DNA of 64,000 bases from NCBI GenBank assembly GCA_025766275.1, contig JAFKAC010000059.1, positions 294,030 through 358,029 on the forward strand, in the 5' to 3' direction. The translations under genes were made by a program, and so were the position numbers. The stretch comes from Lactarius indigo (taxonomy: Eukaryota > Basidiomycota > Agaricomycetes > Russulales > Russulaceae). The notes beneath the pieces were generated by a model. It saw only the letters and a program-made list of their open reading frames with translations, made no database searches and was not told the DNA's origin. Shown here piece by piece: positions 1 to 64,000 of the stretch. Numbering within the stretch: position 1 is the stretch's first letter; the number at the start of each line of letters is the position of its first letter.

Positions 1-1
1 C

Positions 2-85
2 GCAGAGAAGCGCAAAGCAGAGGGCGAGGAGGCGCTGACACCACCAGACAAGAAGGCGCGTCTGGACGAGAGCGCTGCATCATGA
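2..85 (+). CDS. C-terminal end of an unidentified protein
   Basis: Reading from base 2 gives an open frame of 27 codons ending in TGA at 83-85. The peptide is rich in Lys, Arg and Glu and ends in a PPDKKARLDESAAS tail, which resembles the charged, nuclear-localisation-like tail of many fungal proteins. No domain is visible, so the product cannot be named. It ends 68 bp before the stop of the convergent PRO2 gene. It could also be 3' untranslated sequence that happens to be open; composition and position favour a real gene end. Confidence 0.4.
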   Translation, partial: AEKRKAEGEEALTPPDKKARLDESAAS

Positions 86-152
86 TATAAGAGCTTGTTG
101 TATTTCCACGACCTACTGTATATACGTTACCACTATTACACACTTTTTTTTT

Positions 153-1704
153 TCAGAACGGTAGCTCGGCTGCTTGGATGGGTTGGTGCGTATACTGCCT
201 CTTGCCCTCCCCACTCCCAAACTCGCCCACGACGTGCCCATCCGCGCCCTGGCTCCTCAGGACATACTTGTACGTGACGAGGCCCTCGAGCCCAACAGGT
301 CCGCGCGCGTGGATCCTCCCCGTGCTGATGCCGACCTCGGCACCAAAGCCATATCGAAAACCGTCGGCGAAACGTGTGCTCGCGTTCACGAACACGCCCG
401 CCGAGTCGACACCGCGCACGAACGTGCGGCCCGCCTCGGTCGATTCCGTCACGATGCAGTCGGTGTGGTGCGAGCCGTGCGCGTTGATGTGCGCGATTGC
501 GGCGGAGAGAGACGGTACGGTACGCACGGAGAGCGTCAGCGAGAGGTGCTCGGTCGTGTAGGCGTCCGGCGTCGCTCGGGAGACGTGCCTCGCGAAGTTG
601 GCGGAAGTGCTGGTGGGGTCTAGCGCGGAGAGCGTCGGGTCGTCGCAGAGGAGCCGTACGTCGGCAGCGAGCAACGTGCGCGCCACGTCTGGCCAGATCG
701 TCCGAAGCAGGCTTTCGTGTACGAGGAGCGTCTCGACGGCATTACACGCCGCTGGATAGTCGATCTGCGCTTAAAGCCGTCAGGCCCTCAAACACCCCTT
801 ACAGTAGCGCACTACTCACTTTTGCGTCGAGCACGACGCGCTGGGCCTTTTCGCGGTCCGCGGAGGCGTCGAGGTAGATCGCGCAGAGGCCGTCCGCGTG
901 CCCCATGACGGGGATCCGCGTCGAGTGCTGGATGGAACGCACGAGCGCGTTGCTCCCGCGTGGGATGACTAGGTCGATGTACCGGTCCTGCGCGAGCAGC
1001 GCGGCGACTTCCGCGCGGGTCTCGACGGCCTGTACGAATGCAGGCGGGAGCGCGGTGCGCGCAAGGGCGGTCTGGATTGCGCGTGCGAGCGCAGCGGCGG
1101 TACGTGCGGACTCTTTGCCGCCCTTGAGGACCGCAGCGTTTCCTGGGGGGTACCATGAGTGGGAGATTTTTTTTTTTGGGTGAGAGAGATGGGAGGACGA
1201 AACCGGATTTGAGTGCGAGAGCGGCGACGTTGATGACGACTTCTGGGCGCGCTTCGAAGATGACGAGAAGGACGCCGATCGGGCACGAGATGCGGTAGAG
1301 CTCGAGGTTGTCGTGTAGCTCGCGCGCGTACGAGATCGTGCCGGTGGGGTCTGGGAGCGCGGCGATGTCGGAGACGCCTTGGAGCATCGCGTCCCATTTG
1401 TCGCCTGTGCGCAGGTCGAGGCGCTTGACGAGGGATGGCGCGAGTCGCCCTGCGGCTGCTTCGGCCTCTGCGTGCTGCTCTCTGTGCTGGTTAGCAGTGG
1501 TACCATGATTGATGCGATGAGAATGCAACGGACCGTCATGTCCTCGCCATTGGCCAACAGGATGGAGTCTTTCTTTGCCTCGAGCTCTTTTCGGATTTCG
1601 TGCAGGGCGCGAGTCCTCTCGGCGGAGTCGATGAGCTGGGAAGCCTCAAACGCAGCCCTGGCTGTTTTCGCTACTGTTTCTGTTTCTGTGCTCGTCGTGG
1701 ACAT
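153..1704 (-). CDS. PRO2: gamma-glutamyl phosphate reductase (glutamate-5-semialdehyde dehydrogenase)
   Basis: Second enzyme of proline synthesis: NADPH-dependent reduction of gamma-glutamyl phosphate to glutamate-5-semialdehyde, normally cytosolic. The coding sequence is complement(join(153..764, 821..1142, 1204..1486, 1534..1704)), four exons in phase, 462 aa, close to the family's usual 420-460. Family signatures are the LKSG-NAAVLKGGKE joint rebuilt across intron 2, the VIPRGSNALVRSIQ block, and the catalytic-cysteine block AACNAVETLLVH rebuilt just after intron 3. The three introns are 47-61 bp with GT/AG ends; the second contains an A-run. The start is the first ATG of the exon encoding MSTTSTETET. 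The gene converges on the partial gene at 2-85 and diverges from GUT1. No disruption is seen; the main uncertainty is the exact end of exon 1. Confidence 0.95.
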
Positions 1705-2388
1705 TTTGCAAGAGTCGAGGGGGGGCGATTAGATAAGATTATCGGACCAGTCCTAATTCTAGGCAAGGCTAGAACGAGCACACACGGTGCCCACCTCTAA
1801 ATCCAAAGCTGGGGCTGGGTCCAACGTGAAACCAGAACAGCAATGCGGACTTGTACAACGCAGAACATGGGACGGATCTTTCTCCCTGACGGTTGGTACG
1901 ACGTCCCCCTCTGAACGGAAATTGTGGGAAAACTTAAGTCATTACGAAAACATTTCAACACGTTAGCGTTACTTCCTTATCATCATCACCCGGGGTGTCA
2001 TCGATACGTCGGAAGCGTTGAGTTGCACAGTTCTGGCCCTACAGACTACTTAGGGCCGGGGCCTGACCCCGCTCCTTCGTCCGATCCCGCGTGCTTCGGG
2101 CATTATGATTCCGACGCCAACTTAATTATTATCAGGTGCGCATGCGCCAACCGGCAGACGGCGTCAGCGGTAGCCCCGCAAGGAGCATCAAGGAGATCAA
2201 GCTGAAAGACGATGTCACCTTTCTTTTCCGAGCACACGCCGAATGCAAGAATCAAAACAATCATATGATCCATACATACCAGCGCCTTCATAAATGGAGC
2301 AGGATCCAGCCTTCCCCGCCTTCTTTGTTCTCCCCATTCTAGCCCACAAACAAACAAAAAAACACCTAGACCAAGAGACAAAAGAGCT
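1705..2388. other. divergent promoter region of PRO2 and GUT1
   Basis: 684 bp between two divergently transcribed start codons. No coding exon is recognised. Short chance ORFs on both strands lack splice-consistent extensions. It should hold both promoters; I see no clear TATA box. Confidence 0.6.
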
Positions 2389-4425
<2,037 letters not shown>

Positions 4426-4430
4426 ACGTT

Positions 4431-4463
4431 CGAGGTCGAGGTCGAGGTCGTCGTCGTCGTCGT
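4431..4463. repeat. GAGGTC/GTC microsatellite after GUT1
   Basis: Three GAGGTC units run into a GTC trinucleotide run immediately after the GUT1 stop codon, probably within the 3' UTR. Confidence 0.8.
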
Positions 4464-6105
4464 AAATTATGGGGTCTGGGCCGGAAGAGAAGCGTCGTTG
4501 TCACAGTATCTTGTATAAAAGCGCTGGGCCAAGTGCCTGGATGTTCAAGTAGTAGGTAGGTAATTGTACTTTAGGAGGCCTCCGTTTACTGTAATACAAC
4601 ATTTTTACGGTCTGGCATTCACATTTTTTTTTTTGGCTCACACGTGCGAGCGATGCTTTTCTATGAAAGCAGTCAACGAGGCGTGCCTTGCCTGATCCTC
4701 TGCGACAATTACCAAGTAAAGGGAATTGGTCCACTTCCGCAAGGAATCTTGCTTCACCGTCTCCTTAAACGTGGTCGCATACTTGAACCGTCTCGCACAA
4801 ATGTACGTGCCCCCCCCCCCAGGGCAATGCGCGTCAGGAGACAAGCATGCATTCTAACAGAGGAACGTACTCCTGCCTCGGAAACGCGAAAGAGATACAG
4901 TTCCGCGCATAGGACTGGGCAAACAAAAGATAGAAGAGAAAAGAAGGAGCCTGATTTCGGGACATGGGAGACGCGACGCAGTCAAACAACCGTGGTTCGT
5001 GGTACGGGAGCAAAAACGCAAGTGGAACCCCTATCGATGATGATTCATAAAAACGCGGCGGTTCGAGAGCTCCCAACTCCATACCTACCTACCTACCGTC
5101 GGCACTATGCCATTCACACTTCCGGGAACAGCATACCTCTGGACTCGCGCCATGCCCGACGAGCCACGCTTCGCGTCAGGAAAATCTGCATTGCGCGACC
5201 GTCGATACATCGATGTTCTGGTACGATGCGGCTTATGAATCTAGCGGACCCGGTTGCAACCCTGCATTACATGAGCACGAATACGAACGACGGGCTGACT
5301 GATGGCCTCTATGACAATATTGGTGGATGTGTGTGTGAACGCGACCGACCCCCTATTGCTCCACGTATATGCTAACCGTGCGTTTGGGCCAGCTGGGCAG
5401 ATGAGGTAAATGCGACGCAGACGAAGGGGGCTCCAAACTGAGAGGACACCTTATTGCCATACGCCGCCCATCGCCCCAACTTCGTTACAGGGTACTCACA
5501 CGGTTTTCTTTGAGTAAAGTTCGAGCCAGTGTCACTGACCTGGGACAGTACCATGGTAAGCGCCAGTCGTCATGCCAGGACGGGGTAATGGCGACTGGGG
5601 TGGTCACATCGGTCGACAGAGGGTCAGATCCATTCACGGTCACTGGCGGACAAGCGACGATAGGAGTCCTGAGTATCGCAGGCGCCACGAAGCGAAGCGT
5701 GAACAGTCTTGCGCTTTCGCAGAACCTGCCGGACCAGGGTGCTTTTTGTATCCCGCACGGGCACGGCCATCGACGTCAGGCGCAACCGAGTTGCGGTGGA
5801 CTGGGACAATTTCATCCCCTTGGAGAGGCATGACGTGCCTCTTCCATTCGAAAACGTTGACGAAAGAGACGGTGATGTGTAAAGGGCCTGAAGTGATCTC
5901 GTCACGGTGGGTAAAAAAACAAAAAAAAACATACGCTGTCCCACTAGCTAGCAGTACTGGCATCCGAAATATATATATATATTGAATGACGTGAGGCGTT
6001 CATGGATTACTTCTAATGAAAAGTACAAAGCGAGTGAGTGGTGGAGAGTGCAAAGACAAAAACACAAAAGGTCATCGACGAAGCCACAACCACAACAAAT
6101 CGAAC
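4464..6105. other. intergenic region, no supported gene
   Basis: 1.6 kb between GUT1 and the convergent ERV1-like gene. It holds a poly-C run near 4810, a CTAC repeat near 5088, an A-rich tract near 5915 and an AT dinucleotide run near 5970. A 243-codon plus-strand ORF (4644-5375) and several minus-strand frames at 5372-5963 are open, but none shows a recognisable domain or a consistent exon chain. Confidence 0.5.
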
Positions 6106-6681
6106 TCAATCACAGCTCCCGTCCTTCGGCCCATCCTTCCACCGCTCGTCAACACGCGCGCAATCGAACGCAGGCTTGCCAAGCAGCGCATTGACCTCGT
6201 TGTGCGTCGCGCAGAGCCACGCGCCGAGCGCCGCGCGGGAGCCCACCTCGGGCGGCCGGTTGCGTATGCGCTCCCCGAGGTCGTCTGCGCAGTGTCCGCA
6301 CGGGTATAGCGTCGGTAGGGCATGTAGGAGCTGCAGCATATGCGCGCGCTGTGTGGGGCTCGGCCGCTCGGGGTAGTATGCAGCCGTCGTGTGGAGGAAG
6401 GTCCAGGTCGCGTGCCCGAGGGCTTCCGCGTCGGGCGGGCAGTGTGCGGGCCGTTGTCGTGCGACGACGTCGTGATCGTCGTGGTCGTGCGCAGAAGCGG
6501 CCGATGCGGTCGCGGTCGCGATGGCGGTCGCTAGAGAGGGAGAGGAAGCATCGTTGGGCTTTTTTGAGGAGGAGGGCGGTTTCCAGTTCCGGAAAGAGGT
6601 GCAGATCTTGCATGGCTTTCCGTCTGGTCCGAGGACCATCCCGGGCGGGAGGGGGGTACCGCCTGTTTTGCTGCTGCTCAT
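6106..6681 (-). CDS. ERV1: FAD-linked sulfhydryl oxidase, ERV1/ALR family
   Basis: Single-exon gene, 191 aa. In this family the enzyme reoxidises Mia40 in the mitochondrial intermembrane space and passes electrons to cytochrome c or oxygen, using FAD and a CxxC redox centre. Visible signatures are the N-terminal GPDGKPCKICTSFRNW block, a poorly conserved Ala/Asp/His-rich linker, the LGHATWTFLHTTAAYYPE start of the helical FAD domain, the redox motif YPCGHC, and the C-terminal HNEVNALLGKPAFDC and VDERWKDG blocks. The start at 6681 (MSSSKTGG) is preferred over an upstream in-frame ATG at 6729 because the conserved region begins soon after it. The linker suits the mitochondrial ERV1/ALR form better than ER-located ERV2. 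It converges on GUT1 and no intron is needed. Confidence 0.92.
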   Translation of the reverse strand: MSSSKTGGTPLPPGMVLGPDGKPCKICTSFRNWKPPSSSKKPNDASSPSLATAIATATASAASAHDHDDHDVVARQRPAHCPPDAEALGHATWTFLHTTAAYYPERPSPTQRAHMLQLLHALPTLYPCGHCADDLGERIRNRPPEVGSRAALGAWLCATHNEVNALLGKPAFDCARVDERWKDGPKDGSCD

Positions 6682-8325
6682 CGTTCGTTGGTTGTCCGTC
6701 GCAGAGCAAAAAGAAACGCGACACCTCAAGGCCTTAAGCTCCGGAGTCCCGTTCCGCCGGGCCGTCGGCAGACTCTCTGTATCTCGGAGTTAAAGGCCGG
6801 ACGGACGACGTCTTGAGTTACCAGTACCGGAAGGTCGTCTGCCTTATCGTATCGTAAGTGACCCACCAAATCTGAGGTCTGTGACTTATAGCACACGTTC
6901 ATGTGGACTCTACTCCGATCATCTCGGATGAACGTTCGACGAACGACGGCGTTGCATTACCCATTCCGGCGAAACCACAACGACTACTGTATGTCCATCT
7001 CCATATCCGGGTCCAGGCCTCATCATGAGGTGTCTTCTTGTTATTCCGTACTTAAGATAAGACGAAGTACAGGCCCTCTCTACGCACCGAGCCACTCAAA
7101 CGGTACGACCGACCCAGTTTTTGTCCTTGACATGCTGCGGAATACCCTTTCCGGTGACATACTTTCTCGTCGACTGAATAGAGGCCCATTCTATCGTTCT
7201 TCGTGGCACCATCGATGACATTCGACCAACAGGTGTGCTGGTCATTACGCAATCAGAAGAGCGGGAGAACGGTAACAGACGTTCTGGAGCCGATAAGACC
7301 CGTACTGATAACGGGGGGTGTGCGAGAAGCCCCGATGCTCCTAGCCCGCTCAAAACGAAGAATCGGGAGGTCATTCGAGTTTCAAAGGGCCGCGAAGACA
7401 AGACGGCCTAAGGGGCGAGGAGGGGGCAAACCTAGACGCTTAGACTGGCATTGGCAAGCGAGTAAGAGGGAAAGTCCGGTGAGACGCCACACTTCAAATC
7501 CTGTCTCCCCGCGGTGGTGTCCTGTCCGGATGTGCGGCTTTTCAGAAAAGGGGACGGGTGAGAGATAGAAGGAGCCCTCCAGAACTTGGGATTTTAATGG
7601 CGGCTGTAGAAGGGGATTTTTTATCATTCGATTTCAAACGGGTATTGCCACTTGAGTGACCTCTCATTGAAATGAACAGCGCCCGTTCACGGTAGAACAG
7701 TACTTGCTCGGAATTTGGGAGGAAAAAGCATGACCCCGAGTCTCGATTGGAAAGTGCAGTGGTTGAAAATGGGACTGCGAGGGTACACGGCGGGCGCTTG
7801 TATAATGATCCGAGTATTTGGCGCACACTCTCAGCCATGGCGATTTTGATGTGTGGGGGGACAATTGCTCCAGCGGATTAATTCTTGGCGAGTTGGAGAA
7901 GATGATCTTCTCTCGTCATTATAGTGGATCTCAAAGAGAAGTCCTCTGATGAGCTCCCACGATAGACGTTTTGAACTCGGTTTGAATCTTGGTTTGAATT
8001 TCGCGGTTCTCCATCTTCCCCGAATTCTGAATCGCCGTCGTCTCCGTACCCCCCCGAAGCACACCGCTGGCACTGAGGCCTGAGGCTTCATGAAGACGTG
8101 GATAAGACGTGTATTTTTGGGGTGGTAAGAGAGGAGGAGGTTACGGACGCCTGGGCCAGGGCCAGTGAGGACCTTCGCAGTCACGGCAGTGAATTGGGAA
8201 AAGGGGATGCAAGCGGAACATTTCACCGCAATTCGGATACCCACGCAGTCCTCCTTGTTACCCATATAATATTCTCGACTAGAGCATGACATGCCCCACT
8301 CTCCCCCAACGTTCACAAAACATCC
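6682..8325. other. divergent intergenic region between ERV1 and the ZIP gene
   Basis: 1.6 kb. ORFs of 60-161 codons on both strands show no domain, coding bias or splice-consistent partner exons. A TATA-like TATAATATT at 8265-8273, about 55 bp before the ZIP start codon, is a plausible promoter element for that gene. Confidence 0.5.
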
Positions 8326-9725
8326 ATGTCAGACGCCTCCCCCAACTGTGGTTCTGGCGGTGGTGCCACGACCTACACTGGCCTTCGCATTGCGTCCGTC
8401 TTCATTGTTTGGTTCGGCAGCACTATTGGCTCCACCTTCCCCATCATCGCACGCCGCTCCAGCTTTATTTCTCTTCCTCACAGCGTTTTTGAGTAGGTGT
8501 CCTTTCCTCCCCCTCCCCCTTTTTTTTTTCCTTCTCCCATTCTTACGGCTCTCCCCGATTCAGCTTTGCAAAATATTTTGGTTCAGGCGTCATCATCGCA
8601 ACCGCATTCATCCACCTCCTCAGCCCCGCTATCGACGAACTCACCTCACCGTGCTTAGGACCCGCCTGGAAAGCATACGTGAGTACTCTCCCCCCTCGAT
8701 TGTGTCCCTTCCTGATGAACGTCCCCCCCCCCCCCCCCCCTCAGCCCTATGCTCTAGCACTTGCCCTTCTCTCTGCCTTCTTTATATTCACCGTCGAGCT
8801 GTTCGCCTTCCGGATTGGCACTGCCAAGCTCAAGAAGCTCGGGATTCGCCATGGTAGTTCCCACCCCCTCCCCCCCTTCCCCGCGTCGTGCTGATCGTTA
8901 CCCCTGACACCCAGATGCGCACGGACACCACGCGGGTGGCGTGCTTGCCCATGGCCCAGAGGCCAGCCCTGTACCTGGCCCAACGTCGTCCGTTGCTCCA
9001 GACGTGGAAAGCATACATCTCGAGAAGGACTCGGAAGCAAGCCGCGCCGTCAAGCGTGTGGACGACGGTGGACACGTCACGACGGTGTCAGACGAGAGCG
9101 TGATGGCTCAACTGATCGGCGTCGGCATCCTCGAATTTGGTGTCATTCTGCATAGGTTCGTAATACTTACGGCTCTCCGAAGGGAGTTGAGCGAACTGTA
9201 TGCTGCAGCGTCTTGATCGGCCTCACCCTGGCTGTAGATGAGGATTTTAAGGTGCTCTTCGTTGTCATCGTCTTCCATCGTACGTATATGTCCTTCTTTT
9301 TAAATAAACTTTCTCTCCCGCGGCTCCAGAACGATTGCTGATCTATGACTCCTTCGTAAACAGAAACGTTCGAAGGCCTCGGTATTGGCTCCAGGCTCGC
9401 ATATCTGGAGCTCCCTCCGAAGTATCGCATCGTGCCTGTGTTCGCTGCCTTCCTCTACGGGATCACGACTCCGCTGGGCATCGCCGTGGGCCTTGGCGTG
9501 CGTACGACTTACAATCCGGGATCGACCCATGCGACGGCCGTCTCGGGCATCCTCGACGCTATTAGCGCCGGGATTCTTATGTACACGGGGTTCGTCGAGC
9601 TTCTCGCACACGAATTCCTGTTCAGCCGCGAGATGCGCGAGGCGAGCACCGGGAAGCTCTTGTATGCGCTCAGTTGCGTCTTACTCGGCTGTGGTCTCAT
9701 GGCCCTCCTCGGCAAGTGGGCTTGA
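8326..9725 (+). CDS. ZIP-family zinc (Zn2+/Fe2+) transporter
   Basis: Membrane transporter moving zinc into the cytosol, ZRT1/ZRT2-like. The coding sequence is join(8326..8492, 8564..8678, 8745..8853, 8915..9155, 9209..9279, 9364..9725), six exons in phase, 354 aa, the usual size. Visible are the N-terminal membrane helices, the KYFGSGVIIATAFIHLL helix (exon 2), a cytoplasmic His-rich loop DAHGHHAGG (exon 4), the metal-binding helix HSVLIGLTLAV completed across intron 4, and the FHQTFEGLGIGSRL helix completed across intron 5, followed by three further hydrophobic segments. Intron 2 contains a long C-run next to its acceptor. Functional copies need the His and Glu residues in the two metal-binding helices, and they are present. 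ZRT1-like versus ZRT2-like cannot be settled from the sequence alone. Confidence 0.95.
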
Positions 9726-11395
9726 AGGGGGAGATGTTTTGGGAGCAATTATGACACGGACAGACGGAAGTATAATCAATCTGACAATAGTGCGTGCACT
9801 ACGGAGGATACTACTTTATTTAGATATTTTAGCATGTTATTGTTTTGTATGCACATGGCTGCTCTGTACCATCACGCCAAGTAATACTCTGCGTCGTATC
9901 GAGGGGGAAACCTGATAACCGATGGGATGATACGTGATGGATAGGATTGGGGGGGGTGGCAGCTGGACGTAAACCGGAAGCAAACCGTATCAAATAATAC
10001 ATCTCTGATGGAAGAGCCACCGATCAGTGCAAAGAAGGAAATAACGATGTACCCTCCCGGCCAAACCTCTCTCCCCCGATGACTGTTAGGGTTTCGATCC
10101 ACCCCACCCCTCACTGGTGCGGTACTCCCACCGCTGTCAACAGCCCCATAAGGAAGGGTGTTCCCATTGTACCCCCCCTCCTTTTACAGCACACGCTACC
10201 GTAAGTTACTGTCGCAGTATAATGCCAGCAAGTCGCCGTGTTGACGCGATCAATCACGGACAGTCCAATTAATTAAAAAATATCCATTGGCTAGCATTCT
10301 CGTGCCTGCCTTCATGTTGTTCACCAAGGTTGGTCGGCGCACGGCGACGAATCACGCGGGGTTGATCACGAGTGGGGACAACCAGTGGAGCAAGACCGGA
10401 CTGGTGTGGGGACTCGGAGGGGCTCCTATATGCCGCAAGGAAGCGATCTCCCCCCCCGAACGTTTTGATCGATGGATCGATTCGGATGGGGACCACGAGG
10501 CAGCACTGTCAGGCGACGTGCTTTGCGCAGGGTGTGTACCGTGCACATGTGAGTGCGTGTGCCGCATGCGCCGTGAATGACCCCCCCCCCCTAAACACGA
10601 AGCAAAAATTAGCGCGTCTGTGTGCTGTTGCCGGTCTGTCCGAAAGAAAGAAAGACCTCCGGCCCTGTAGTGCGCTCTACCTAAGGGGGGTATTTTGCCT
10701 TTCACGAGACCACCACAGTCTTGGGACGAAGAATCGCTTTTTCCTATTTTTCTCCTCGGGTTTGCCATAGGCTCGTGGCCCGACCAACCGCATCGCATGT
10801 TTTCGCAATTTAACGGTCGGTCACTGGGCTGGTCTAGGTTTGCAAAGCAAAACGGTGTCCGTCGGCCTAAGGGGGGGAGGGCGTACTTGGTCTGGCCCTA
10901 CGAGCCCGGAAGAACCGGACGCTGATACCGTAACGAGCCTGTACACGTTTCCAGGCCTGTAATAGTCGGGCCAGGCCAATGGCGGAATTTGTTCTGCCAG
11001 AGGCGAATGGGTGTGTGGCTGCGATCGCAGTGTCTTCGCAATGCGCTGTTTCGCCGGTCTCAGTTTCGGTGATAACGGGCCTTTTTTGGGTCTGGTATGC
11101 CGGTTGATGCTTGTTTATTGTTCATTTGTGACCGAATAATGAGAAATGACCGGCACGCATCGAGGCCCGGGCCTCGGCTCTCTGCCTGTGATGAGATAAG
11201 GAGCGTGTACCGCATCGGTGACCAAAGCTTGTATCGTTTTATCTATTGGGCCAGCTAGAGTCTAGGGACATGCCGGGAACCACACAATATGTACTTCAAT
11301 TCTCGTCGTCAGAAACAACAACAGTACTTGACGACCGCTTCGACAAATAAACACCGGTTTCGAAGATGCCCATGGACGTTCTTACCGCCTTTACC
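9726..11395. other. intergenic region, no supported gene
   Basis: 1.67 kb between the ends of two convergent genes. Homopolymer C/G runs occur near 9950, 10175, 10450 and 10578. Short ORFs are present on both strands without recognisable motifs. I see no RNA gene. Confidence 0.5.
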
Positions 11396-12540
11396 TCAAG
11401 ACGTCGAAGTCCACGTTACACTAGAGATGATGATCGTGTTCGCGGAAGTAATGCCAAGTGTCTTCGTAGAGCCTTCGAAGGCTAGGTTTTTGGTAAAATG
11501 CCCGTAAGTTGGAATCTAGGGGAAATTTCATGGAAGCACACTCACGAATGAACTAGTCGTGCCATTCAATTGAAAGGATGTCAATTGCAAAGTTTTAAAG
11601 ATACGAGAGAAAAAAAAACACACGTAGCCAACGAAATCTTTGCCCGAGTAGTCGTTTTCATAAAAGACAATACGGTCGTCGTTGTAGCTCGCGAATTTTC
11701 CCTTGGTAAGATCCGAGAGCTTCTTGAAATGCAGCGTACCCTTGACATCTTGAGCTTGGGCGTTAGCAAAAAGAGAAAGATGTTCCCGAGAGCATAAAAA
11801 ATATGTACTCACCAACGTCGAAATACTTGTTTACGGTGCTCGCCAAAGTCAAGGTCACCTTCTGGGAAATCGCACCAGCGGTGAGTGTAATCTTGGCTTC
11901 GGAGGTTTTCTTGTAGATTGATACGTTGGCGGAGCCAGAATCAATATCTGTCCAATTTCCATCTCTGCCGTTTGCGGTGTAGGAGACCATGTCAGTCGCG
12001 TCAACCGCTTTATCCTGTAATCAATCAAAAGTTTTTTCGTCAAGCCAAGCGGCGGAAAATGTGGGGGACAAAACTGCGTACGGGGTCTTCGCCAATGAAC
12101 TGTCGCAATAGCACTCAGTAATTAGTGAACTCATAAATAGGAACAACATGCGGCGAACCTCAGCATAGGTTTCACTCTCTTCCGAGGTGTAGAACTTGAT
12201 ACGGACGTAGGTAGTCCCATTCTCCACGACTTTGAGGACCTTAGCCTTGACGCTTCCGACCATGTCCGAGACCGCATCGTAGTAGAAGATACCGTCGGGG
12301 TCTTCATGATGCCACAAAAGCAAAAATGCGTTACCATGAAATGCTATCGCAATTGTAAACAAAGTAAAGGAAAACAAACGCACCTTTGCCGATATAGGCG
12401 TTATCGGTGAACTCTTTGCCAATTTCTGGAATTTCAACTCTGAGAGCCCGGTGAACCGTACCATAGTCCGTGGTATTCTTAAAGAAGAGGGCCGCTGAAG
12501 CCGTAGCGTGCTTGTATTTCTTCGTGGGGTTTGGAGCCAT
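11396..12540 (-). CDS. protein of unknown function, six exons
   Basis: I do not recognise this protein. A consistent exon chain exists: complement(join(11396..11515, 11624..11748, 11813..12014, 12082..12099, 12159..12301, 12384..12540)), 254 aa, phase kept at every junction. Exon 4 in gene order is an 18-nt microexon (FIGEDP). The product is soluble-looking, with no signal peptide or membrane segment, and rich in Lys, Asp, Thr and Ser in alternating beta-like strands (VSIYKKTSEAKITLTAG, GTLHFKKLSDLTKGKF), which suggests a beta-sandwich. The start is the ATG at 12540 (MAPNPTKKYK), about 60 bp downstream of a TATA box. The last exon is the least certain because an alternative acceptor lies inside the final intron. 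Confidence 0.7.
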
Positions 12541-13477
12541 GCTTGCTATGTGTAACGAAGGGGACAATTGCTAAGTTGGTAACACTCTTCGTGGGCTCTT
12601 TATAGTGCGCTTGCCTCCCCAAGTCCTAAGCCTTCAGCCCATCTTTTTCCAGTCTGAGTCTCCCAGGCAGGCATACTGTAGACACCGAGAAGCGATACCG
12701 AGAGTGTTCCGAGAGTATTCCGAGAAGCAAATGTATTTTTGAGCTGCGCAAGGTTGTCCAGGACGTCGTTGGTTTTCTTTAATCAGAAAAACCCGGATCA
12801 TGCATACTTCCTGGCTTCTGTGAGTGAGTATATGTCTGCCAGGTGTGTCAATGGAAGTGAGATCTGGGGTCGCGTCAAGTTTGAACGTTTGAACAGCCTC
12901 ATCACCAAGCTGAGTCAGCGTGTGAATCGAACATGAGCGTACGAGCACTGATACTGTCACGACTAGGCGTTCGTATTTTTTTCCATGTCAGTGCATACAC
13001 TCTTGTTCATTTATCAGATAAAATTGGGTATGAAATATTGGATGTTGTGTAGTACAATGAGCGCCTTACTACGCCGCTCGTCTGAACCCCAATACTAGTA
13101 CTAATCAAAATGGTAACTTACCACAGAGCAGTGCGACTACGTTGCTACGGAGCCAAGGTCCTGTCATGGTGCATAGTAGATGGTCTGTCTTGCTCCACAA
13201 CTATTAATCAGGGTGTGCCCCGGGAAACGATGATCTCAGGCAGGCGCGGGCTCACTCGGGTTTGGTCAGTCCAAAATAGTGATCGCTTCCTGGGCGCTCC
13301 ATGTCATTTCCGAAATTTCAGGAAATACCCCAGCACCTGACGTTCTTCTCTGACTATCGAGCTCCACAGCGATATCACTACCTGCAGGTACCACATCACC
13401 CGGCATTTATTTCGCTATCTGGTTAGTTCACGACTTTGACAGCTAGCTTTTGTATCGATGGGCCTGCGGTTCTAAGG
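12541..13477. other. intergenic region, nothing recognised
   Basis: About 0.94 kb between the upstream end of the 254-aa gene and the left edge of the dispersed repeat. Apart from the TATA box it contains only short ORFs without motifs. Confidence 0.5.
12599..12604 (-). promoter_or_regulatory. TATA box of the 11396-12540 gene
   Basis: TATAAA on the minus strand, 59 bp before the start codon at 12540, a normal position for a fungal core promoter. Confidence 0.55.
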
Positions 13478-14288
13478 AATTCTTGGGCGCAGACGAGAAG
13501 ACCCCCCTTCCATCTTTTCTGGCGAGGGAAGGGTCGCCTCGCAGTCAAGGTAGTCTTCTCGCCAGGAAGTCAATGCAACACTGTGGTACGTCATCTAGAG
13601 TTCCTTGCGATATTGACCGTCTGCTAGGTCAAGTCTCCCACTGCGTACCTTTCAGAGACGACGCCGGTACGGCACCTTCCCCGGCAATTCCGGCCACCGG
13701 GGGACTTATCACCGTTTCCTGGTCGCGCTCCACAGTTCTATAAATCGTAATCACTTCGTTTGATGCTGATCGGGTAGAGTACCCTAATTTATCCGGTGGT
13801 CAGACTTTTTTTCTCGGCATCGAAATAGCAATGTACCAACTTGAGCGTATTCGGGGACCTTGCTTGCGGGAGTTACTGGCCCTATCCATCGACGTTAATT
13901 AATCAAGGTGGGTGGTTCGGAAAGGCTGCGGAACCAGGCGGAGGTCAAGTAGGCCGGCATGAGAAATGGGGAACAGGCTTTATTATTGCCGCGAAGCGAT
14001 CAGAAATGTGGAGAGTGCTGTCGTCATCATGGGTCAGAAGAGCGTCGCAAGACAACACGGCGCAAATTGTTACCAAATTTGTAATTTTATTAGCTCGGTC
14101 CTCCTTGCATATCGCGTTTGGGCAGCCCTCCTCAACCCCTCCTTGAGATCCTCGATCGACCGCAGCTAACTTTGGCGAGACATGTCGGTTCAGTGCGTTA
14201 TCTTGCGTGTCCCATATGTTCTCCATCTTCGTTAGCACGTCATGGCTTCGCGCGTCCGGCTCCGCTTTTCTATCATAGCATCGATGTA
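13478..14288. repeat. dispersed repeat, copy 1
   Basis: A segment of about 0.8 kb that recurs at 41941-43201. Both copies begin abruptly at AATTCTTGGGCGCAGACGAG with unrelated sequence before it, and they stay alignable through CATCGATGTA, after which copy 2 runs into a copia LTR. The copies differ by scattered substitutions and small indels, and copy 2 carries an extra 437 bp. The decayed minus-strand ORF at 13945-14663 overlaps its right half. Confidence 0.8.
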
Positions 14289-14663
14289 TGCTCGCGCGCA
14301 GAGAACTCGGATCGGCGCCGTCTACCTCACCTTCTGGGTCTGCATATGTAGTCCAGTTAACGTTTCCTTCGTCTGCTTCCGGCCTCCCGGAGCTACGTTC
14401 TGCACCTTGCCGAACTGCATCCACGACTCGGAGTCCAATACGAGAACGTGGGAATCACCAGCGCGAACCTCTCGGATTGAACTTCTCAGACTTTTGCAAC
14501 TGGAGGCGAGTCCTGAGAACGTGGGACCGAAGCCAAAACCGAGGCAAAACGAGTCGTAGGTATCCTTCCCTTGTGACGTCGGGCTGGGCGCTGTCGTACT
14601 TGATGTGAAAATGCACCTTGACAACACTAAAAAAAAATCGGTCAAGTGAGTCAAGATAATCAT
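13945..14663 (-). pseudogene. decayed ORF of unknown function inside and beyond the dispersed repeat
   Basis: Two overlapping minus-strand frames look like one protein broken by a frameshift. The upstream part (14322-14663) reads SHVLVLDSESWMQFGK. The downstream part (13945-14424) reads VNWTTYADPEGEVDGADP, then ENIWDTQDNALNRHV, ITNLVTICAVLSCDALL and AAIIKPVPHFSCRPT. The second copy of the repeat (42826-43195) contains the same downstream region with several further stops and frameshifts. No known domain is recognised. It lies just downstream of the NLR gene ending at 14811 and on the same strand. Confidence 0.45.
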
Positions 14664-14810
14664 CGAATGAGAGAGTAGAAAGCGTTCACATTTCGAGGCG
14701 TCGCGTGGCGCGTCGTAGGATCGAAATGTCGGAACGCCGGCCCGCCTTGTTCTGCTTCACCGCACCGCATGCATTCCTGTAAAAACAGCAGATTGGCATA
14801 GTATTCCTAT

Positions 14811-17800
14811 CTAGGTACCAATACAAGTATCCCAACTATGACTGTGCGCAAGGTTAGAAAGACACAAGCGTGTTTCGTGTTCACCCACAGCCCAGATGTC
14901 ACCTGGGCGGTGAAGATTTTTCCTATGTAATGGCGGGATCCACATTAACAGTTCATCACTGCTACCACATATCCATCCCTCGTCGTTTATCTTGGATCGG
15001 TAAGTGAAGTCAACCTGTCCAGTATTTTCCGTCTTGCATGTCGTAAGATCCAACATGCGAATTGATCCATGTGCCGATGAGACAATGCGCTGACCATCCG
15101 GAGAGAATGCCACTGACCGGACCGAATGTGTGTGCCCACGGTATAGGCCTGCCACACTCTCTCCAGTGGTGGGGCTCCACATACGAATCGTCTGGTCTCC
15201 CGAGCCTGAAGCAATGCACTGGCCGTCCGGGGAGATCGCCACAGAGTAGATCCCATCTATGTGCCCACTGAATGGGCCTGCCACTGTCTCTCCCGTCGAG
15301 GCATCCCAAACACGGATTGTCGAATCATGCGAGCTTGAGACGACACGCTGACCATCTGGAGTGAATATCACAGACGTGACCATATCTGTGTGCCCAGTAA
15401 ATGGGCCTACCACTTTCTCTCCTGTTATAGCGTTCCACACGAGAATTGTTTTATCGTACGAGCCCGAGATGATGCGCTGGCCGTCTGGGGAAAATGCCAC
15501 GGACGAGACCCAGGAATTGTGTCCAGCCAATGGAGTCACCAACTTCTCTCCTGTCGTAGCATCCCACACACGAATTGATCGATTGCCTGAGCCTGATGCG
15601 ATGCGCTTGCCATCTGGAGAGAATGCCACACAGGTGACAAAGACATCGTGACTAAATGGGCCTGCCACCGTCTCTCCTGTTGTCGCATTCCAAACACGAA
15701 TTGTCGTATCTTGCGAACCTGAGACAACGCGTTGACCATCTGGGGAGAATGCCACAGATATGACCGAATTCGTGTGCCCAATAAATGTCACTGGCTGTCC
15801 TGTCATGGTATCCCACACACGAATTGTGTGATCATCCGATCCCGAGACAACGCGCTTGCCATCTGGCGAGAATGCTACAGACGCGACCCAACCCCTGTGT
15901 CCGTTAAATGCGCCTGCCACCGTCCCTCCAGTTGTGGCATTCCACACACGAATGGTTCCATCCCAAGAACCTGAGATAATGCGCTGACCATCTGGTGAGA
16001 ATGTAACTGATTCAACCGAACTAGTGTGCCCACTAAATGGGCCTGTCGCCGCATCTCCTGTTATAGCATCCCACACGCGAATCGTTTGATCGGATGAGCC
16101 CGAGACGATGCGTTGACCATCTGCGGAGAATGCTACAGACAGGACCAGATTCGTATGTCCACTAAATGGACCCGCCATTGTCTCTCCCGTTACGGCATTC
16201 CACACACGAATCGTTCGATCGTAAGAGCCCGAGATGATGCGCCGGCCATCTGGGGAGAATGCTACGGACGTGACCGAACCTGTGTGCCCTCTGCATGAAC
16301 CTCCCACCGTCTCTCCTGTGGTGGAGTTCCAGATACGAATCGTTTGGTCAACCGAGCCAGAGACAATTCGCTGGCTGTCTGGGGAGAATGCCACAGACGT
16401 GACGCGATCTGTGTGCCCACTAAGCGGGCCTGCCACTGTCTCTCCAGTTGTAGCCTTCCATACACGAATTGTTTGGTCATCTGAGCCAGAGACAATGCAC
16501 TGGCCGTCTGGGGAGAATGTCACGGATTTGACTGGTTTCGTGTGCCCACTACACGGGCCTATCACGATCTCTCCAGTCATGGCGTCCCACACGTGAATTG
16601 TGTTATCGTTCATGCCTGAGGCAACGCGCCGGCCATCTGGGGAGAATGCAACAGACGTCGTGTTTCCGATAAATGGTCTTGCCACACACTCTCCCGTCGT
16701 GGCATTCCACATGCAAAATCCTCCATCGTCAGAGACCGAGACGATGCGTTGGCCATCTGGTGAGAGTGCGATGGAATCGACACGGCCTCCGACATTCGAG
16801 ATCACCATCTCTGATGAAGGCCAATGAGATAATCGTCCATGTTCGACGCGCAGTGTTCGGGGAAACATGCTTGAATAATGCATCGAAACAAGAGAACAAG
16901 TCAGCGCAAATGGTAAAGTAGAAAGGTAGACATGCGGTGCGCTCTTTGCCATCGCTATCCCGAAGTACCGCACGAATGCGGTGGCGTCATTGATGAACGC
17001 GGTCAATTTCTCTAGCTCTTCCGGGGAAACCTGTTTGGTCTGTTCCCATTAGTTGTTTGTCCGCCTCACATAATTGATGCGAAGACTTACACTTTGACCA
17101 GAGGCTAGCCACACATTTACAGACGACAGCGCTGGCAAAGCAAGACGCATATCGCCCACCAAGCTAAGTGCCTCAAGCCAAAAGAGAAATTTCGCGCCAA
17201 AGAAAGCTCGGAGTTTGTCAAACAGACCGGTTTCGAAAGCAAGATGTTCTAAATGATCGTCGTAGAAACGACAAGCATATAATAAAGCTGGTGAGATGTT
17301 TTTAGCGACGCGAGCTTCAAGGTTTTGAATGTCTCTATTAGCAAGATATGATGATTCAATGCCGCAGATATTAAATCTGAGGTCTCGGAGTACTAGACCA
17401 AGGCAAGAATGGGCCAACTCATGGTGGGCGTCTCGAACGGGAATAGAGAAATCGCCGCTCTTCTCCTTATTTGTCAGGAAGTCGCGAAATGATGCATGGA
17501 GAGGAAGAATAGGAAGGGTGTCATCGGGTGAGTTAACGTTGCTCAACAATGAGCCCAGGCGACCGAGCATTATGACCACAGAATCGGCGTCATTGTCGTT
17601 ATTGAAGCCAGTTCCTCGCAGAGTGGTCAGGGAGCGTATGGAAAGGGGTTCGAATGCGGTGATGAGCTGTCCCACGACAGAACGGAATAGAAGTCGAGCT
17701 TGCGGGTGTGTGAAGTAGCCTTCCAGGACGTCTTTGTATAACTCGTCCAACGGATCTTGTCCATCGCGATCTGTAGTCAGTCTCAAAAGGTGGTTCATGC

Positions 17801-20167
17801 ACTTTTTCTTGCTGAACCCGAAGCATTCGGGAGGATCTAGGATGAATCCACCAGCGACAGCTGCCCACTGGAACAGCCCTTCTGCCTTTCTTGTCAACGC
17901 GACTCCGTGCCTTTCGAACGCATCCAAAGGGAGTAACATCTGAAGGAAGGTCAGTATATCGTCCTCCGTTCTAGCTGCCAGCTCAGAGTCATTCATATAT
18001 TTGATAATGGTCGACGGCGCTCCATTGAACGCAGACAGGATCCCATCCTCGGGCCTCGACGTGATAAGCACACGAAAGTTCGATGGCAGTTTAAATAAGT
18101 TCTTGGCAAGGAATGCGTGTAACCCATTTCTACTGGACGTGTCTCCGCTCTCGTCCAAGGCGTCGATGACAACAAGAATGGGGCCGACGATGTGGAGACC
18201 CTCAAGCGGTTGGAGGACTAGCGATTCGAAAAGTGTGGGATAGTCGCGGGTACGAACTCGGAGTGAGGAGTCGTCCTTCACGATCCTTCCAAGCGCGGTC
18301 TTGAAAGAAGGGTAACGATCAGAGAGATCGCGAGCCAGAGTGGTGAAGAATTTGTAAGCATCGCGCTGAGATTGCTCTTTCCGCAAGAATATGAAGGACG
18401 ACGTGAGACGGTGCATCTTATCGAAGCGATGTGCGATCTCGTGTGCAATCGACGACTTTCCTGTACCCGCCTGTCCAAGAAGTACAAGACCACGCTCCGA
18501 GTCAGGGTTATTCACCCAGTTAACGATGAGGTCCAAGAAGGCTGTGCGCGTTCCTGGAAGGCAGCCTTTCTCAGGCACGAAGCGTGAGCCTGTCCCATAC
18601 GGTATTTCTCTGATCTTCGCATCTAACTCTGTGACAGTAATCAGATCAATAACCCTCAAGTTATTGGGGCTACGTACCGACGTCGGAAACTTGGCTGGAC
18701 ACCCACTTCAGTTGGGTAACCATCCCGTTGAGCCTATTAGAAATCCTGGCCGAAATTGTTCCTACGTCGTCCAAAATTTGGAGCGTAGTTATCTCCGTGG
18801 TGATGGCAGCCTCGTCCAAGAAGGCCCTTCGGAGTTCGAGAAGGGTGGTGCGGAGGTCCTCGATTTGTTTGTTGACTCGGCCACCGATATTCTTCAGTGT
18901 TCGCTTCCCTGACAACGGCATGTTTACTTCGGCCACTGAAATGGGCGAAGAATACGTACAGAACTGCGAATCGTTTGCATACGATCGTATCAAGTCACAA
19001 CAGTTACAGACATGCTGCAACATCAGCGTGAGGATTCGGGCCTGCTTGGACTCGCGCTTGATAGATCTTAAGGTGTTTTCCTGGTTCGCGAAATCGAATG
19101 CATCGTGTACGGCTACAAGAAGAGTTCGGACATTGTCGTCACTTTGGAACTGTTCTAGGAGGGTCTAGCATCCCAATCAACATCAGTGCTTCCCTACTGC
19201 GCATATCAACGTACCTTGGGAATCGCTAATAGCAGGCCAAATGCCATTTGTGCGTATGGGTGAAGCTGAGAGCGGAAGTAGGCTCAGCTAATGATAAGTT
19301 TCAAGGGTATTGCACAGTGACGCACTCCTGCAGCCGCGCTCAAAGTATCCATCATCCACTTGATCCTCATAACAGCGCCTTCCCATGGACTTGAGGGATC
19401 AATCGCCTTGATAGCTTCGTCGGTATCACGGAGAACATCCTCGGTGGGTGACATCGCTACCCGAACATCGGGCAATGATGACATAGGAGCGCTAATATCG
19501 ATGGGCAAGGTCGGATGGGAAGTCGCATTCGCTGACATGGCGATCGTCAAGTACAGCATGACCGGCTGGATCGATTGTTCATCTTGTCCGTCGTCATTGC
19601 TGAGAATAACAGGAATCTCTATACGCAGGACGTTCAGCTACTAGTGAAACGAGCGATATCCTGGTTAAAAACAAACCAATCTGTGATCCGACAGGTATCA
19701 GCATCCGATGCGTCCCGATCAGTGTATCGCTGTGCGCTGATCGCTCCGCATACAGACACAATACAAGATCTGATGACGGCTGTACATAACTGAACAGGAC
19801 TTTCAGCCGGAAAGATAGAATTTAAAACAGATGTCGTACAAGGCGTCTAGTTTCTGATCCCACTGCGCCGCTCGTCCCTCAATCGAAACGCTCGTTGTCT
19901 TCTTCGTCGTTTCCCGATTGGTCACAGTGACAAAGACACGGTTCTTCAGGTGTCGCCGCCGTTTCTTGATATTGAGAGCTCGGAGGACTATAAAATAAGT
20001 TATCGGATATAAACTATAGGATTTAAGTACATACCGGTCACCTCGATACGTAGCTGAGGGTTTTCCGATGTAGAGGGACCTGACCTGGAGTAATGGTTCA
20101 ATGGGGGGAGAGTCGTGGGTCAGCAGGCATTTACGCACGGATTCGATATGGTGTGCTGGTGCTCCAT
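14811..20167 (-). CDS. NLR-type STAND protein: C2-like domain, NACHT, 14 WD40 repeats
   Basis: Putative fungal NLR receptor of the kind linked to non-self recognition and programmed cell death. The coding sequence is complement(join(14811..17030, 17091..18628, 18678..18935, 18960..19164, 19215..19265, 19326..19599, 19642..19660, 19677..19789, 19840..19987, 20035..20084, 20139..20167)), 11 exons, 1634 aa. Residues about 15-110 look like a C2-type beta-sandwich (VLRALNIKKRRR, RVFVTVTN, QPSSDLVLCLYAE, SDTLIGT). A helical segment follows, then a NACHT domain with Walker A GQAGTGKSS near residue 435 and Walker B ILVVIDALDESG near 540. The C-terminus has two sets of seven WD40 repeats of about 43 aa. 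The C2/NACHT/WD40 order is known from Agaricomycetes. The 19-nt exon 19642-19660 and intron 19661-19676 are the weakest part of the model; the rest keeps phase. Confidence 0.85.
15030..16790 (-). repeat. array of 14 WD40 repeats, about 126-129 bp per unit
   Basis: Within the last exon of the NLR gene, a unit encoding roughly SVAFSPDGQRIVSGS followed by D-TIRVWNATTGETVAG and GHT recurs 14 times, enough for two seven-bladed propellers. Units are strongly alike at the DNA level. The edges (unit 1, which lacks the GHT ending, and unit 14) are the most divergent, and units 8 and 9 carry small deletions. Confidence 0.9.
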
Positions 20168-20270
20168 CTTTTGCAAGGGTTCCTGGGACTAGAGTGAGTG
20201 TATGATTAGGCGTTGAGGTCAGGTTTAAGTGGACCACGCTGCAAGCGTACCATTTATCACTACAACCAAC

Positions 20271-20370
20271 AATCACCTGCTCACGCCAACAATCACCTGC
20301 TCATGCTGACAATCACCTGCTCACGCCAACAACCGCCTGCTCATGCCGACAATCACCTGCTCGCGCCGAC
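20271..20370. repeat. 20-bp minisatellite, five units
   Basis: Five consecutive units of the form AATCACCTGCTCACGCCAAC with one to three changes each, starting 104 bp upstream of the NLR start codon at 20167, that is, inside its likely promoter. Confidence 0.9.
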
Positions 20371-21262
20371 AACAAACAGCTAACGACCCCCTTGGAATAC
20401 AAACACGACCGTATATAAACCCCTACTAAAACTGCCAAACGGATCATCGTCTCTTATTAGCGTTGCAGGTTTTCCCGAGGGCAGAAGCTTCAGAACGCCG
20501 TAGAATTTGCACGTGGGCCCAGTTGCTCCAGCAGACTCATGAGCAAGCCCCTATCCACAGAGGTGTGTCAGTGAGCGGCACATCTACCAAAGGAATGTGT
20601 GTCAGCATTCGATGTGTCAGAAAAGTGCACGTCTAGCCTTGCGTCCAGCTTTTATATACTGTATTGTATTGATTCCCTGTCTCCACCTTTCTCCTAAGTT
20701 TGTCATGTGCATGCCGGTGTTGAGTGATCTCGGCAATGGAGTGAGCGGTGAAATTGGCGATTGCCCGTGAGAAGTTTGCTACTGAGGTCATTGACTGAGG
20801 TCTCATAGGCAGGTAGATTCAGATCTATGGTTGGTTCTGAGGAATTGAGGATAGCGTCGGGATTGTGTTCGTCATCAATTTCACTCGGCGATTGCGAACG
20901 CAAGGAAGCCATTGACTGAGTTGCCTCCCACGTGATGCGTGTTGGATCTACCGGAACGCCAGCCCGTGATTTTCACTCTCGCCGTCGGATGCCTTCATCT
21001 TCATTTCTTGGACGTCTACAGTACCTATAATACCGCATCAATTGGTAGCCTACCCCTCAGGCGAAGTTCAGGGCTGAACGTTGAACTGGTGGATCCATTG
21101 TTAAATTGTCACGGATGTACTACTACCGCTGTTATGTGCGTAGTCTAAATCAAATAGATTGGTTTCTCTCTCGTCTAAGTGTATGGTCATTTCCTAATTG
21201 CTATAATATATATGGTTCAGCACACTGTATCGGACTATAACAGGGTGGTATGAAACATTCTC
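20371..21262. other. intergenic region upstream of the NLR gene
   Basis: About 0.9 kb. A plus-strand TATA-like TATATAAAC lies near 20411 without a recognisable gene behind it. A 69-codon minus-strand ORF (20703-20912, beginning MASLRSQSPSEIDDEH) is acidic and could be a first exon, but no continuation is found. Confidence 0.45.
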
Positions 21263-22885
21263 CTACTCGCCGACATTGGATTCGAGTCTGTCCTGCAACT
21301 CCTTCACCGTGTTGACAAATGTTACAGGACGACCCACATTCCGGCGAGCAGCAACGAATTCCTCCACAGATGCTACTGGCCAGTTCTGTAAGCAGAGTAA
21401 TTCAAGGGCTGGCAACATTTCGGCGGCCCTCTCCCAGGTGACATGTCCGAGTGCAAGGGCAACATGGTGCGAAAGTTCGTCCTGTACACTCAGCGCCTTT
21501 ACAGCAGTGAGGTTACGGAGGAGTTGCAACCATTCGATATCGTCACCTAGTAGCTCATCGGGTGCTGTGGTCCCTGAATCGATGAAGAGGCAGTCCACGT
21601 TGGAGAGCACACCACAAATTTGGCCAAGCACCTGACCTATTCCTTCGTCTTGGACGGAGAGCGTAAAAGACAACTGTTCTTCGTGAGCGAGTTCGATGGT
21701 GACAGTGTTTAGTTGAATGCGTAGGACCATGCGCCTAAACCAGGATAGCTTGAGTTTCTCCAAACGATCGACGAACTTGCAAAGCTGGGGAATTTGATAA
21801 TCAGCGATTTCTTCCTCATCCCAGTACTCCAAGTAGTCTATTCGTAAGCAGTCGAGTTGAGGAGCATCGATCTGGGCCACGAAATGCTCCAAATAGTCGA
21901 AAAACCCGTTAAAGAAAAAGCGGGTGAGAGCGGGAAGGATAGTCCGTGCGGTGGGAAGTCGGCGTATTCGATCAGGGCTGGAAGGCCCCCATTGGAACCC
22001 AAGGGTAAGATATTTGAGCCTGGACAATGGGGCCAGGCTTGTAACCACCGCCTCAGGTGAAATGTAACCGGTATCGGGTATATCCCGAAGATTGACATTA
22101 ACGAGGTCACAGGCTGAGAAAAGAAGGGTTGGTGCTGTTGGAAAGGGAATCCCACTTAAGCTGATTGTCTGTAAACGTGGAACACTTTCACCCAGGAATG
22201 TGCTAGGGAGGGTAGGCAAGGTCCCATCTAGTTTCGATTCAAGCGAAAGGCGTGTCAATGCCGGAAACGGTCCCTGCCATTCCGTCACTGTGGCCATCTT
22301 CTCCGACAGTGAGCATGGAACAAAAAGCACGATAACGCGTACACGATTGGGGTGTTCCAGTGCCGCAAGGATGTTATCTTCGTCGATGTCTTTGAAAGAG
22401 CTAGGAAAGTGAATTACTATAGGAAGGGGTGGGAGGTCTCCTAGATATTTCCTGACAGGTGTCCCATGTGTGCAGAGGAGTTCTAGATTGAGATGGCGTG
22501 ACGATGATAATATGATGTCTCTCCAGGTTTGGCATACATGCGCTAGTCTGTGCCATTTCCATGGGAGATGACTTGAAGTGGTAACCTCGTCCATTCGATA
22601 ATGGTCAAATATTTCTAGAAGGACATCGTCTGGGAGAGCGTCGATCGTCGTTGCAGGTCTGTATGAAGTTCCGAGGTGATACCAAGTCAGTCACTCTATC
22701 ATTATGGAAAGTATACGGAGGCACTGGTAATAGACATACCTGGGAGAGCCTGGTGATGAGAGAAGTTCCGCGAAACTCAGCGAGGAAAGTAGAGGATTGC
22801 TAATTGAATATTGAAGATGAGCAACGAGTTCTAGATCGATTCGCCTGGCACAGCCGCAGTCCCGGACACACCTGTTGGAGCCCAT
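21263..22885 (-). CDS. F-box protein with leucine-rich C-terminal region
   Basis: Likely substrate-recognition subunit of an SCF ubiquitin ligase. The model is complement(join(21263..22658, 22740..22885)), 513 aa. The F-box starts right after the exon joint (SPRPATTIDALPDDVLLEIF) and continues as the WKWHRLAHVCQTWRDIIL block common in Agaricomycete F-box proteins. The rest is rich in Leu and Pro (LPPLPIVIHF, LTRLSLESK, RLQTISLSG, LKYLTLGFQW), consistent with irregular leucine-rich repeats. Exon 2 is long and unbroken. The start in exon 1 (MGSNRCVRDCG) is the first ATG available and could be wrong. A truncated relative of exon 1, the intron and early exon 2 lies at 24333-24830, so the locus has been locally duplicated. 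Confidence 0.85.
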
Positions 22886-23043
22886 TGATAGAGCCAGCCT
22901 GAAAACTGCTCTTATAAACCTAAAAGTTGTAGCAGGGTGCTCTAATTATTGGCTTAGCAGTGTAACGAGTAGCAAAAACGCGTAATCGTGTACAGTGAGT
23001 GTTCTGGTCAAGCAGATGTAATTATGCTGGATTAGGAAAGTTC

Positions 23044-24313
23044 TTAAACTAAACTATATATAGAAACAACGTCTGATAAGTTCTCCATACGGCTGCCACT
23101 TGGCCCCTTAGGTTGCCTTTCGGCGCGCAGATAAGCGGTGAATGTGGATTCTGAGTGCCGGAAATAGTTGGATGACAGGAGTGGCGACGTCGAGGCTCGG
23201 GAATTGTGTATGTAGCTTATGTTTACCTTGCGGCAGGTGGGGATGATGGGGCAACATAAGAGTTTGTTCTCAACAACATGTGAACATCTCCGAATCCATG
23301 TGCAGCCATGAGGTTTACCGCTTTCCTCCTCCTTCCCACATACGTCGCCAATTGCCTGGCCATTTGCGACTCGGAGTACAAACTTAGGCTCAAGGTATCC
23401 CAGTTCACTTGCAGCGGAAGTGGAAATTGGCAAAGACCTGACGTGGATTGATTAGACTATTAGGTTTGTGGAATGTAAGTTCTACGGTTCAAGTTTGTGC
23501 AGCAGTTCGTTAAAGGCCGGCGTCCCTAGACTCGTGTTAGTCAACATCGAAAATGAAGAGACACAATTCCCGTAGTAGCAAAAGACCCAGATCTCGTCAA
23601 GTGGTAGCGGAGAACTCACTGGCATCAGTGCTGCAGCAGGGGGTTTGAGCCAGACGCGATGTTGTTGAGGTTTGGTGTGTACCGGCTGTGGCCGCATAGC
23701 CAGGTCCTGAGGAAACCAAGCAGGCACCAGCCGTTCGAGGATGGACATCATGGAGAAGAGGATGAAAGGTACACGGGCGTCAAACAGCTTGTACCGTGGG
23801 CGACCTTGAGGCGCCAGTGGAGGACCATCACAACCTTGCACCTGCACAGGGGTGACACCGAATAGGTCACAAAGTAAGAATAGGTCGGTCAAGTCGTGAA
23901 AAAAAACGCCATACATGCAGGGGACTCAGGGTGGTATGTGGAATTGCCGAGGTCGTCATTGCGCTCCCCATGCCAACACTATCGTCGCTGTTCACAAAGA
24001 GGATTCTCACACTGCACATGCCGAGCCACGAAAATATGTCGTACACCCTCTTCACAGATGGGGAGTCTACTTGTCGCTACCGTAGGATATTGCTGATAGT
24101 CTTGAGATGCTCGTCAGTTTGAGCATGTAGTTGAGCTAGCTGAGTAATGTCAATGTCACCAATAGCTGGTGCTGTATAGATGTGTGGTTGCATATATGAT
24201 TTGTGGTGTAGCCAGTAGACAGGGTTGTTGCGCGTAGGTGGGGCCCGGGTCTGGGATAGAAGAGGCTGCCCACATACTACCCAACGAGTCATCTGACAAC
24301 AATGGGTGACCAA
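23044..24313 (-). CDS. possible multi-exon gene of unknown function
   Basis: Several minus-strand frames have protein-like composition and could be exons of one gene: 24077-24313 (TAPAIGDIDITQLAQLHAQT), 23867-24055 (KRVYDIFSWLGMCSVRILFV), 23482-23916 (RPRYKLFDARVPFILFSMMS) and 23044-23433 (ELGYLEPKFVLRVANGQAIG). I could not connect them with certainty by splice sites and recognise no domain. It may be a real hypothetical gene, a decayed one, or several unrelated ORFs. Confidence 0.3.
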
Positions 24314-24332
24314 TGACCATCCGCCCAGCCAT

Positions 24333-24830
24333 TTAATTGCGGGAAGGTATAGTGCCTAGTATTAAATAGAGGTAGGTTGAACATTCGAAAGTGAAAAACA
24401 AAATCATGGGTATGGGTCGTAAATATGAGCGGGTGGCAAGATCACATGCCACAAGGCACCGATCATCCGGTGGCAGCCACGAATCAGGACCGAGAGGCCG
24501 TACCAAACGTAGAGCTATGTCTCTCCATGTTCTGCACACATGCGCTAGTTTGTGCCATTTCCATAGAAGGGGGCTTGAAGAAGAAAAATCGTTCTTTCGA
24601 TAACTGTCAAATATTCAAGGATATCGCCCGGGAGAGAGTTAATCATCGTTACAGGTCTGTATGACGATTGGCAGTGAGTGCCAAGTCAATCGCTCTACTA
24701 GTAACGTTGTGGTAAGAAAACGAAGGCGCTGGTAATAAACACACCTGGGAGAGCCTGATGAAGGGGAATAGAGAATTGCTAATTGAAAATTGAAAATGAG
24801 CGCTATGAGCAACTGAACAGTCTGAACGAG
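24333..24830 (-). pseudogene. truncated F-box pseudogene
   Basis: A degenerate copy of the start of the F-box gene at 21263-22885. The end of exon 1 and the intron (24700-24830) are recognisable by the same SPGSPR-type joint. Exon 2 begins PVTMINSLPGDILEYL, shifts frame, continues as LLWKWHKLAHVCRTWRDIAL, and ends at a stop after about 100 codons. The leucine-rich part is absent. Confidence 0.7.
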
Positions 24831-25127
24831 TGCCACGATCGCACATCGCCGATGGAGCTGGACTGATTCTGGATATACACGGTTGACAGAGTCACGTGAG
24901 TATTGACTCGCACCTCCAGCTGGGCTGGGGAGTGCAATATCATCTCTTGGACTATAATAATCGACGATGGTATTAAACACGTTCCCAAACTTGAGTTTCG
25001 TCACCATATGATACAGCATCCAACGTATACGACAAAAAATTCGGATGAGATATGATAAACGCCCTAAAATGTAGCCTCGCAGGTGCCTGCCGGGCCACAC
25101 CTCGCGGTGGTCCACGCTCTCATGCCT

Positions 25128-28100
25128 TCAATACTCGGATAGCAATTTGATGATCTTTGAATTTCTTCTCGCCATTGCCCCGTCAACCGGAGTGTCGCCA
25201 AAACTATCCAGCGCGTTCACATTCCCGCCGTGATTCAGTAATAATTGCACGAGTTCCAGATGTTCACCTTCGGTGGCATAGTGCAACGGGACTTCGTCAT
25301 CTTCTTCGCTCGCATTGACCTCGGCATTGTGTTCAAGGAGTATCTCGGCAACCTCTAGATGCCCATTGTATGCTGCAAAGTGCAGTGCGGTCCATTGATT
25401 GTCCTGCTGGGCGGTCACGTCTACGCCACGGCGGAGTAGCCACCGCGTAACATCAGGGAAACCTCGGAGTGATGCCCAATGAAGAGGAGTTCGGCCCTTG
25501 TAGCCCCGGATATTCACATCGGCGCCATTCTCCAGTAGCAACCACACAATATCGATGTCACGTTTTTCGAATGCTGCGTGCAAGGGGGTCCCCCAGACAC
25601 CACCCTCGGTGTTCACGTCTTGTGGGCGCTTCGAAAGCACGTGTTCTACCAGGGCCCGGTTTCCAACCCGTACAGCGCGATATAAGGGGGATACATCTGG
25701 TGGTGCAGGGCTTCCGACTAGCCTGGGTATCCGTTCATTGTCGTAGAGCCTGAGCCATGCAGCGAAATGCGGCTTGTCTGGGTCAAACAGATCATCGACC
25801 CCGTCCTTCACGTGCGACAAAACATTCTCGGACTTGACGTGGTCGGGCCAGTGCTCTGCTGCGTATTCGGCGAGGGGAAAGCCTACGACGTTATCGCGGT
25901 CAACTCGTTCATCTAGTCGGAGGAGGACACCTAGAGAGGCTTGTGCCAGAATCGTGTGGGCAGACTCGAGACGAATATGGAATCGGGACTCTACTCCAAG
26001 AGAATTCGCGAGGCGATCTGACGTCAAGAATTCTTTCACGGAGAAGTGGGAGAACTGAACCACCCGGGAATCGCCATCCATGACTACCGTCACCAGACTG
26101 GAGCATGCTGACAGCACCGCTTCTTCGTTATCTTCCCACCGCCAATCCGCGTTTAGCTTCGGGCTCCCTCTCGCGTTAAAGTCGACGGCTAGGACCTCCG
26201 CAAGTTCCTCGACTCGAAGTGGACGAACGGCCACAGTCAGGCATTGCAGGAGACGATAGGCGTGCTCTTTGTTCGCCCGGTTGATCTCCCTCAGTATCCG
26301 CTCGTATGTCTCATCCAGAGACTCGGGTAATTCCTCGAGGATGTTGGGTACGCTCGATGGGAAACAGTGGCGTAATATCTCCAATTGACAGAACACCCAA
26401 CGAAACCTGCGCGGAATCTTCAGCGAGTATGATGAGAGAATAGCGACGGCTTTACATTCCATCGGCCTTGGCTGAGAGTGTTTTAGTGACCAAGTCCCTT
26501 TCCTCTGATCTCCATCTCCGCATCCTTGAGTCCGAGTAAACAACCGAGCTAACATAGTCCGCGATATCTGCATTCTGTCCACTTTCGTCGTGAAGAGAGA
26601 TGCGGTGGGCCGCCAGTGGCTCAAGAGCATTGCGGATGTCGATTTCGGGACGACTCGTGATACACAAATGCAAGTTCGAAAGTTTCAACTCAACAAGTCC
26701 CTCGACAAGTCCCAGGACCTTTTCACGAGGTGACGGCATCCCCGATGTGTTGACACATTCATCGACCGCGTCTAGGATGAGATAGATCGGGGTTTGTCCG
26801 AGGGCTACGAGCATGGTCTTGAGACATTGCGTGAGTGCGTCGTCATTTGGCTGTACTGAACCTCGACGGTGGGCAGAATACAAGGCATGAAGAACGTCGC
26901 AGTAAGCATCGGACTGATCAGAGAGCTGGATGAGAAGAGAGGAGAGCAAAGCACGGGAGTCCTGCTTTCCGGTGTCCTTGAAGTCGAAATAAAAGTAGGC
27001 CATCGACGCAAACCCGGAGTTGCAGACGTCTTCCATATCTTGGATGACCACGGAGCTGGACGAAAGTATAGCTTGAACTCGACTATAGATGTAATAAGTC
27101 GGAGAGAAACAAACCTAAGAATGCTTTTCCCCGAGCCCGCTAGTAAGAGACAGGAAGGTGTTAGTAGCAATTCGGTCGCAGAGGAAGGAACGTACGTTTT
27201 CCGTGAATCCACAACAGGCAGCCGGAGGCTCTCCAACGTTTGAGGGTGTCACCTTGAGTGAGCCATGTTGCGGTACCCTTGTGGTGAGCACCACATGCGG
27301 TGTTGTAATTGATGGATGGATCGGGGGGAGAGATCCAGTTTCGAAGGTCACGTCGAAGTTGATTACCTGTTAAGTATGTGAGCAACCGCGACTAATGACA
27401 GCGGACGCTGAAAATCACTGACGATTCATATCGTCTACGGTGTTCACGATCCGTTGTATTGCTGTGCTCCTTTCTTTCCCTCCTAGGCAAGCCGAAGTGT
27501 GAGGATGGTGTATATGACAGATAAGCACGGAATCACACACCCTCGACGATTAGCTTCACATCGTCGCTGATGACCCCCATCCGATCATCGACTTGCTTCA
27601 CTCTGTCGTCGACGGCCTGCACTTTGTGGTCAACCCGTTGGACCCCTTCGTCGACACCATGGACCCCCTCGTCGACACGCTCCACCTTCTCGTCGACGCC
27701 TTGCACCACCTTGTTGACACCCTCTACCTGGGAGCCAACGCCCGTCACCTTGTCGTCAACACCATGCGTTAGCCTCAGGACTTCTGCAGTCGCCATCCGG
27801 GCCTCTTCTTGCGTCAATCTGTCGAGTTTCTCCAGCGCGTCCTCCATATCTCGTCTTCCTACTAGTTTTTTGAGGAATTTCTCTAAATAAAATTTAATGA
27901 GATGAAATTAGACCACAACGAGAGAATCACGTACTCGCTCGCCCTTGTCTAATCTCCTTGGTCGCTATCGCGAAAATGGACAGAACCTCAACCATAATCT
28001 TTACGATGACGTCTGTCATAGCTGCCGTCTGTGGAACTGTTGTATAGGCCTCGAGCCGTTCGAAGAAGTTCTCTATACGTTCGAAGATGTCAATGAGAAT

Positions 28101-28581
28101 GTCGTTGCTGGCTGCGACGTCCTTTGACGCCTGAATGTTCGAGCTGTCATGATGGGCTACAAAGCGTGCTAAGCAGAGATACCCACCAAGAGCAGAACCC
28201 CAATTCCAGAAAATATCACTTTGGCTGGCGAGAACACCTAGAAAACGAGTGTGAGTGAGCAGATCCGGAACGAGGCAACATCTTGAGACCCACCAAGCCA
28301 ACGCCCTCACCAAGTGTAGCGGAGAAGGCGTAAAGGACGTTTACGGTTGGATTGAGCCACTTTGTCAACCTCTCGTCATCTCTCCGGGACTGATCGAACT
28401 CCTCGACCTGGGCTTTAAGTACGGCAAGAATTGCATCGGGAGAGTCGCAAGTCTCGAGGCGGGCGGCTAAGGGATGAGACGTGATGTCCTGCCCTGTTCG
28501 CTTTTTGTAGGATTTGAAGGCAGTCCTGAAGATAGACTCGAAGTTGGAGGAAGAGGTGCCTGGGCGAGGGGACTGAGACAT
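25128..28581 (-). CDS. NLR-type STAND protein: Goodbye-like domain, coiled coil, NACHT, ankyrin repeats
   Basis: Putative intracellular receptor. The model is complement(join(25128..26406, 26456..27082, 27115..27139, 27196..27366, 27423..27482, 27541..27882, 27935..28130, 28187..28237, 28294..28581)), nine exons, 1012 aa, phase kept throughout. The N-terminus resembles the fungal Goodbye-type STAND domain (NFESIFRTAFKSYKKRTG, LNPTVNVLYAFSATLGEG, VFSPAKVIFSGIGVLL). A run of nine heptads (VDEKVER-like) at residues about 213-275 predicts a coiled coil. The NACHT domain has Walker A KPGSGKS, split over a 25-nt exon, Walker B IYLILDAVDE, and an ITSRPE sensor block. The C-terminus holds about five ankyrin repeats (GRTPLHWASLRG, WTALHFAAYNGHLEVAEILL). 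The start at 28581 (MSQSPRPGTS) is preferred over an upstream in-frame ATG. It diverges from the DUF6535 gene. Confidence 0.88.
27575..27763 (-). repeat. 21-bp heptad-coding minisatellite in the NLR gene
   Basis: Nine consecutive 21-bp units encode GVDDKVT-, GVDEKVE-, RVDHKVQ- and QVDDRMG-type heptads in the coiled-coil segment. Val occupies heptad positions 2 and 6 in nearly all units. Confidence 0.85.
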
Positions 28582-28762
28582 GGTGTAGCCGTACTGTATG
28601 GTGTCGGTTGACTCGGTTCGGGTTGGGAGGCGAATTACAGTCAAAGGGCGCCAAGCTATATAGGCACCAGAATATCTACCACCAACTTTACACGATCCTT
28701 GCTGTTCTCACCTACCGCTCCCACGTCCATGGTTATGCGCCAATACTCAGGTCAGTTGGTGC

Positions 28763-29137
28763 TGTTACGCTACGTACTTTTCTCGTACCTTCTCGACTGT
28801 TTCTCGATCGTTCTCCGACGTCCTTCCAACTTGTTGACTCGCACTTTCTGTATGATTCGAAGGACGTTCTCGTAGTTTCCATATGACTCATACCAGTAGT
28901 ACTTAAGGACCAACTTCCATGTACTAAGAGCTCTAAGCTCGACTTACTGTATTCAACTGCAGTAACTTCTCGTATAAACATCTTTTGGCTTCACGAACCT
29001 GAACGATCGCTCGTCGTTGACTCGCGATTCCCTCTCATCTTGTGCATCATCGCTCCGCCGTCTGATTGTCGGCATTACCCGAACTCCGATTCGATCTCCG
29101 ACTCGAATCCGAACGATACGCCTTACTGCGCGTAACA
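28763..29137 (+). repeat. 5' LTR of element C
   Basis: 375 bp. A TATA-like TACTTAA (28900-28906) lies 35 bp before AAGCTCGACTT (28935-28945), which is the reverse complement of the primer-binding site at 29140-29150 and so probably marks the RNA 5' end. Confidence 0.9.
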
Positions 29138-29139
29138 TT

Positions 29140-29150
29140 AAGTCGAGCTT
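29140..29150 (+). promoter_or_regulatory. self-primer binding site of element C
   Basis: AAGTCGAGCTT begins 2 nt after the 5' LTR and is perfectly complementary to AAGCTCGACTT at 28935-28945 in the LTR. This matches the self-priming arrangement of Tf1/sushi elements. Confidence 0.75.
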
Positions 29151-29191
29151 TCCACGAACTCGATTCCCCGAACGAATACAACCGACTTGCT

Positions 29192-30913
29192 ATGTCTAGA
29201 TCTACCTTTGCCGATAGCGACGGAGGAGGAATAATCTCTCTCCCCTTCCAACTTCCACCTCGAACCTCTGACAACGTCGCCTTGCCAGACGACCCTCTGC
29301 GAACTAATGTCGAATATCTACAGAAAGGAGATAGCCAAGCCCCTTGGGCAGGCTATTATACACTATTCCGCGGTGTCAAGAAGGCCGTCGAGAATTACTG
29401 CGGTGTTTGGTTCGAACTGCAGTATGCCCCAGACTCGAAACGACATTATGCGGTCCGAGTGGCCGCAGCAAACCTAGGACTTGTACACGCTCCTTGGGCT
29501 AACATGAACATTGACGAGCTTAAAGCACAGACGGTTTTTCAAACCGCCGCTGAATCAATCATTGTTTCTCCAGTTCCGACTCAGTTCGCTCAACACGCCG
29601 CGTCATCCCAGGAAGCGGCACACGCATCCCGACCCCCGAGTACTCATTCCGAAATTATCACCGGCACTGGTCTCAACTTCGACCGCAGCGACAAAACCAC
29701 TGCCAAAGGTAAACAAAAAGACGACGACAAGACGCCGCCCCGTCGCACCACTATTACCCCAGGAGACGTCGCCGGAAGAGCTCCAGACGACGGAGACGGC
29801 GATAACAGCGACGACGATGGACTTGCCGCCGACGAACGCAATCTCAAAAGGATCCTTAGATCAATCCGAGGAGAACGACTCGAAGGAGTAGCTCCTCGAG
29901 CCTTCACCGGCAAACGATCTGACACGCGTCGTTTCTTAGGCGCGTTTCAACGCTACTGCTTCATGAACAAAGACGCGTCGATCATCAAAGACCCGTACAA
30001 GCGAGCCACACTCTTCCTCAATCTCTGCGAAGGGGGAGCCGAAAAATGGGTCACACGCGCAACCGACTGGCTCACGCAAGTCGACGCCGGCACAAAGACA
30101 GTCCCGTTCGGCCACGACGTTTGGCAACTCATTTTACGCGAATTCAAGGACGCTTTCACCGACGTGTCCGACGCCGAAAGAGCCCAACAGGCCCTGCTCA
30201 AATTACGCATGAAGGAAAGTAACTTGGACGACTACATTTCTGAATTCCAAGACCTCGCCGATCGCGCCGGAATGGACGCCGACGAACCCAATGTCCTCCG
30301 AATGTTCGCACAAGGACTACCCCCGAAACTCGCCGGGTCTTGCATTGACCACGACAGCCCCGACAACTTCGCACAATGGATCCAGAGCGCACAAAAACGC
30401 CACCGCAACTGGCTCAAGAAGCAAGCCATTAAAGAGTTTAGCCCGTTCCCGCAGCAGAACACCGGCCGTCGCCCTGGCCAGAACGTCTTTTCGCAAAGGT
30501 GGACGACAAACGGCAACCGCGGAAGGCAGCAACAACAATACCGCACGCCGCGTAGCGACCCCGACGCCATGGACGTCGACGCCCTTCGAAAGGCAACCAC
30601 CGAAGACGAGAAACAAAAGTACCGTACCGAAGGTCGCTGTTATGCCTGTGGCAAACAAGGACACCTTAGCCGTAATTGCCCCGATCGCAAACCACGTATT
30701 GCGGTCGCCTCGTCAATTCCGACCGCAGCAACCTCGGCTTCCGTCGCACAACCGACCCCCGCGGTCGCCAATACCCCGTCGCCCGTTACGAAAGACACCG
30801 AAGTCACGCGCGAAGTTCTAGAACAACTCGCCGAATTCTCGTTGAAACTCACGACCGAACAGCAGGATGATCTGGCTCAGATGTTGGCATCTCGCGGCGC
30901 GGATTTTCTCTAA
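29192..30913 (+). CDS. gag: element C Gag
   Basis: 573-aa capsid/nucleocapsid protein. The start is the first ATG after the LTR (MSRSTFADSD), in frame with an opening that extends into the LTR. The middle holds the retrotransposon gag domain (RRFLGAFQRYC, LYRRATLFLN-type helices, FKDAFTDVSDAERAQQALLK, LDDYISEFQDLADRAGM). One zinc knuckle CYACGKQGHLSRNC (CX2CX4HX4C) lies near the C-terminus. It is followed by pol in the -1 frame with a 43-nt overlap of open frames (30871-30913). Confidence 0.92.
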   Translation: MSRSTFADSDGGGIISLPFQLPPRTSDNVALPDDPLRTNVEYLQKGDSQAPWAGYYTLFRGVKKAVENYCGVWFELQYAPDSKRHYAVRVAAANLGLVHAPWANMNIDELKAQTVFQTAAESIIVSPVPTQFAQHAASSQEAAHASRPPSTHSEIITGTGLNFDRSDKTTAKGKQKDDDKTPPRRTTITPGDVAGRAPDDGDGDNSDDDGLAADERNLKRILRSIRGERLEGVAPRAFTGKRSDTRRFLGAFQRYCFMNKDASIIKDPYKRATLFLNLCEGGAEKWVTRATDWLTQVDAGTKTVPFGHDVWQLILREFKDAFTDVSDAERAQQALLKLRMKESNLDDYISEFQDLADRAGMDADEPNVLRMFAQGLPPKLAGSCIDHDSPDNFAQWIQSAQKRHRNWLKKQAIKEFSPFPQQNTGRRPGQNVFSQRWTTNGNRGRQQQQYRTPRSDPDAMDVDALRKATTEDEKQKYRTEGRCYACGKQGHLSRNCPDRKPRIAVASSIPTAATSASVAQPTPAVANTPSPVTKDTEVTREVLEQLAEFSLKLTTEQQDDLAQMLASRGADFL

Positions 30914-30987
30914 GCTCTGGTCCTTCGGCCTGGATCCGAGCTCTTCTCCCCAGTAGTATCTTTGTACCTAAAGTAAACGCCTTGAAA

Positions 30988-33900
30988 ATGAAGATCAAGT
31001 TCCCTTATGAACGAAGATATGAAACGGCCGAGGCCCTAGTTGACACTGGGGCCACTCACAATTTTATAACCCAAGAACTTGTCGACAAGCTAAGTTTAAC
31101 TTCACATACTCTTCAACGACCCCGAGTCATCAGAAATGTCGACGGAACGGTCAACAAAAGTGGGAGCGTCACCCATTACGTCGACCTAGACCTTTGGATA
31201 GACCACGATATAAGTCGTATTACTCTCGGACGACTACACCGGTTCTACATTGCCGACCTAGGAACGGATCAGATGATCCTGGGTTACCCATGGATGGCCT
31301 CGAATCTAGTAAAGTTAAACTGGGAAGAACCAGAAAATAATCCCGTTATATTCGCGCACCCTCAACGGTGGTTTCTCAAAGCCCTACGCTTAGACGAGGA
31401 TGACGAAATCATCATGAGGATCTGTAAAACGACTCACTCCCAAAAACTTGCTGAGGCCGCCCACGACAAAACCGAAAAATCTTGGAAAGAACTGGTTCCC
31501 GAAGAGCTTCACGACTTCGAGAAGGTGTTCAGCGAACAAGAAGCCCAGCGATTCCCAGAACCAAAACGATGGGACCACGCCATTGATCTCTTAGAAGACG
31601 CGCCAGCTACTTTGGATTGTAAAGTTTACCCATTAACACAGGATGAACAAGCAGCGCTAGACAAGTTCCTAAAAGAGCACATGGAAAAACAGTACATCCG
31701 TCCCTCTAATTCACCATACGCAGCTCCTTTCTTCTTCGTTAAAAAGAAAGACGGAAAACTCCGACCCGTTCAGGACTATCGACGACTCAACACTTGGACT
31801 AGGAAGAACCGTTACCCTCTTCCCCTTATCGCTGACCTCGTGACTCATGCCCCTGGGAATGATTGGTACACAACAATGGATATCAGATGGGGGTACAACA
31901 ATATCCGGATTAAAGATGGCGACCAATGGAAGGCGGCGTTTAAGACAAACCGAGGCCTTTTCGAACCACTAGTTATGTTCTTTGGTCTCACGAATAGTCC
32001 CGCCACCTTCCAAACAATGATGGACGACCTGTTCCGAAACGAGGTTGCACAAGGATGGTTGAAAGTCTACATGGACGATATCCTTGTCACTACAAAGGGA
32101 TCTCGAGAAGAACATCTCGAACGAATCAGACAAGTGCTCCGTATACTCCAAAATAACGATTTGTTCCTCAAACCAGAGAAGTGCAAATTCCTCCGCACTT
32201 CGGTCGAATATCTCGGCGTCATCATTGGAAAAGAAGGCATCGAGATGGACACGGTCAAACTTGCTGGATTACTTGACTGGCCGACCCCACGTTCTGTCAC
32301 GGAAGTTCGATCTTTCCTAGGATTTGGAAATTTCTACAAGCCGTTTATCGCCGACTACGCACGAATTGCACGTCCCCTTCACGATCTGACAAAAAAAGGG
32401 ACTACTTTCACCTGGGGTGATGCTCAACAAACCGCGTTCCTCACGCTGAAAGAGCGTTTTGCTTCACGACCCGTCCTGGCTACCATTGACTATGACAAAC
32501 CCTTCACAGTTCAAACAGATGCGTCAAAGTTCGCTATTGGAGCTACGCTTTCTCAACCCCAAAAGGATGGACACTCCCATCCTGTCGCATTCTTTTCCGC
32601 CTCTCTCCTCCCTGCGGAGATAAACTACGATATCTATGATCGCGAATTGCTGGCAATCGTAAAAGCCTTCCGTCACTGGCGCCATCACCTCTTGGGCGCC
32701 AGACATCCCATTCTAGTTCTCACCGATCATAATAATCTATCATACTTCCGTGCACCCCAGAAAATTTCAGGAAGGCAGGCACGGTGGATGGAAACACTAG
32801 CCGAATTCGATTTCACCCTGCAACACATTCCGGGCCACGCCAATACAGTCGCTGACCTCCTTTCCAGACGTCCGGACCTTGACGAGGGGGTGGATTCCAT
32901 CAACGACAACGTAACTGTTCTCCCCAACCATCTTTTTTCGCGCGTCGTCACGTTATCTACAGACGACGAACGACGGAAAGCCCTACAAGAATGCCACAAT
33001 GCCCCAACAGCAGGACACCCAGGGATAGCAAACACTTGGGCACTTGTAAAGAGACGATACACAGGACAAGGACTTAAAGAGTTCACGGAACAATACGTTA
33101 AGGGATGTCCAACATGTCAGATGAACAAGAGCAGAACACAAGGAAAGGCACCCCTACAACATGTAAATGTACCGGCGGAAGAAGGCCCGTTTCAGTATAT
33201 CAGTCTGGACCTGATAACAGACCTACCGTCTACAGGGAAATACGACGCCATTCTCACCATTGTGGATCAAGGCTGCAGTAAAGCAACAAAGTTCATCCCG
33301 TGTACCAAACAAGTCACAGGAGAAGGGATAGCCACTCTCTATCTCCGACACGTATTCCCATGGTTTGGAATCCCGAAACGGATTATCTCCGATCGGGACC
33401 CCAGGTTCACAAGCGCCTTCGCAACGGCAGTTTGCAAGCAGACAGGCATCCAACAAAATCTAAGCACCGCCTTCCACCCACGAACAGATGGGCAGACAGA
33501 AAGGTTGAATGCCTGGATAGAACAATACTTGCGACACTGGGTAAGACAACAGGGCCAGGACGATTGGGATCAATACCTACCGATTGCCGAGTATGCGCAC
33601 AACTCCTGGCCACACGACGTAACCAAACAAACCCCCCACGAACTATTGTTCGGAATGAACCCCACGGTGAACATCGAAGCAGATGAAGAGAACAAATCTC
33701 CGACCGCAACGGATCGATTACTCAAGGTTCAGGAAGCACGTCTACACGCCGCGCAAGCCATCCTGAAACGATACAAAACAAGAGAACCTCGTGTCACTTA
33801 TCAAGAAGGCGATCGAGTATGGTTAGATGGGCGTAATCTCAAAGTGACAGCACCCTCAAAAAAATTGGCACCAAAGCGATACGGTCCTTTTACAGTCACA

Positions 33901-34239
33901 AAGAAGGTATCACCGGTAGCGTACAAGTTACAACTCCCGGAAACCATGAGGATACACGATGTCTTCCATGTGGACCTTCTCTTCCCGTTTCGTGAGACAA
34001 AAGCATATGGACCTGCGTTCACGCCACCACCACCTGACCTAATCGATGGCGAAGAAGAACAGGAAGTCGAAGCCATCCTAGACGTACGACGACGTAAAGG
34101 GCATAAACTGGAATACCTAATCAAGTGGAAGGGATTCCCATCATCGGAGAACGAGTGGGTCAGAAAAGAGGACATGCACGCTGACGACCTTGTCAAACAG
34201 TTCTACCTCCAGAAGCGTATAAATACCAAGGCGACCTGA
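30988..34239 (+). CDS. pol: element C Pol: protease, reverse transcriptase, RNase H, integrase, chromodomain
   Basis: About 1083 aa from the first ATG of the frame, open upstream to 30871. Protease LVDTGAT near residue 20; reverse transcriptase with RWGYNNIRI and VYMDDILV (near 360); RNase H TDASKFAIGATLS (near 510) and NYDIYDRELLAIV; integrase zinc-binding HNAPTAGHPG with GCPTCQ (about 670-712) and catalytic D, D, E in SLDLITDLP, SDRDPRF and TERLN (about 740, 800, 838); C-terminal chromodomain EYLIKWKGFPSSENEWV (about 1030-1065). Every catalytic motif is intact. It is probably made as Gag-Pol by -1 frameshifting, since the pol frame overlaps the end of gag. Confidence 0.95.
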   Translation: MKIKFPYERRYETAEALVDTGATHNFITQELVDKLSLTSHTLQRPRVIRNVDGTVNKSGSVTHYVDLDLWIDHDISRITLGRLHRFYIADLGTDQMILGYPWMASNLVKLNWEEPENNPVIFAHPQRWFLKALRLDEDDEIIMRICKTTHSQKLAEAAHDKTEKSWKELVPEELHDFEKVFSEQEAQRFPEPKRWDHAIDLLEDAPATLDCKVYPLTQDEQAALDKFLKEHMEKQYIRPSNSPYAAPFFFVKKKDGKLRPVQDYRRLNTWTRKNRYPLPLIADLVTHAPGNDWYTTMDIRWGYNNIRIKDGDQWKAAFKTNRGLFEPLVMFFGLTNSPATFQTMMDDLFRNEVAQGWLKVYMDDILVTTKGSREEHLERIRQVLRILQNNDLFLKPEKCKFLRTSVEYLGVIIGKEGIEMDTVKLAGLLDWPTPRSVTEVRSFLGFGNFYKPFIADYARIARPLHDLTKKGTTFTWGDAQQTAFLTLKERFASRPVLATIDYDKPFTVQTDASKFAIGATLSQPQKDGHSHPVAFFSASLLPAEINYDIYDRELLAIVKAFRHWRHHLLGARHPILVLTDHNNLSYFRAPQKISGRQARWMETLAEFDFTLQHIPGHANTVADLLSRRPDLDEGVDSINDNVTVLPNHLFSRVVTLSTDDERRKALQECHNAPTAGHPGIANTWALVKRRYTGQGLKEFTEQYVKGCPTCQMNKSRTQGKAPLQHVNVPAEEGPFQYISLDLITDLPSTGKYDAILTIVDQGCSKATKFIPCTKQVTGEGIATLYLRHVFPWFGIPKRIISDRDPRFTSAFATAVCKQTGIQQNLSTAFHPRTDGQTERLNAWIEQYLRHWVRQQGQDDWDQYLPIAEYAHNSWPHDVTKQTPHELLFGMNPTVNIEADEENKSPTATDRLLKVQEARLHAAQAILKRYKTREPRVTYQEGDRVWLDGRNLKVTAPSKKLAPKRYGPFTVTKKVSPVAYKLQLPETMRIHDVFHVDLLFPFRETKAYGPAFTPPPPDLIDGEEEQEVEAILDVRRRKGHKLEYLIKWKGFPSSENEWVRKEDMHADDLVKQFYLQKRINTKAT

Positions 34240-34269
34240 CAAGACGAACTATCTCCCCACCCATCAACA

Positions 34270-35400
34270 ATGTCCTCTCCTACTTCCCAACTCTTCTCTA
34301 CCTACAGTCACATCGTCGAAGAAGCAGCCGCCGTCGCACAACTATGGATTGCGGTTCGCACCGGAACGCACGATGAAGGAGACATCCCCACATTACGACA
34401 GATACTCCACCCAAATCTCTTCACCAGTTACGTCGAACCACCTCCGCCCACCATCGAAGAAATCCATCAAGACGCATGGATCAACACTCAGTTAGCGGGA
34501 GAACTTCCGTCCATTTCACCACTCCCCTCCGTTCCACGATCTCTAGTCCCCGATGACCATCCAGGCGAAGACTGGCATTTCAACCATCCCCATAGCAAGC
34601 GTTTCTATGACTTCAATATATCCGCCAGCGCCCGTCATCCAGTCCGCGCTAAGTATGTTAAGTATCAGCGGTTCGCACCCTACCCCACCATCTGCGGCAC
34701 TATGGGACGCAATCAGAACGTCTACGAAGAGTCCTTGAGGGCACCCAACGACAACCGAGGATATCCGGCGCTCAAACCTTATCAAATCCGCGTCTTCGAC
34801 CCAGATATGACGATGCGCGCCGACGTTGATCGTGCGCTCCATATCATGGATGATTGGCGAGTGCAAGCAGAAGTACAACGCTTCCGAACCATGACGGAAG
34901 ACCTTCAGAGCCAACACGACATTCTAGACAAGCTCAGAATAGAAATTGCCGGAACTATGGGGGAGATTAAGGACTCGGTAAAACGCCTCGGCCAAAATAA
35001 CGTCTACCACCGTCTCCAGCAGGTCATTCAAAACGAAAACGACCATCTCATGTGGGTGCCGAACGACGAAACTCGACAGCAGGTCCAAGAACATTTCCAG
35101 CAAATCGAAGAACAACATACCGAGTTCCTCTGTCGCTGGTGCCAACACACCACTCACAATACCGAAGATTGTACCATGTTCGTCCAGTGCACTCTCTGTA
35201 AGCGGTACGGCCACGCCGACGTCAAGTGCCATCAACCCCATCGCAAATGCCAGGATGAGTGCAAGGTGCCACGCACTCACCGTCTCTTCTCCAAGCCTTG
35301 TCGCTCGCGCCCCTTCAGTGAGGACCCCGCTGACGCCGTCCGTCGTCGTATGCAAGCCCGCGAAGATCGTCTCATCAGGCGGACCAATCAACGAGCCTAA
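34270..35400 (+). CDS. element C third ORF (ORF3): coiled coil plus two zinc knuckles
   Basis: 376 aa, starting 30 bp after the pol stop and ending 12 bp before the 3' LTR, the position of env in retroviruses. No signal peptide or membrane segment is seen. A conserved core (GTMGRNQNVYEESL, then IRVFDPDMTMRADVDRAL, then AEVQRFRTM) leads into a helical, probably coiled-coil segment. Two CX2CX4HX4C knuckles follow (CRWCQHTTHNTEDC, CTLCKRYGHADVKC), then a Cys/His-rich end. Homologous ORFs follow pol in element B (56549-57997) and, decayed, in element A (58730-59878). Function unknown; nucleic-acid binding is an inference from the knuckles. Confidence 0.88.
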   Translation: MSSPTSQLFSTYSHIVEEAAAVAQLWIAVRTGTHDEGDIPTLRQILHPNLFTSYVEPPPPTIEEIHQDAWINTQLAGELPSISPLPSVPRSLVPDDHPGEDWHFNHPHSKRFYDFNISASARHPVRAKYVKYQRFAPYPTICGTMGRNQNVYEESLRAPNDNRGYPALKPYQIRVFDPDMTMRADVDRALHIMDDWRVQAEVQRFRTMTEDLQSQHDILDKLRIEIAGTMGEIKDSVKRLGQNNVYHRLQQVIQNENDHLMWVPNDETRQQVQEHFQQIEEQHTEFLCRWCQHTTHNTEDCTMFVQCTLCKRYGHADVKCHQPHRKCQDECKVPRTHRLFSKPCRSRPFSEDPADAVRRRMQAREDRLIRRTNQRA

Positions 35401-35410
35401 AGGAGGGGGT
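35401..35410 (+). promoter_or_regulatory. polypurine tract of element C
   Basis: AGGAGGGGG just before the 3' LTR, the expected plus-strand primer. Similar tracts precede the 3' LTRs of A (59895-59905) and B (58021-58028). Confidence 0.8.
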
Positions 35411-35412
35411 GA

Positions 35413-35787
35413 TGTTACGCTACGTACTTTTCTCGTACCTTCTCGACTGTTTCTCGATCGTTCTCCGACGTCCTTCCAACTTGTTGACTCGCACTTTCTG
35501 TATGATTCGAAGGACGTTCTCGTAGTTTCCATATGACTCATACCAGTAGTACTTAAGGACCAACTTCCATGTACTAAGAGCTCTAAGCTCGACTTACTGT
35601 ATTCAACTGCAGTAACTTCTCGTATAAACATCTTTTGGCTTCACGAACCTGAACGATCGCTCGTCGTTGACTCGCGATTCCCTCTCATCTTGTGCATCAT
35701 CGCTCCGCCGTCTGATTGTCGGCATTACCCGAACTCCGATTCGATCTCCGACTCGAATCCGAACGATACGCCTTACTGCGCGTAACA
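35413..35787 (+). repeat. 3' LTR of element C
   Basis: 375 bp. No difference from the 5' LTR was found on direct comparison. Confidence 0.93.
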
Positions 35788-38416
35788 GGTGCAGAACCAG
35801 TCATCACAGAGAACACCCCACGTTTTTGATGGCTCCGAACGTATTTTATCCATGTATTTGGAGATGGTTTTGGAAGAAGACAAGAGGTTGGCCGACAGCT
35901 GGGAAGCAAACGCTGATGGGGTCCTTATCTTTGTGTGTACTTATCTTCTTTCCTGTGCTTGCCACTTGCTCAAGGTCAAGGGTAATAGGCTGGTCTATTC
36001 TCGGCTGCCGTCGCGACATTGATTTCCGTGTCGATTCAAGACATTCGCCCGAATCCGCAGGACACGTCCGCTTTCTACCTCTCGAATATCTATCAGTTAC
36101 TTGCTGACCCAAATCGATCCAATGTTTCCCTCCCTTCTCCACCGCCGTTCTCTCCACCAACATATGCCGTCTGGGTCAATTCACTTTGGTTCCTGAGCTT
36201 GGTCATCAGTATTTCCTGTGCTCTACTTGCGGCCTTGCTACGACAGTGGGCACGCAGAGATATCAGGGTTACTCAGCTACGTTTCAGTGCACATGCACGA
36301 GCACATGTCCATGCGTACTTTGCCGAAGGGGTCGAAAAGTCTCACCTGGTGCAGGTGGCAGAGGCCTGCCCTACGCTGCTACACATTTCCCTGTTTCTGT
36401 TCCTCGTCGGCCTCGCTGTGTTCCTATGGAACATTAATCTCACTATTTTCAAACTGGTGCTGTCATGGGTCGGCGTTTGTACAGCCCTATATGGTTATAT
36501 CACGTTCGTTCAGATCTTTCATCACAACAGCCCATACTATACCCCACTTTCGTCGTTGGCGTGGCGCGCTGGTTATGGGACGCCATTTGTCATCTTGTGG
36601 GCTATTCAGTGGTTTGGAAGAAGGTTTTTCTCCCAGGAAACCCACCGACGATTCCGTGCACTGGAGAAACGTTTTCACAAGTTTTTCTCGCAGGGGGTGG
36701 TGAAGACAGCCGAAGAAACTGCTCGGAATTTGACAATGGATATCCGTACCCGCGCTTTTATGCGGACCTTTGAATCTTTGAACGATGACGACGAACTGGA
36801 ACTCTTCTTCGCGGGCCTTCCTGGCTTTCGCAACTCGAGCAGCAATCCGCTTCCCAACCTCACAAAAGAGCAAAAATCGAGGCTTTTTGAAGAATTGACA
36901 AGATTCATGGCTCGCACGTTCTTATCTGACATTCTTTCTGAGCCAGTCAAACAACGTCGAGCCATCATCTGTGCGAAGACCATCGATTCCGAGGACTTTC
37001 CCGAAGCACGTGACTGGGTCCTCCAATCTATCGTGTCGAAAGATCGATATGGTCCATTGCGATCCACCGAAATTGGGCATATTGTAAGTGGCTGGGGAAA
37101 TACCAGTGACGAAAGAATCTCTTTGCCCGTGCAAGCTGCAATTTTGACCATTGTTGCAAGAACGCAACGGCACGACCGGGATGGCCGTTGGTTTACTCTC
37201 GCTTCTAATAATCTTGGCGTCACGGAAACCGTCCTTCGAATTTACGACACACACGGCGACAACCTGTCACTCGCGATCTTGATCCACATTACTCGCCGGC
37301 AATTGAACCACCTTGGGAAAGGGACCTGGCCAATTGTCTCGTTCTCGAGCGTTCTCAAAGCAGCTTCTAAATTCAACATACAAGACACGTCTTCTGAACT
37401 CCAGCACAAGTTCTGTTCCCTGTGGAATGAAATTGTTCTCAAGGCTCGGGATGGCAATAATTCTGCTATCATCGTCCGCAATATCCTCGAGTGCATTCGC
37501 GACGTTTTCGACGCTCTAATCGTCGTATCCATTGTGCAATACCCCTGGCCATTGTCCTCAGTTGGCACCTCGTACTTTTGCCGTCTCTACCCTCACAAGC
37601 CTGCATGACAAGTCTACTCTCACCCCTCCTGCCGGGGCGCCTGGGCCGTTTTCGCCCAAACCCGACCCATTCCCCATCGACGGCGAACGTCCCACGGATG
37701 TGCCGCCGATGAACAACGATATTTCTGCTCCACTTATCACGGTGTCGTCGCGTGTTGCACAGCAGATTACAATCGAAAACCTCCACATCCCCGCCGCTCC
37801 GCCCGTTCTTCCCCACGCTGGTGCAACACAAAGTAATGGCAATGGGGCCTCCGCTAGGACGATACCCCACTCTGTCCCTGAAGCTTCGACACCCACCCCT
37901 CCGCCGCTTGCTTCAATCACCCTAGATGCTGCCAATTCCCCGCATTGTGACCTCTACTGTGTTCCTTCTCCTGATGTTTCAGACATTTCGTCTCCGCCGC
38001 CTCCTATTCTGGCTCTTGACAACGCTCTCCCTACGGTCCCACAGTTGTCCTTAGACTCCCCTGCGACCCAACCCGACTACGGGCCCCCTCGACCAGAAGC
38101 ATCTCATTCCTTGATCCCAGCTACCGCTCCTCCCGCCGCCTCTCATCCGTTGCCGACCTCTGCTCCTGATACGGGTATTACTAATAACGGCGAAGGTAGC
38201 ACGAAAGCAGCCTGGGGCAAACCCGAGGCCCTTTTTGACCCTCCTTCCGTGAATCCCACGAACACTGTAGCCGCCCCGGGTCACAAACCACCATTGTCGA
38301 CGTTGCCAGCACTTACGGACGTAACCACCTCGGTTCCTTCGCAGCTCCCTCTAGATTCCGGGTATACGGGCGATCGTCTTCCTCTTCCTCTCTCACATCG
38401 CTATGATATCGTCTGA

Positions 38417-38949
38417 CATATTTCACTAGTTGTTTGACGCTTTTTGGATTCGTCTTATGTATAAACCCTTTCATATTTATACTTCATAAATAGTGTGGCG
38501 AAATATCTGTGATGCGAGTAGTATAGTGGCAAGTGTGAGTACATCCCACAATCCCAAACAAAGTTATCAATATCAGAGCCGAAACCATTGTACCCGGTAC
38601 CTCAACACTGCGCGCTGATGACCCATCCACACACGATCGTCTTAAAAATGGTGATCGGAGACCTATCGGTGAAGTGCAGTAGCAATTGGTTGGTAACCCA
38701 GTTAAGGAGTACGGAAAGGTCTCAAGCCAGACTCATACAGTGCTGATCGACTTATGCGAATAATGGAAACAACGCGGTCTCATAGAATTCTAGTCTGAAT
38801 GGCACATATGTTGTCTTCCTGGGACTAGTTTACTAACGCACACTCAGTACCGGTAGTCTGCAGAAAGTCCGTTCCAGAGCAGGTTACGGCGTTTACGAGG
38901 ACCCAGGGGTCAGAAAAGGAATATAGGTATTATTTTCTAGACGTGTTCC
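38417..38949. other. intergenic region, nothing recognised
   Basis: 0.5 kb between the DUF6535 gene and the CLC pseudogene, whose 3' ends face each other. An A-box-like TAGTATAGTGG at 38520-38530 has no B-box partner, so it is not called as a tRNA. Confidence 0.5.
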
Positions 38950-41940
38950 TTTCCTCCGCAAGTGCGCCACGATGTACAAAATGCGCCATCGCCGGGCCAC
39001 AATATCCGTCTTAGTAATCATTCCCGTAAGTTTTCCCGCCTGCGCAAACATGATGTGCCGCAAGTTCTACGACGCGTTGTCATCAGCGAGGGGAGACCGA
39101 CGAGGGTTGGGAGAAAGAGTAGAACCCACGAGTTTTTGCGAAACATGTTCACGACGAGCTCTAACGAGACCTCTTTCCGTAACTGCATGGCGTCTCCAAG
39201 AGCGGCGATAAGTCAGCCGAGTCGCTGCTTTGCGCACCGGTAAAGCTGCCTATGTGGGTAGCCGCGCCGCTCTCGGAAAGTAAAAGTTCTTTAATGCGGG
39301 AGGTTCAGCTAATCCGCAGCTGCAGGGAAAAAATGAAGTACGAACCAATGAAACCCTTAAGCTTCTCGCGCGCCACATACCCCAACAATATCCCGCCTCG
39401 TACAACAGGGAAGCCGTGATACTTCCAGGTGTCCAACACCCTCTCTGTTCATGTGCGAGTTAGTCCGATAAATTCCCTTGTTGCAAACAGGAAGCTATAC
39501 TGACTAGGCTCGCCAAGCGGAGAACCCTCACTCAAGACAACCAATTTGTCAGCGGGCGTTATCGCATCCGCCGCTATCTCGCATTGTCCCGAAACTCGAA
39601 GGGTGTGAGCCATGGATAACGGCGCAACGCAATCCACGATGTATATATTCCGTCTGGGCCAAGTGCGTCGGCGATCCACTTTGAGATCATGACCGAAATC
39701 ATGATCGGAAGCACGTACGATAGGGCACCCGTCAGCTGTGAGTGAACGTGCAAATGTCAGCAGACTGTTGTCCTGTTGGATGCGCCTGCACTGTACCTCG
39801 AAGACAATCACGACGAGCGAGACTTTGGCAGCTCATAAGCATGGTCATCGCTCAAGGGCTGCGGTCCACGTACCAGTCATCCTAGTAACGCCTGCCACCA
39901 TAGGTGACGCGCCAATAACGGCGTAGAAACCGGGAGAGATGCAACGAACTGTCGAATCTGGCGGACAGGCAGAAAAGGACTACGCCTTTGGATATGCGCG
40001 ATACAGACCCTGGCTGAAGAAAAAATGCGTCAAGCTTAGTGCTGCATCAATGAATCAAAAGTCATACGTCAGAAAACCAACTACACGTCCAAAAGCGGCG
40101 CATATGACGATTGTTAGCAGGAAAATGCCAGCTGGGACCCGAATCTCCTCGTTATCATTCTTTTTAGGTTCGGTGAGAAAATCTCACCATCATACCGAAC
40201 GTCCATGCAATAAAAGCGATCTTCACTACTCCAGCTAATATCAGTAGAAATACATTCTCTCACATGGCAGTCGGGCTGCGGTGTCTTCAATACCCAACTA
40301 CGGCAAAATGAAGAAACGGAAAGCAAACTTGAAATAAGACGAGCTTGGAAGTCTTGAACGGGTCCACGTATTGCAGCGCGACTGCCGCGATGACCGAGGT
40401 GACGAATCCACGCCACATTACGTCAAAGTCACCACCAAACGCGTCCAGCTCTGGAACGACAGCTGAGTGTCGCGAATGATAAAAAAAATCATTTGACGTG
40501 CCTTATAAGCCGAAGAGAACGCCACCAAGTGGGCTCCCAAACGCCACCGAAACACCTGCAGCAGCAGCCGCTGCTAAAATCTTCCGTTTTTGTGCTACAG
40601 TGTTGTGAGCGGGGTAAAGCGCCGGAAGCAAAATACTTCATTGCGATGGAACTTTGAGAAGAGCTTCATGAAAAGGAACGACATGCAGCATGATACGTGT
40701 ACCAATGGCCCCTGGTATTATAAGTGGTGTAAAGGTCGGGCGATAGGGGCGATCCGGCTAAGTGTGCCGGTCGGGTGATAAGATCCGAAGGGCCGGTTCA
40801 ATTGGCGACGAGAAAAGCACGAAGTCGAGCGATGGTAGAAGACAAGCGAAGATGAGCAAAGGCAAGGCGAAGCTTGCTTTGGAGAAGAGTTCAGAGGCAC
40901 ACGAGAGGGATAGAGGAGGAACAACTGGATGATATTTCGAGTACAAACGAGCGCGTTTAAATACAATTTAGATACGTTTTTAAGGATAATAGTAACAAAG
41001 TAGAGTAAAGAAATATAAAGGCGCACGAGCCATGTAAAATGTAAAACAGGAGTCAGATAAAAATAAAAGAGAAAGCGAGAATGATGAGAAAAGGGGGAAC
41101 GACCCCTATGGAACTGGCGACGTTTGAATGGAAATGGATACGGCGGTAATGGATGTTGAGCCGCCGCGCATTATCGCGGCGGTGTTGTTTTTGTGGGGTT
41201 CGAGTCGGCCGGGTCGAGTGTGCCGAAATGCAACAATAAGACACAGAAATGGATCAAGACACGGAAGATTTACCTCTTTTCCAAGAGATAGTCCAGAGGA
41301 GACTGACAGGGCGAGGCCAAGGACCTTGATGAGAAAGGTCCAAGAACTTAGAAATGAGTCGAAGACATAGCCGCCGAAGATCTGGTGTAATGAATCAGAA
41401 GTTGAACGACCAATCTTCTACCAATATACTTACCGTCTTGATTTCTGGGACTGGGATCACAGTTGCCACGAGTTACAGAAAAACGAGATTCAGTAAGGCA
41501 ACACTCACTTCCTGTATGGAACGCACTACCTTTCGCGGTCAGATGGGGAGTCGAATGAGTTCGCTGACGCGATGAGACTCACTAGGGGGCATACGAACTG
41601 ACGAGTACCGCCGCACTTGCTGCGAAAGTCGTCTGAAAAAAGGACGAATTTACAATGCGTTCCAAAGATACGTGTGATGAACATACCGAAAGGAGGATGT
41701 ATGCGAATGAATGGAGAAGAGATTGTCCGAATATAGAGCTGATCCCCAGGTACTCTCCCCAGGGTCGCCAATCATGACAGACATCACCCGCTACGAAGAA
41801 GGTCTTAGTGGTTGGAAGTTGTGAAACCAAGGACACGTACCCTCCACCCCAACACAACACTCGACTTGATTCCATAAGAAACCTCGCGTGCACCTACCCA
41901 CCCGGAGACCCGACAACCTTCGATAGCGTGCTTAAGCACT
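38950..41940 (-). pseudogene. CLC-type voltage-gated chloride channel, truncated and interrupted
   Basis: CLC proteins move chloride across membranes of the secretory and vacuolar system. Pieces in order on the minus strand: NQVECCVGVE and GDVCHDWRPWGEYLGI (about 41720-41870), TFAASAAVLVSSYAP (near 41600), IPVPEIKT with SWTFLIKVLGLALSVSSGLS and LGKE (41300-41470), [20 protein letters not shown] (near 40560), MWRGFVTSVIAAVALQYVDP (near 40400), VPAGIFLLTIVICAAFGR (near 40110), CPPDSTVRCISPGFYAVIG (near 39950), ITPADKLVVLSEGSPLGE (near 39530), a CBS half WKYHGFPVV (near 39410) and a final CBS segment LRHIMFAQAGKLTGMITKTD (near 39030). Breaks: the N-terminus is cut by the repeat at 41941; a Trp codon in the KAW block is TAG near 40000; about 0.6 kb of unrelated sequence separates GLSLGKE from KILAAAA. 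Confidence 0.8.
40620..41240. other. unexplained ~0.6-kb sequence inside the CLC pseudogene
   Basis: Between the CLC exon ending LSLGKE and the exon beginning KILAAAA lies about 0.6 kb without CLC coding sequence, far longer than this genome's usual introns. It contains a GC hairpin (CCGCCGCG, six-base loop, CGCGGCGG at 41161-41182). It is probably an insertion, perhaps a solo LTR or non-autonomous element. I could not fix its ends or find a clear target duplication. Confidence 0.4.
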
Positions 41941-43201
41941 AATTCTTGGGCGCAGACGAGACCCTGGGTGAGACCCCCCTTCCATCTTTTCTGGCGAGGG
42001 AAGGGTCGGCTCGCAGTCAAGGTGATCTTCTCGCCATAAAGACGATGCAACAATGTGGTACATCATCTAGAGTTCCCTGCGATATTGGCAGTCTGCTGGG
42101 TCGGGTCTCCCGCTGCGATACCTTTCGGAGGCGACCCCGGTGCGGCACCTTCCCCGGAAATTCAGGCTACTGGGGGACTTATCACCGTTTCCTGGCCGCG
42201 CTCCACAATTCTATAAAACGTAGCCCCTTCATTTGATGCTGATCGAGTAGAGTACCCTAATTTATTCGGTGGTCAGATTTTTTTCTCAGCATCGAAATAA
42301 CGATGTACCAACTTGAGCGATTCGGGGACCTTGCTTGCGGGAGCTACTGGCCCTATCGACGTCGATTAATCAAGGTGGGTGGTTCGGAATAATAAACCGC
42401 AGCGAGTGAAATTATGTCTGGCACACCAGAAGAAACGTAAGATTCTAGTCATTGAACGAGTGTAAGACTACTTGCCTGGCACACCAGAAGAAACGTAAGA
42501 TTCTGGAGTGCCAGTGCGTACAATGCGCGAATAAATACTGCGTAAAGAGTGTGAATACACGTGAATACGTGCTCGGGCATAACGGGCATAGTTGTATAGT
42601 AAAAGTCTCAACCGAGAAAGCACAGGGGTTGTCCCCGATCACAGATTGGTTGTAACTAAGTCGTAAAGTAAAGTAAATAACAAATGAATGTGTTCCATAT
42701 GAGTCCATACATCTCGACTCTACTACCGTCACACCTCCAGGGTGTACTTCCATCCGCATGTGAGATGCGGCCGACTCCCGACGCCAAGGTTTCGCGCGCG
42801 TGAGCGCACTCTCCTTCAACACGGAAAGGCTACGGAACCAGGCGGAGGTCAAGCAGGCCGGCATGAGAAATGGGGAACAGCCTTTATTATTGCCACTAAG
42901 CGATCAGAAATGTGGAGAGTGCTGTAATTACCATGGGTCAGAAGAGCGTCGTAAGACAACACGGCGCAAATTGTTACCAAATTTGTAGCTTATTAGTTCA
43001 GTCCTTGCACACCGCGTTTAGGCAGCCCTCCTCAACCCCTCCTTGAGATCCTCGACCGCAGCTAACTTGGCGAGACACTTTGGTCCAGTGTGTTATCTTG
43101 GACTCCCACTGTTGTTCGTGTCACATATGTTCTCCATCTTCGTTAGCACGTCATGGCTTCACGCATCCGGCTCTGCTTTTCTATCATCGCATCGATGTAT
43201 G
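41941..43201. repeat. dispersed repeat, copy 2 (with a 437-bp insertion)
   Basis: Homologous to 13478-14288. It starts exactly where the CLC coding sequence stops and ends where the copia LTR begins. Relative to copy 1 it carries an extra segment at 42389-42825. Its version of the minus-strand ORF is riddled with stops and frameshifts. Confidence 0.8.
42389..42825. mobile_element. 437-bp insertion in repeat copy 2
   Basis: Copy 1 of the repeat has an uninterrupted GGTTCGGAAAGGCT at 13914-13927. In copy 2 the same sequence is split by 437 bp, with CGGA repeated at both ends (42385-42388 and 42822-42825). Inside is a direct repeat CTGGCACACCAGAAGAAACG at about 42419 and 42477. No terminal inverted repeats and no coding capacity are seen; it may be a small non-autonomous element. 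Confidence 0.5.
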
Positions 43202-43431
43202 TGTTGAGATTTCAGCGCACGCGAGGCCGGTGTGGCTCGCGATGGCAATCATACCCTTATTTGTCTGATTAATTACTTTATGGTACTCCATGTTTCTTCT
43301 GGGCCTGCGCACTTATATACCACATACGATATTTCCGTATGCCTCAGTAATCGCTTCTGCCCGCAATTCCTGAGGTAAGATAACTAGTTACTTTATTCCT
43401 ATCAGTTTGCTTATGCCTAGACAGTCTTACT
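43202..43431 (+). repeat. partial copia-type LTR, tandem upstream copy
   Basis: 230 bp starting TGTTGAGATTTCAG. It matches the following LTR (43432-43880) but lacks about 80 bp of its middle and its 3' end. Confidence 0.7.
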
Positions 43432-43880
43432 TGTTGAGATTTCAGTGCATGCGAGGCCGGTGTGGCTCGCGTTGGCGATCATACCCTTATTTGACTGATT
43501 GATTTCCTTACGGTGATCTGAACTAATTTGTCGTCTCGTCTCGTCTCATTTAGTCACAGTCCATTTATATCCATGTGAATACGGTACTTTACGGTACTCC
43601 GCGTTTTTGGGCCTGCGCACTTATATACCACGTACGATATTTCCGTATGCCTCAGTAATCGCCTCTGCCCGCGATTCCTGAGGTAAGATAACTAGTTACT
43701 TTACTCCTATTGGTTTGCTTATGCCTAGACAGTCTTACTTGTTCGTCTAGGTGAATATACCTTAGTAATCGCCTCTGCCCGCGATTCCTGAGTCTTACTT
43801 GTTCGTCTAGTGCTTTCCGCACCCAGTTCGCCTTCATGCGTGTGTTCCGGTCCTTCACGTGGCTGCCATAACCTTCTACA
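43432..43880 (+). repeat. Ty1/copia-type 5' LTR
   Basis: 449 bp from TGTTGAG to TCTACA, followed directly by a primer-binding site at 43881. It contains internal direct repeats (GTAATCGCCTCTGCCCGCGA, and CTTACTTGTTCGTCTAG twice). It is tandem with the partial copy at 43202. Confidence 0.7.
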
Positions 43881-43894
43881 GGTTATGGGCCCTG
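43881..43894 (+). promoter_or_regulatory. half-tRNA initiator-Met primer-binding site
   Basis: GGTTATGGGCCCTG is complementary, with one mismatch, to the anticodon arm of initiator methionine tRNA (CAGGGCTCATAACC in yeast). This is the half-tRNA priming used by copia and Ty5-like elements. Confidence 0.65.
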
Positions 43895-43943
43895 CCGAGC
43901 GTCGCTAGGCCAGCTTGCATATATCATTGCTGCTTTATCCATT

Positions 43944-44746
43944 ATGTCTACTGCGTCTCCTGCCCAACCACCTGCCCCTCCTGCTGCCGCTGGGGCGTCC
44001 AATCCTCCAGCTGCCGGATCGTCTTCTGCCTCTGCACCACCTCCACCTCCTGCTCCCACTCCAGTCATAGAACAGCTCCCCACCAACATCCCACGCCTCG
44101 AGCCCGATGGTTCTAACTGGGCGATATTTGCTGTGCGCTTCCAGGAAGCGATGCAGGCGAGTCGCTGGTGGGGCTTCTTTGATGGAAAGGTCCAGCGTCC
44201 CATTCCAGCGGATCCGGACAACATCACAGCAGCTGAAACGGAGGCCATCGTCAAGTGGGATTATGACGATCTCGTCGCGCGATATCTCCTTTCGCAGCGT
44301 CTTCCCGATTCCACGGCAGTGCGCATGGGCACCGTTCCGACGGCGCAGTTATGTTGGCTCCGCGTCAATGATGAATTCACCGCGAAGAGCGTTTACACGC
44401 AGAACGACCTCGAGACCACTTTCTTCGAGATGCGTTGTGCAAAGGGTGGCGACGTTCGCACCTTCCTGACTAGTCTGCGCTACAAGCGCGAGGAACTTGC
44501 GGCCGCAGGAGTCCACATTACTATGAGGGACTACCAGCGGACAGTGCTCAAGGGGATCCCGGAGGAGCTCGCTCGTTTCGCTTCGAGCATCCTGTCCTCC
44601 GCGCGGCTCGTTCACGGCTTCTCATCCATTGACACAGAGTCCCTAATTGACCACATCTGTGAGGAGACCGACCGGTTGAAGAACCGTCGGGCCAAGTCGC
44701 TTTCCAACGTGCTCGGGGCCAAGAGTCAGGCCGCCGAAGACAATGC
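43944..44746 (+). pseudogene. gag: Ty1/copia Gag, truncated by element A
   Basis: Open from the ATG at 43944 for about 268 codons until the LTR of element A begins at 44747. It has a Pro/Ala-rich N-terminus, then LEPDGSNWAIFAVRFQEAM, YLLSQRLPDSTAVRMG, LETTFFEMRCAKGGDVRTFL and VHITMRDYQRTVLKGIPEEL, the retrotransposon gag (UBN2-like) fold of copia elements. The zinc knuckle and all of pol are missing. The rest of the copia element is not found on the far side of element A. Confidence 0.85.
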
Positions 44747-45305
44747 TGTCACATTTCGACTCGGACTAATGTATGGACCCTTACTGTACCGGTTGTGGCT
44801 ACGGCGGTAAGGTAGATTAGTCACGGACTTACAGCCTTAGGCCTTTATGATGAGGGCGATAGGAGATGGTACGAGATTGCTGACTGAGGACATTACGCCA
44901 CTAATACTAGTAGTAGTAGTATTAGTGTCTGAGCTACTTACGCGACACGTTGGACACTACCTTACTACGACTCATAGCAGCGCTTCAAAGCCTGCTGGAT
45001 TTGTATTTAAGCCGCCTTGTGAAGACCAAGATACGCCATCTTGGTCTTCTTGAATCGTCACTCTATTCTCTTCTCTGTCTCATCCTCTCTCCCTTTCTCT
45101 CTCTCTCTCTCAGTACCTCTTGAAGCTAAAGTTCGCACTCGACTCCTGTTGCAGCCCAAGTACAAGTCAGCAAGTCTTGCCGGTGCACCTCTGAGTGTTC
45201 ACCTGGGCAAGAGCACGGACCTTCGCGTCGTTGTGCCAGGGTATTCACTAAGTTGTTATTGCCTCTATCGAGCTCAAGTTGAGCTAATGTCGTGACGACG
45301 TTACA
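44747..45305 (+). repeat. 5' LTR of element A
   Basis: 559 bp. TATTTAA (45004-45010) lies 34 bp before ATCTTGGTCTT (45038-45048), the complement of the primer-binding site. The same 11-mer also has an inverted partner AAGACCAAGAT at 45022-45032, forming a hairpin. A second hairpin with an 11-bp stem (CACTAATACTA ... TAGTATTAGTG) lies near 44890-44930. Confidence 0.9.
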
Positions 45306-45307
45306 TT

Positions 45308-45318
45308 AAGACCAAGAT
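45308..45318 (+). promoter_or_regulatory. self-primer binding site of element A
   Basis: AAGACCAAGAT begins 2 nt after the LTR and is perfectly complementary to 45038-45048 in the LTR. Confidence 0.75.
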
Positions 45319-45324
45319 CCCATC

Positions 45325-47391
45325 GTGGCCGTAACAACCAGAGACTGGTGGACGAGTTTCCGTCCCTATTCGCTCCCAAGACGAGGAGAATGCAACGTCC
45401 CCATGCGCTTTTTACAAGCTGCCAGTTGGAGGGAAAGGCAAGAAGAAACCAGATATTTCGTGGAGTTTAATGGACCTAGCAGGTTCCGGCCAGTTGAGTT
45501 CGACTTCAACCATCTGTGTTGGACAGAAGTTACGTGGAATCCCATAGAAGCGCACTGGGACATCATCAGACCAGCAGGACCAAGGTATCGCTGTGACATC
45601 GACGCGCGAGAACTCAATAGTAGGGCGGATTGGGGCCCTATTGACAGACAATTACAAGAGCATACCACTGGAGAAGCAGTGTCAGAAGAGACCGGTGAAG
45701 CCGAACAAGATCAAGAAAGCGGCAATGAAGAAAGCGAAGGAAGGGAACCAGAGCAAACGGAAAGCAGTGGAGGAGCGATACAAGATCTCCTCATCAAACG
45801 AGCTGAGTCCGCACATATTACAGAGCCAGAACCGATTCACATTCGATTGCCAGCCATCATGGCAACCCTAACTCAGGCCATGGAAGAAGTCGCACTAGAA
45901 GAGTCGCGCGCAATACGAGCAGAGGCAAGGGAAATACTCATGCCTATCAACCCAGAGACGGGGCGGCGAATGACGATTGACGACGCCGCAATATTTCGAG
46001 CCATAGGATCCGACAGAGGAGACCCACCATCGGGGCGGCCTCTCACACTGGAACTGCCACCAGGAATAGGAGGCCCAAGTGGTGACCCACCGCCACCACC
46101 CGACGGGGGAATCCCCTTTGACATAAGAAGAACCAAACCACCACAAGGACCGCCTACAGGACCTCCAGGAGGAGGCGGTGGAGGCAGTGGAGGCAGTGGA
46201 GGAGGGGATGCCAGAGGAGGAGGACACCATAGCGAGAAACTCACCGGCGAGCCACCCTCCATTTTTGACGGAGACAGACTTAAAGTGGATCAATTTCTGA
46301 CACAGTGGCATGTCTACTGGGGGATGAACCTCGACGCCCCCATCATGCGAAATGATTATAGGAGATGCCTCCTATTCCTATCTTACATCAAAGGAGGAGC
46401 CGTCAGTGAATGGGTTTTATCCTTCCTGAACTGGCTCAATTGGCAAATACAACGAGGCGTTAGTCCCTACACGAGAGCTCTATGGGACGCTGTGGCCGAT
46501 GGCTTCAGCCAACAGTTTGAAAACACACTAGAACGAGAACAAGCACAAGCCATACTAAGAAAGGGCTTCAAAATGACAGGAGAAGACATTGATAAGTACA
46601 TCAATGATTTCGAACAGTTGGCACGGAAGGCTCATTACCGCCTCAACGAACCACAAACCATTGACCTCTTTACGTCGGGGTTGCCCAAGGAACTGTTCAA
46701 GAACGTATTCCAATTTGACGATCCAGTCACATTCGATGATTGGAAGAGGGCCGTCCTCAAGAGGCAGAAAAACTATATACACCTCAAAGCCAGACTCAAT
46801 GAGTACAAGAATACGACGACACAGCCGAAGAAACAGAGTGGCAATGCAGGATGGGCGCTCCCGCAAAACCTGCCCCAGACAAATCCTTGGGCAATGGACA
46901 CATCAGCGGACCACGCTAAAGTACGACTTGCGGGCTCCGAAGACATCGACTTCAACAAACTGCCCCACACGTGGTCCCCTCCCCCATTTCCACCAAGGGG
47001 AGGGCCTGGAGCTAGAGGACAGGGAAGGGGGGGATCCCGAAGAGACCTAAGGAATGTCCTCTGTTATAACTGCAACGCACCAGGACATCTCTCACGAAAT
47101 TGTCCATACCTGCAACCGCAGAGACACTGGTTGAATGCCCCCTCCAGTAGCAGAATGACTGAGACCACGTGGCACCCTCAAGGGCCCGTATCGCAATACG
47201 AACCGTCGCTGGCGGGACACATGTCCCCAGCACCTAGCGTAACACCAATGCCCCAGATTAACGTGGCAAGCACAAAGACGGCAGGAGAACAAGCGAAGGA
47301 GTGGCTTACACAAGTAGCCAACAGTACGGATGAAGTAAAGGACCTCATCCTTCAAGATTTGTGGGGAAAGGAGGGTTTTCGGGATGCCTGA
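45325..47391 (+). CDS. gag: element A Gag
   Basis: Unbroken frame of 688 codons from a GTG at 45325; an in-frame TAA sits just upstream and the first ATG is near 45403. It contains an acidic Glu-rich segment, a Pro/Gly-rich hinge, a gag capsid domain (SIFDGDRLKVDQFLTQWHVY, RCLLFLSYIKGG, LERE-QAQAIL, DIDKYINDFEQLARKAHY) and a zinc knuckle CYNCNAPGHLSRNC. It is the only fully open ORF left in element A. Pol follows in the -1 frame with overlapping open frames. Confidence 0.88.
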   Translation: MAVTTRDWWTSFRPYSLPRRGECNVPMRFLQAASWRERQEETRYFVEFNGPSRFRPVEFDFNHLCWTEVTWNPIEAHWDIIRPAGPRYRCDIDARELNSRADWGPIDRQLQEHTTGEAVSEETGEAEQDQESGNEESEGREPEQTESSGGAIQDLLIKRAESAHITEPEPIHIRLPAIMATLTQAMEEVALEESRAIRAEAREILMPINPETGRRMTIDDAAIFRAIGSDRGDPPSGRPLTLELPPGIGGPSGDPPPPPDGGIPFDIRRTKPPQGPPTGPPGGGGGGSGGSGGGDARGGGHHSEKLTGEPPSIFDGDRLKVDQFLTQWHVYWGMNLDAPIMRNDYRRCLLFLSYIKGGAVSEWVLSFLNWLNWQIQRGVSPYTRALWDAVADGFSQQFENTLEREQAQAILRKGFKMTGEDIDKYINDFEQLARKAHYRLNEPQTIDLFTSGLPKELFKNVFQFDDPVTFDDWKRAVLKRQKNYIHLKARLNEYKNTTTQPKKQSGNAGWALPQNLPQTNPWAMDTSADHAKVRLAGSEDIDFNKLPHTWSPPPFPPRGGPGARGQGRGGSRRDLRNVLCYNCNAPGHLSRNCPYLQPQRHWLNAPSSSRMTETTWHPQGPVSQYEPSLAGHMSPAPSVTPMPQINVASTKTAGEQAKEWLTQVANSTDEVKDLILQDLWGKEGFRDA

Positions 47392-50300
47392 ACCTGTCAG
47401 TCTGGGTGAGGGCTCTTCAATGTAATTCTGTAATTGTGACAATGTGCTATCGATCTATGCGAATTCCAGTAGCTGTCCACACGAATTACCAAACGACTGA
47501 AACAAAAGCGCTGGTTGACTCTGGAGCAACCGACAACTTCATCCGGCCTAGTTTAGTGGCACGGGCCGGCGTCCTGGTGCAGCAACTAGGCACACCTTGC
47601 AAGATATGGAACATAGATAACACGGAAAACAAAGCTGGGTTGATCACTCATTACGTTAACCTAGAAGTAAAAACACAAGGACAGATAAAACGAATGACCT
47701 TCCTGGTCACTGACCTTGGAAGCGAAGACATGGTGCTGGGCTATCCATGGCTGAGCGCCTTCGAGCCGACTATTAGCTGGGCTACGGCAACCGTACACCC
47801 CGACATGCAACTGGTAGTGCTGGCAACCACCGAAGAATTACTTTCGTCAACCACGATCCAGGCACTAATCATTGCCGAAAAAGAAGCTATTGTGCAAGAC
47901 CTGGAAGAAGAAACTTTCACGAGAGCTACCACCTCGATGGAGTTGGCCATACAGGCGAAACAACAACAGACGGCGGCCGTGCTCCCCTCTGAGTACACCA
48001 TGTTTAGCAAGCTATTCAGCGAGCAAGCCTCGCACTGCTTTCCCCCGGCAAGGCCATGGGATCACGCAATAGATTTCAAACCATCCGCGCCAGCCACCAT
48101 AGACTGCAAGATATACCCCATGACACAGAAAGAAGAAAGCGAACTCAGGGAGTTCCTAGATGAGAAGCTAAAACAGGGGTATTTACACCCCTCCATCTCC
48201 CCGTACGCGTCCTCCTTTTTCTTCATTAAAAAGAAGGACGGAAAACTGCGCCCAGTACAGGATTACCGTGTAATCAACTCCCACACCATCCGCAACCAGT
48301 ACCCACTCCCACTCATTCAGGACCTCATCCTTGACCTCAGCAACGCCCATATCTACACAAAACTCGACATTCGCTGGGGCTACAACAATATACGGATTCG
48401 CGATGGCGACCAGGAAAAGGCAGCGTTCAAGACCAAATTCGGCCTTTTCGAACCAACGGTCATGTTCTTTGGCCTCACGAACTCCCCCACAACCTTCCAG
48501 GCGATGATGAACCATATTTACCGCGACACAATAGCAAAGCACGAGCGCCTAGGCACCACGATACGTGTTTACATGGATGATATCGGAATCGCCACTCACT
48601 TTGAACATGACTTAACAGCCCATGTCGCTGCAGTGCAAGACGTCTTGCGTGTCGCGCAAGAGCACGACCTCTACTTCAAACTGGAGAAATGCCTGTTCCA
48701 TCAATCGCGCATGGATTACCTGGGGGTAATCCTTGAAAGGGGGGTGACTTGAATGGACCCTGTAAAAGTTCAGGGAATCAAAGATTGGCCAACGCCGACG
48801 AAGGTCAAAGACGTCAGATCCTTCCTTGGCTTCTGCAACTTTTACCGACTCTTCATACGCAGCTTCGCAACTCACACCAAACCACTTACCAAATTAACAC
48901 GAAAAGACGAAGAATGGCGGTGGACAGAGGAAGAGGACAAGGCATTTAACAAACTGAAGAGCCTTGTTACAGAAGAGCCAGTATTAGCACACCCCGTCCT
49001 CCAAGACCCATTTGAGCTGGAGGTCGACGCCTCGGGCTACGTGGTGGGAGCCGTGTTACTACAGAAGAAAACTGATGGAAAGCGACACCCCATAGGCTAC
49101 TACTCAGCAACGCTCTCCGAAGCAGAACGAAATTACGACATTTACGACCTAGAATTGCTTGCTATTGTCAAAGCCCTACGGAACTGGAGGCCACTGCTTG
49201 CTGGAGCCCCACACAAAATCAAAATCTATTCGGACCACTTAAACCTACAGTATTGGAAGTCGCCACAGAAGATCAGCAGGTGGGTTGCCAGAAGAGCTGA
49301 TGCATTGTCACGCCGACCTGACTACAACCAGGGGGCAGAAGACAACAGCGAAGTCGTGGTATTACCACCTGAAGTCTTCGTCAGGGTCCTTAATACGGCA
49401 TGAACGCTGACTCTTAACCCAAACCTAATGCAGCCACGACATCAACAAGACGAAGAGGTAATCAAGGTGTGGGTAGACCCCCACCAGCTGAAGAAAATAC
49501 AAGGGGAGTGGTACAAGGACAGCAGGTTCGTGATAACAGGACCAGCGTCGACGCATCGCATACTGATCCATGACCACCACAACTTACCTATACATGGGCA
49601 TCCCAGAATTGCAAGGACGCAATGAATTCTGGAAAGACATTACTGGTGGCCGCGACTGCGAAAGGATGTGTATGAGTACGTTCAAGGATGCGCTGAGTGC
49701 CAGCGAAACAAAGTCAACACGCGCCCCATACAAGCAGCTTTACACCCCATTACACCAATACTCGACGCCACCCCTTTTCAGACCGTGGCAGTGGACTTTA
49801 TCACCAAGCTGCCGGAGTCAAAGGGGTGCAACAGCATCCTCACCGTCACGGACCACGATTGTAGCAAGGCTTCGGTGTTCATACCATGTAGGGAAGAAAT
49901 AACAGCAGAGGAAACCGCGGCACTGTACGTCACGCACATCTTTAAACGATTCGGACTTCCGCGCAAAATCATCAGCGACCGAGACCCACGATTCACGTCC
50001 AAGTTCACAAGAGAGGCATGCCGAATCCTAGGGGTCCAGCAAAACATATCCATGGCATACCATCCGCGTACCGACGGACAATCAGAGAGAACTAACCAGT
50101 GGCTAGAACAGTACTTGTGCTTTTGGGTAAACGAGCGTCAAGATAACTGGACCACTTATCTGCCAATCGCAGAATTTGTGCACAACAACTGGCCCCATGA
50201 ACACACAAAACAATCGCCGTTCCAGCTTCTAATGGGATACGACCCACAAGCTGATTGGACGGATAAGCCCTCTCCTATTCCCCAAGTGACTGCGCGACTG

Positions 50301-50759
50301 ACGCAGCTGAAAGAGGCCAGAGATACCGCCCAACGCCTCATGAAAAAGGCACAAGAAGCATGGGTATGCAACAAAGATACGCCCAAGTTTCACGTCAATG
50401 ACCTCGTGTGGCTGGAAGGGAAATACCTCTGAACCAATCAACCCATGGCAAAATTAGCGGCGCGACACCACGGACCCTTTAGGATAACCCAGGTGATGTC
50501 GCCTTACAATTATCGATTGGAGCTTCCCATGCAGTGGAGCATACATCCAGTGTTCCACATTGATCTTCTCACCCCGTACAAACAAACTCCCTTACATGGG
50601 GAGAATTTCACGCGACCACCACCCGAACTGATCGATGGAGAAGAGGAATACAAAGTCGAGGCCATCCTAGACTCCTGGCACTTTGGCAGAGGAAGACGCC
50701 TTCAATACCTCGTGAAATGGAAGGGTTACCCAGACTCGGAGAACCAGTGGGTCAACAAG
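47361..50759 (+). pseudogene. pol: element A Pol, four in-frame TGA stops, then split by element B
   Basis: One continuous frame with protease LVDSGATDNFI, reverse transcriptase RWGYNNIRI and VYMDDIGIA, RNase H VDASGYVVGAVLL, integrase AECQRNK, DRDPRF and TDGQSERTNQ, and chromodomain YLVKWKGYPDSENQWV. It is interrupted only by TGA at 48750-48752, 49401-49403, 49623-49625 and 50430-50432; no frameshift is seen. A short in-frame deletion in RNase H (near 49280) joins SRWVAR to RADALSRR. The frame stops at 50759 where element B is inserted and resumes at 58598. Confidence 0.9.
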
Positions 50760-51320
50760 TGTTACGACTTTCTTGGACTCGTTTCTTTCCTTACCATTAT
50801 TCCCTTCCCACACCATACGAGCCCTGTACGACTACGCGGACTTTACGATTACCCGGTTTCTATCACGCGCCTGGCTTATCGACGTTCTCTTCTGATAAAG
50901 CTTGACATGTGCCAGTTTCCGACTTGTTACCTCTCACGCGTGACCCCGCGTGATTCCCCTTTGTTCTTGATATATCCCTACTTTGTTCCCTTTATGTCCA
51001 CTCCTTTCTCTCTCGATTTAGCGATGGCGCCATCTGTTTGTAATAGCCATACAGTACGATTTCTATTTAACCCTAGTCGCACCTAGCTTGTACGGTAGAC
51101 TAGACTTCTTGTGTAATACTACACTTGTCTACGCAAAGTCTCTCCAACCCTCGTTTTTGCTAGGCCTTCGAGTCTTAGCCTTCCTCTACAGTCCAAGTGA
51201 CTCACGTCCTTGTGACTCTTGTGCATCATCTCTACTGAAGTCGAGCCTTCGAGCTTTGACTACCGGACGATTGACTGACTTAGTACAGGTCGTACTCAAC
51301 GCCCCTGTAGTGGCGTTACA
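50760..51320 (+). repeat. 5' LTR of element B
   Basis: 561 bp. TATTTAA (51064-51070) lies 33 bp before AGACTAGACTT (51097-51107), the complement of the primer-binding site at 51323. Confidence 0.9.
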
Positions 51321-51322
51321 TT

Positions 51323-51333
51323 AAGTCTAGTCT
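51323..51333 (+). promoter_or_regulatory. self-primer binding site of element B
   Basis: AAGTCTAGTCT, 2 nt after the LTR, perfectly complementary to 51097-51107 in the LTR. Confidence 0.75.
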
Positions 51334-51338
51334 CCACT

Positions 51339-52965
51339 GTGGCTCTCACCAGCCGAAGCCGAACAAAGTTCGTCAAAGAGTACCTGGAACGGCATCCCTA
51401 CGACAACCTAAGACCTTCTATCAAAGGGACCGCTCTTTGGAGGAACACTCCACACGACGAAGGGTACTACATCTACGACCCCGATAAACTCACATACGAA
51501 CCAATCGAGTATATTGAAGATCAACACATTTGGGCCTACGTTGCCTACTCCGATTCAAAGCACTCCTGGTATTCCTATAAACCCGTTCCCGCACACCTAG
51601 GCCTAGGACCAGGAAAAGGACAAGTTAGCGCCATCGAGGCGGATTCCGACATCGAAGAACCATCCTCCAAACCCGACTTAGACAACCCAACACTTACGCC
51701 CACCATCCAACGACCTGTGGACTTCGCATCATATGCCAATATGTCCACCACCCAACTCTCCACCACCCTCACCTCCTCGCAACCAGCCGCAGGGTCCTCG
51801 ACAACGAATCCTGCAAGTAGTGGAGGATATCCTGTGGGAGGAAGTGTGTCAACAAGCGGAGGAGGCACTGCGGGAGGCGCAGGAAGCCATCATGGAGGCG
51901 GTGCGCCTGGAGGCGGAGGCAGCGCGCCTGGAGGTGGAGGCGGCGGAGCAGCAGCAGGTCCCGCCGCTGGAGGATTTCCCCCACCAAACGGACGACTCGG
52001 AGGGAATCCCCCACCAGAATTCACCGGAGATCGAGAAGCCAGCAGAGCTTTCCTAAACGCCTTCGCGCTCTACCGTGGAATGAACCCAAACGTCCAACAG
52101 TTGACCCTCCCTTATTCACACGCCTATGACCCTTCTCTTGTATATCCGAGGGCCACTAGTAGACGACTGGGTCGAAGAACAAATACAGTGGCTAGCCGAC
52201 CAATTGGCGGGAGGAGTAGCCATGAACGCCGAAAACCTATGGAACACTATCGAAACAAGGTTTATCCAGGCGTACACCGATACTACTCAACAACAAAAAG
52301 CTCGCCACGCTATTCAAAACCTACGAATGGACAAAGAAGACATCGACACCTATATAGCCAAGTTTTCTAACTTGGCCAACAAGGCAGGATACAACAAAGG
52401 ACGAGGCCACTACCCTGGAGATTTTCCAGAAAGGCCTCCCAAACACATCTAGTCATAAACGCGATAAAGTTCCACCACCCCGTAGACTGGGACGATTGGA
52501 AAACGGCGGTTACGCTCCAACAAGCGGAATACCTCCTACTCAAAGACAGACTCACCAAAGGAAGAACAGACAAAAAGGGAGGAGCATCCCGCGACCAATG
52601 GTTGAACGCTCTCAACAAAACCAGGGACCCAAACGCAATGGACGTCAGCCGAACCCGTGCTAGAGCAGCAATGACGGAAGACGAAAAGAAGCTACTCCAG
52701 AAGGAAGGAAGATGCTTCCGATGCCGAGGACAAGGACACATCTCCAGATTCTGTCCTCAAAAAACAACCACTACCGTCAAATCCGCAAATACGAACGACC
52801 CTACTCCAACCACCTGCTACTATCTCAATGACCGCGTCACGCCCCCTTTCCAACGAAGAACAAGCTGACGCCCAAGTAGCGGCCTTGTTCGCCCAAACCC
52901 CTGAAGTACGAGAACTAATGGTGGATAAACTCTTCGGACAAAAGAAGGATTTTCTGAACGCTTGA
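51339..52965 (+). pseudogene. gag: element B Gag, broken by frameshifts
   Basis: The first part (51339 to about 52115) is open from a GTG; the matching position in element A is also GTG. It includes a Gly-rich hinge and the start of the capsid domain (EFTGDREASRAFLNAFALYR). A frameshift near 52110 moves the frame to LLLYIRGPLVDDWVEEQIQW, another near 52400 to a frame with the zinc knuckle CFRCRGQGHISRFC, and a third near 52840 to the C-terminus ending DKLFGQKKDFLNA at 52965. At least three single-base shifts are needed to rejoin the frame. Confidence 0.85.
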
Positions 52966-55900
52966 ACCCGGCGGCCTGGGCTAGAGCATTAAAACTTAGC
53001 GTGTACAATAGCAGATTCCGATCTATGCGAATTCCAGTACTTTTCAAATCTGCTCACGCGACTGGCCGAACGAAACGTTTTGGTAGACTCAGGCGCAACA
53101 GACAACTTTCATAAGCGCAAATCTCCTGAAGCGACTCAAAATAGCCTGGCTACCTACCGAACGCTCTATCAAAATATGGAACGTAGACGGAACCCACAAC
53201 CAAGGAGGAGAAATCACATCTTTTACCGACCTTACCGTCAAAACCGGAGGGAAGACCCAAAACCTTCGATTCCTTATCACAGACTTAGGAAACGACGAAG
53301 TCATACTGGGATATCCCTGGTTTACGGCTTTCGAACCTAAGTTCCACTGGCGAGATGCCACACTCGATGAAGAATTCCAACCAGTGGTTATCACCAGTCT
53401 GCATTTGTCCGACTGAAGCCATGCCTCTTGAAGCAACTATCAAGGCATTGGAGACGTATCAACTGGATGAATCAGCCTGGGAACAGCTACAAGAAGAAGA
53501 CGAACCTTGTATCCGGCTGCGAAAAACGACAACAGCATCAGAGTTAGGCAGCAGCAAGGAAGCAGCCAAAGAGCCCCAGAAAACCTTCGAAGAAATGGTC
53601 CCGAAAGAATATCGGAGGCATCAGAAAGTTTTCAGTGAGGAAGCGTCCCAGCGCTTTCCTCCTTCGCGCCCGTGGGATCACGCCATCGATCTAGTCCCAA
53701 CCGCCCCTGAAACAATGGATTGCAAGATATACCCACTCACAATCCCGGAAAACGAAAAACTAACAGAATTCGTAACCGAACACCTGGAAAAGAAGTACAT
53801 CCAGCCATCCAAGTCTCCTTACGCATCTCCCTTCTTTTTCATCAAAAAGAAGGACGGGAAGCTACGCCCGGTACAGGACTATCGCCGCCTCAATGAACTA
53901 ACCATAAAGAACCACTATCCACTTCCCCTAATCCCCGAACTTATCGACAAGATCCGAGAAGCAAGGCTTTACTCGAAGCTTGATATCCGATGGGGATACA
54001 ACAATGTTCGAATCAAACAAGGGGACGAATGGAAGGCGGCGTTCAAGACAAATCAGGGGTTATTCGAACCGCGAGTCATGTTCTTTGGCCTCACTAACTC
54101 CCCTAGCACCTTCCAAACCATGATGGACACTATCTTCCGGGAGTTAGTGCTGACAGGAGAAGTAATCGTCTACATGGACGACATCTTGATTGCAACCGCA
54201 GACGACCACACCCACCACAGAATGGTACTACACCAAGTTCCTCGATCTTTGCGACAAACACGACCTATACATCAAACCGGAAAAATGCGTGTTTGAAGTC
54301 TATGAGGTGGAATACCTAGGACTAATCATTGGGCACGGACAACTGCGAATGGACCCAGTCAAAGTGCAAGGAGTCCGAGACTGGAAGGCGCCCACATCAC
54401 TCAAAGAAGTACGAGCCTTCTTGGGATTCTGCAATTTCTACTGGCGGTTTATACGGGGGTTCTCTACGATCGCGAGGCCCCTCCACGACCTTACGAAGAA
54501 AGACGTCCCTGGGAATGGACGGAAGCCAAACAAAAGGCCTTCGACACCATCAAAGAGCGGATCTGTTCGGAACCGGTCCTGCTATTCCCGAAACTAGATC
54601 AGCCCTTCGAAATTGAAGTCGACGCTTCAAGTTACGCCCTAGGGGCTGTCCTAAATCAGAAGGGAGAAGACAACAAGATGCACCCGGTCGCATTCTACTC
54701 CGAATCCCTATCAGAGGCCGAACGCAACTACGACATTTACGACAGGGAACTACTAGCGATCGTTAAAGCATTACGCACCTGGCGAACATATCTCGTAGGG
54801 ATCTCCCCATCTAATAACGATCCATACAGACCACGCCAACCTGCAATACTGGAAGGAACCTAGAAAAATCAGTCGACGAGTAGCGCGGGAGTTCCAAGAA
54901 CTGTCGGAGTACAACTTTATGCTCAAACATATCCCTGGTACCAAGAATACACAAGCAGACTCTTTATCGAGAAGATCTGATTACGATGACGGCACCGGCG
55001 ACAATGATCACGTCACAGTACTCCCAGACGACGTATTTCTCAAAGTCACCCAAACGTCCATGCATGACATGGACATATGGACTCAAATTGCACAAAACAT
55101 GGACGAAGCAGCACTCCTCCCGTGGATAGAACCCCACAACCTAAAGAAACACGATGGGCTGTGGTGGAAGGGCGACGCTCTCGTTGTCGTGGGAAACAAC
55201 GAACTTAAACGGGGGGTAATCACCTTCTTCCACGATACTCCAAGCGCGGGACACCCGGGAATCGCAAACACTCTAGAGCTATTACGACGTGATTTCTGGT
55301 GGCCCTAACATGCGCAAAGACGTGGAAGCCTACGTCAAGGGGTGCGCAACGTGCCAAAGCAACAAGATCAACCATCACCGACAGAAGCCCCACTTATTCC
55401 CTATCACTACCGAACCGTCAGCTGAACCGTTCGAAGTAGTAGCCATGGACTTCATAGTCAAACTCCCGATTATCAAAAGGGTTTGACTCAATCCTCACCG
55501 TCACGGACCACGAACTGCTCGAAAGCGGCAATATTCATACCGTGTAATGAAGCCATAACGTCGGAAGGCGTGGCAAAGCTTTATCTCCGACATGTCTATC
55601 CCCACTACGGCCTACCCCGAAGGATCATATCCGATCAGGGATCCAAGATTCACGTCTACGTTCATGCGACAACTGTGTAAAACGTTGGGGATACAGCAAA
55701 ACGTATCATCAGCGTATCACCCGCAAACAGATGGTCAATCAGAACGAACAAACCAATGGCTTAGAACAATATTTGCGACATTGGTGTAACGTGCAACAGG
55801 ATAATTGGGTGGAACTTCTACCCATGGCGCAATTCGCTCACAATTCTTGGAGAAACGCCACCACCAGGCACTCCCCCTTCTCTCTTATCATGGGGTGGGA

Positions 55901-56508
55901 ACCACGAACTGCGTGGACACCAAAACCATCACACAACCCCACAGGTGGATCAAAGACTGGAAGAGTTACAGATACTCCGGCAACATGCGCAAGATAGTAT
56001 CAAACACACGCAACACCTCATGGCCCAACGAGGGAAAACAGGATTCACACCTTATCAGCAAGGGGATCAAGTATGGCTAGAAGGGACCAATCTCCGCACC
56101 TTCTACCCCACAAGCAAACTAGCCCCAAAGCGGTACGGACCTTTTAAAATCGTCAAGGTTCTATCAGACGTTTCGTACGAACTGGAACTTCCGGCATCAT
56201 GGAAAATACACCCAGTGTTCCACGCGAACCTTCTGACGCCATACAAGGAAACGGAGATGCACGGCGCAAACTATACCCGACCTCCACCGGACCTTGTTGA
56301 TGGAGAAGAGGAGTATGAAGTGGAGCAGATCGAAGACGCCCAGGAACAAGGAAGAGGGCGCAAACTCCACTACCTAGTAAAGTGGAAGGGATTCCCATCA
56401 AGCGATAACACATGGGAACCCGCAACAAACATGACCCACGCCACAGACGTCATCAAAGACTTCTACCGACGATATCCGACCGCCAAGGGGGCTGGACGAA
56501 CGATATAA
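52966..56508 (+). pseudogene. pol: element B Pol, broken by about ten frameshifts
   Basis: All Pol domains are recognisable in shifting frames: protease (VDSGATDNF, near 53080), reverse transcriptase (RWGYNNVRI and VYMDDILIA, 53355-54296), RNase H (VDASSYALGAVLNQ near 54620, NYDIYDRELLAIV near 54730), integrase (KGCATCQSNK near 55335, a DDE block at 55483-55800), and chromodomain LHYLVKWKGFPSSDNTWEP (56370-56420). The frame changes near 53110, 54240, 54515, 54800, 55305, 55485, 55640, 55755 and 55940. Most changes are +1 and fall at short homopolymers. Confidence 0.88.
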
Positions 56509-56548
56509 AGACACCCCTCTCGCATCCCCACATCCCTCAGCCCCAAAG

Positions 56549-57997
56549 ATGACCGACACACCAGTATCCGACACCACCCTCGTCAACATCCTCAGCAACC
56601 CTCAACTCGAAGCCGCCCTCGAACGAGGGATTGTCACCATCAATCTCACTGACACCCCCCATCTGTCACCACCACCGTCCCCCCAACATGTCCCCATCGT
56701 CGCCCCCATTCCCATCGAACGAGAACCTGGGGAACTTACCCCGTCAACACCGGAGGAAGGGCAATACTCTCCAACCCCACCTCCTCAGCAACAGTCGACC
56801 CCTCCACCCGAGCCACAACCTCAGTCACCACCATCCTCCCCATCATCTACACCACCCCCGCCTCTAGAACCGTTTACCCCGGTTCGCGTCCATACCCCCA
56901 TTGACTACGACCGACCCGATTCCCCTCCTAACGACACAGACGACCCCGGGGCCCCATTTTTTCCAAACACTCCTGGCACTCCCAAGTACTACCCATTACA
57001 GATCCCACTACCGGACGGGGGATCTAACCCAGCGAAGTACATCTACTATCGCAAGGGATTCACCGAGGTAGTGGGGACAATGGGTGGGGGACAACCCCAT
57101 TACGGAGAGGAGGTCTACCTCTCGTCACTTAGGCCGAACGTCTCGGCGCCACCTTTTACAGCGGAACAACTACAGTTCTTTGACCCTCACGATATCTGCG
57201 CCTGCGCCCTGGACGAGACACTCATAGAGCTTAACTCACCTCGCCTCACGGCCGAAATCACTAGGCTGAGGACAGGACTTTTGGCGCTTAAAGAACTTGA
57301 CGAGAAGTGCGAGAAGCTGGAGGAGGACGCACGCAAGCTACGAGCGGAACGGCTCACGGTCGACTTGATGTTGGCCAGCGCCAAAAGGCGCCTTCAGTAC
57401 GCAGGGGCGCTAGCTACCATCGGCAACGAATACGCGCGTATGACGGCCCTACCAGCCCCACTTCGTCATTCCCGGTATGCCATCCCATTTTCCCCACAAC
57501 GCGGAGGACCACTAGAGTTTCCCCGCCTCGCCGATAAACCCCACCGCCGACGTTGCTATCACTGCAACAGTCCCCACCACATCGTACGCGATTGTCCCAC
57601 CAGACCGCGACCGGCCTGCCGACATTGCCAAAGCCAGGAACATCAGTCCCACCGATGTATATTCCGCCGTGCAGGCATGGTCGAAGAAGTAATCACGACT
57701 CATCAGGCAGAGGAGCGCATACGACAAGCAGTGGCTATGGAGGCCACCACCTCCTTTACCGTCCCCGAACCACCGACGATCGCGGCCCACACCCAAGGGA
57801 GGTGGTGTGGGCGGTGTTTCCGCACTGACGCTAATCACGACGAAATTCGGTGCCCACAGTACGAAATGTGTCGTAAGTGTGGAAAACGCGGACCCTTCCT
57901 CTTCCTCAAGACGCATTACTGTCGACTCGACATCTCTCCGTGGCCAGAAAATGACCTCAATGCTGACATCTACAACCTCATAGATCCGGAGTCCTGA
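56549..57997 (+). CDS. element B third ORF (ORF3), intact, multiple zinc knuckles
   Basis: 482 aa, starting 41 bp after the pol stop and ending 24 bp before the polypurine tract. It has a Pro/Ser-rich N-terminus, then the conserved core shared with element C (VVGTMGGGQPHYGEEVYLSS, LQFFDPHDICACALDETL, LTAEITRLRTGL), and a Lys/Glu/Leu-rich coiled-coil segment (KELDEKCEKLEEDARKLRAE). At least three CCHC knuckles follow: CYHCNSPHHIVRDC, CRHCQSQEHQSHRC, and the CGRC...H...C and CRKC pairs near the end. It is open although gag and pol of the same element are not. Function unknown. Confidence 0.88.
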   Translation: MTDTPVSDTTLVNILSNPQLEAALERGIVTINLTDTPHLSPPPSPQHVPIVAPIPIEREPGELTPSTPEEGQYSPTPPPQQQSTPPPEPQPQSPPSSPSSTPPPPLEPFTPVRVHTPIDYDRPDSPPNDTDDPGAPFFPNTPGTPKYYPLQIPLPDGGSNPAKYIYYRKGFTEVVGTMGGGQPHYGEEVYLSSLRPNVSAPPFTAEQLQFFDPHDICACALDETLIELNSPRLTAEITRLRTGLLALKELDEKCEKLEEDARKLRAERLTVDLMLASAKRRLQYAGALATIGNEYARMTALPAPLRHSRYAIPFSPQRGGPLEFPRLADKPHRRRCYHCNSPHHIVRDCPTRPRPACRHCQSQEHQSHRCIFRRAGMVEEVITTHQAEERIRQAVAMEATTSFTVPEPPTIAAHTQGRWCGRCFRTDANHDEIRCPQYEMCRKCGKRGPFLFLKTHYCRLDISPWPENDLNADIYNLIDPES

Positions 57998-58031
57998 AGT
58001 CGAGGCGTCTTCAGACCAAGACGGGGGGTAA

Positions 58032-58592
58032 TGTTACGATTTTCTTGGACTCGTTTCTTTCCTTACCATTATTTCCTTCCCACATCATACGAGCCCTGTA
58101 CGACTACGCGGACTTTACGATTACCCGGTTTCTATCACGCGCCTGGCTTATCGACGTTCTCTTCTGATAAAGCTTGACATGTGCCGGTTTCCGACTTGTT
58201 ACCTCTCACGCGCGACCCCGCGTGATTCCCCTTTGTTCTTGATATATCCCTACTTTGTTCCCTTTATGTCCACTCCTTTCTCTCTCGATTTAGCAATGGC
58301 GCCATCTGTTTGTAATAGCCATACAGTACGATTTCTATTTAACCCTAGTCGCACCTAGCTTGTACGGTAGACTAGACTTCTTGTGTAATACTACACTTGT
58401 CTACGCAAAGTCTCTCCGACCCTCGTTTTTGCTAGGCCTTCGAGTCTTAGCCTTCCTCTACAGTCCAAGTGACTCACGTCCTTGTGACTCTTGTGCATCA
58501 TCTCTACTGAAGTCGAGCCTTCGAGCTTTGACTACCGGACGATTGACTGACTTAGTACAGGTCGTACTCAACGCCCCTGTAGTGGCATTACA
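58032..58592 (+). repeat. 3' LTR of element B
   Basis: 561 bp; eight transitions relative to the 5' LTR. Confidence 0.92.
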
Positions 58593-58597
58593 ACAAG

Positions 58598-59878
58598 GAT
58601 GACGTCTTCGCACCAGAGGCACTTCGCCTGTATCAGGAAACACAGACGCACGCGAACACAGTTAAAACGAGCAGTGCGAAGACCGAAGGAAGTCATCCCC
58701 TTTTCCTTCGCTCTATCACCACTCATCGTATGCCTACCTCTCCATTGCGACATGTCACACAAGCGCAGCTCCTCGACTCCCTCGCAGAGGACGCCCGCGC
58801 CCTTTTGGCTGAGGACGACGACACCGAAGTACCAAGCACTCAGCTTGCGCCATGGACACCTCTTGCACCAGCAGAGGGGCCCATCACCGCACAAGAGTGG
58901 ATCAATGTTGTCACCAGATTCCCCAATCCAACAACCACCCCTGACGACGACCGAGCCATCGTCCATGTCTTCTGAAATGAGCAAGGCGAGCGAGAACCCA
59001 TCGCTGCCATCCCCCCAAGCGACAACCTCATTGGTGTTCGCGGAGTTTTCCCGAGCAACGACCAGCGTTCAAGCGCTGATGGAGTACAAGTTGGAGGGGT
59101 GGAGGAGAATAGCAGCGGAGTGGCAGAAGGAACAACTCGACTCAGCAGCAGCCTGACTGAGGGAGATGCGCGAGCAATGGCAGCGATGGCGGCAGCTGAG
59201 GCTGGCCATGACGATGAAGATTATTACCCGGCAAGACACCCCTTCCTTCGAATGAAATGTGACCCTGATAATCCCAGCATCACACCCTGGCTCGTCTACT
59301 CCGATGGGTCCCCCATGTATTGAGGACATGTGCGTGTGCCTGGCGCCACCGATCACCGTCCGTTCACCGCCACTAAAGATCCCGCACACGTCATTGTGCC
59401 TGAAGGGTTCCGGGCGAACAGAAGACCCCATTACATTCGATACCCCATCACCGGACCCGACGGAGTAGAAAGGGACGTGTCGCACGTCCAGATCATCGGA
59501 GGGGCGGACCCTCTGATTCTGGGAGTTATACCGGGCTCGCCACACGTTTATGGTAAGCCTTTCTACGCACTGCCGCACGTGTCAGCGGCGCTCCGCCCTA
59601 CGTACCCGCATGAGGACCTCGTCATCTTCGAGGCGGACCGGATCACTGACCGTGTGCTCAACTGCATCAACGACGAGTCGCTCACTGCAGAGGTCACGCG
59701 CTTCTGCGCGGCTAGCCATGAGCTAGACCGACTCCGAGCCAGGGTGAGCCAACTCCGTGCGATGATTGAGTGCGCACAAGATGACAGGCGTGACTCCATT
59801 TACCGACTGGAGCGCGCCACGGCGCTCGAGCGCATTGCCGATGAACAACGGGACTGGCCGGCAAGGGACTTTCGGTGA
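58598..59878 (+). pseudogene. element A: end of Pol and decayed third ORF
   Basis: Directly after the target duplication, the frame continues from pol (DDVFAPEALRLYQE) and runs without a stop into a third-ORF-like sequence from the ATG at 58730 (MPTSPLRHVTQAQLLDSLAE) to the stop at 59878. Only two in-frame stops interrupt it, both TGA (58973-58975, 59321-59323). The C-terminal half matches the ORF3 core of elements B and C: GVIPGSPHVYGKPFYAL, LVIFEADRITDRVLNCINDE, LTAEVTRFCAASHELDRLRA. Unlike B and C, it ends without zinc knuckles. Confidence 0.75.
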
Positions 59879-59907
59879 GCCGGGGTCTCACGCTGAAAAG
59901 GGGGTGA

Positions 59908-60466
59908 TGTCACATTTTGACTCGGACTAACGTATGGACCCTTACTGTACCGGTTGTGGCTACGGTGGTAAGGTAGATTAGTCACGGACTTACGGCCTTA
60001 GGCCTTTACGATGAGGGCGATAGGAGATGGTACGAGATTGCTGACTGAGGACATTACGCCACTAATACTAGTAGTAGTAGTATTAGTGTCTGAGCTACTT
60101 ACGCGACACGTTGGATGCTACCTTACTACGACTCATAGCAGCGCTTCAAAGCCTGCTGGATTTGTATTTAAGCCGCCTTGTGAAGACCAAGATACGCCAT
60201 CTTGGTCTTCTTGAATCGTCACTCTATTCTCTTCTCTGTCTCATCCTCTCTCCCTTTCTCTCTCTCTCTCTCAGTACCTCTTGAAGCTAAAGTTCGCACT
60301 CGACTCCTGTTGCAGCCCAAGTACAAGTCAGCAAGTCTTGCTGGTGCACCTCCGAGTGTTCACCTGGGCAAGAGCACGGACCCTCGCGTCGTCGTGCCAG
60401 GGTATTCACTAAGTTGTTATCGCCTCTATCGAGCTCAAGTCGAGCTAACGTCGTGATGACATTACA
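59908..60466 (+). repeat. 3' LTR of element A
   Basis: 559 bp; 16 differences from the 5' LTR, all transitions, preceded by the polypurine tract GAAAAGGGGG. Confidence 0.92.
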
Positions 60467-60888
60467 CTTGGCAACACGCAGTACGTCGCGGACCGCCACC
60501 TGATGCGCCACTAGATCGTGATCAAAATGAGTGGCGATACCGATGTCATCCATGTAAACACGTATCGTGGTGCCCAACTGTTCATGTTTGGCAATCGTGT
60601 CCCGGTAAATATGATTCATCATCGCCTGGAAGGTGGCAGGGGAGTTTGTGAGGCCAAAGAACATGACCGTTGGTTCGAAAAGGCCAAATTTGGTCTTGAA
60701 TGCGGCCTTTTCCTGGTCGCCCTCGCAGATGCGTATATTGTTGTAGCCCCATCGAATGTCCAACTTGGTGTAGATGTGGGCATTGCTGAGATTGAGAACG
60801 AGATCTTGAATGAGCGGTAGCGGGTACTGATTGCAGACGGTCTGAGAGTTGATGACCTGGTAGTCCTGTACTGGGCGCAGCTTTCCAT
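60467..60888 (-). pseudogene. antisense reverse-transcriptase fragment of an element-A relative
   Basis: Minus-strand reading gives DGKLRPVQDYQVINS, LDIRWGYNNIRI, KFGLFEPTVMFFGLTNSP and VYMDDIGIATHF, almost identical to the reverse transcriptase of element A (near 48240-48640) but in the opposite orientation and without the rest of the element. It abuts the 3' LTR of element A directly. Confidence 0.88.
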
Positions 60889-60969
60889 CCACATAATGAC
60901 GCAAATAATTAACGATACATTCATAAAACCCCATGTGCAAATGACCCTAATACATTGGCGAAACCCACG

Positions 60970-63460
60970 TGGGCCTACATAGTAAAGGCAGATGTAAATC
61001 ACGAATGGGCCTATTAAATAGAACTGCCGAATTGTTCGGATGGGGCCAGCGACATCAGCTGGAGATACCTTACCATGATTAAGAGATGGGCCCACTACAC
61101 AGAAAACACTTCGCAGGTGCTGCCGATAGTCTCAAATGGGCCCAATGTTATTCCTAAGTGACACTGCCAAATTCCTTGAATAGGCCCAGTGCTGCCCCTG
61201 AGACACGCTGCCGACGGTCTCAAATGGGCCCAGTATTATTCCCCTGAAATGCTACCGATTGCCTTGAATGGGCCCATAATGGCTCCTAGGACATGCTGCC
61301 GATGGGCTCAAATGGGCCCAGAATTGATCCTTGGTGAAATTGACAATTGTATCGAATGGGCCTGGTGCCAATCATAAGATATGCTGCCAATGGTCCCAAA
61401 TGGGCCCGGTATTTTCCTAAGTGACACTACCAATTTCCTTGAATGGGCCCAGCGTTGCTCTTGATAGATGCTGCCGATGGTCTCAAATGGGCCTGGTGTT
61501 CTCCTAAGTGATGCTACCGATTTCCCTGAATGGGCCCAGTGCAAATCATAAGATATGGTACCGATGGTCTCAAATGGGCCCAGTGTTTTCCTAGGTGACA
61601 CTACTGATTGCTTTGAATGGGCCCAACATTGCTCTTAATAAATGCTGCCGATGGCCTCAAATGGGCCCAGAATTGATCCTTGGTGAAATTGACGATTGTA
61701 TTGAATGGGCCTAGTGTCAATCATAAGATATGCTGCCGATGGTCTCAAATGGGCCTGGTGTTTTCCTAAGTGATACTACCAATTGCTTTGAATGGGCCCA
61801 GTGTTGTTCTTCGGCGATTTCACCGATTGCTTTGAATGGGCCCAGCGTTGCTCTCAATAAATGCTGCCAATGGCCTCAAATGGGCCCAGAATTGATCCTT
61901 GGTGAAATTGACGATTGTATTGAATGGGCCCAGTGAAAATCATAAGATATGGTACCAATGGTCTCAAATGGGCCCAGTGATTTCCTGAGTGACATTCCCG
62001 ATTTCCTTGAATGGGCCCAGCGTTGCTCTTAATAAATGCTGCCGATGGCCTCAAATGGGCCCAGAATTGATCCTTGGTGAAATTGACGATTGTATTGAAT
62101 GGGCCTAGTGTCAATCATAAGATATGCTGCCGATGGTCTCAAATGGGCCTGGTGTTTTCCTAAGTGACACTACCGATTGCTTTGAATGGGCCCAGTGTTG
62201 TTCTTCAGTGATTTCACCGATTGCTTTGAATGGGCCCAGCATTGCTCTTGATAAATGCTGCCGATGGCCTCAAATGGGCCCAGAATTGATCCTTGGTGAA
62301 ATTGATGATTGTATTGAATGGGCCTAGTGTCAATCATAAGATATGCTGCCGATGATCTCAAATGGGCCCAGTAATTTCCTGAGTGACATTCCCGATTTCC
62401 TTGAATGGGCCCAGTGTTGCTCTTAATAAATGCTGCCGATGGCCTCAAATGGGCCCAGAATTGATCCTTGGTGAAATTGACGATTGTATTGAATGGGCCC
62501 AGTGTCAATCATAAGATATGGTACCGATGGTCTCAAATGGGCCCAGTGTTTTCCTAAGTGACACTACCGATTGCTTTGAATGGGCCCAGCGTTGCTCTTA
62601 ATAAATGCTGCCAATGGCCTCAAATGGGCCCAGCATTGATACTTGGCGAAATTGCCAATTGCATTGAATGGGCCCAGTATCAATCAAGGTATGGTACCGA
62701 CGGTCTCAAATGGCCCTGATGTTTTCCCAAGTGATACTACTGAAATCTTTGAATGGGCCCAGCACTGCTCTTAATAAATGCTGCCGATGGTCTCAAATGG
62801 GCCCAGTGTTGTTCGTCAGTGATACTACCAATTGCCTTGAATGGGCCCAGTGTTGCAAATGATTCGTGCTGCTGATGGTACCCCATGGACCCAGTGTTAT
62901 TCCTGAGTGTTACTACCGATTGCCTTGAATGGGCTCAAAATTACTAGCGAGATACACTGCCAACAGGCTTAAATGGGCCCAGCATTGCTTGTGAGACATG
63001 CTGCCGGTGGGCTCAAATGGGCCCAGCATTGCCCCTTGATGACATCCCTAATCAACTCAATGTTGCTTATGAAAAGTTATGAGGGAAAGCACCGATGGTC
63101 TTGAATGGACCCCATGTTGTTTATGAGGGGTGCTACCGCCGGGCTTAGCATCACTGACAAACCACATTGGGCCCATTTAAGACCATCGGCAGCATTTCTT
63201 AAGAGCAATTCTGGGCCAATTCAATCTAATTGGTAGTATATCACTTCGGAACAAGACTGCCGACTATGTTGGCTGGGCCCAGGCATGTTCCTGTGATGCG
63301 CAGCCAACCTTCAATAGGCCCAGCCACCCATGGTCAGTCCTGAAATGTGTTGCTGATAGCTTTGAATGGGCTAAGAATCCTTTTAAGGGCCACCATAGAT
63401 TGCCTTTAATGGCCTGAGCCCTTCCCTCCAGAGTGCTGCCGATGGTCCTGAATGGGCCCA
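60970..63460. repeat. 44-bp minisatellite with a TGGGCC core
   Basis: A core AATGGGCCCAG recurs about every 44 bp. From 61225 to 62842, 38 consecutive cores (one is TGGCCC) lie 42-45 bp apart, nearly all 43 or 44. Two unit types tend to alternate: one ending CTGCCGATGG-CTCAAATGGG, the other CTACCGATTG-TTTGAATGGG. The sequence between cores varies more. Both edges are degenerate, and units near 63165-63200 are inverted. It has no coding capacity of its own; minus-strand ORFs across it only reflect the repeat. Confidence 0.92.
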
Positions 63461-63646
63461 GAATTCTATGGGAAGCACTGGCATATTTGTCTTGACATGT
63501 ACCGCCTGAATGATCCCAGTGATACTCATTGTTGTCCATCGGCAGACTGTCATTCCCTGCGTTCTTGGCCGGCAAGCTCTTTTGAGCGCACTCATATGTT
63601 TTCCAATCCGAAGCTTTAACATTTGGACTATATAACACTCGATATA

Positions 63647-64000
63647 CTACACAAGGTTCTGCACATCAGTATTGTCCAACTCCTCGATTATATCATCTAG
63701 CACCTCACTCATTTCCTTCTCCTGCTGATAGATATCCCATACCTGGGCATGGATTCGACAATTCCTTGATCCTTCAGCATGTAAGATGGAGACCCTGGTG
63801 CTGAGATCAAACTCTTCTTGCTGTTGTAAAGCAGAATAGATGGTCAATGTTGCAAAAATCGGTAGTGGAATATACAGCGTACCAGTACCTGCTCGGGAGG
63901 ATGCTGTACTTGCACATGAAGCACCTCCACACTTTCATCACCATGGCCTACCGGCACCTGTGAGTTGGAGGGAGATAGGTCATTCCCACCGAAAGTTCTG
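63647..64000 (-). CDS. 3' part of an unidentified gene
   Basis: Two in-phase exons: a partial exon 63889-64000 (encoding VPVGHGDESVEVLHVQVQHP) and a last exon 63647-63820 (QEEFDLSTRVSILHAEGSRN, EKEMSEVLDDIIEELDNTDV), joined across a 68-bp GT-AG intron. The C-terminus is acidic and helical, with coiled-coil character. I do not recognise the family; it might be a host gene or the end of a transposon-derived protein. The rest lies beyond the window. Confidence 0.55.

Follow-up and report, generated by a model that had tools for sequence, protein, structure and literature searches.

A candidate accessory gene module conserved at the 3′ end of Ty3/gypsy chromoviruses in Lactarius indigo

Introduction

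LTR retrotransposition is generally regarded as needing no more than Gag and Pol (PMC7264820). A 64,000-nucleotide stretch of the Lactarius indigo genome (hereafter the window; contig JAFKAC010000059.1, positions 294,030 to 358,029) holds three retrotransposons, C, A and B, each with an additional ORF between pol and the 3′ LTR (ORF3). This locus raises the question of whether ORF3 is a gene that the elements share and retain and, if so, how it is expressed and what it contributes.

Results

Three chromoviruses carry a third ORF

Elements A, B and C are Ty3/gypsy chromoviruses with paired LTRs that are 97.0–99.7% identical. The order protease–RT–RNase H–integrase–chromodomain is complete in C and in A copy L061; for B, the scan of domain order covered the integrase–chromodomain end of copy L032. 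Pfam recognised a gag domain in the C frame and, with a weak match, in that of A; the B frame at 51339–52370 matched no family. The features of the window, in window coordinates, are as follows.

28758–28762, target duplication GGTGC, directly before the 5′ LTR of C
28763–29137, + strand, 5′ LTR of C (375 bp; LTRs 99.7% identical over 380 columns, blastn)
29066–30913, + strand, gag frame of C (Retrotrans_gag, zf-CCHC; as listed, the frame starts within the LTR)
30982–34239, + strand, pol of C (protease, RT, RNase H, integrase, chromodomain)
34218–34223, + strand, TATAAA within the pol coding end of C, 52 nt upstream of the ORF3 ATG (candidate internal promoter)
34270–35400, + strand, C ORF3, 376 aa, intact (core about 95–250; CCHC knuckles, two in number, starting at 288 and 307)
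35413–35787, + strand, 3′ LTR of C
44744–45305, + strand, 5′ LTR of A (97.0% identity with the 3′ LTR)
45325–47391, + strand, gag frame of A (zf-CCHC; Retrotrans_gag weak)
47361–50759, + strand, pol of A (broken by stops; runs to the chromodomain, where B inserted)
50760–51320, + strand, 5′ LTR of B (nested in A; 5-bp target duplication ACAAG)
55945–56508, + strand, pol end of B (integrase C-terminus and chromodomain; domains named from copy L032)
56504–56509, + strand, TATAAA of B, 45 nt upstream of the ORF3 ATG and overlapping the stop codon of pol
56549–57997, + strand, B ORF3, 482 aa, intact (proline-rich N-terminus; core about 131–305; knuckles at 336 and 357; looser matches at 420 and 441)
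58032–58592, + strand, 3′ LTR of B (98.6% identity with the 5′ LTR)
58730–59878, + strand, A ORF3, broken in the window copy (pieces 58730–58975 and 59330–59878)
58752–59156, + strand, +1-frame overlapping ORF of A (ends early in the window copy, 134 codons)
59905–60466, + strand, 3′ LTR of A

The ORF3s of C and B are intact at the originally predicted positions, and that of A has decayed into two pieces.

ORF3 is homologous across families

Comparison of the ORF3s by BLASTP gave values of 2e-12 for C–B, 2e-6 for C–A and 1e-6 for B–A, and hhalign on within-genome family alignments gave 95.8% for B–C (E 8e-9), 91.8% for B–A (E 7.5e-7) and 83.1% for C–A (E 9e-6). On these alignments the ORF3s of A, B and C are homologous; chance similarity was rejected, the hhalign values of 83–96% bearing out a relationship that had been proposed from the letters alone. 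The proposed common core is likewise real, with I117, A127, Y152, F176, L190, R204, R206 and R239 (C numbering) invariant and P166, D187, A200 and L240 nearly invariant over 33 ORF3 sequences, and it is also present in two further families, D and E. In the reading that we favour, the core predates the divergence of families A–E. The original prediction had also described the rest of the elements as strongly diverged, which does not hold: over the aligned parts, pol is 45% identical between C and A, 46% between C and B and 56% between A and B, and is thus better kept than ORF3, whose identity to C is only 19–25%. With this homology and the purifying selection described next, ORF3 represents a genuine gene module that a group of Ty3/gypsy chromoviruses carries at the 3′ end.

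ORF3 is under purifying selection

Within families, strong purifying selection acts on ORF3, about as strict as that on pol, supporting the suggestion that the ORF had been kept for a purpose. Pooled pN/pS was 0.066 for ORF3 and 0.059 for the pol end in B (18 copies), and 0.096 for ORF3 and 0.043 for pol in C (5 copies, three of them nearly identical), these counts being drawn from open-frame copies only, which are not independent by descent. The other two sense frames and two of the three antisense frames gave 1.5–6.1; the third antisense frame, which has its wobble positions in common with ORF3, gave 0.119 and 0.168. No stop interrupts ORF3 at 25 of the 30 B loci read, and 88 B and 150 A matches were scored in this one genome. 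That high-copy families retain an additional protein region under a dN/dS close to that of pol indicates that this lineage needs more than Gag and Pol.

ORF3 might instead counter host silencing, acting on RNA or chromatin and thereby keeping the families active despite their many copies. Its faster divergence than pol between families would suit an arms race, and its presumed RNA-binding knuckles (see below) would fit as well; however, constraint within families equals that on pol, the within-family counts hold no sign of positive selection and ORF3 matches no known suppressor, making this role improbable.

Zinc knuckles point to nucleic acids and away from an envelope

C has two zinc knuckles of the form CX2CX4HX4C as well as looser matches. 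B likewise has two, with a further two of looser form; D and E have a single knuckle and a single looser match apiece, and there is no CCHC knuckle in A ORF3. Against Pfam zf-CCHC (PF00098), B scored 17.9 bits, below the gathering score of 20.8, and the ORF3s of the other four families gave no match. Among solved structures, the best match of the ORF3 profile was a retroviral nucleocapsid (E 0.0086), over the knuckle stretch only. Two AlphaFold2 models were of low confidence (pLDDT 58.5, pTM 0.24; pLDDT 48.4, pTM 0.21), and a Foldseek search of the first of these low-confidence models against the PDB and viral models returned no match at E ≤0.001, a result to which we give no weight. ORF3 is most likely a nucleic-acid-binding accessory protein, at a step of the element's cycle that we infer below. 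The earlier idea of a knuckle-bearing accessory protein stands as the leading inference, but its knuckles are missing in A. The retroviral-type knuckles are the sole pointer to nucleic acids.

The same knuckles in B–E, together with top profile matches to retroviral Gag or nucleocapsid among solved structures, could be read as a second nucleocapsid arising from a duplicated Gag end. This we consider very improbable, as ORF3 has no Pfam Gag match where the gag frames of A (weakly) and C do, the gag frames of both elements retain a knuckle themselves, and the core common to the families is not the knuckle part.

The location between pol and the 3′ LTR could also suggest an envelope or a cell-to-cell movement protein. 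In the five ORF3s (A–E), however, no membrane segment was found, the best 19-residue Kyte–Doolittle mean being at most 1.17, in keeping with the original expectation that envelope features would be lacking. With the knuckles, and the fusion to Pol in A, D and E described below, an envelope role was rejected, and an envelope or movement protein is an extremely improbable reading.

ORF3 is fused to Pol in some families and separate in others

ORF3 had been predicted to be separate in all three elements, which is correct for B and C but not for A, where, as in D and E, the region forms the in-frame C-terminus of Pol behind the chromodomain. Of the 150 genomic copies of the A tail that were scored, 75 sit in open frames of at least 1500 aa, and in L061, the one copy read, protease, RT, RNase H, integrase, chromodomain and ORF3 follow one another in a single frame. 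The pol–ORF3 spacer of B and C differs from copy to copy in length and frame, whereas the frames on either side of it, the pol end and ORF3, remain open. In-frame stop-codon readthrough was rejected as a general route to the B and C ORF3s because the spacer frame varies, as was splicing to an acceptor just before the ORF3 ATG, since by eye no AG is conserved in the spacers.

ORF3 could also be primarily a C-terminal Pol domain, an integrase or chromodomain cofactor guiding or stabilising the integration complex, in which case fusion would be the original state, from which B and C would have split ORF3 off. The fusion behind the chromodomain in A, D and E fits such an origin, as does the presence of the core, but not of the knuckles, in all five families. 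It is harder to reconcile with the separate ORFs and drifting spacer of B and C, and with the ATG that the start region of A ORF3 retains after a poorly conserved linker (pN 0.20), and we regard it as rather unlikely.

A motif [TC]ATAA[AG] precedes ORF3 in 19 of 19 C-type loci examined (13 with exact TATAAA) and in 30 of 30 B-type loci examined (25 exact), the distance from TATAAA to the ATG in B and C being 45–52 nt. In C relatives at 66–74%, ATAAA is retained where Asn is replaced. We consider the TATAAA before the B and C ORF3s a candidate internal promoter. At the corresponding place, TATAA[AG] occurs in D (13/13) and E (7/7). In these two families, TATAAA at the same time codes for Tyr-Lys where the chromodomain ends, and protein constraint can therefore explain the motif. 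A TATA at this place is absent from A and A2; A thus lacks it although its overlapping frame, described next, would most need a short mRNA.

An overlapping +1 frame in the A family

A further ORF, shifted by +1, overlaps about two thirds of A ORF3 and begins with an ATG 22 nt downstream of that of ORF3. Among ten A copies read besides that of the window, this frame is open in 8 (236–256 codons) and stops at codon 107 in the other two (L078 and L102). When nine A copies were compared pairwise, frame-0 synonymous divergence was lower inside the overlap in 36 of 36 comparisons (mean pS 0.207 vs 0.472). Over codons 101–200, pN/pS was 0.34 in the +1 frame, 0.75 in frame 0 and 1.52 in the +2 frame; elsewhere, the +1 frame is neutral (codons 1–100, 1.07) or unconstrained (codons 201–245, 3.2). 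Synonymous shuffling reached the +1 frame length in 58–306 of 5000 shuffles for the five long-frame copies, so that the length is not rare. The diverged A copy L081 retains the start and end of the +1 frame at 54–57% identity. The synonymous divergence and the codon pattern lend statistical support to the overlap, in which a second, basic and probably helical protein would be encoded in the +1 frame. In B and C, no overprinting was found, except for low third-position variation in B codons 1–25.

For the A overlap alone, a cis-acting RNA or DNA signal, with no second protein, might instead depress synonymous change. The limited stretch of deepest suppression (codons 101–200), the +1 stop in two of the ten copies and a frame length that is in itself unexceptional would agree with such a signal. 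A signal would, however, sit poorly with the +1 codon periodicity of the variation and with the start, end and identity kept in L081, and is in our view unlikely.

Distribution beyond this genome

C ORF3 had no match among 1425 candidate proteins. The 33-sequence ORF3 profile had one match among 7354 proteins (P0003) and the A Pol tail one among 7989 scored proteins (P0004), both from L. indigo. A tblastn search of viral contigs returned no match, with a pattern matched in 30 and 40 stretches. Both the protein and the contig searches depend on shared words, and fungal annotation commonly masks repeats; restriction to one species is therefore not implied.

Discussion

Taken together, we favour, at a probability of roughly 55%, a reading in which ORF3 is a conserved nucleic-acid-binding accessory module, which A, D and E make as an extension of Pol and B and C as a product of its own. 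It would combine the core, a long helix likely to oligomerise (from a weak model) and, in B–E, zinc knuckles of retroviral nucleocapsid pattern. Delivery as a C-terminal Pol extension follows from the reading frames in A, D and E; the separate product of B and C would probably come from a short 3′ mRNA begun at the TATA near the pol end. The module may act on the element's own RNA or cDNA, at a ribonucleoprotein or nuclear step such as export, protection, packaging or delivery to integration, comparable to CERV for Cer1. In A, the +1 ATG could be reached through leaky scanning.

More tentatively, these elements may represent a mushroom chromovirus lineage with a compact 3′ regulatory region, in which a TATA-driven mRNA, a knuckle protein that also serves as a Pol tail and, in A, an overlap reached by leaky scanning are combined. 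Under this reading, fungal Ty3/gypsy elements would possess accessory genes of a retroviral kind while lacking an envelope. Should both the internal promoter and the overprinted gene prove genuine, fungal elements would have arrived, without an envelope, at a gene layout familiar from complex retroviruses, one that annotation by gag and pol domains only overlooks.

The original prediction noted that fungal chromoviruses are usually described as gag-pol only, to which exceptions are already in print: a figure legend in PMC2864245 marks an 'add. ORF' with unknown function in fungal chromoviruses, and one sentence of PMC2774666 mentions a fungal chromovirus clade with additional genes. Extra ORFs in these elements have thus been mentioned before, and in the literature searched we found no description of the present module; what these ORFs share with ORF3 is that they are extra ORFs in fungal Ty3/gypsy elements, and the passages concerned give no sequence or family.

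Further likenesses come from other lineages. The ORF3s of bdelloid LTR retrotransposons (PMC5408684) and the additional ORFs of plant elements (PMC7264820) likewise lie between pol and the 3′ LTR and are kept across many copies or families; they differ in being enzymes, envelope-like or antisense, and none is described there as a knuckle-bearing core that some families attach to Pol and others keep free. The internal promoter of foamy viruses (PMC12789967) resembles the TATA before ORF3 as a second promoter towards the 3′ end that serves accessory genes, but this promoter is located close to the 3′ end of env and has been shown experimentally, whereas ORF3 has no more than a conserved TATA at the pol end. 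CERV, encoded by the Caenorhabditis elegans LTR retrotransposon Cer1 (PMC10309623), is by description similar to ORF3: the element supplies it as an additional protein with no evident homologues, rich in Cys, with a leucine zipper and perhaps a zinc finger, and partly out of the polyprotein frame. Unlike ORF3, which by eye has no conserved splice acceptor ahead of it, CERV is made from a spliced five-exon mRNA and has been shown to be necessary for export of the genomic RNA.

Elements in the window

The assembly holding the window comprises 90.3 Mb in 291 contigs, and we delimited three elements within the window.

28763-35787: element C, Ty3/gypsy
44744-60466: element A, Ty3/gypsy
50760-58592: element B, Ty3/gypsy, nested in A

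B is inserted at the chromodomain end of A with a 5-bp target duplication; C is also flanked by a 5-bp duplication, and none was seen in the flanks read around A. Identity between the two LTRs is 99.7% in C, 98.6% in B and 97.0% in A. ORF3, the coding region 3′ of pol, is intact in the window copies of C and B and broken in that of A. An ORF at 43872-44810, which we take to resemble a Ty1/copia-type gag, extends into A's 5′ LTR; A may therefore sit inside a copia-like element. On the minus strand, a reverse transcriptase (RT) fragment (60287-60940) adjoins the 3′ LTR of A; its positions 60471-60890 pair as an 82% inverted repeat with 48236-48655 in the RT of A itself. Elsewhere lie a repeat array with a spacing of 44 nt and its multiples (61092-63045) and, at 15079-16796, 129-nt (43-codon) repeats inside a 731-aa minus-strand ORF (14811-17006) encoding a host-like repeat protein.

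ORF3 is a homologous module under selection

The proposed homology of the three ORF3s was borne out both by BLASTP (E-values of 2e-12 for C-B, 2e-6 for C-A and 1e-6 for B-A) and by profile comparison (probabilities of 95.8% for B-C, 91.8% for B-A and 83.1% for C-A). Two further families were found elsewhere in the genome, D via one weak match of C ORF3 and E via D (51–53% identical in alignment); together they matched B at 95.3%, C at 94.8% and A at just 36.2%, so that A is linked to the group through B and C. The core motif is correct as originally described, with eight invariant columns in an alignment of 33 sequences. With 109 of 905 candidates scored, C ORF3 gave at least 96 genome-wide matches at E 0.001, among them 35 C-type matches, fragments included, at 66–100% identity and 61 weaker ones at 25–34%, mostly B copies; B ORF3 gave at least 88 (88 of 1726 scored), each spanning residues 1–481 or more, and the A tail at least 150 (150 of 1656 scored), each spanning residues 3–181 or more.

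Using copies with both frames intact, where the choice of open copies takes out nonsense changes and the copies share descent, we obtained pooled pN/pS values of 0.066 for ORF3 and 0.059 for the pol end in B (18 copies, 153 pairs), and of 0.096 for ORF3 and 0.043 for pol in C (10 pairs from 5 copies, three of which are nearly identical; some pairs near saturation with dS >1). Median pairwise dN/dS of ORF3 was 0.048 in B and 0.056 in C. Alternative frames of the same DNA gave ratios of 1.5–6.1, bar the antisense frame that shares wobble positions with ORF3 (0.119 and 0.168). By segment, pN/pS was 0.141 (N-terminus), 0.055 (core), 0.035 (knuckles) and 0.046 (rest) in B, and 0.131, 0.082, 0.053 and 0.129 (end) in C; ORF3 of D and E gave 0.140 and 0.151 (3 copies each), and A gave 0.079 for the core, 0.353 for the part before it and 0.376 for the linker (5 copies). 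Ratios are thus clearly away from 1, with conservation in other copies, contrary to the outcome that would have refuted the original observation. Its premise that the rest of the elements has diverged strongly fails: pol is 45% identical between C and A, and 46% (C-B) and 56% (A-B) in its C-terminal part, versus 19–25% for ORF3 of other families against C. ORF3 is constrained within families, but between families it diverges faster than pol.

Internal stops listed for ORF3 copies genome-wide are mostly TGA, as expected from C-to-T changes at CGA, possibly reflecting mutational defence or methylation decay.

Relation of ORF3 to pol

ORF3 had been described as a separate ORF in all three elements; for A this does not hold, because one copy (L061) has no stop from protease via chromodomain into ORF3 and open frames of at least 1500 aa hold 75 of the 150 copies scored. 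Open frames holding ORF3 reach 2135 aa in D and 2127 aa in E, where single pieces run in one frame into ORF3, from integrase in D (L062) and from the chromodomain end in E (L069). Among B and C loci whose open upstream frame extends to the pol end, pol and ORF3 are parted by a stop and roughly 30–42 nt, in all three frame offsets. In-frame readthrough was rejected as a general route to ORF3 in B and C, since both ORFs remain open though the spacer drifts.

A gag region follows within about 0.6 kb 3′ of ORF3 on the same strand in L062 (contig C46; gag identified by eye), C237:442111-445002 and C226:348409-351936, and one annotated protein, P0004, combines a chromodomain with ORF3 and gag (Pfam PF00385, PF03732). 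These arrangements look like tandem elements with a common LTR.

A candidate internal promoter

TATAAA, a candidate promoter judged from its sequence and position, lies 52 nt upstream of the ORF3 ATG in C, within coding DNA (Arg-Ile-Asn), and 45 nt upstream in B, where it includes the pol stop. [TC]ATAA[AG] was present in 19/19 C-type loci inspected, a set in which L001–L003 are near-identical (exact TATAAA in 13; at -67 in L014, owing to the late start of its match), and in 30/30 B-type loci (exact in 25). Four C relatives with 66–74% ORF3 identity (L015, L017, L019, L022) have replaced the encoded Asn and kept ATAAA. TATAA[AG] was also found in 13/13 further D loci (exact in 10, there 42 nt upstream of ATGGA) and in 7/7 E loci (45–51 nt upstream of ATGGA in the four with both marks found). 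In D and E these six bases are the codons for Tyr-Lys at the end of the chromodomain, so protein constraint could account for their conservation there. The Tyr codon is TAT in 20/20 loci; among the seven other Tyr columns that six D/E sequences share, TAT is never invariant (5/6 in one column), and TAC is invariant in two. LTRs of C contain TATAAA and those of B do not; no TATA precedes ORF3 in A or its diverged subgroup A2.

An overlapping frame in A

In A, a +1-frame ATG lies 22 nt downstream of the ORF3 start and opens a frame beginning MPTSPLRHV. This frame is open for 236–256 codons in 8/10 copies read, including A2 copy L081, and stops at codon 107 from the ORF3 start in L078 and L102; it is likewise open across the conserved stretch (by eye) in L080, another A2 copy, whose core is damaged. 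All ten copies carry, by eye, a pyrimidine at -3 of the first ATG and G at that of the second, which is compatible with leaky scanning.

In all 36 pairs of nine A copies, the overlap shows less frame-0 (ORF3-frame) synonymous divergence than the core (means 0.207 and 0.472); its frame-0 pN is higher (0.068 vs 0.037). The +1 frame bears a coding signature at codons 101–200 (pN 0.053, pS 0.159, ratio 0.34; frame 0, 0.75; +2, 1.52), is neutral at codons 1–100 (1.07) and unconstrained at 201–245 (3.2); single-pair ratios across the entire frame were 0.65–1.54. The constrained part looks, by eye, like a basic, helical segment. A and A2 share 54–57% of +1-frame residues (three pairs), scoring 537 against 174 ± 34 for synonymous shuffles (n = 300); because this null also erases shared ancestry, it flatters the result. 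Frame length by itself is weaker evidence for an overlapping gene, being matched by 58–306 of 5000 shuffles in five long-frame copies and by 1341 for L078. No dip like that in the overlap of A was seen in B or C. In 24 B copies, third-position variation at ORF3 codons 1–25 (56549-56623) was 0.078, against 0.138–0.308 in other 25-codon blocks, perhaps marking a cis signal at the ORF3 start.

Function and comparison with known elements

A Pfam scan of ORF3 from A–E returned no family at or above its cut-off, and the predicted structure of C ORF3 is weak (short strands at 129–155 and a helix at 196–242, pLDDT about 64–85; remainder mostly lower). The knuckles show similarity to retroviral nucleocapsid (best E 0.0086), and hydropathy argues against a membrane protein, in agreement with the original observation. 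The best reading of these sequence features is that ORF3 would be an accessory protein that binds nucleic acids and belongs to the RNP of the element itself; it might act in export, packaging, cDNA handling or integration.

Our literature search, confined to text and largely to freely accessible papers, found no account of the ORF3 module, its selection, the TATA or the overlap, and neither did the accessible parts of a fungal survey (PMC3248453); earlier notice is possible. Fungal chromoviruses with additional ORFs are mentioned in the portions available of PMC2864245 (section 5) and PMC2774666. The closest functional model in print is CERV of Cer1, which, according to the available text of PMC10309623, is required to export genomic RNA and is also partly out of frame.
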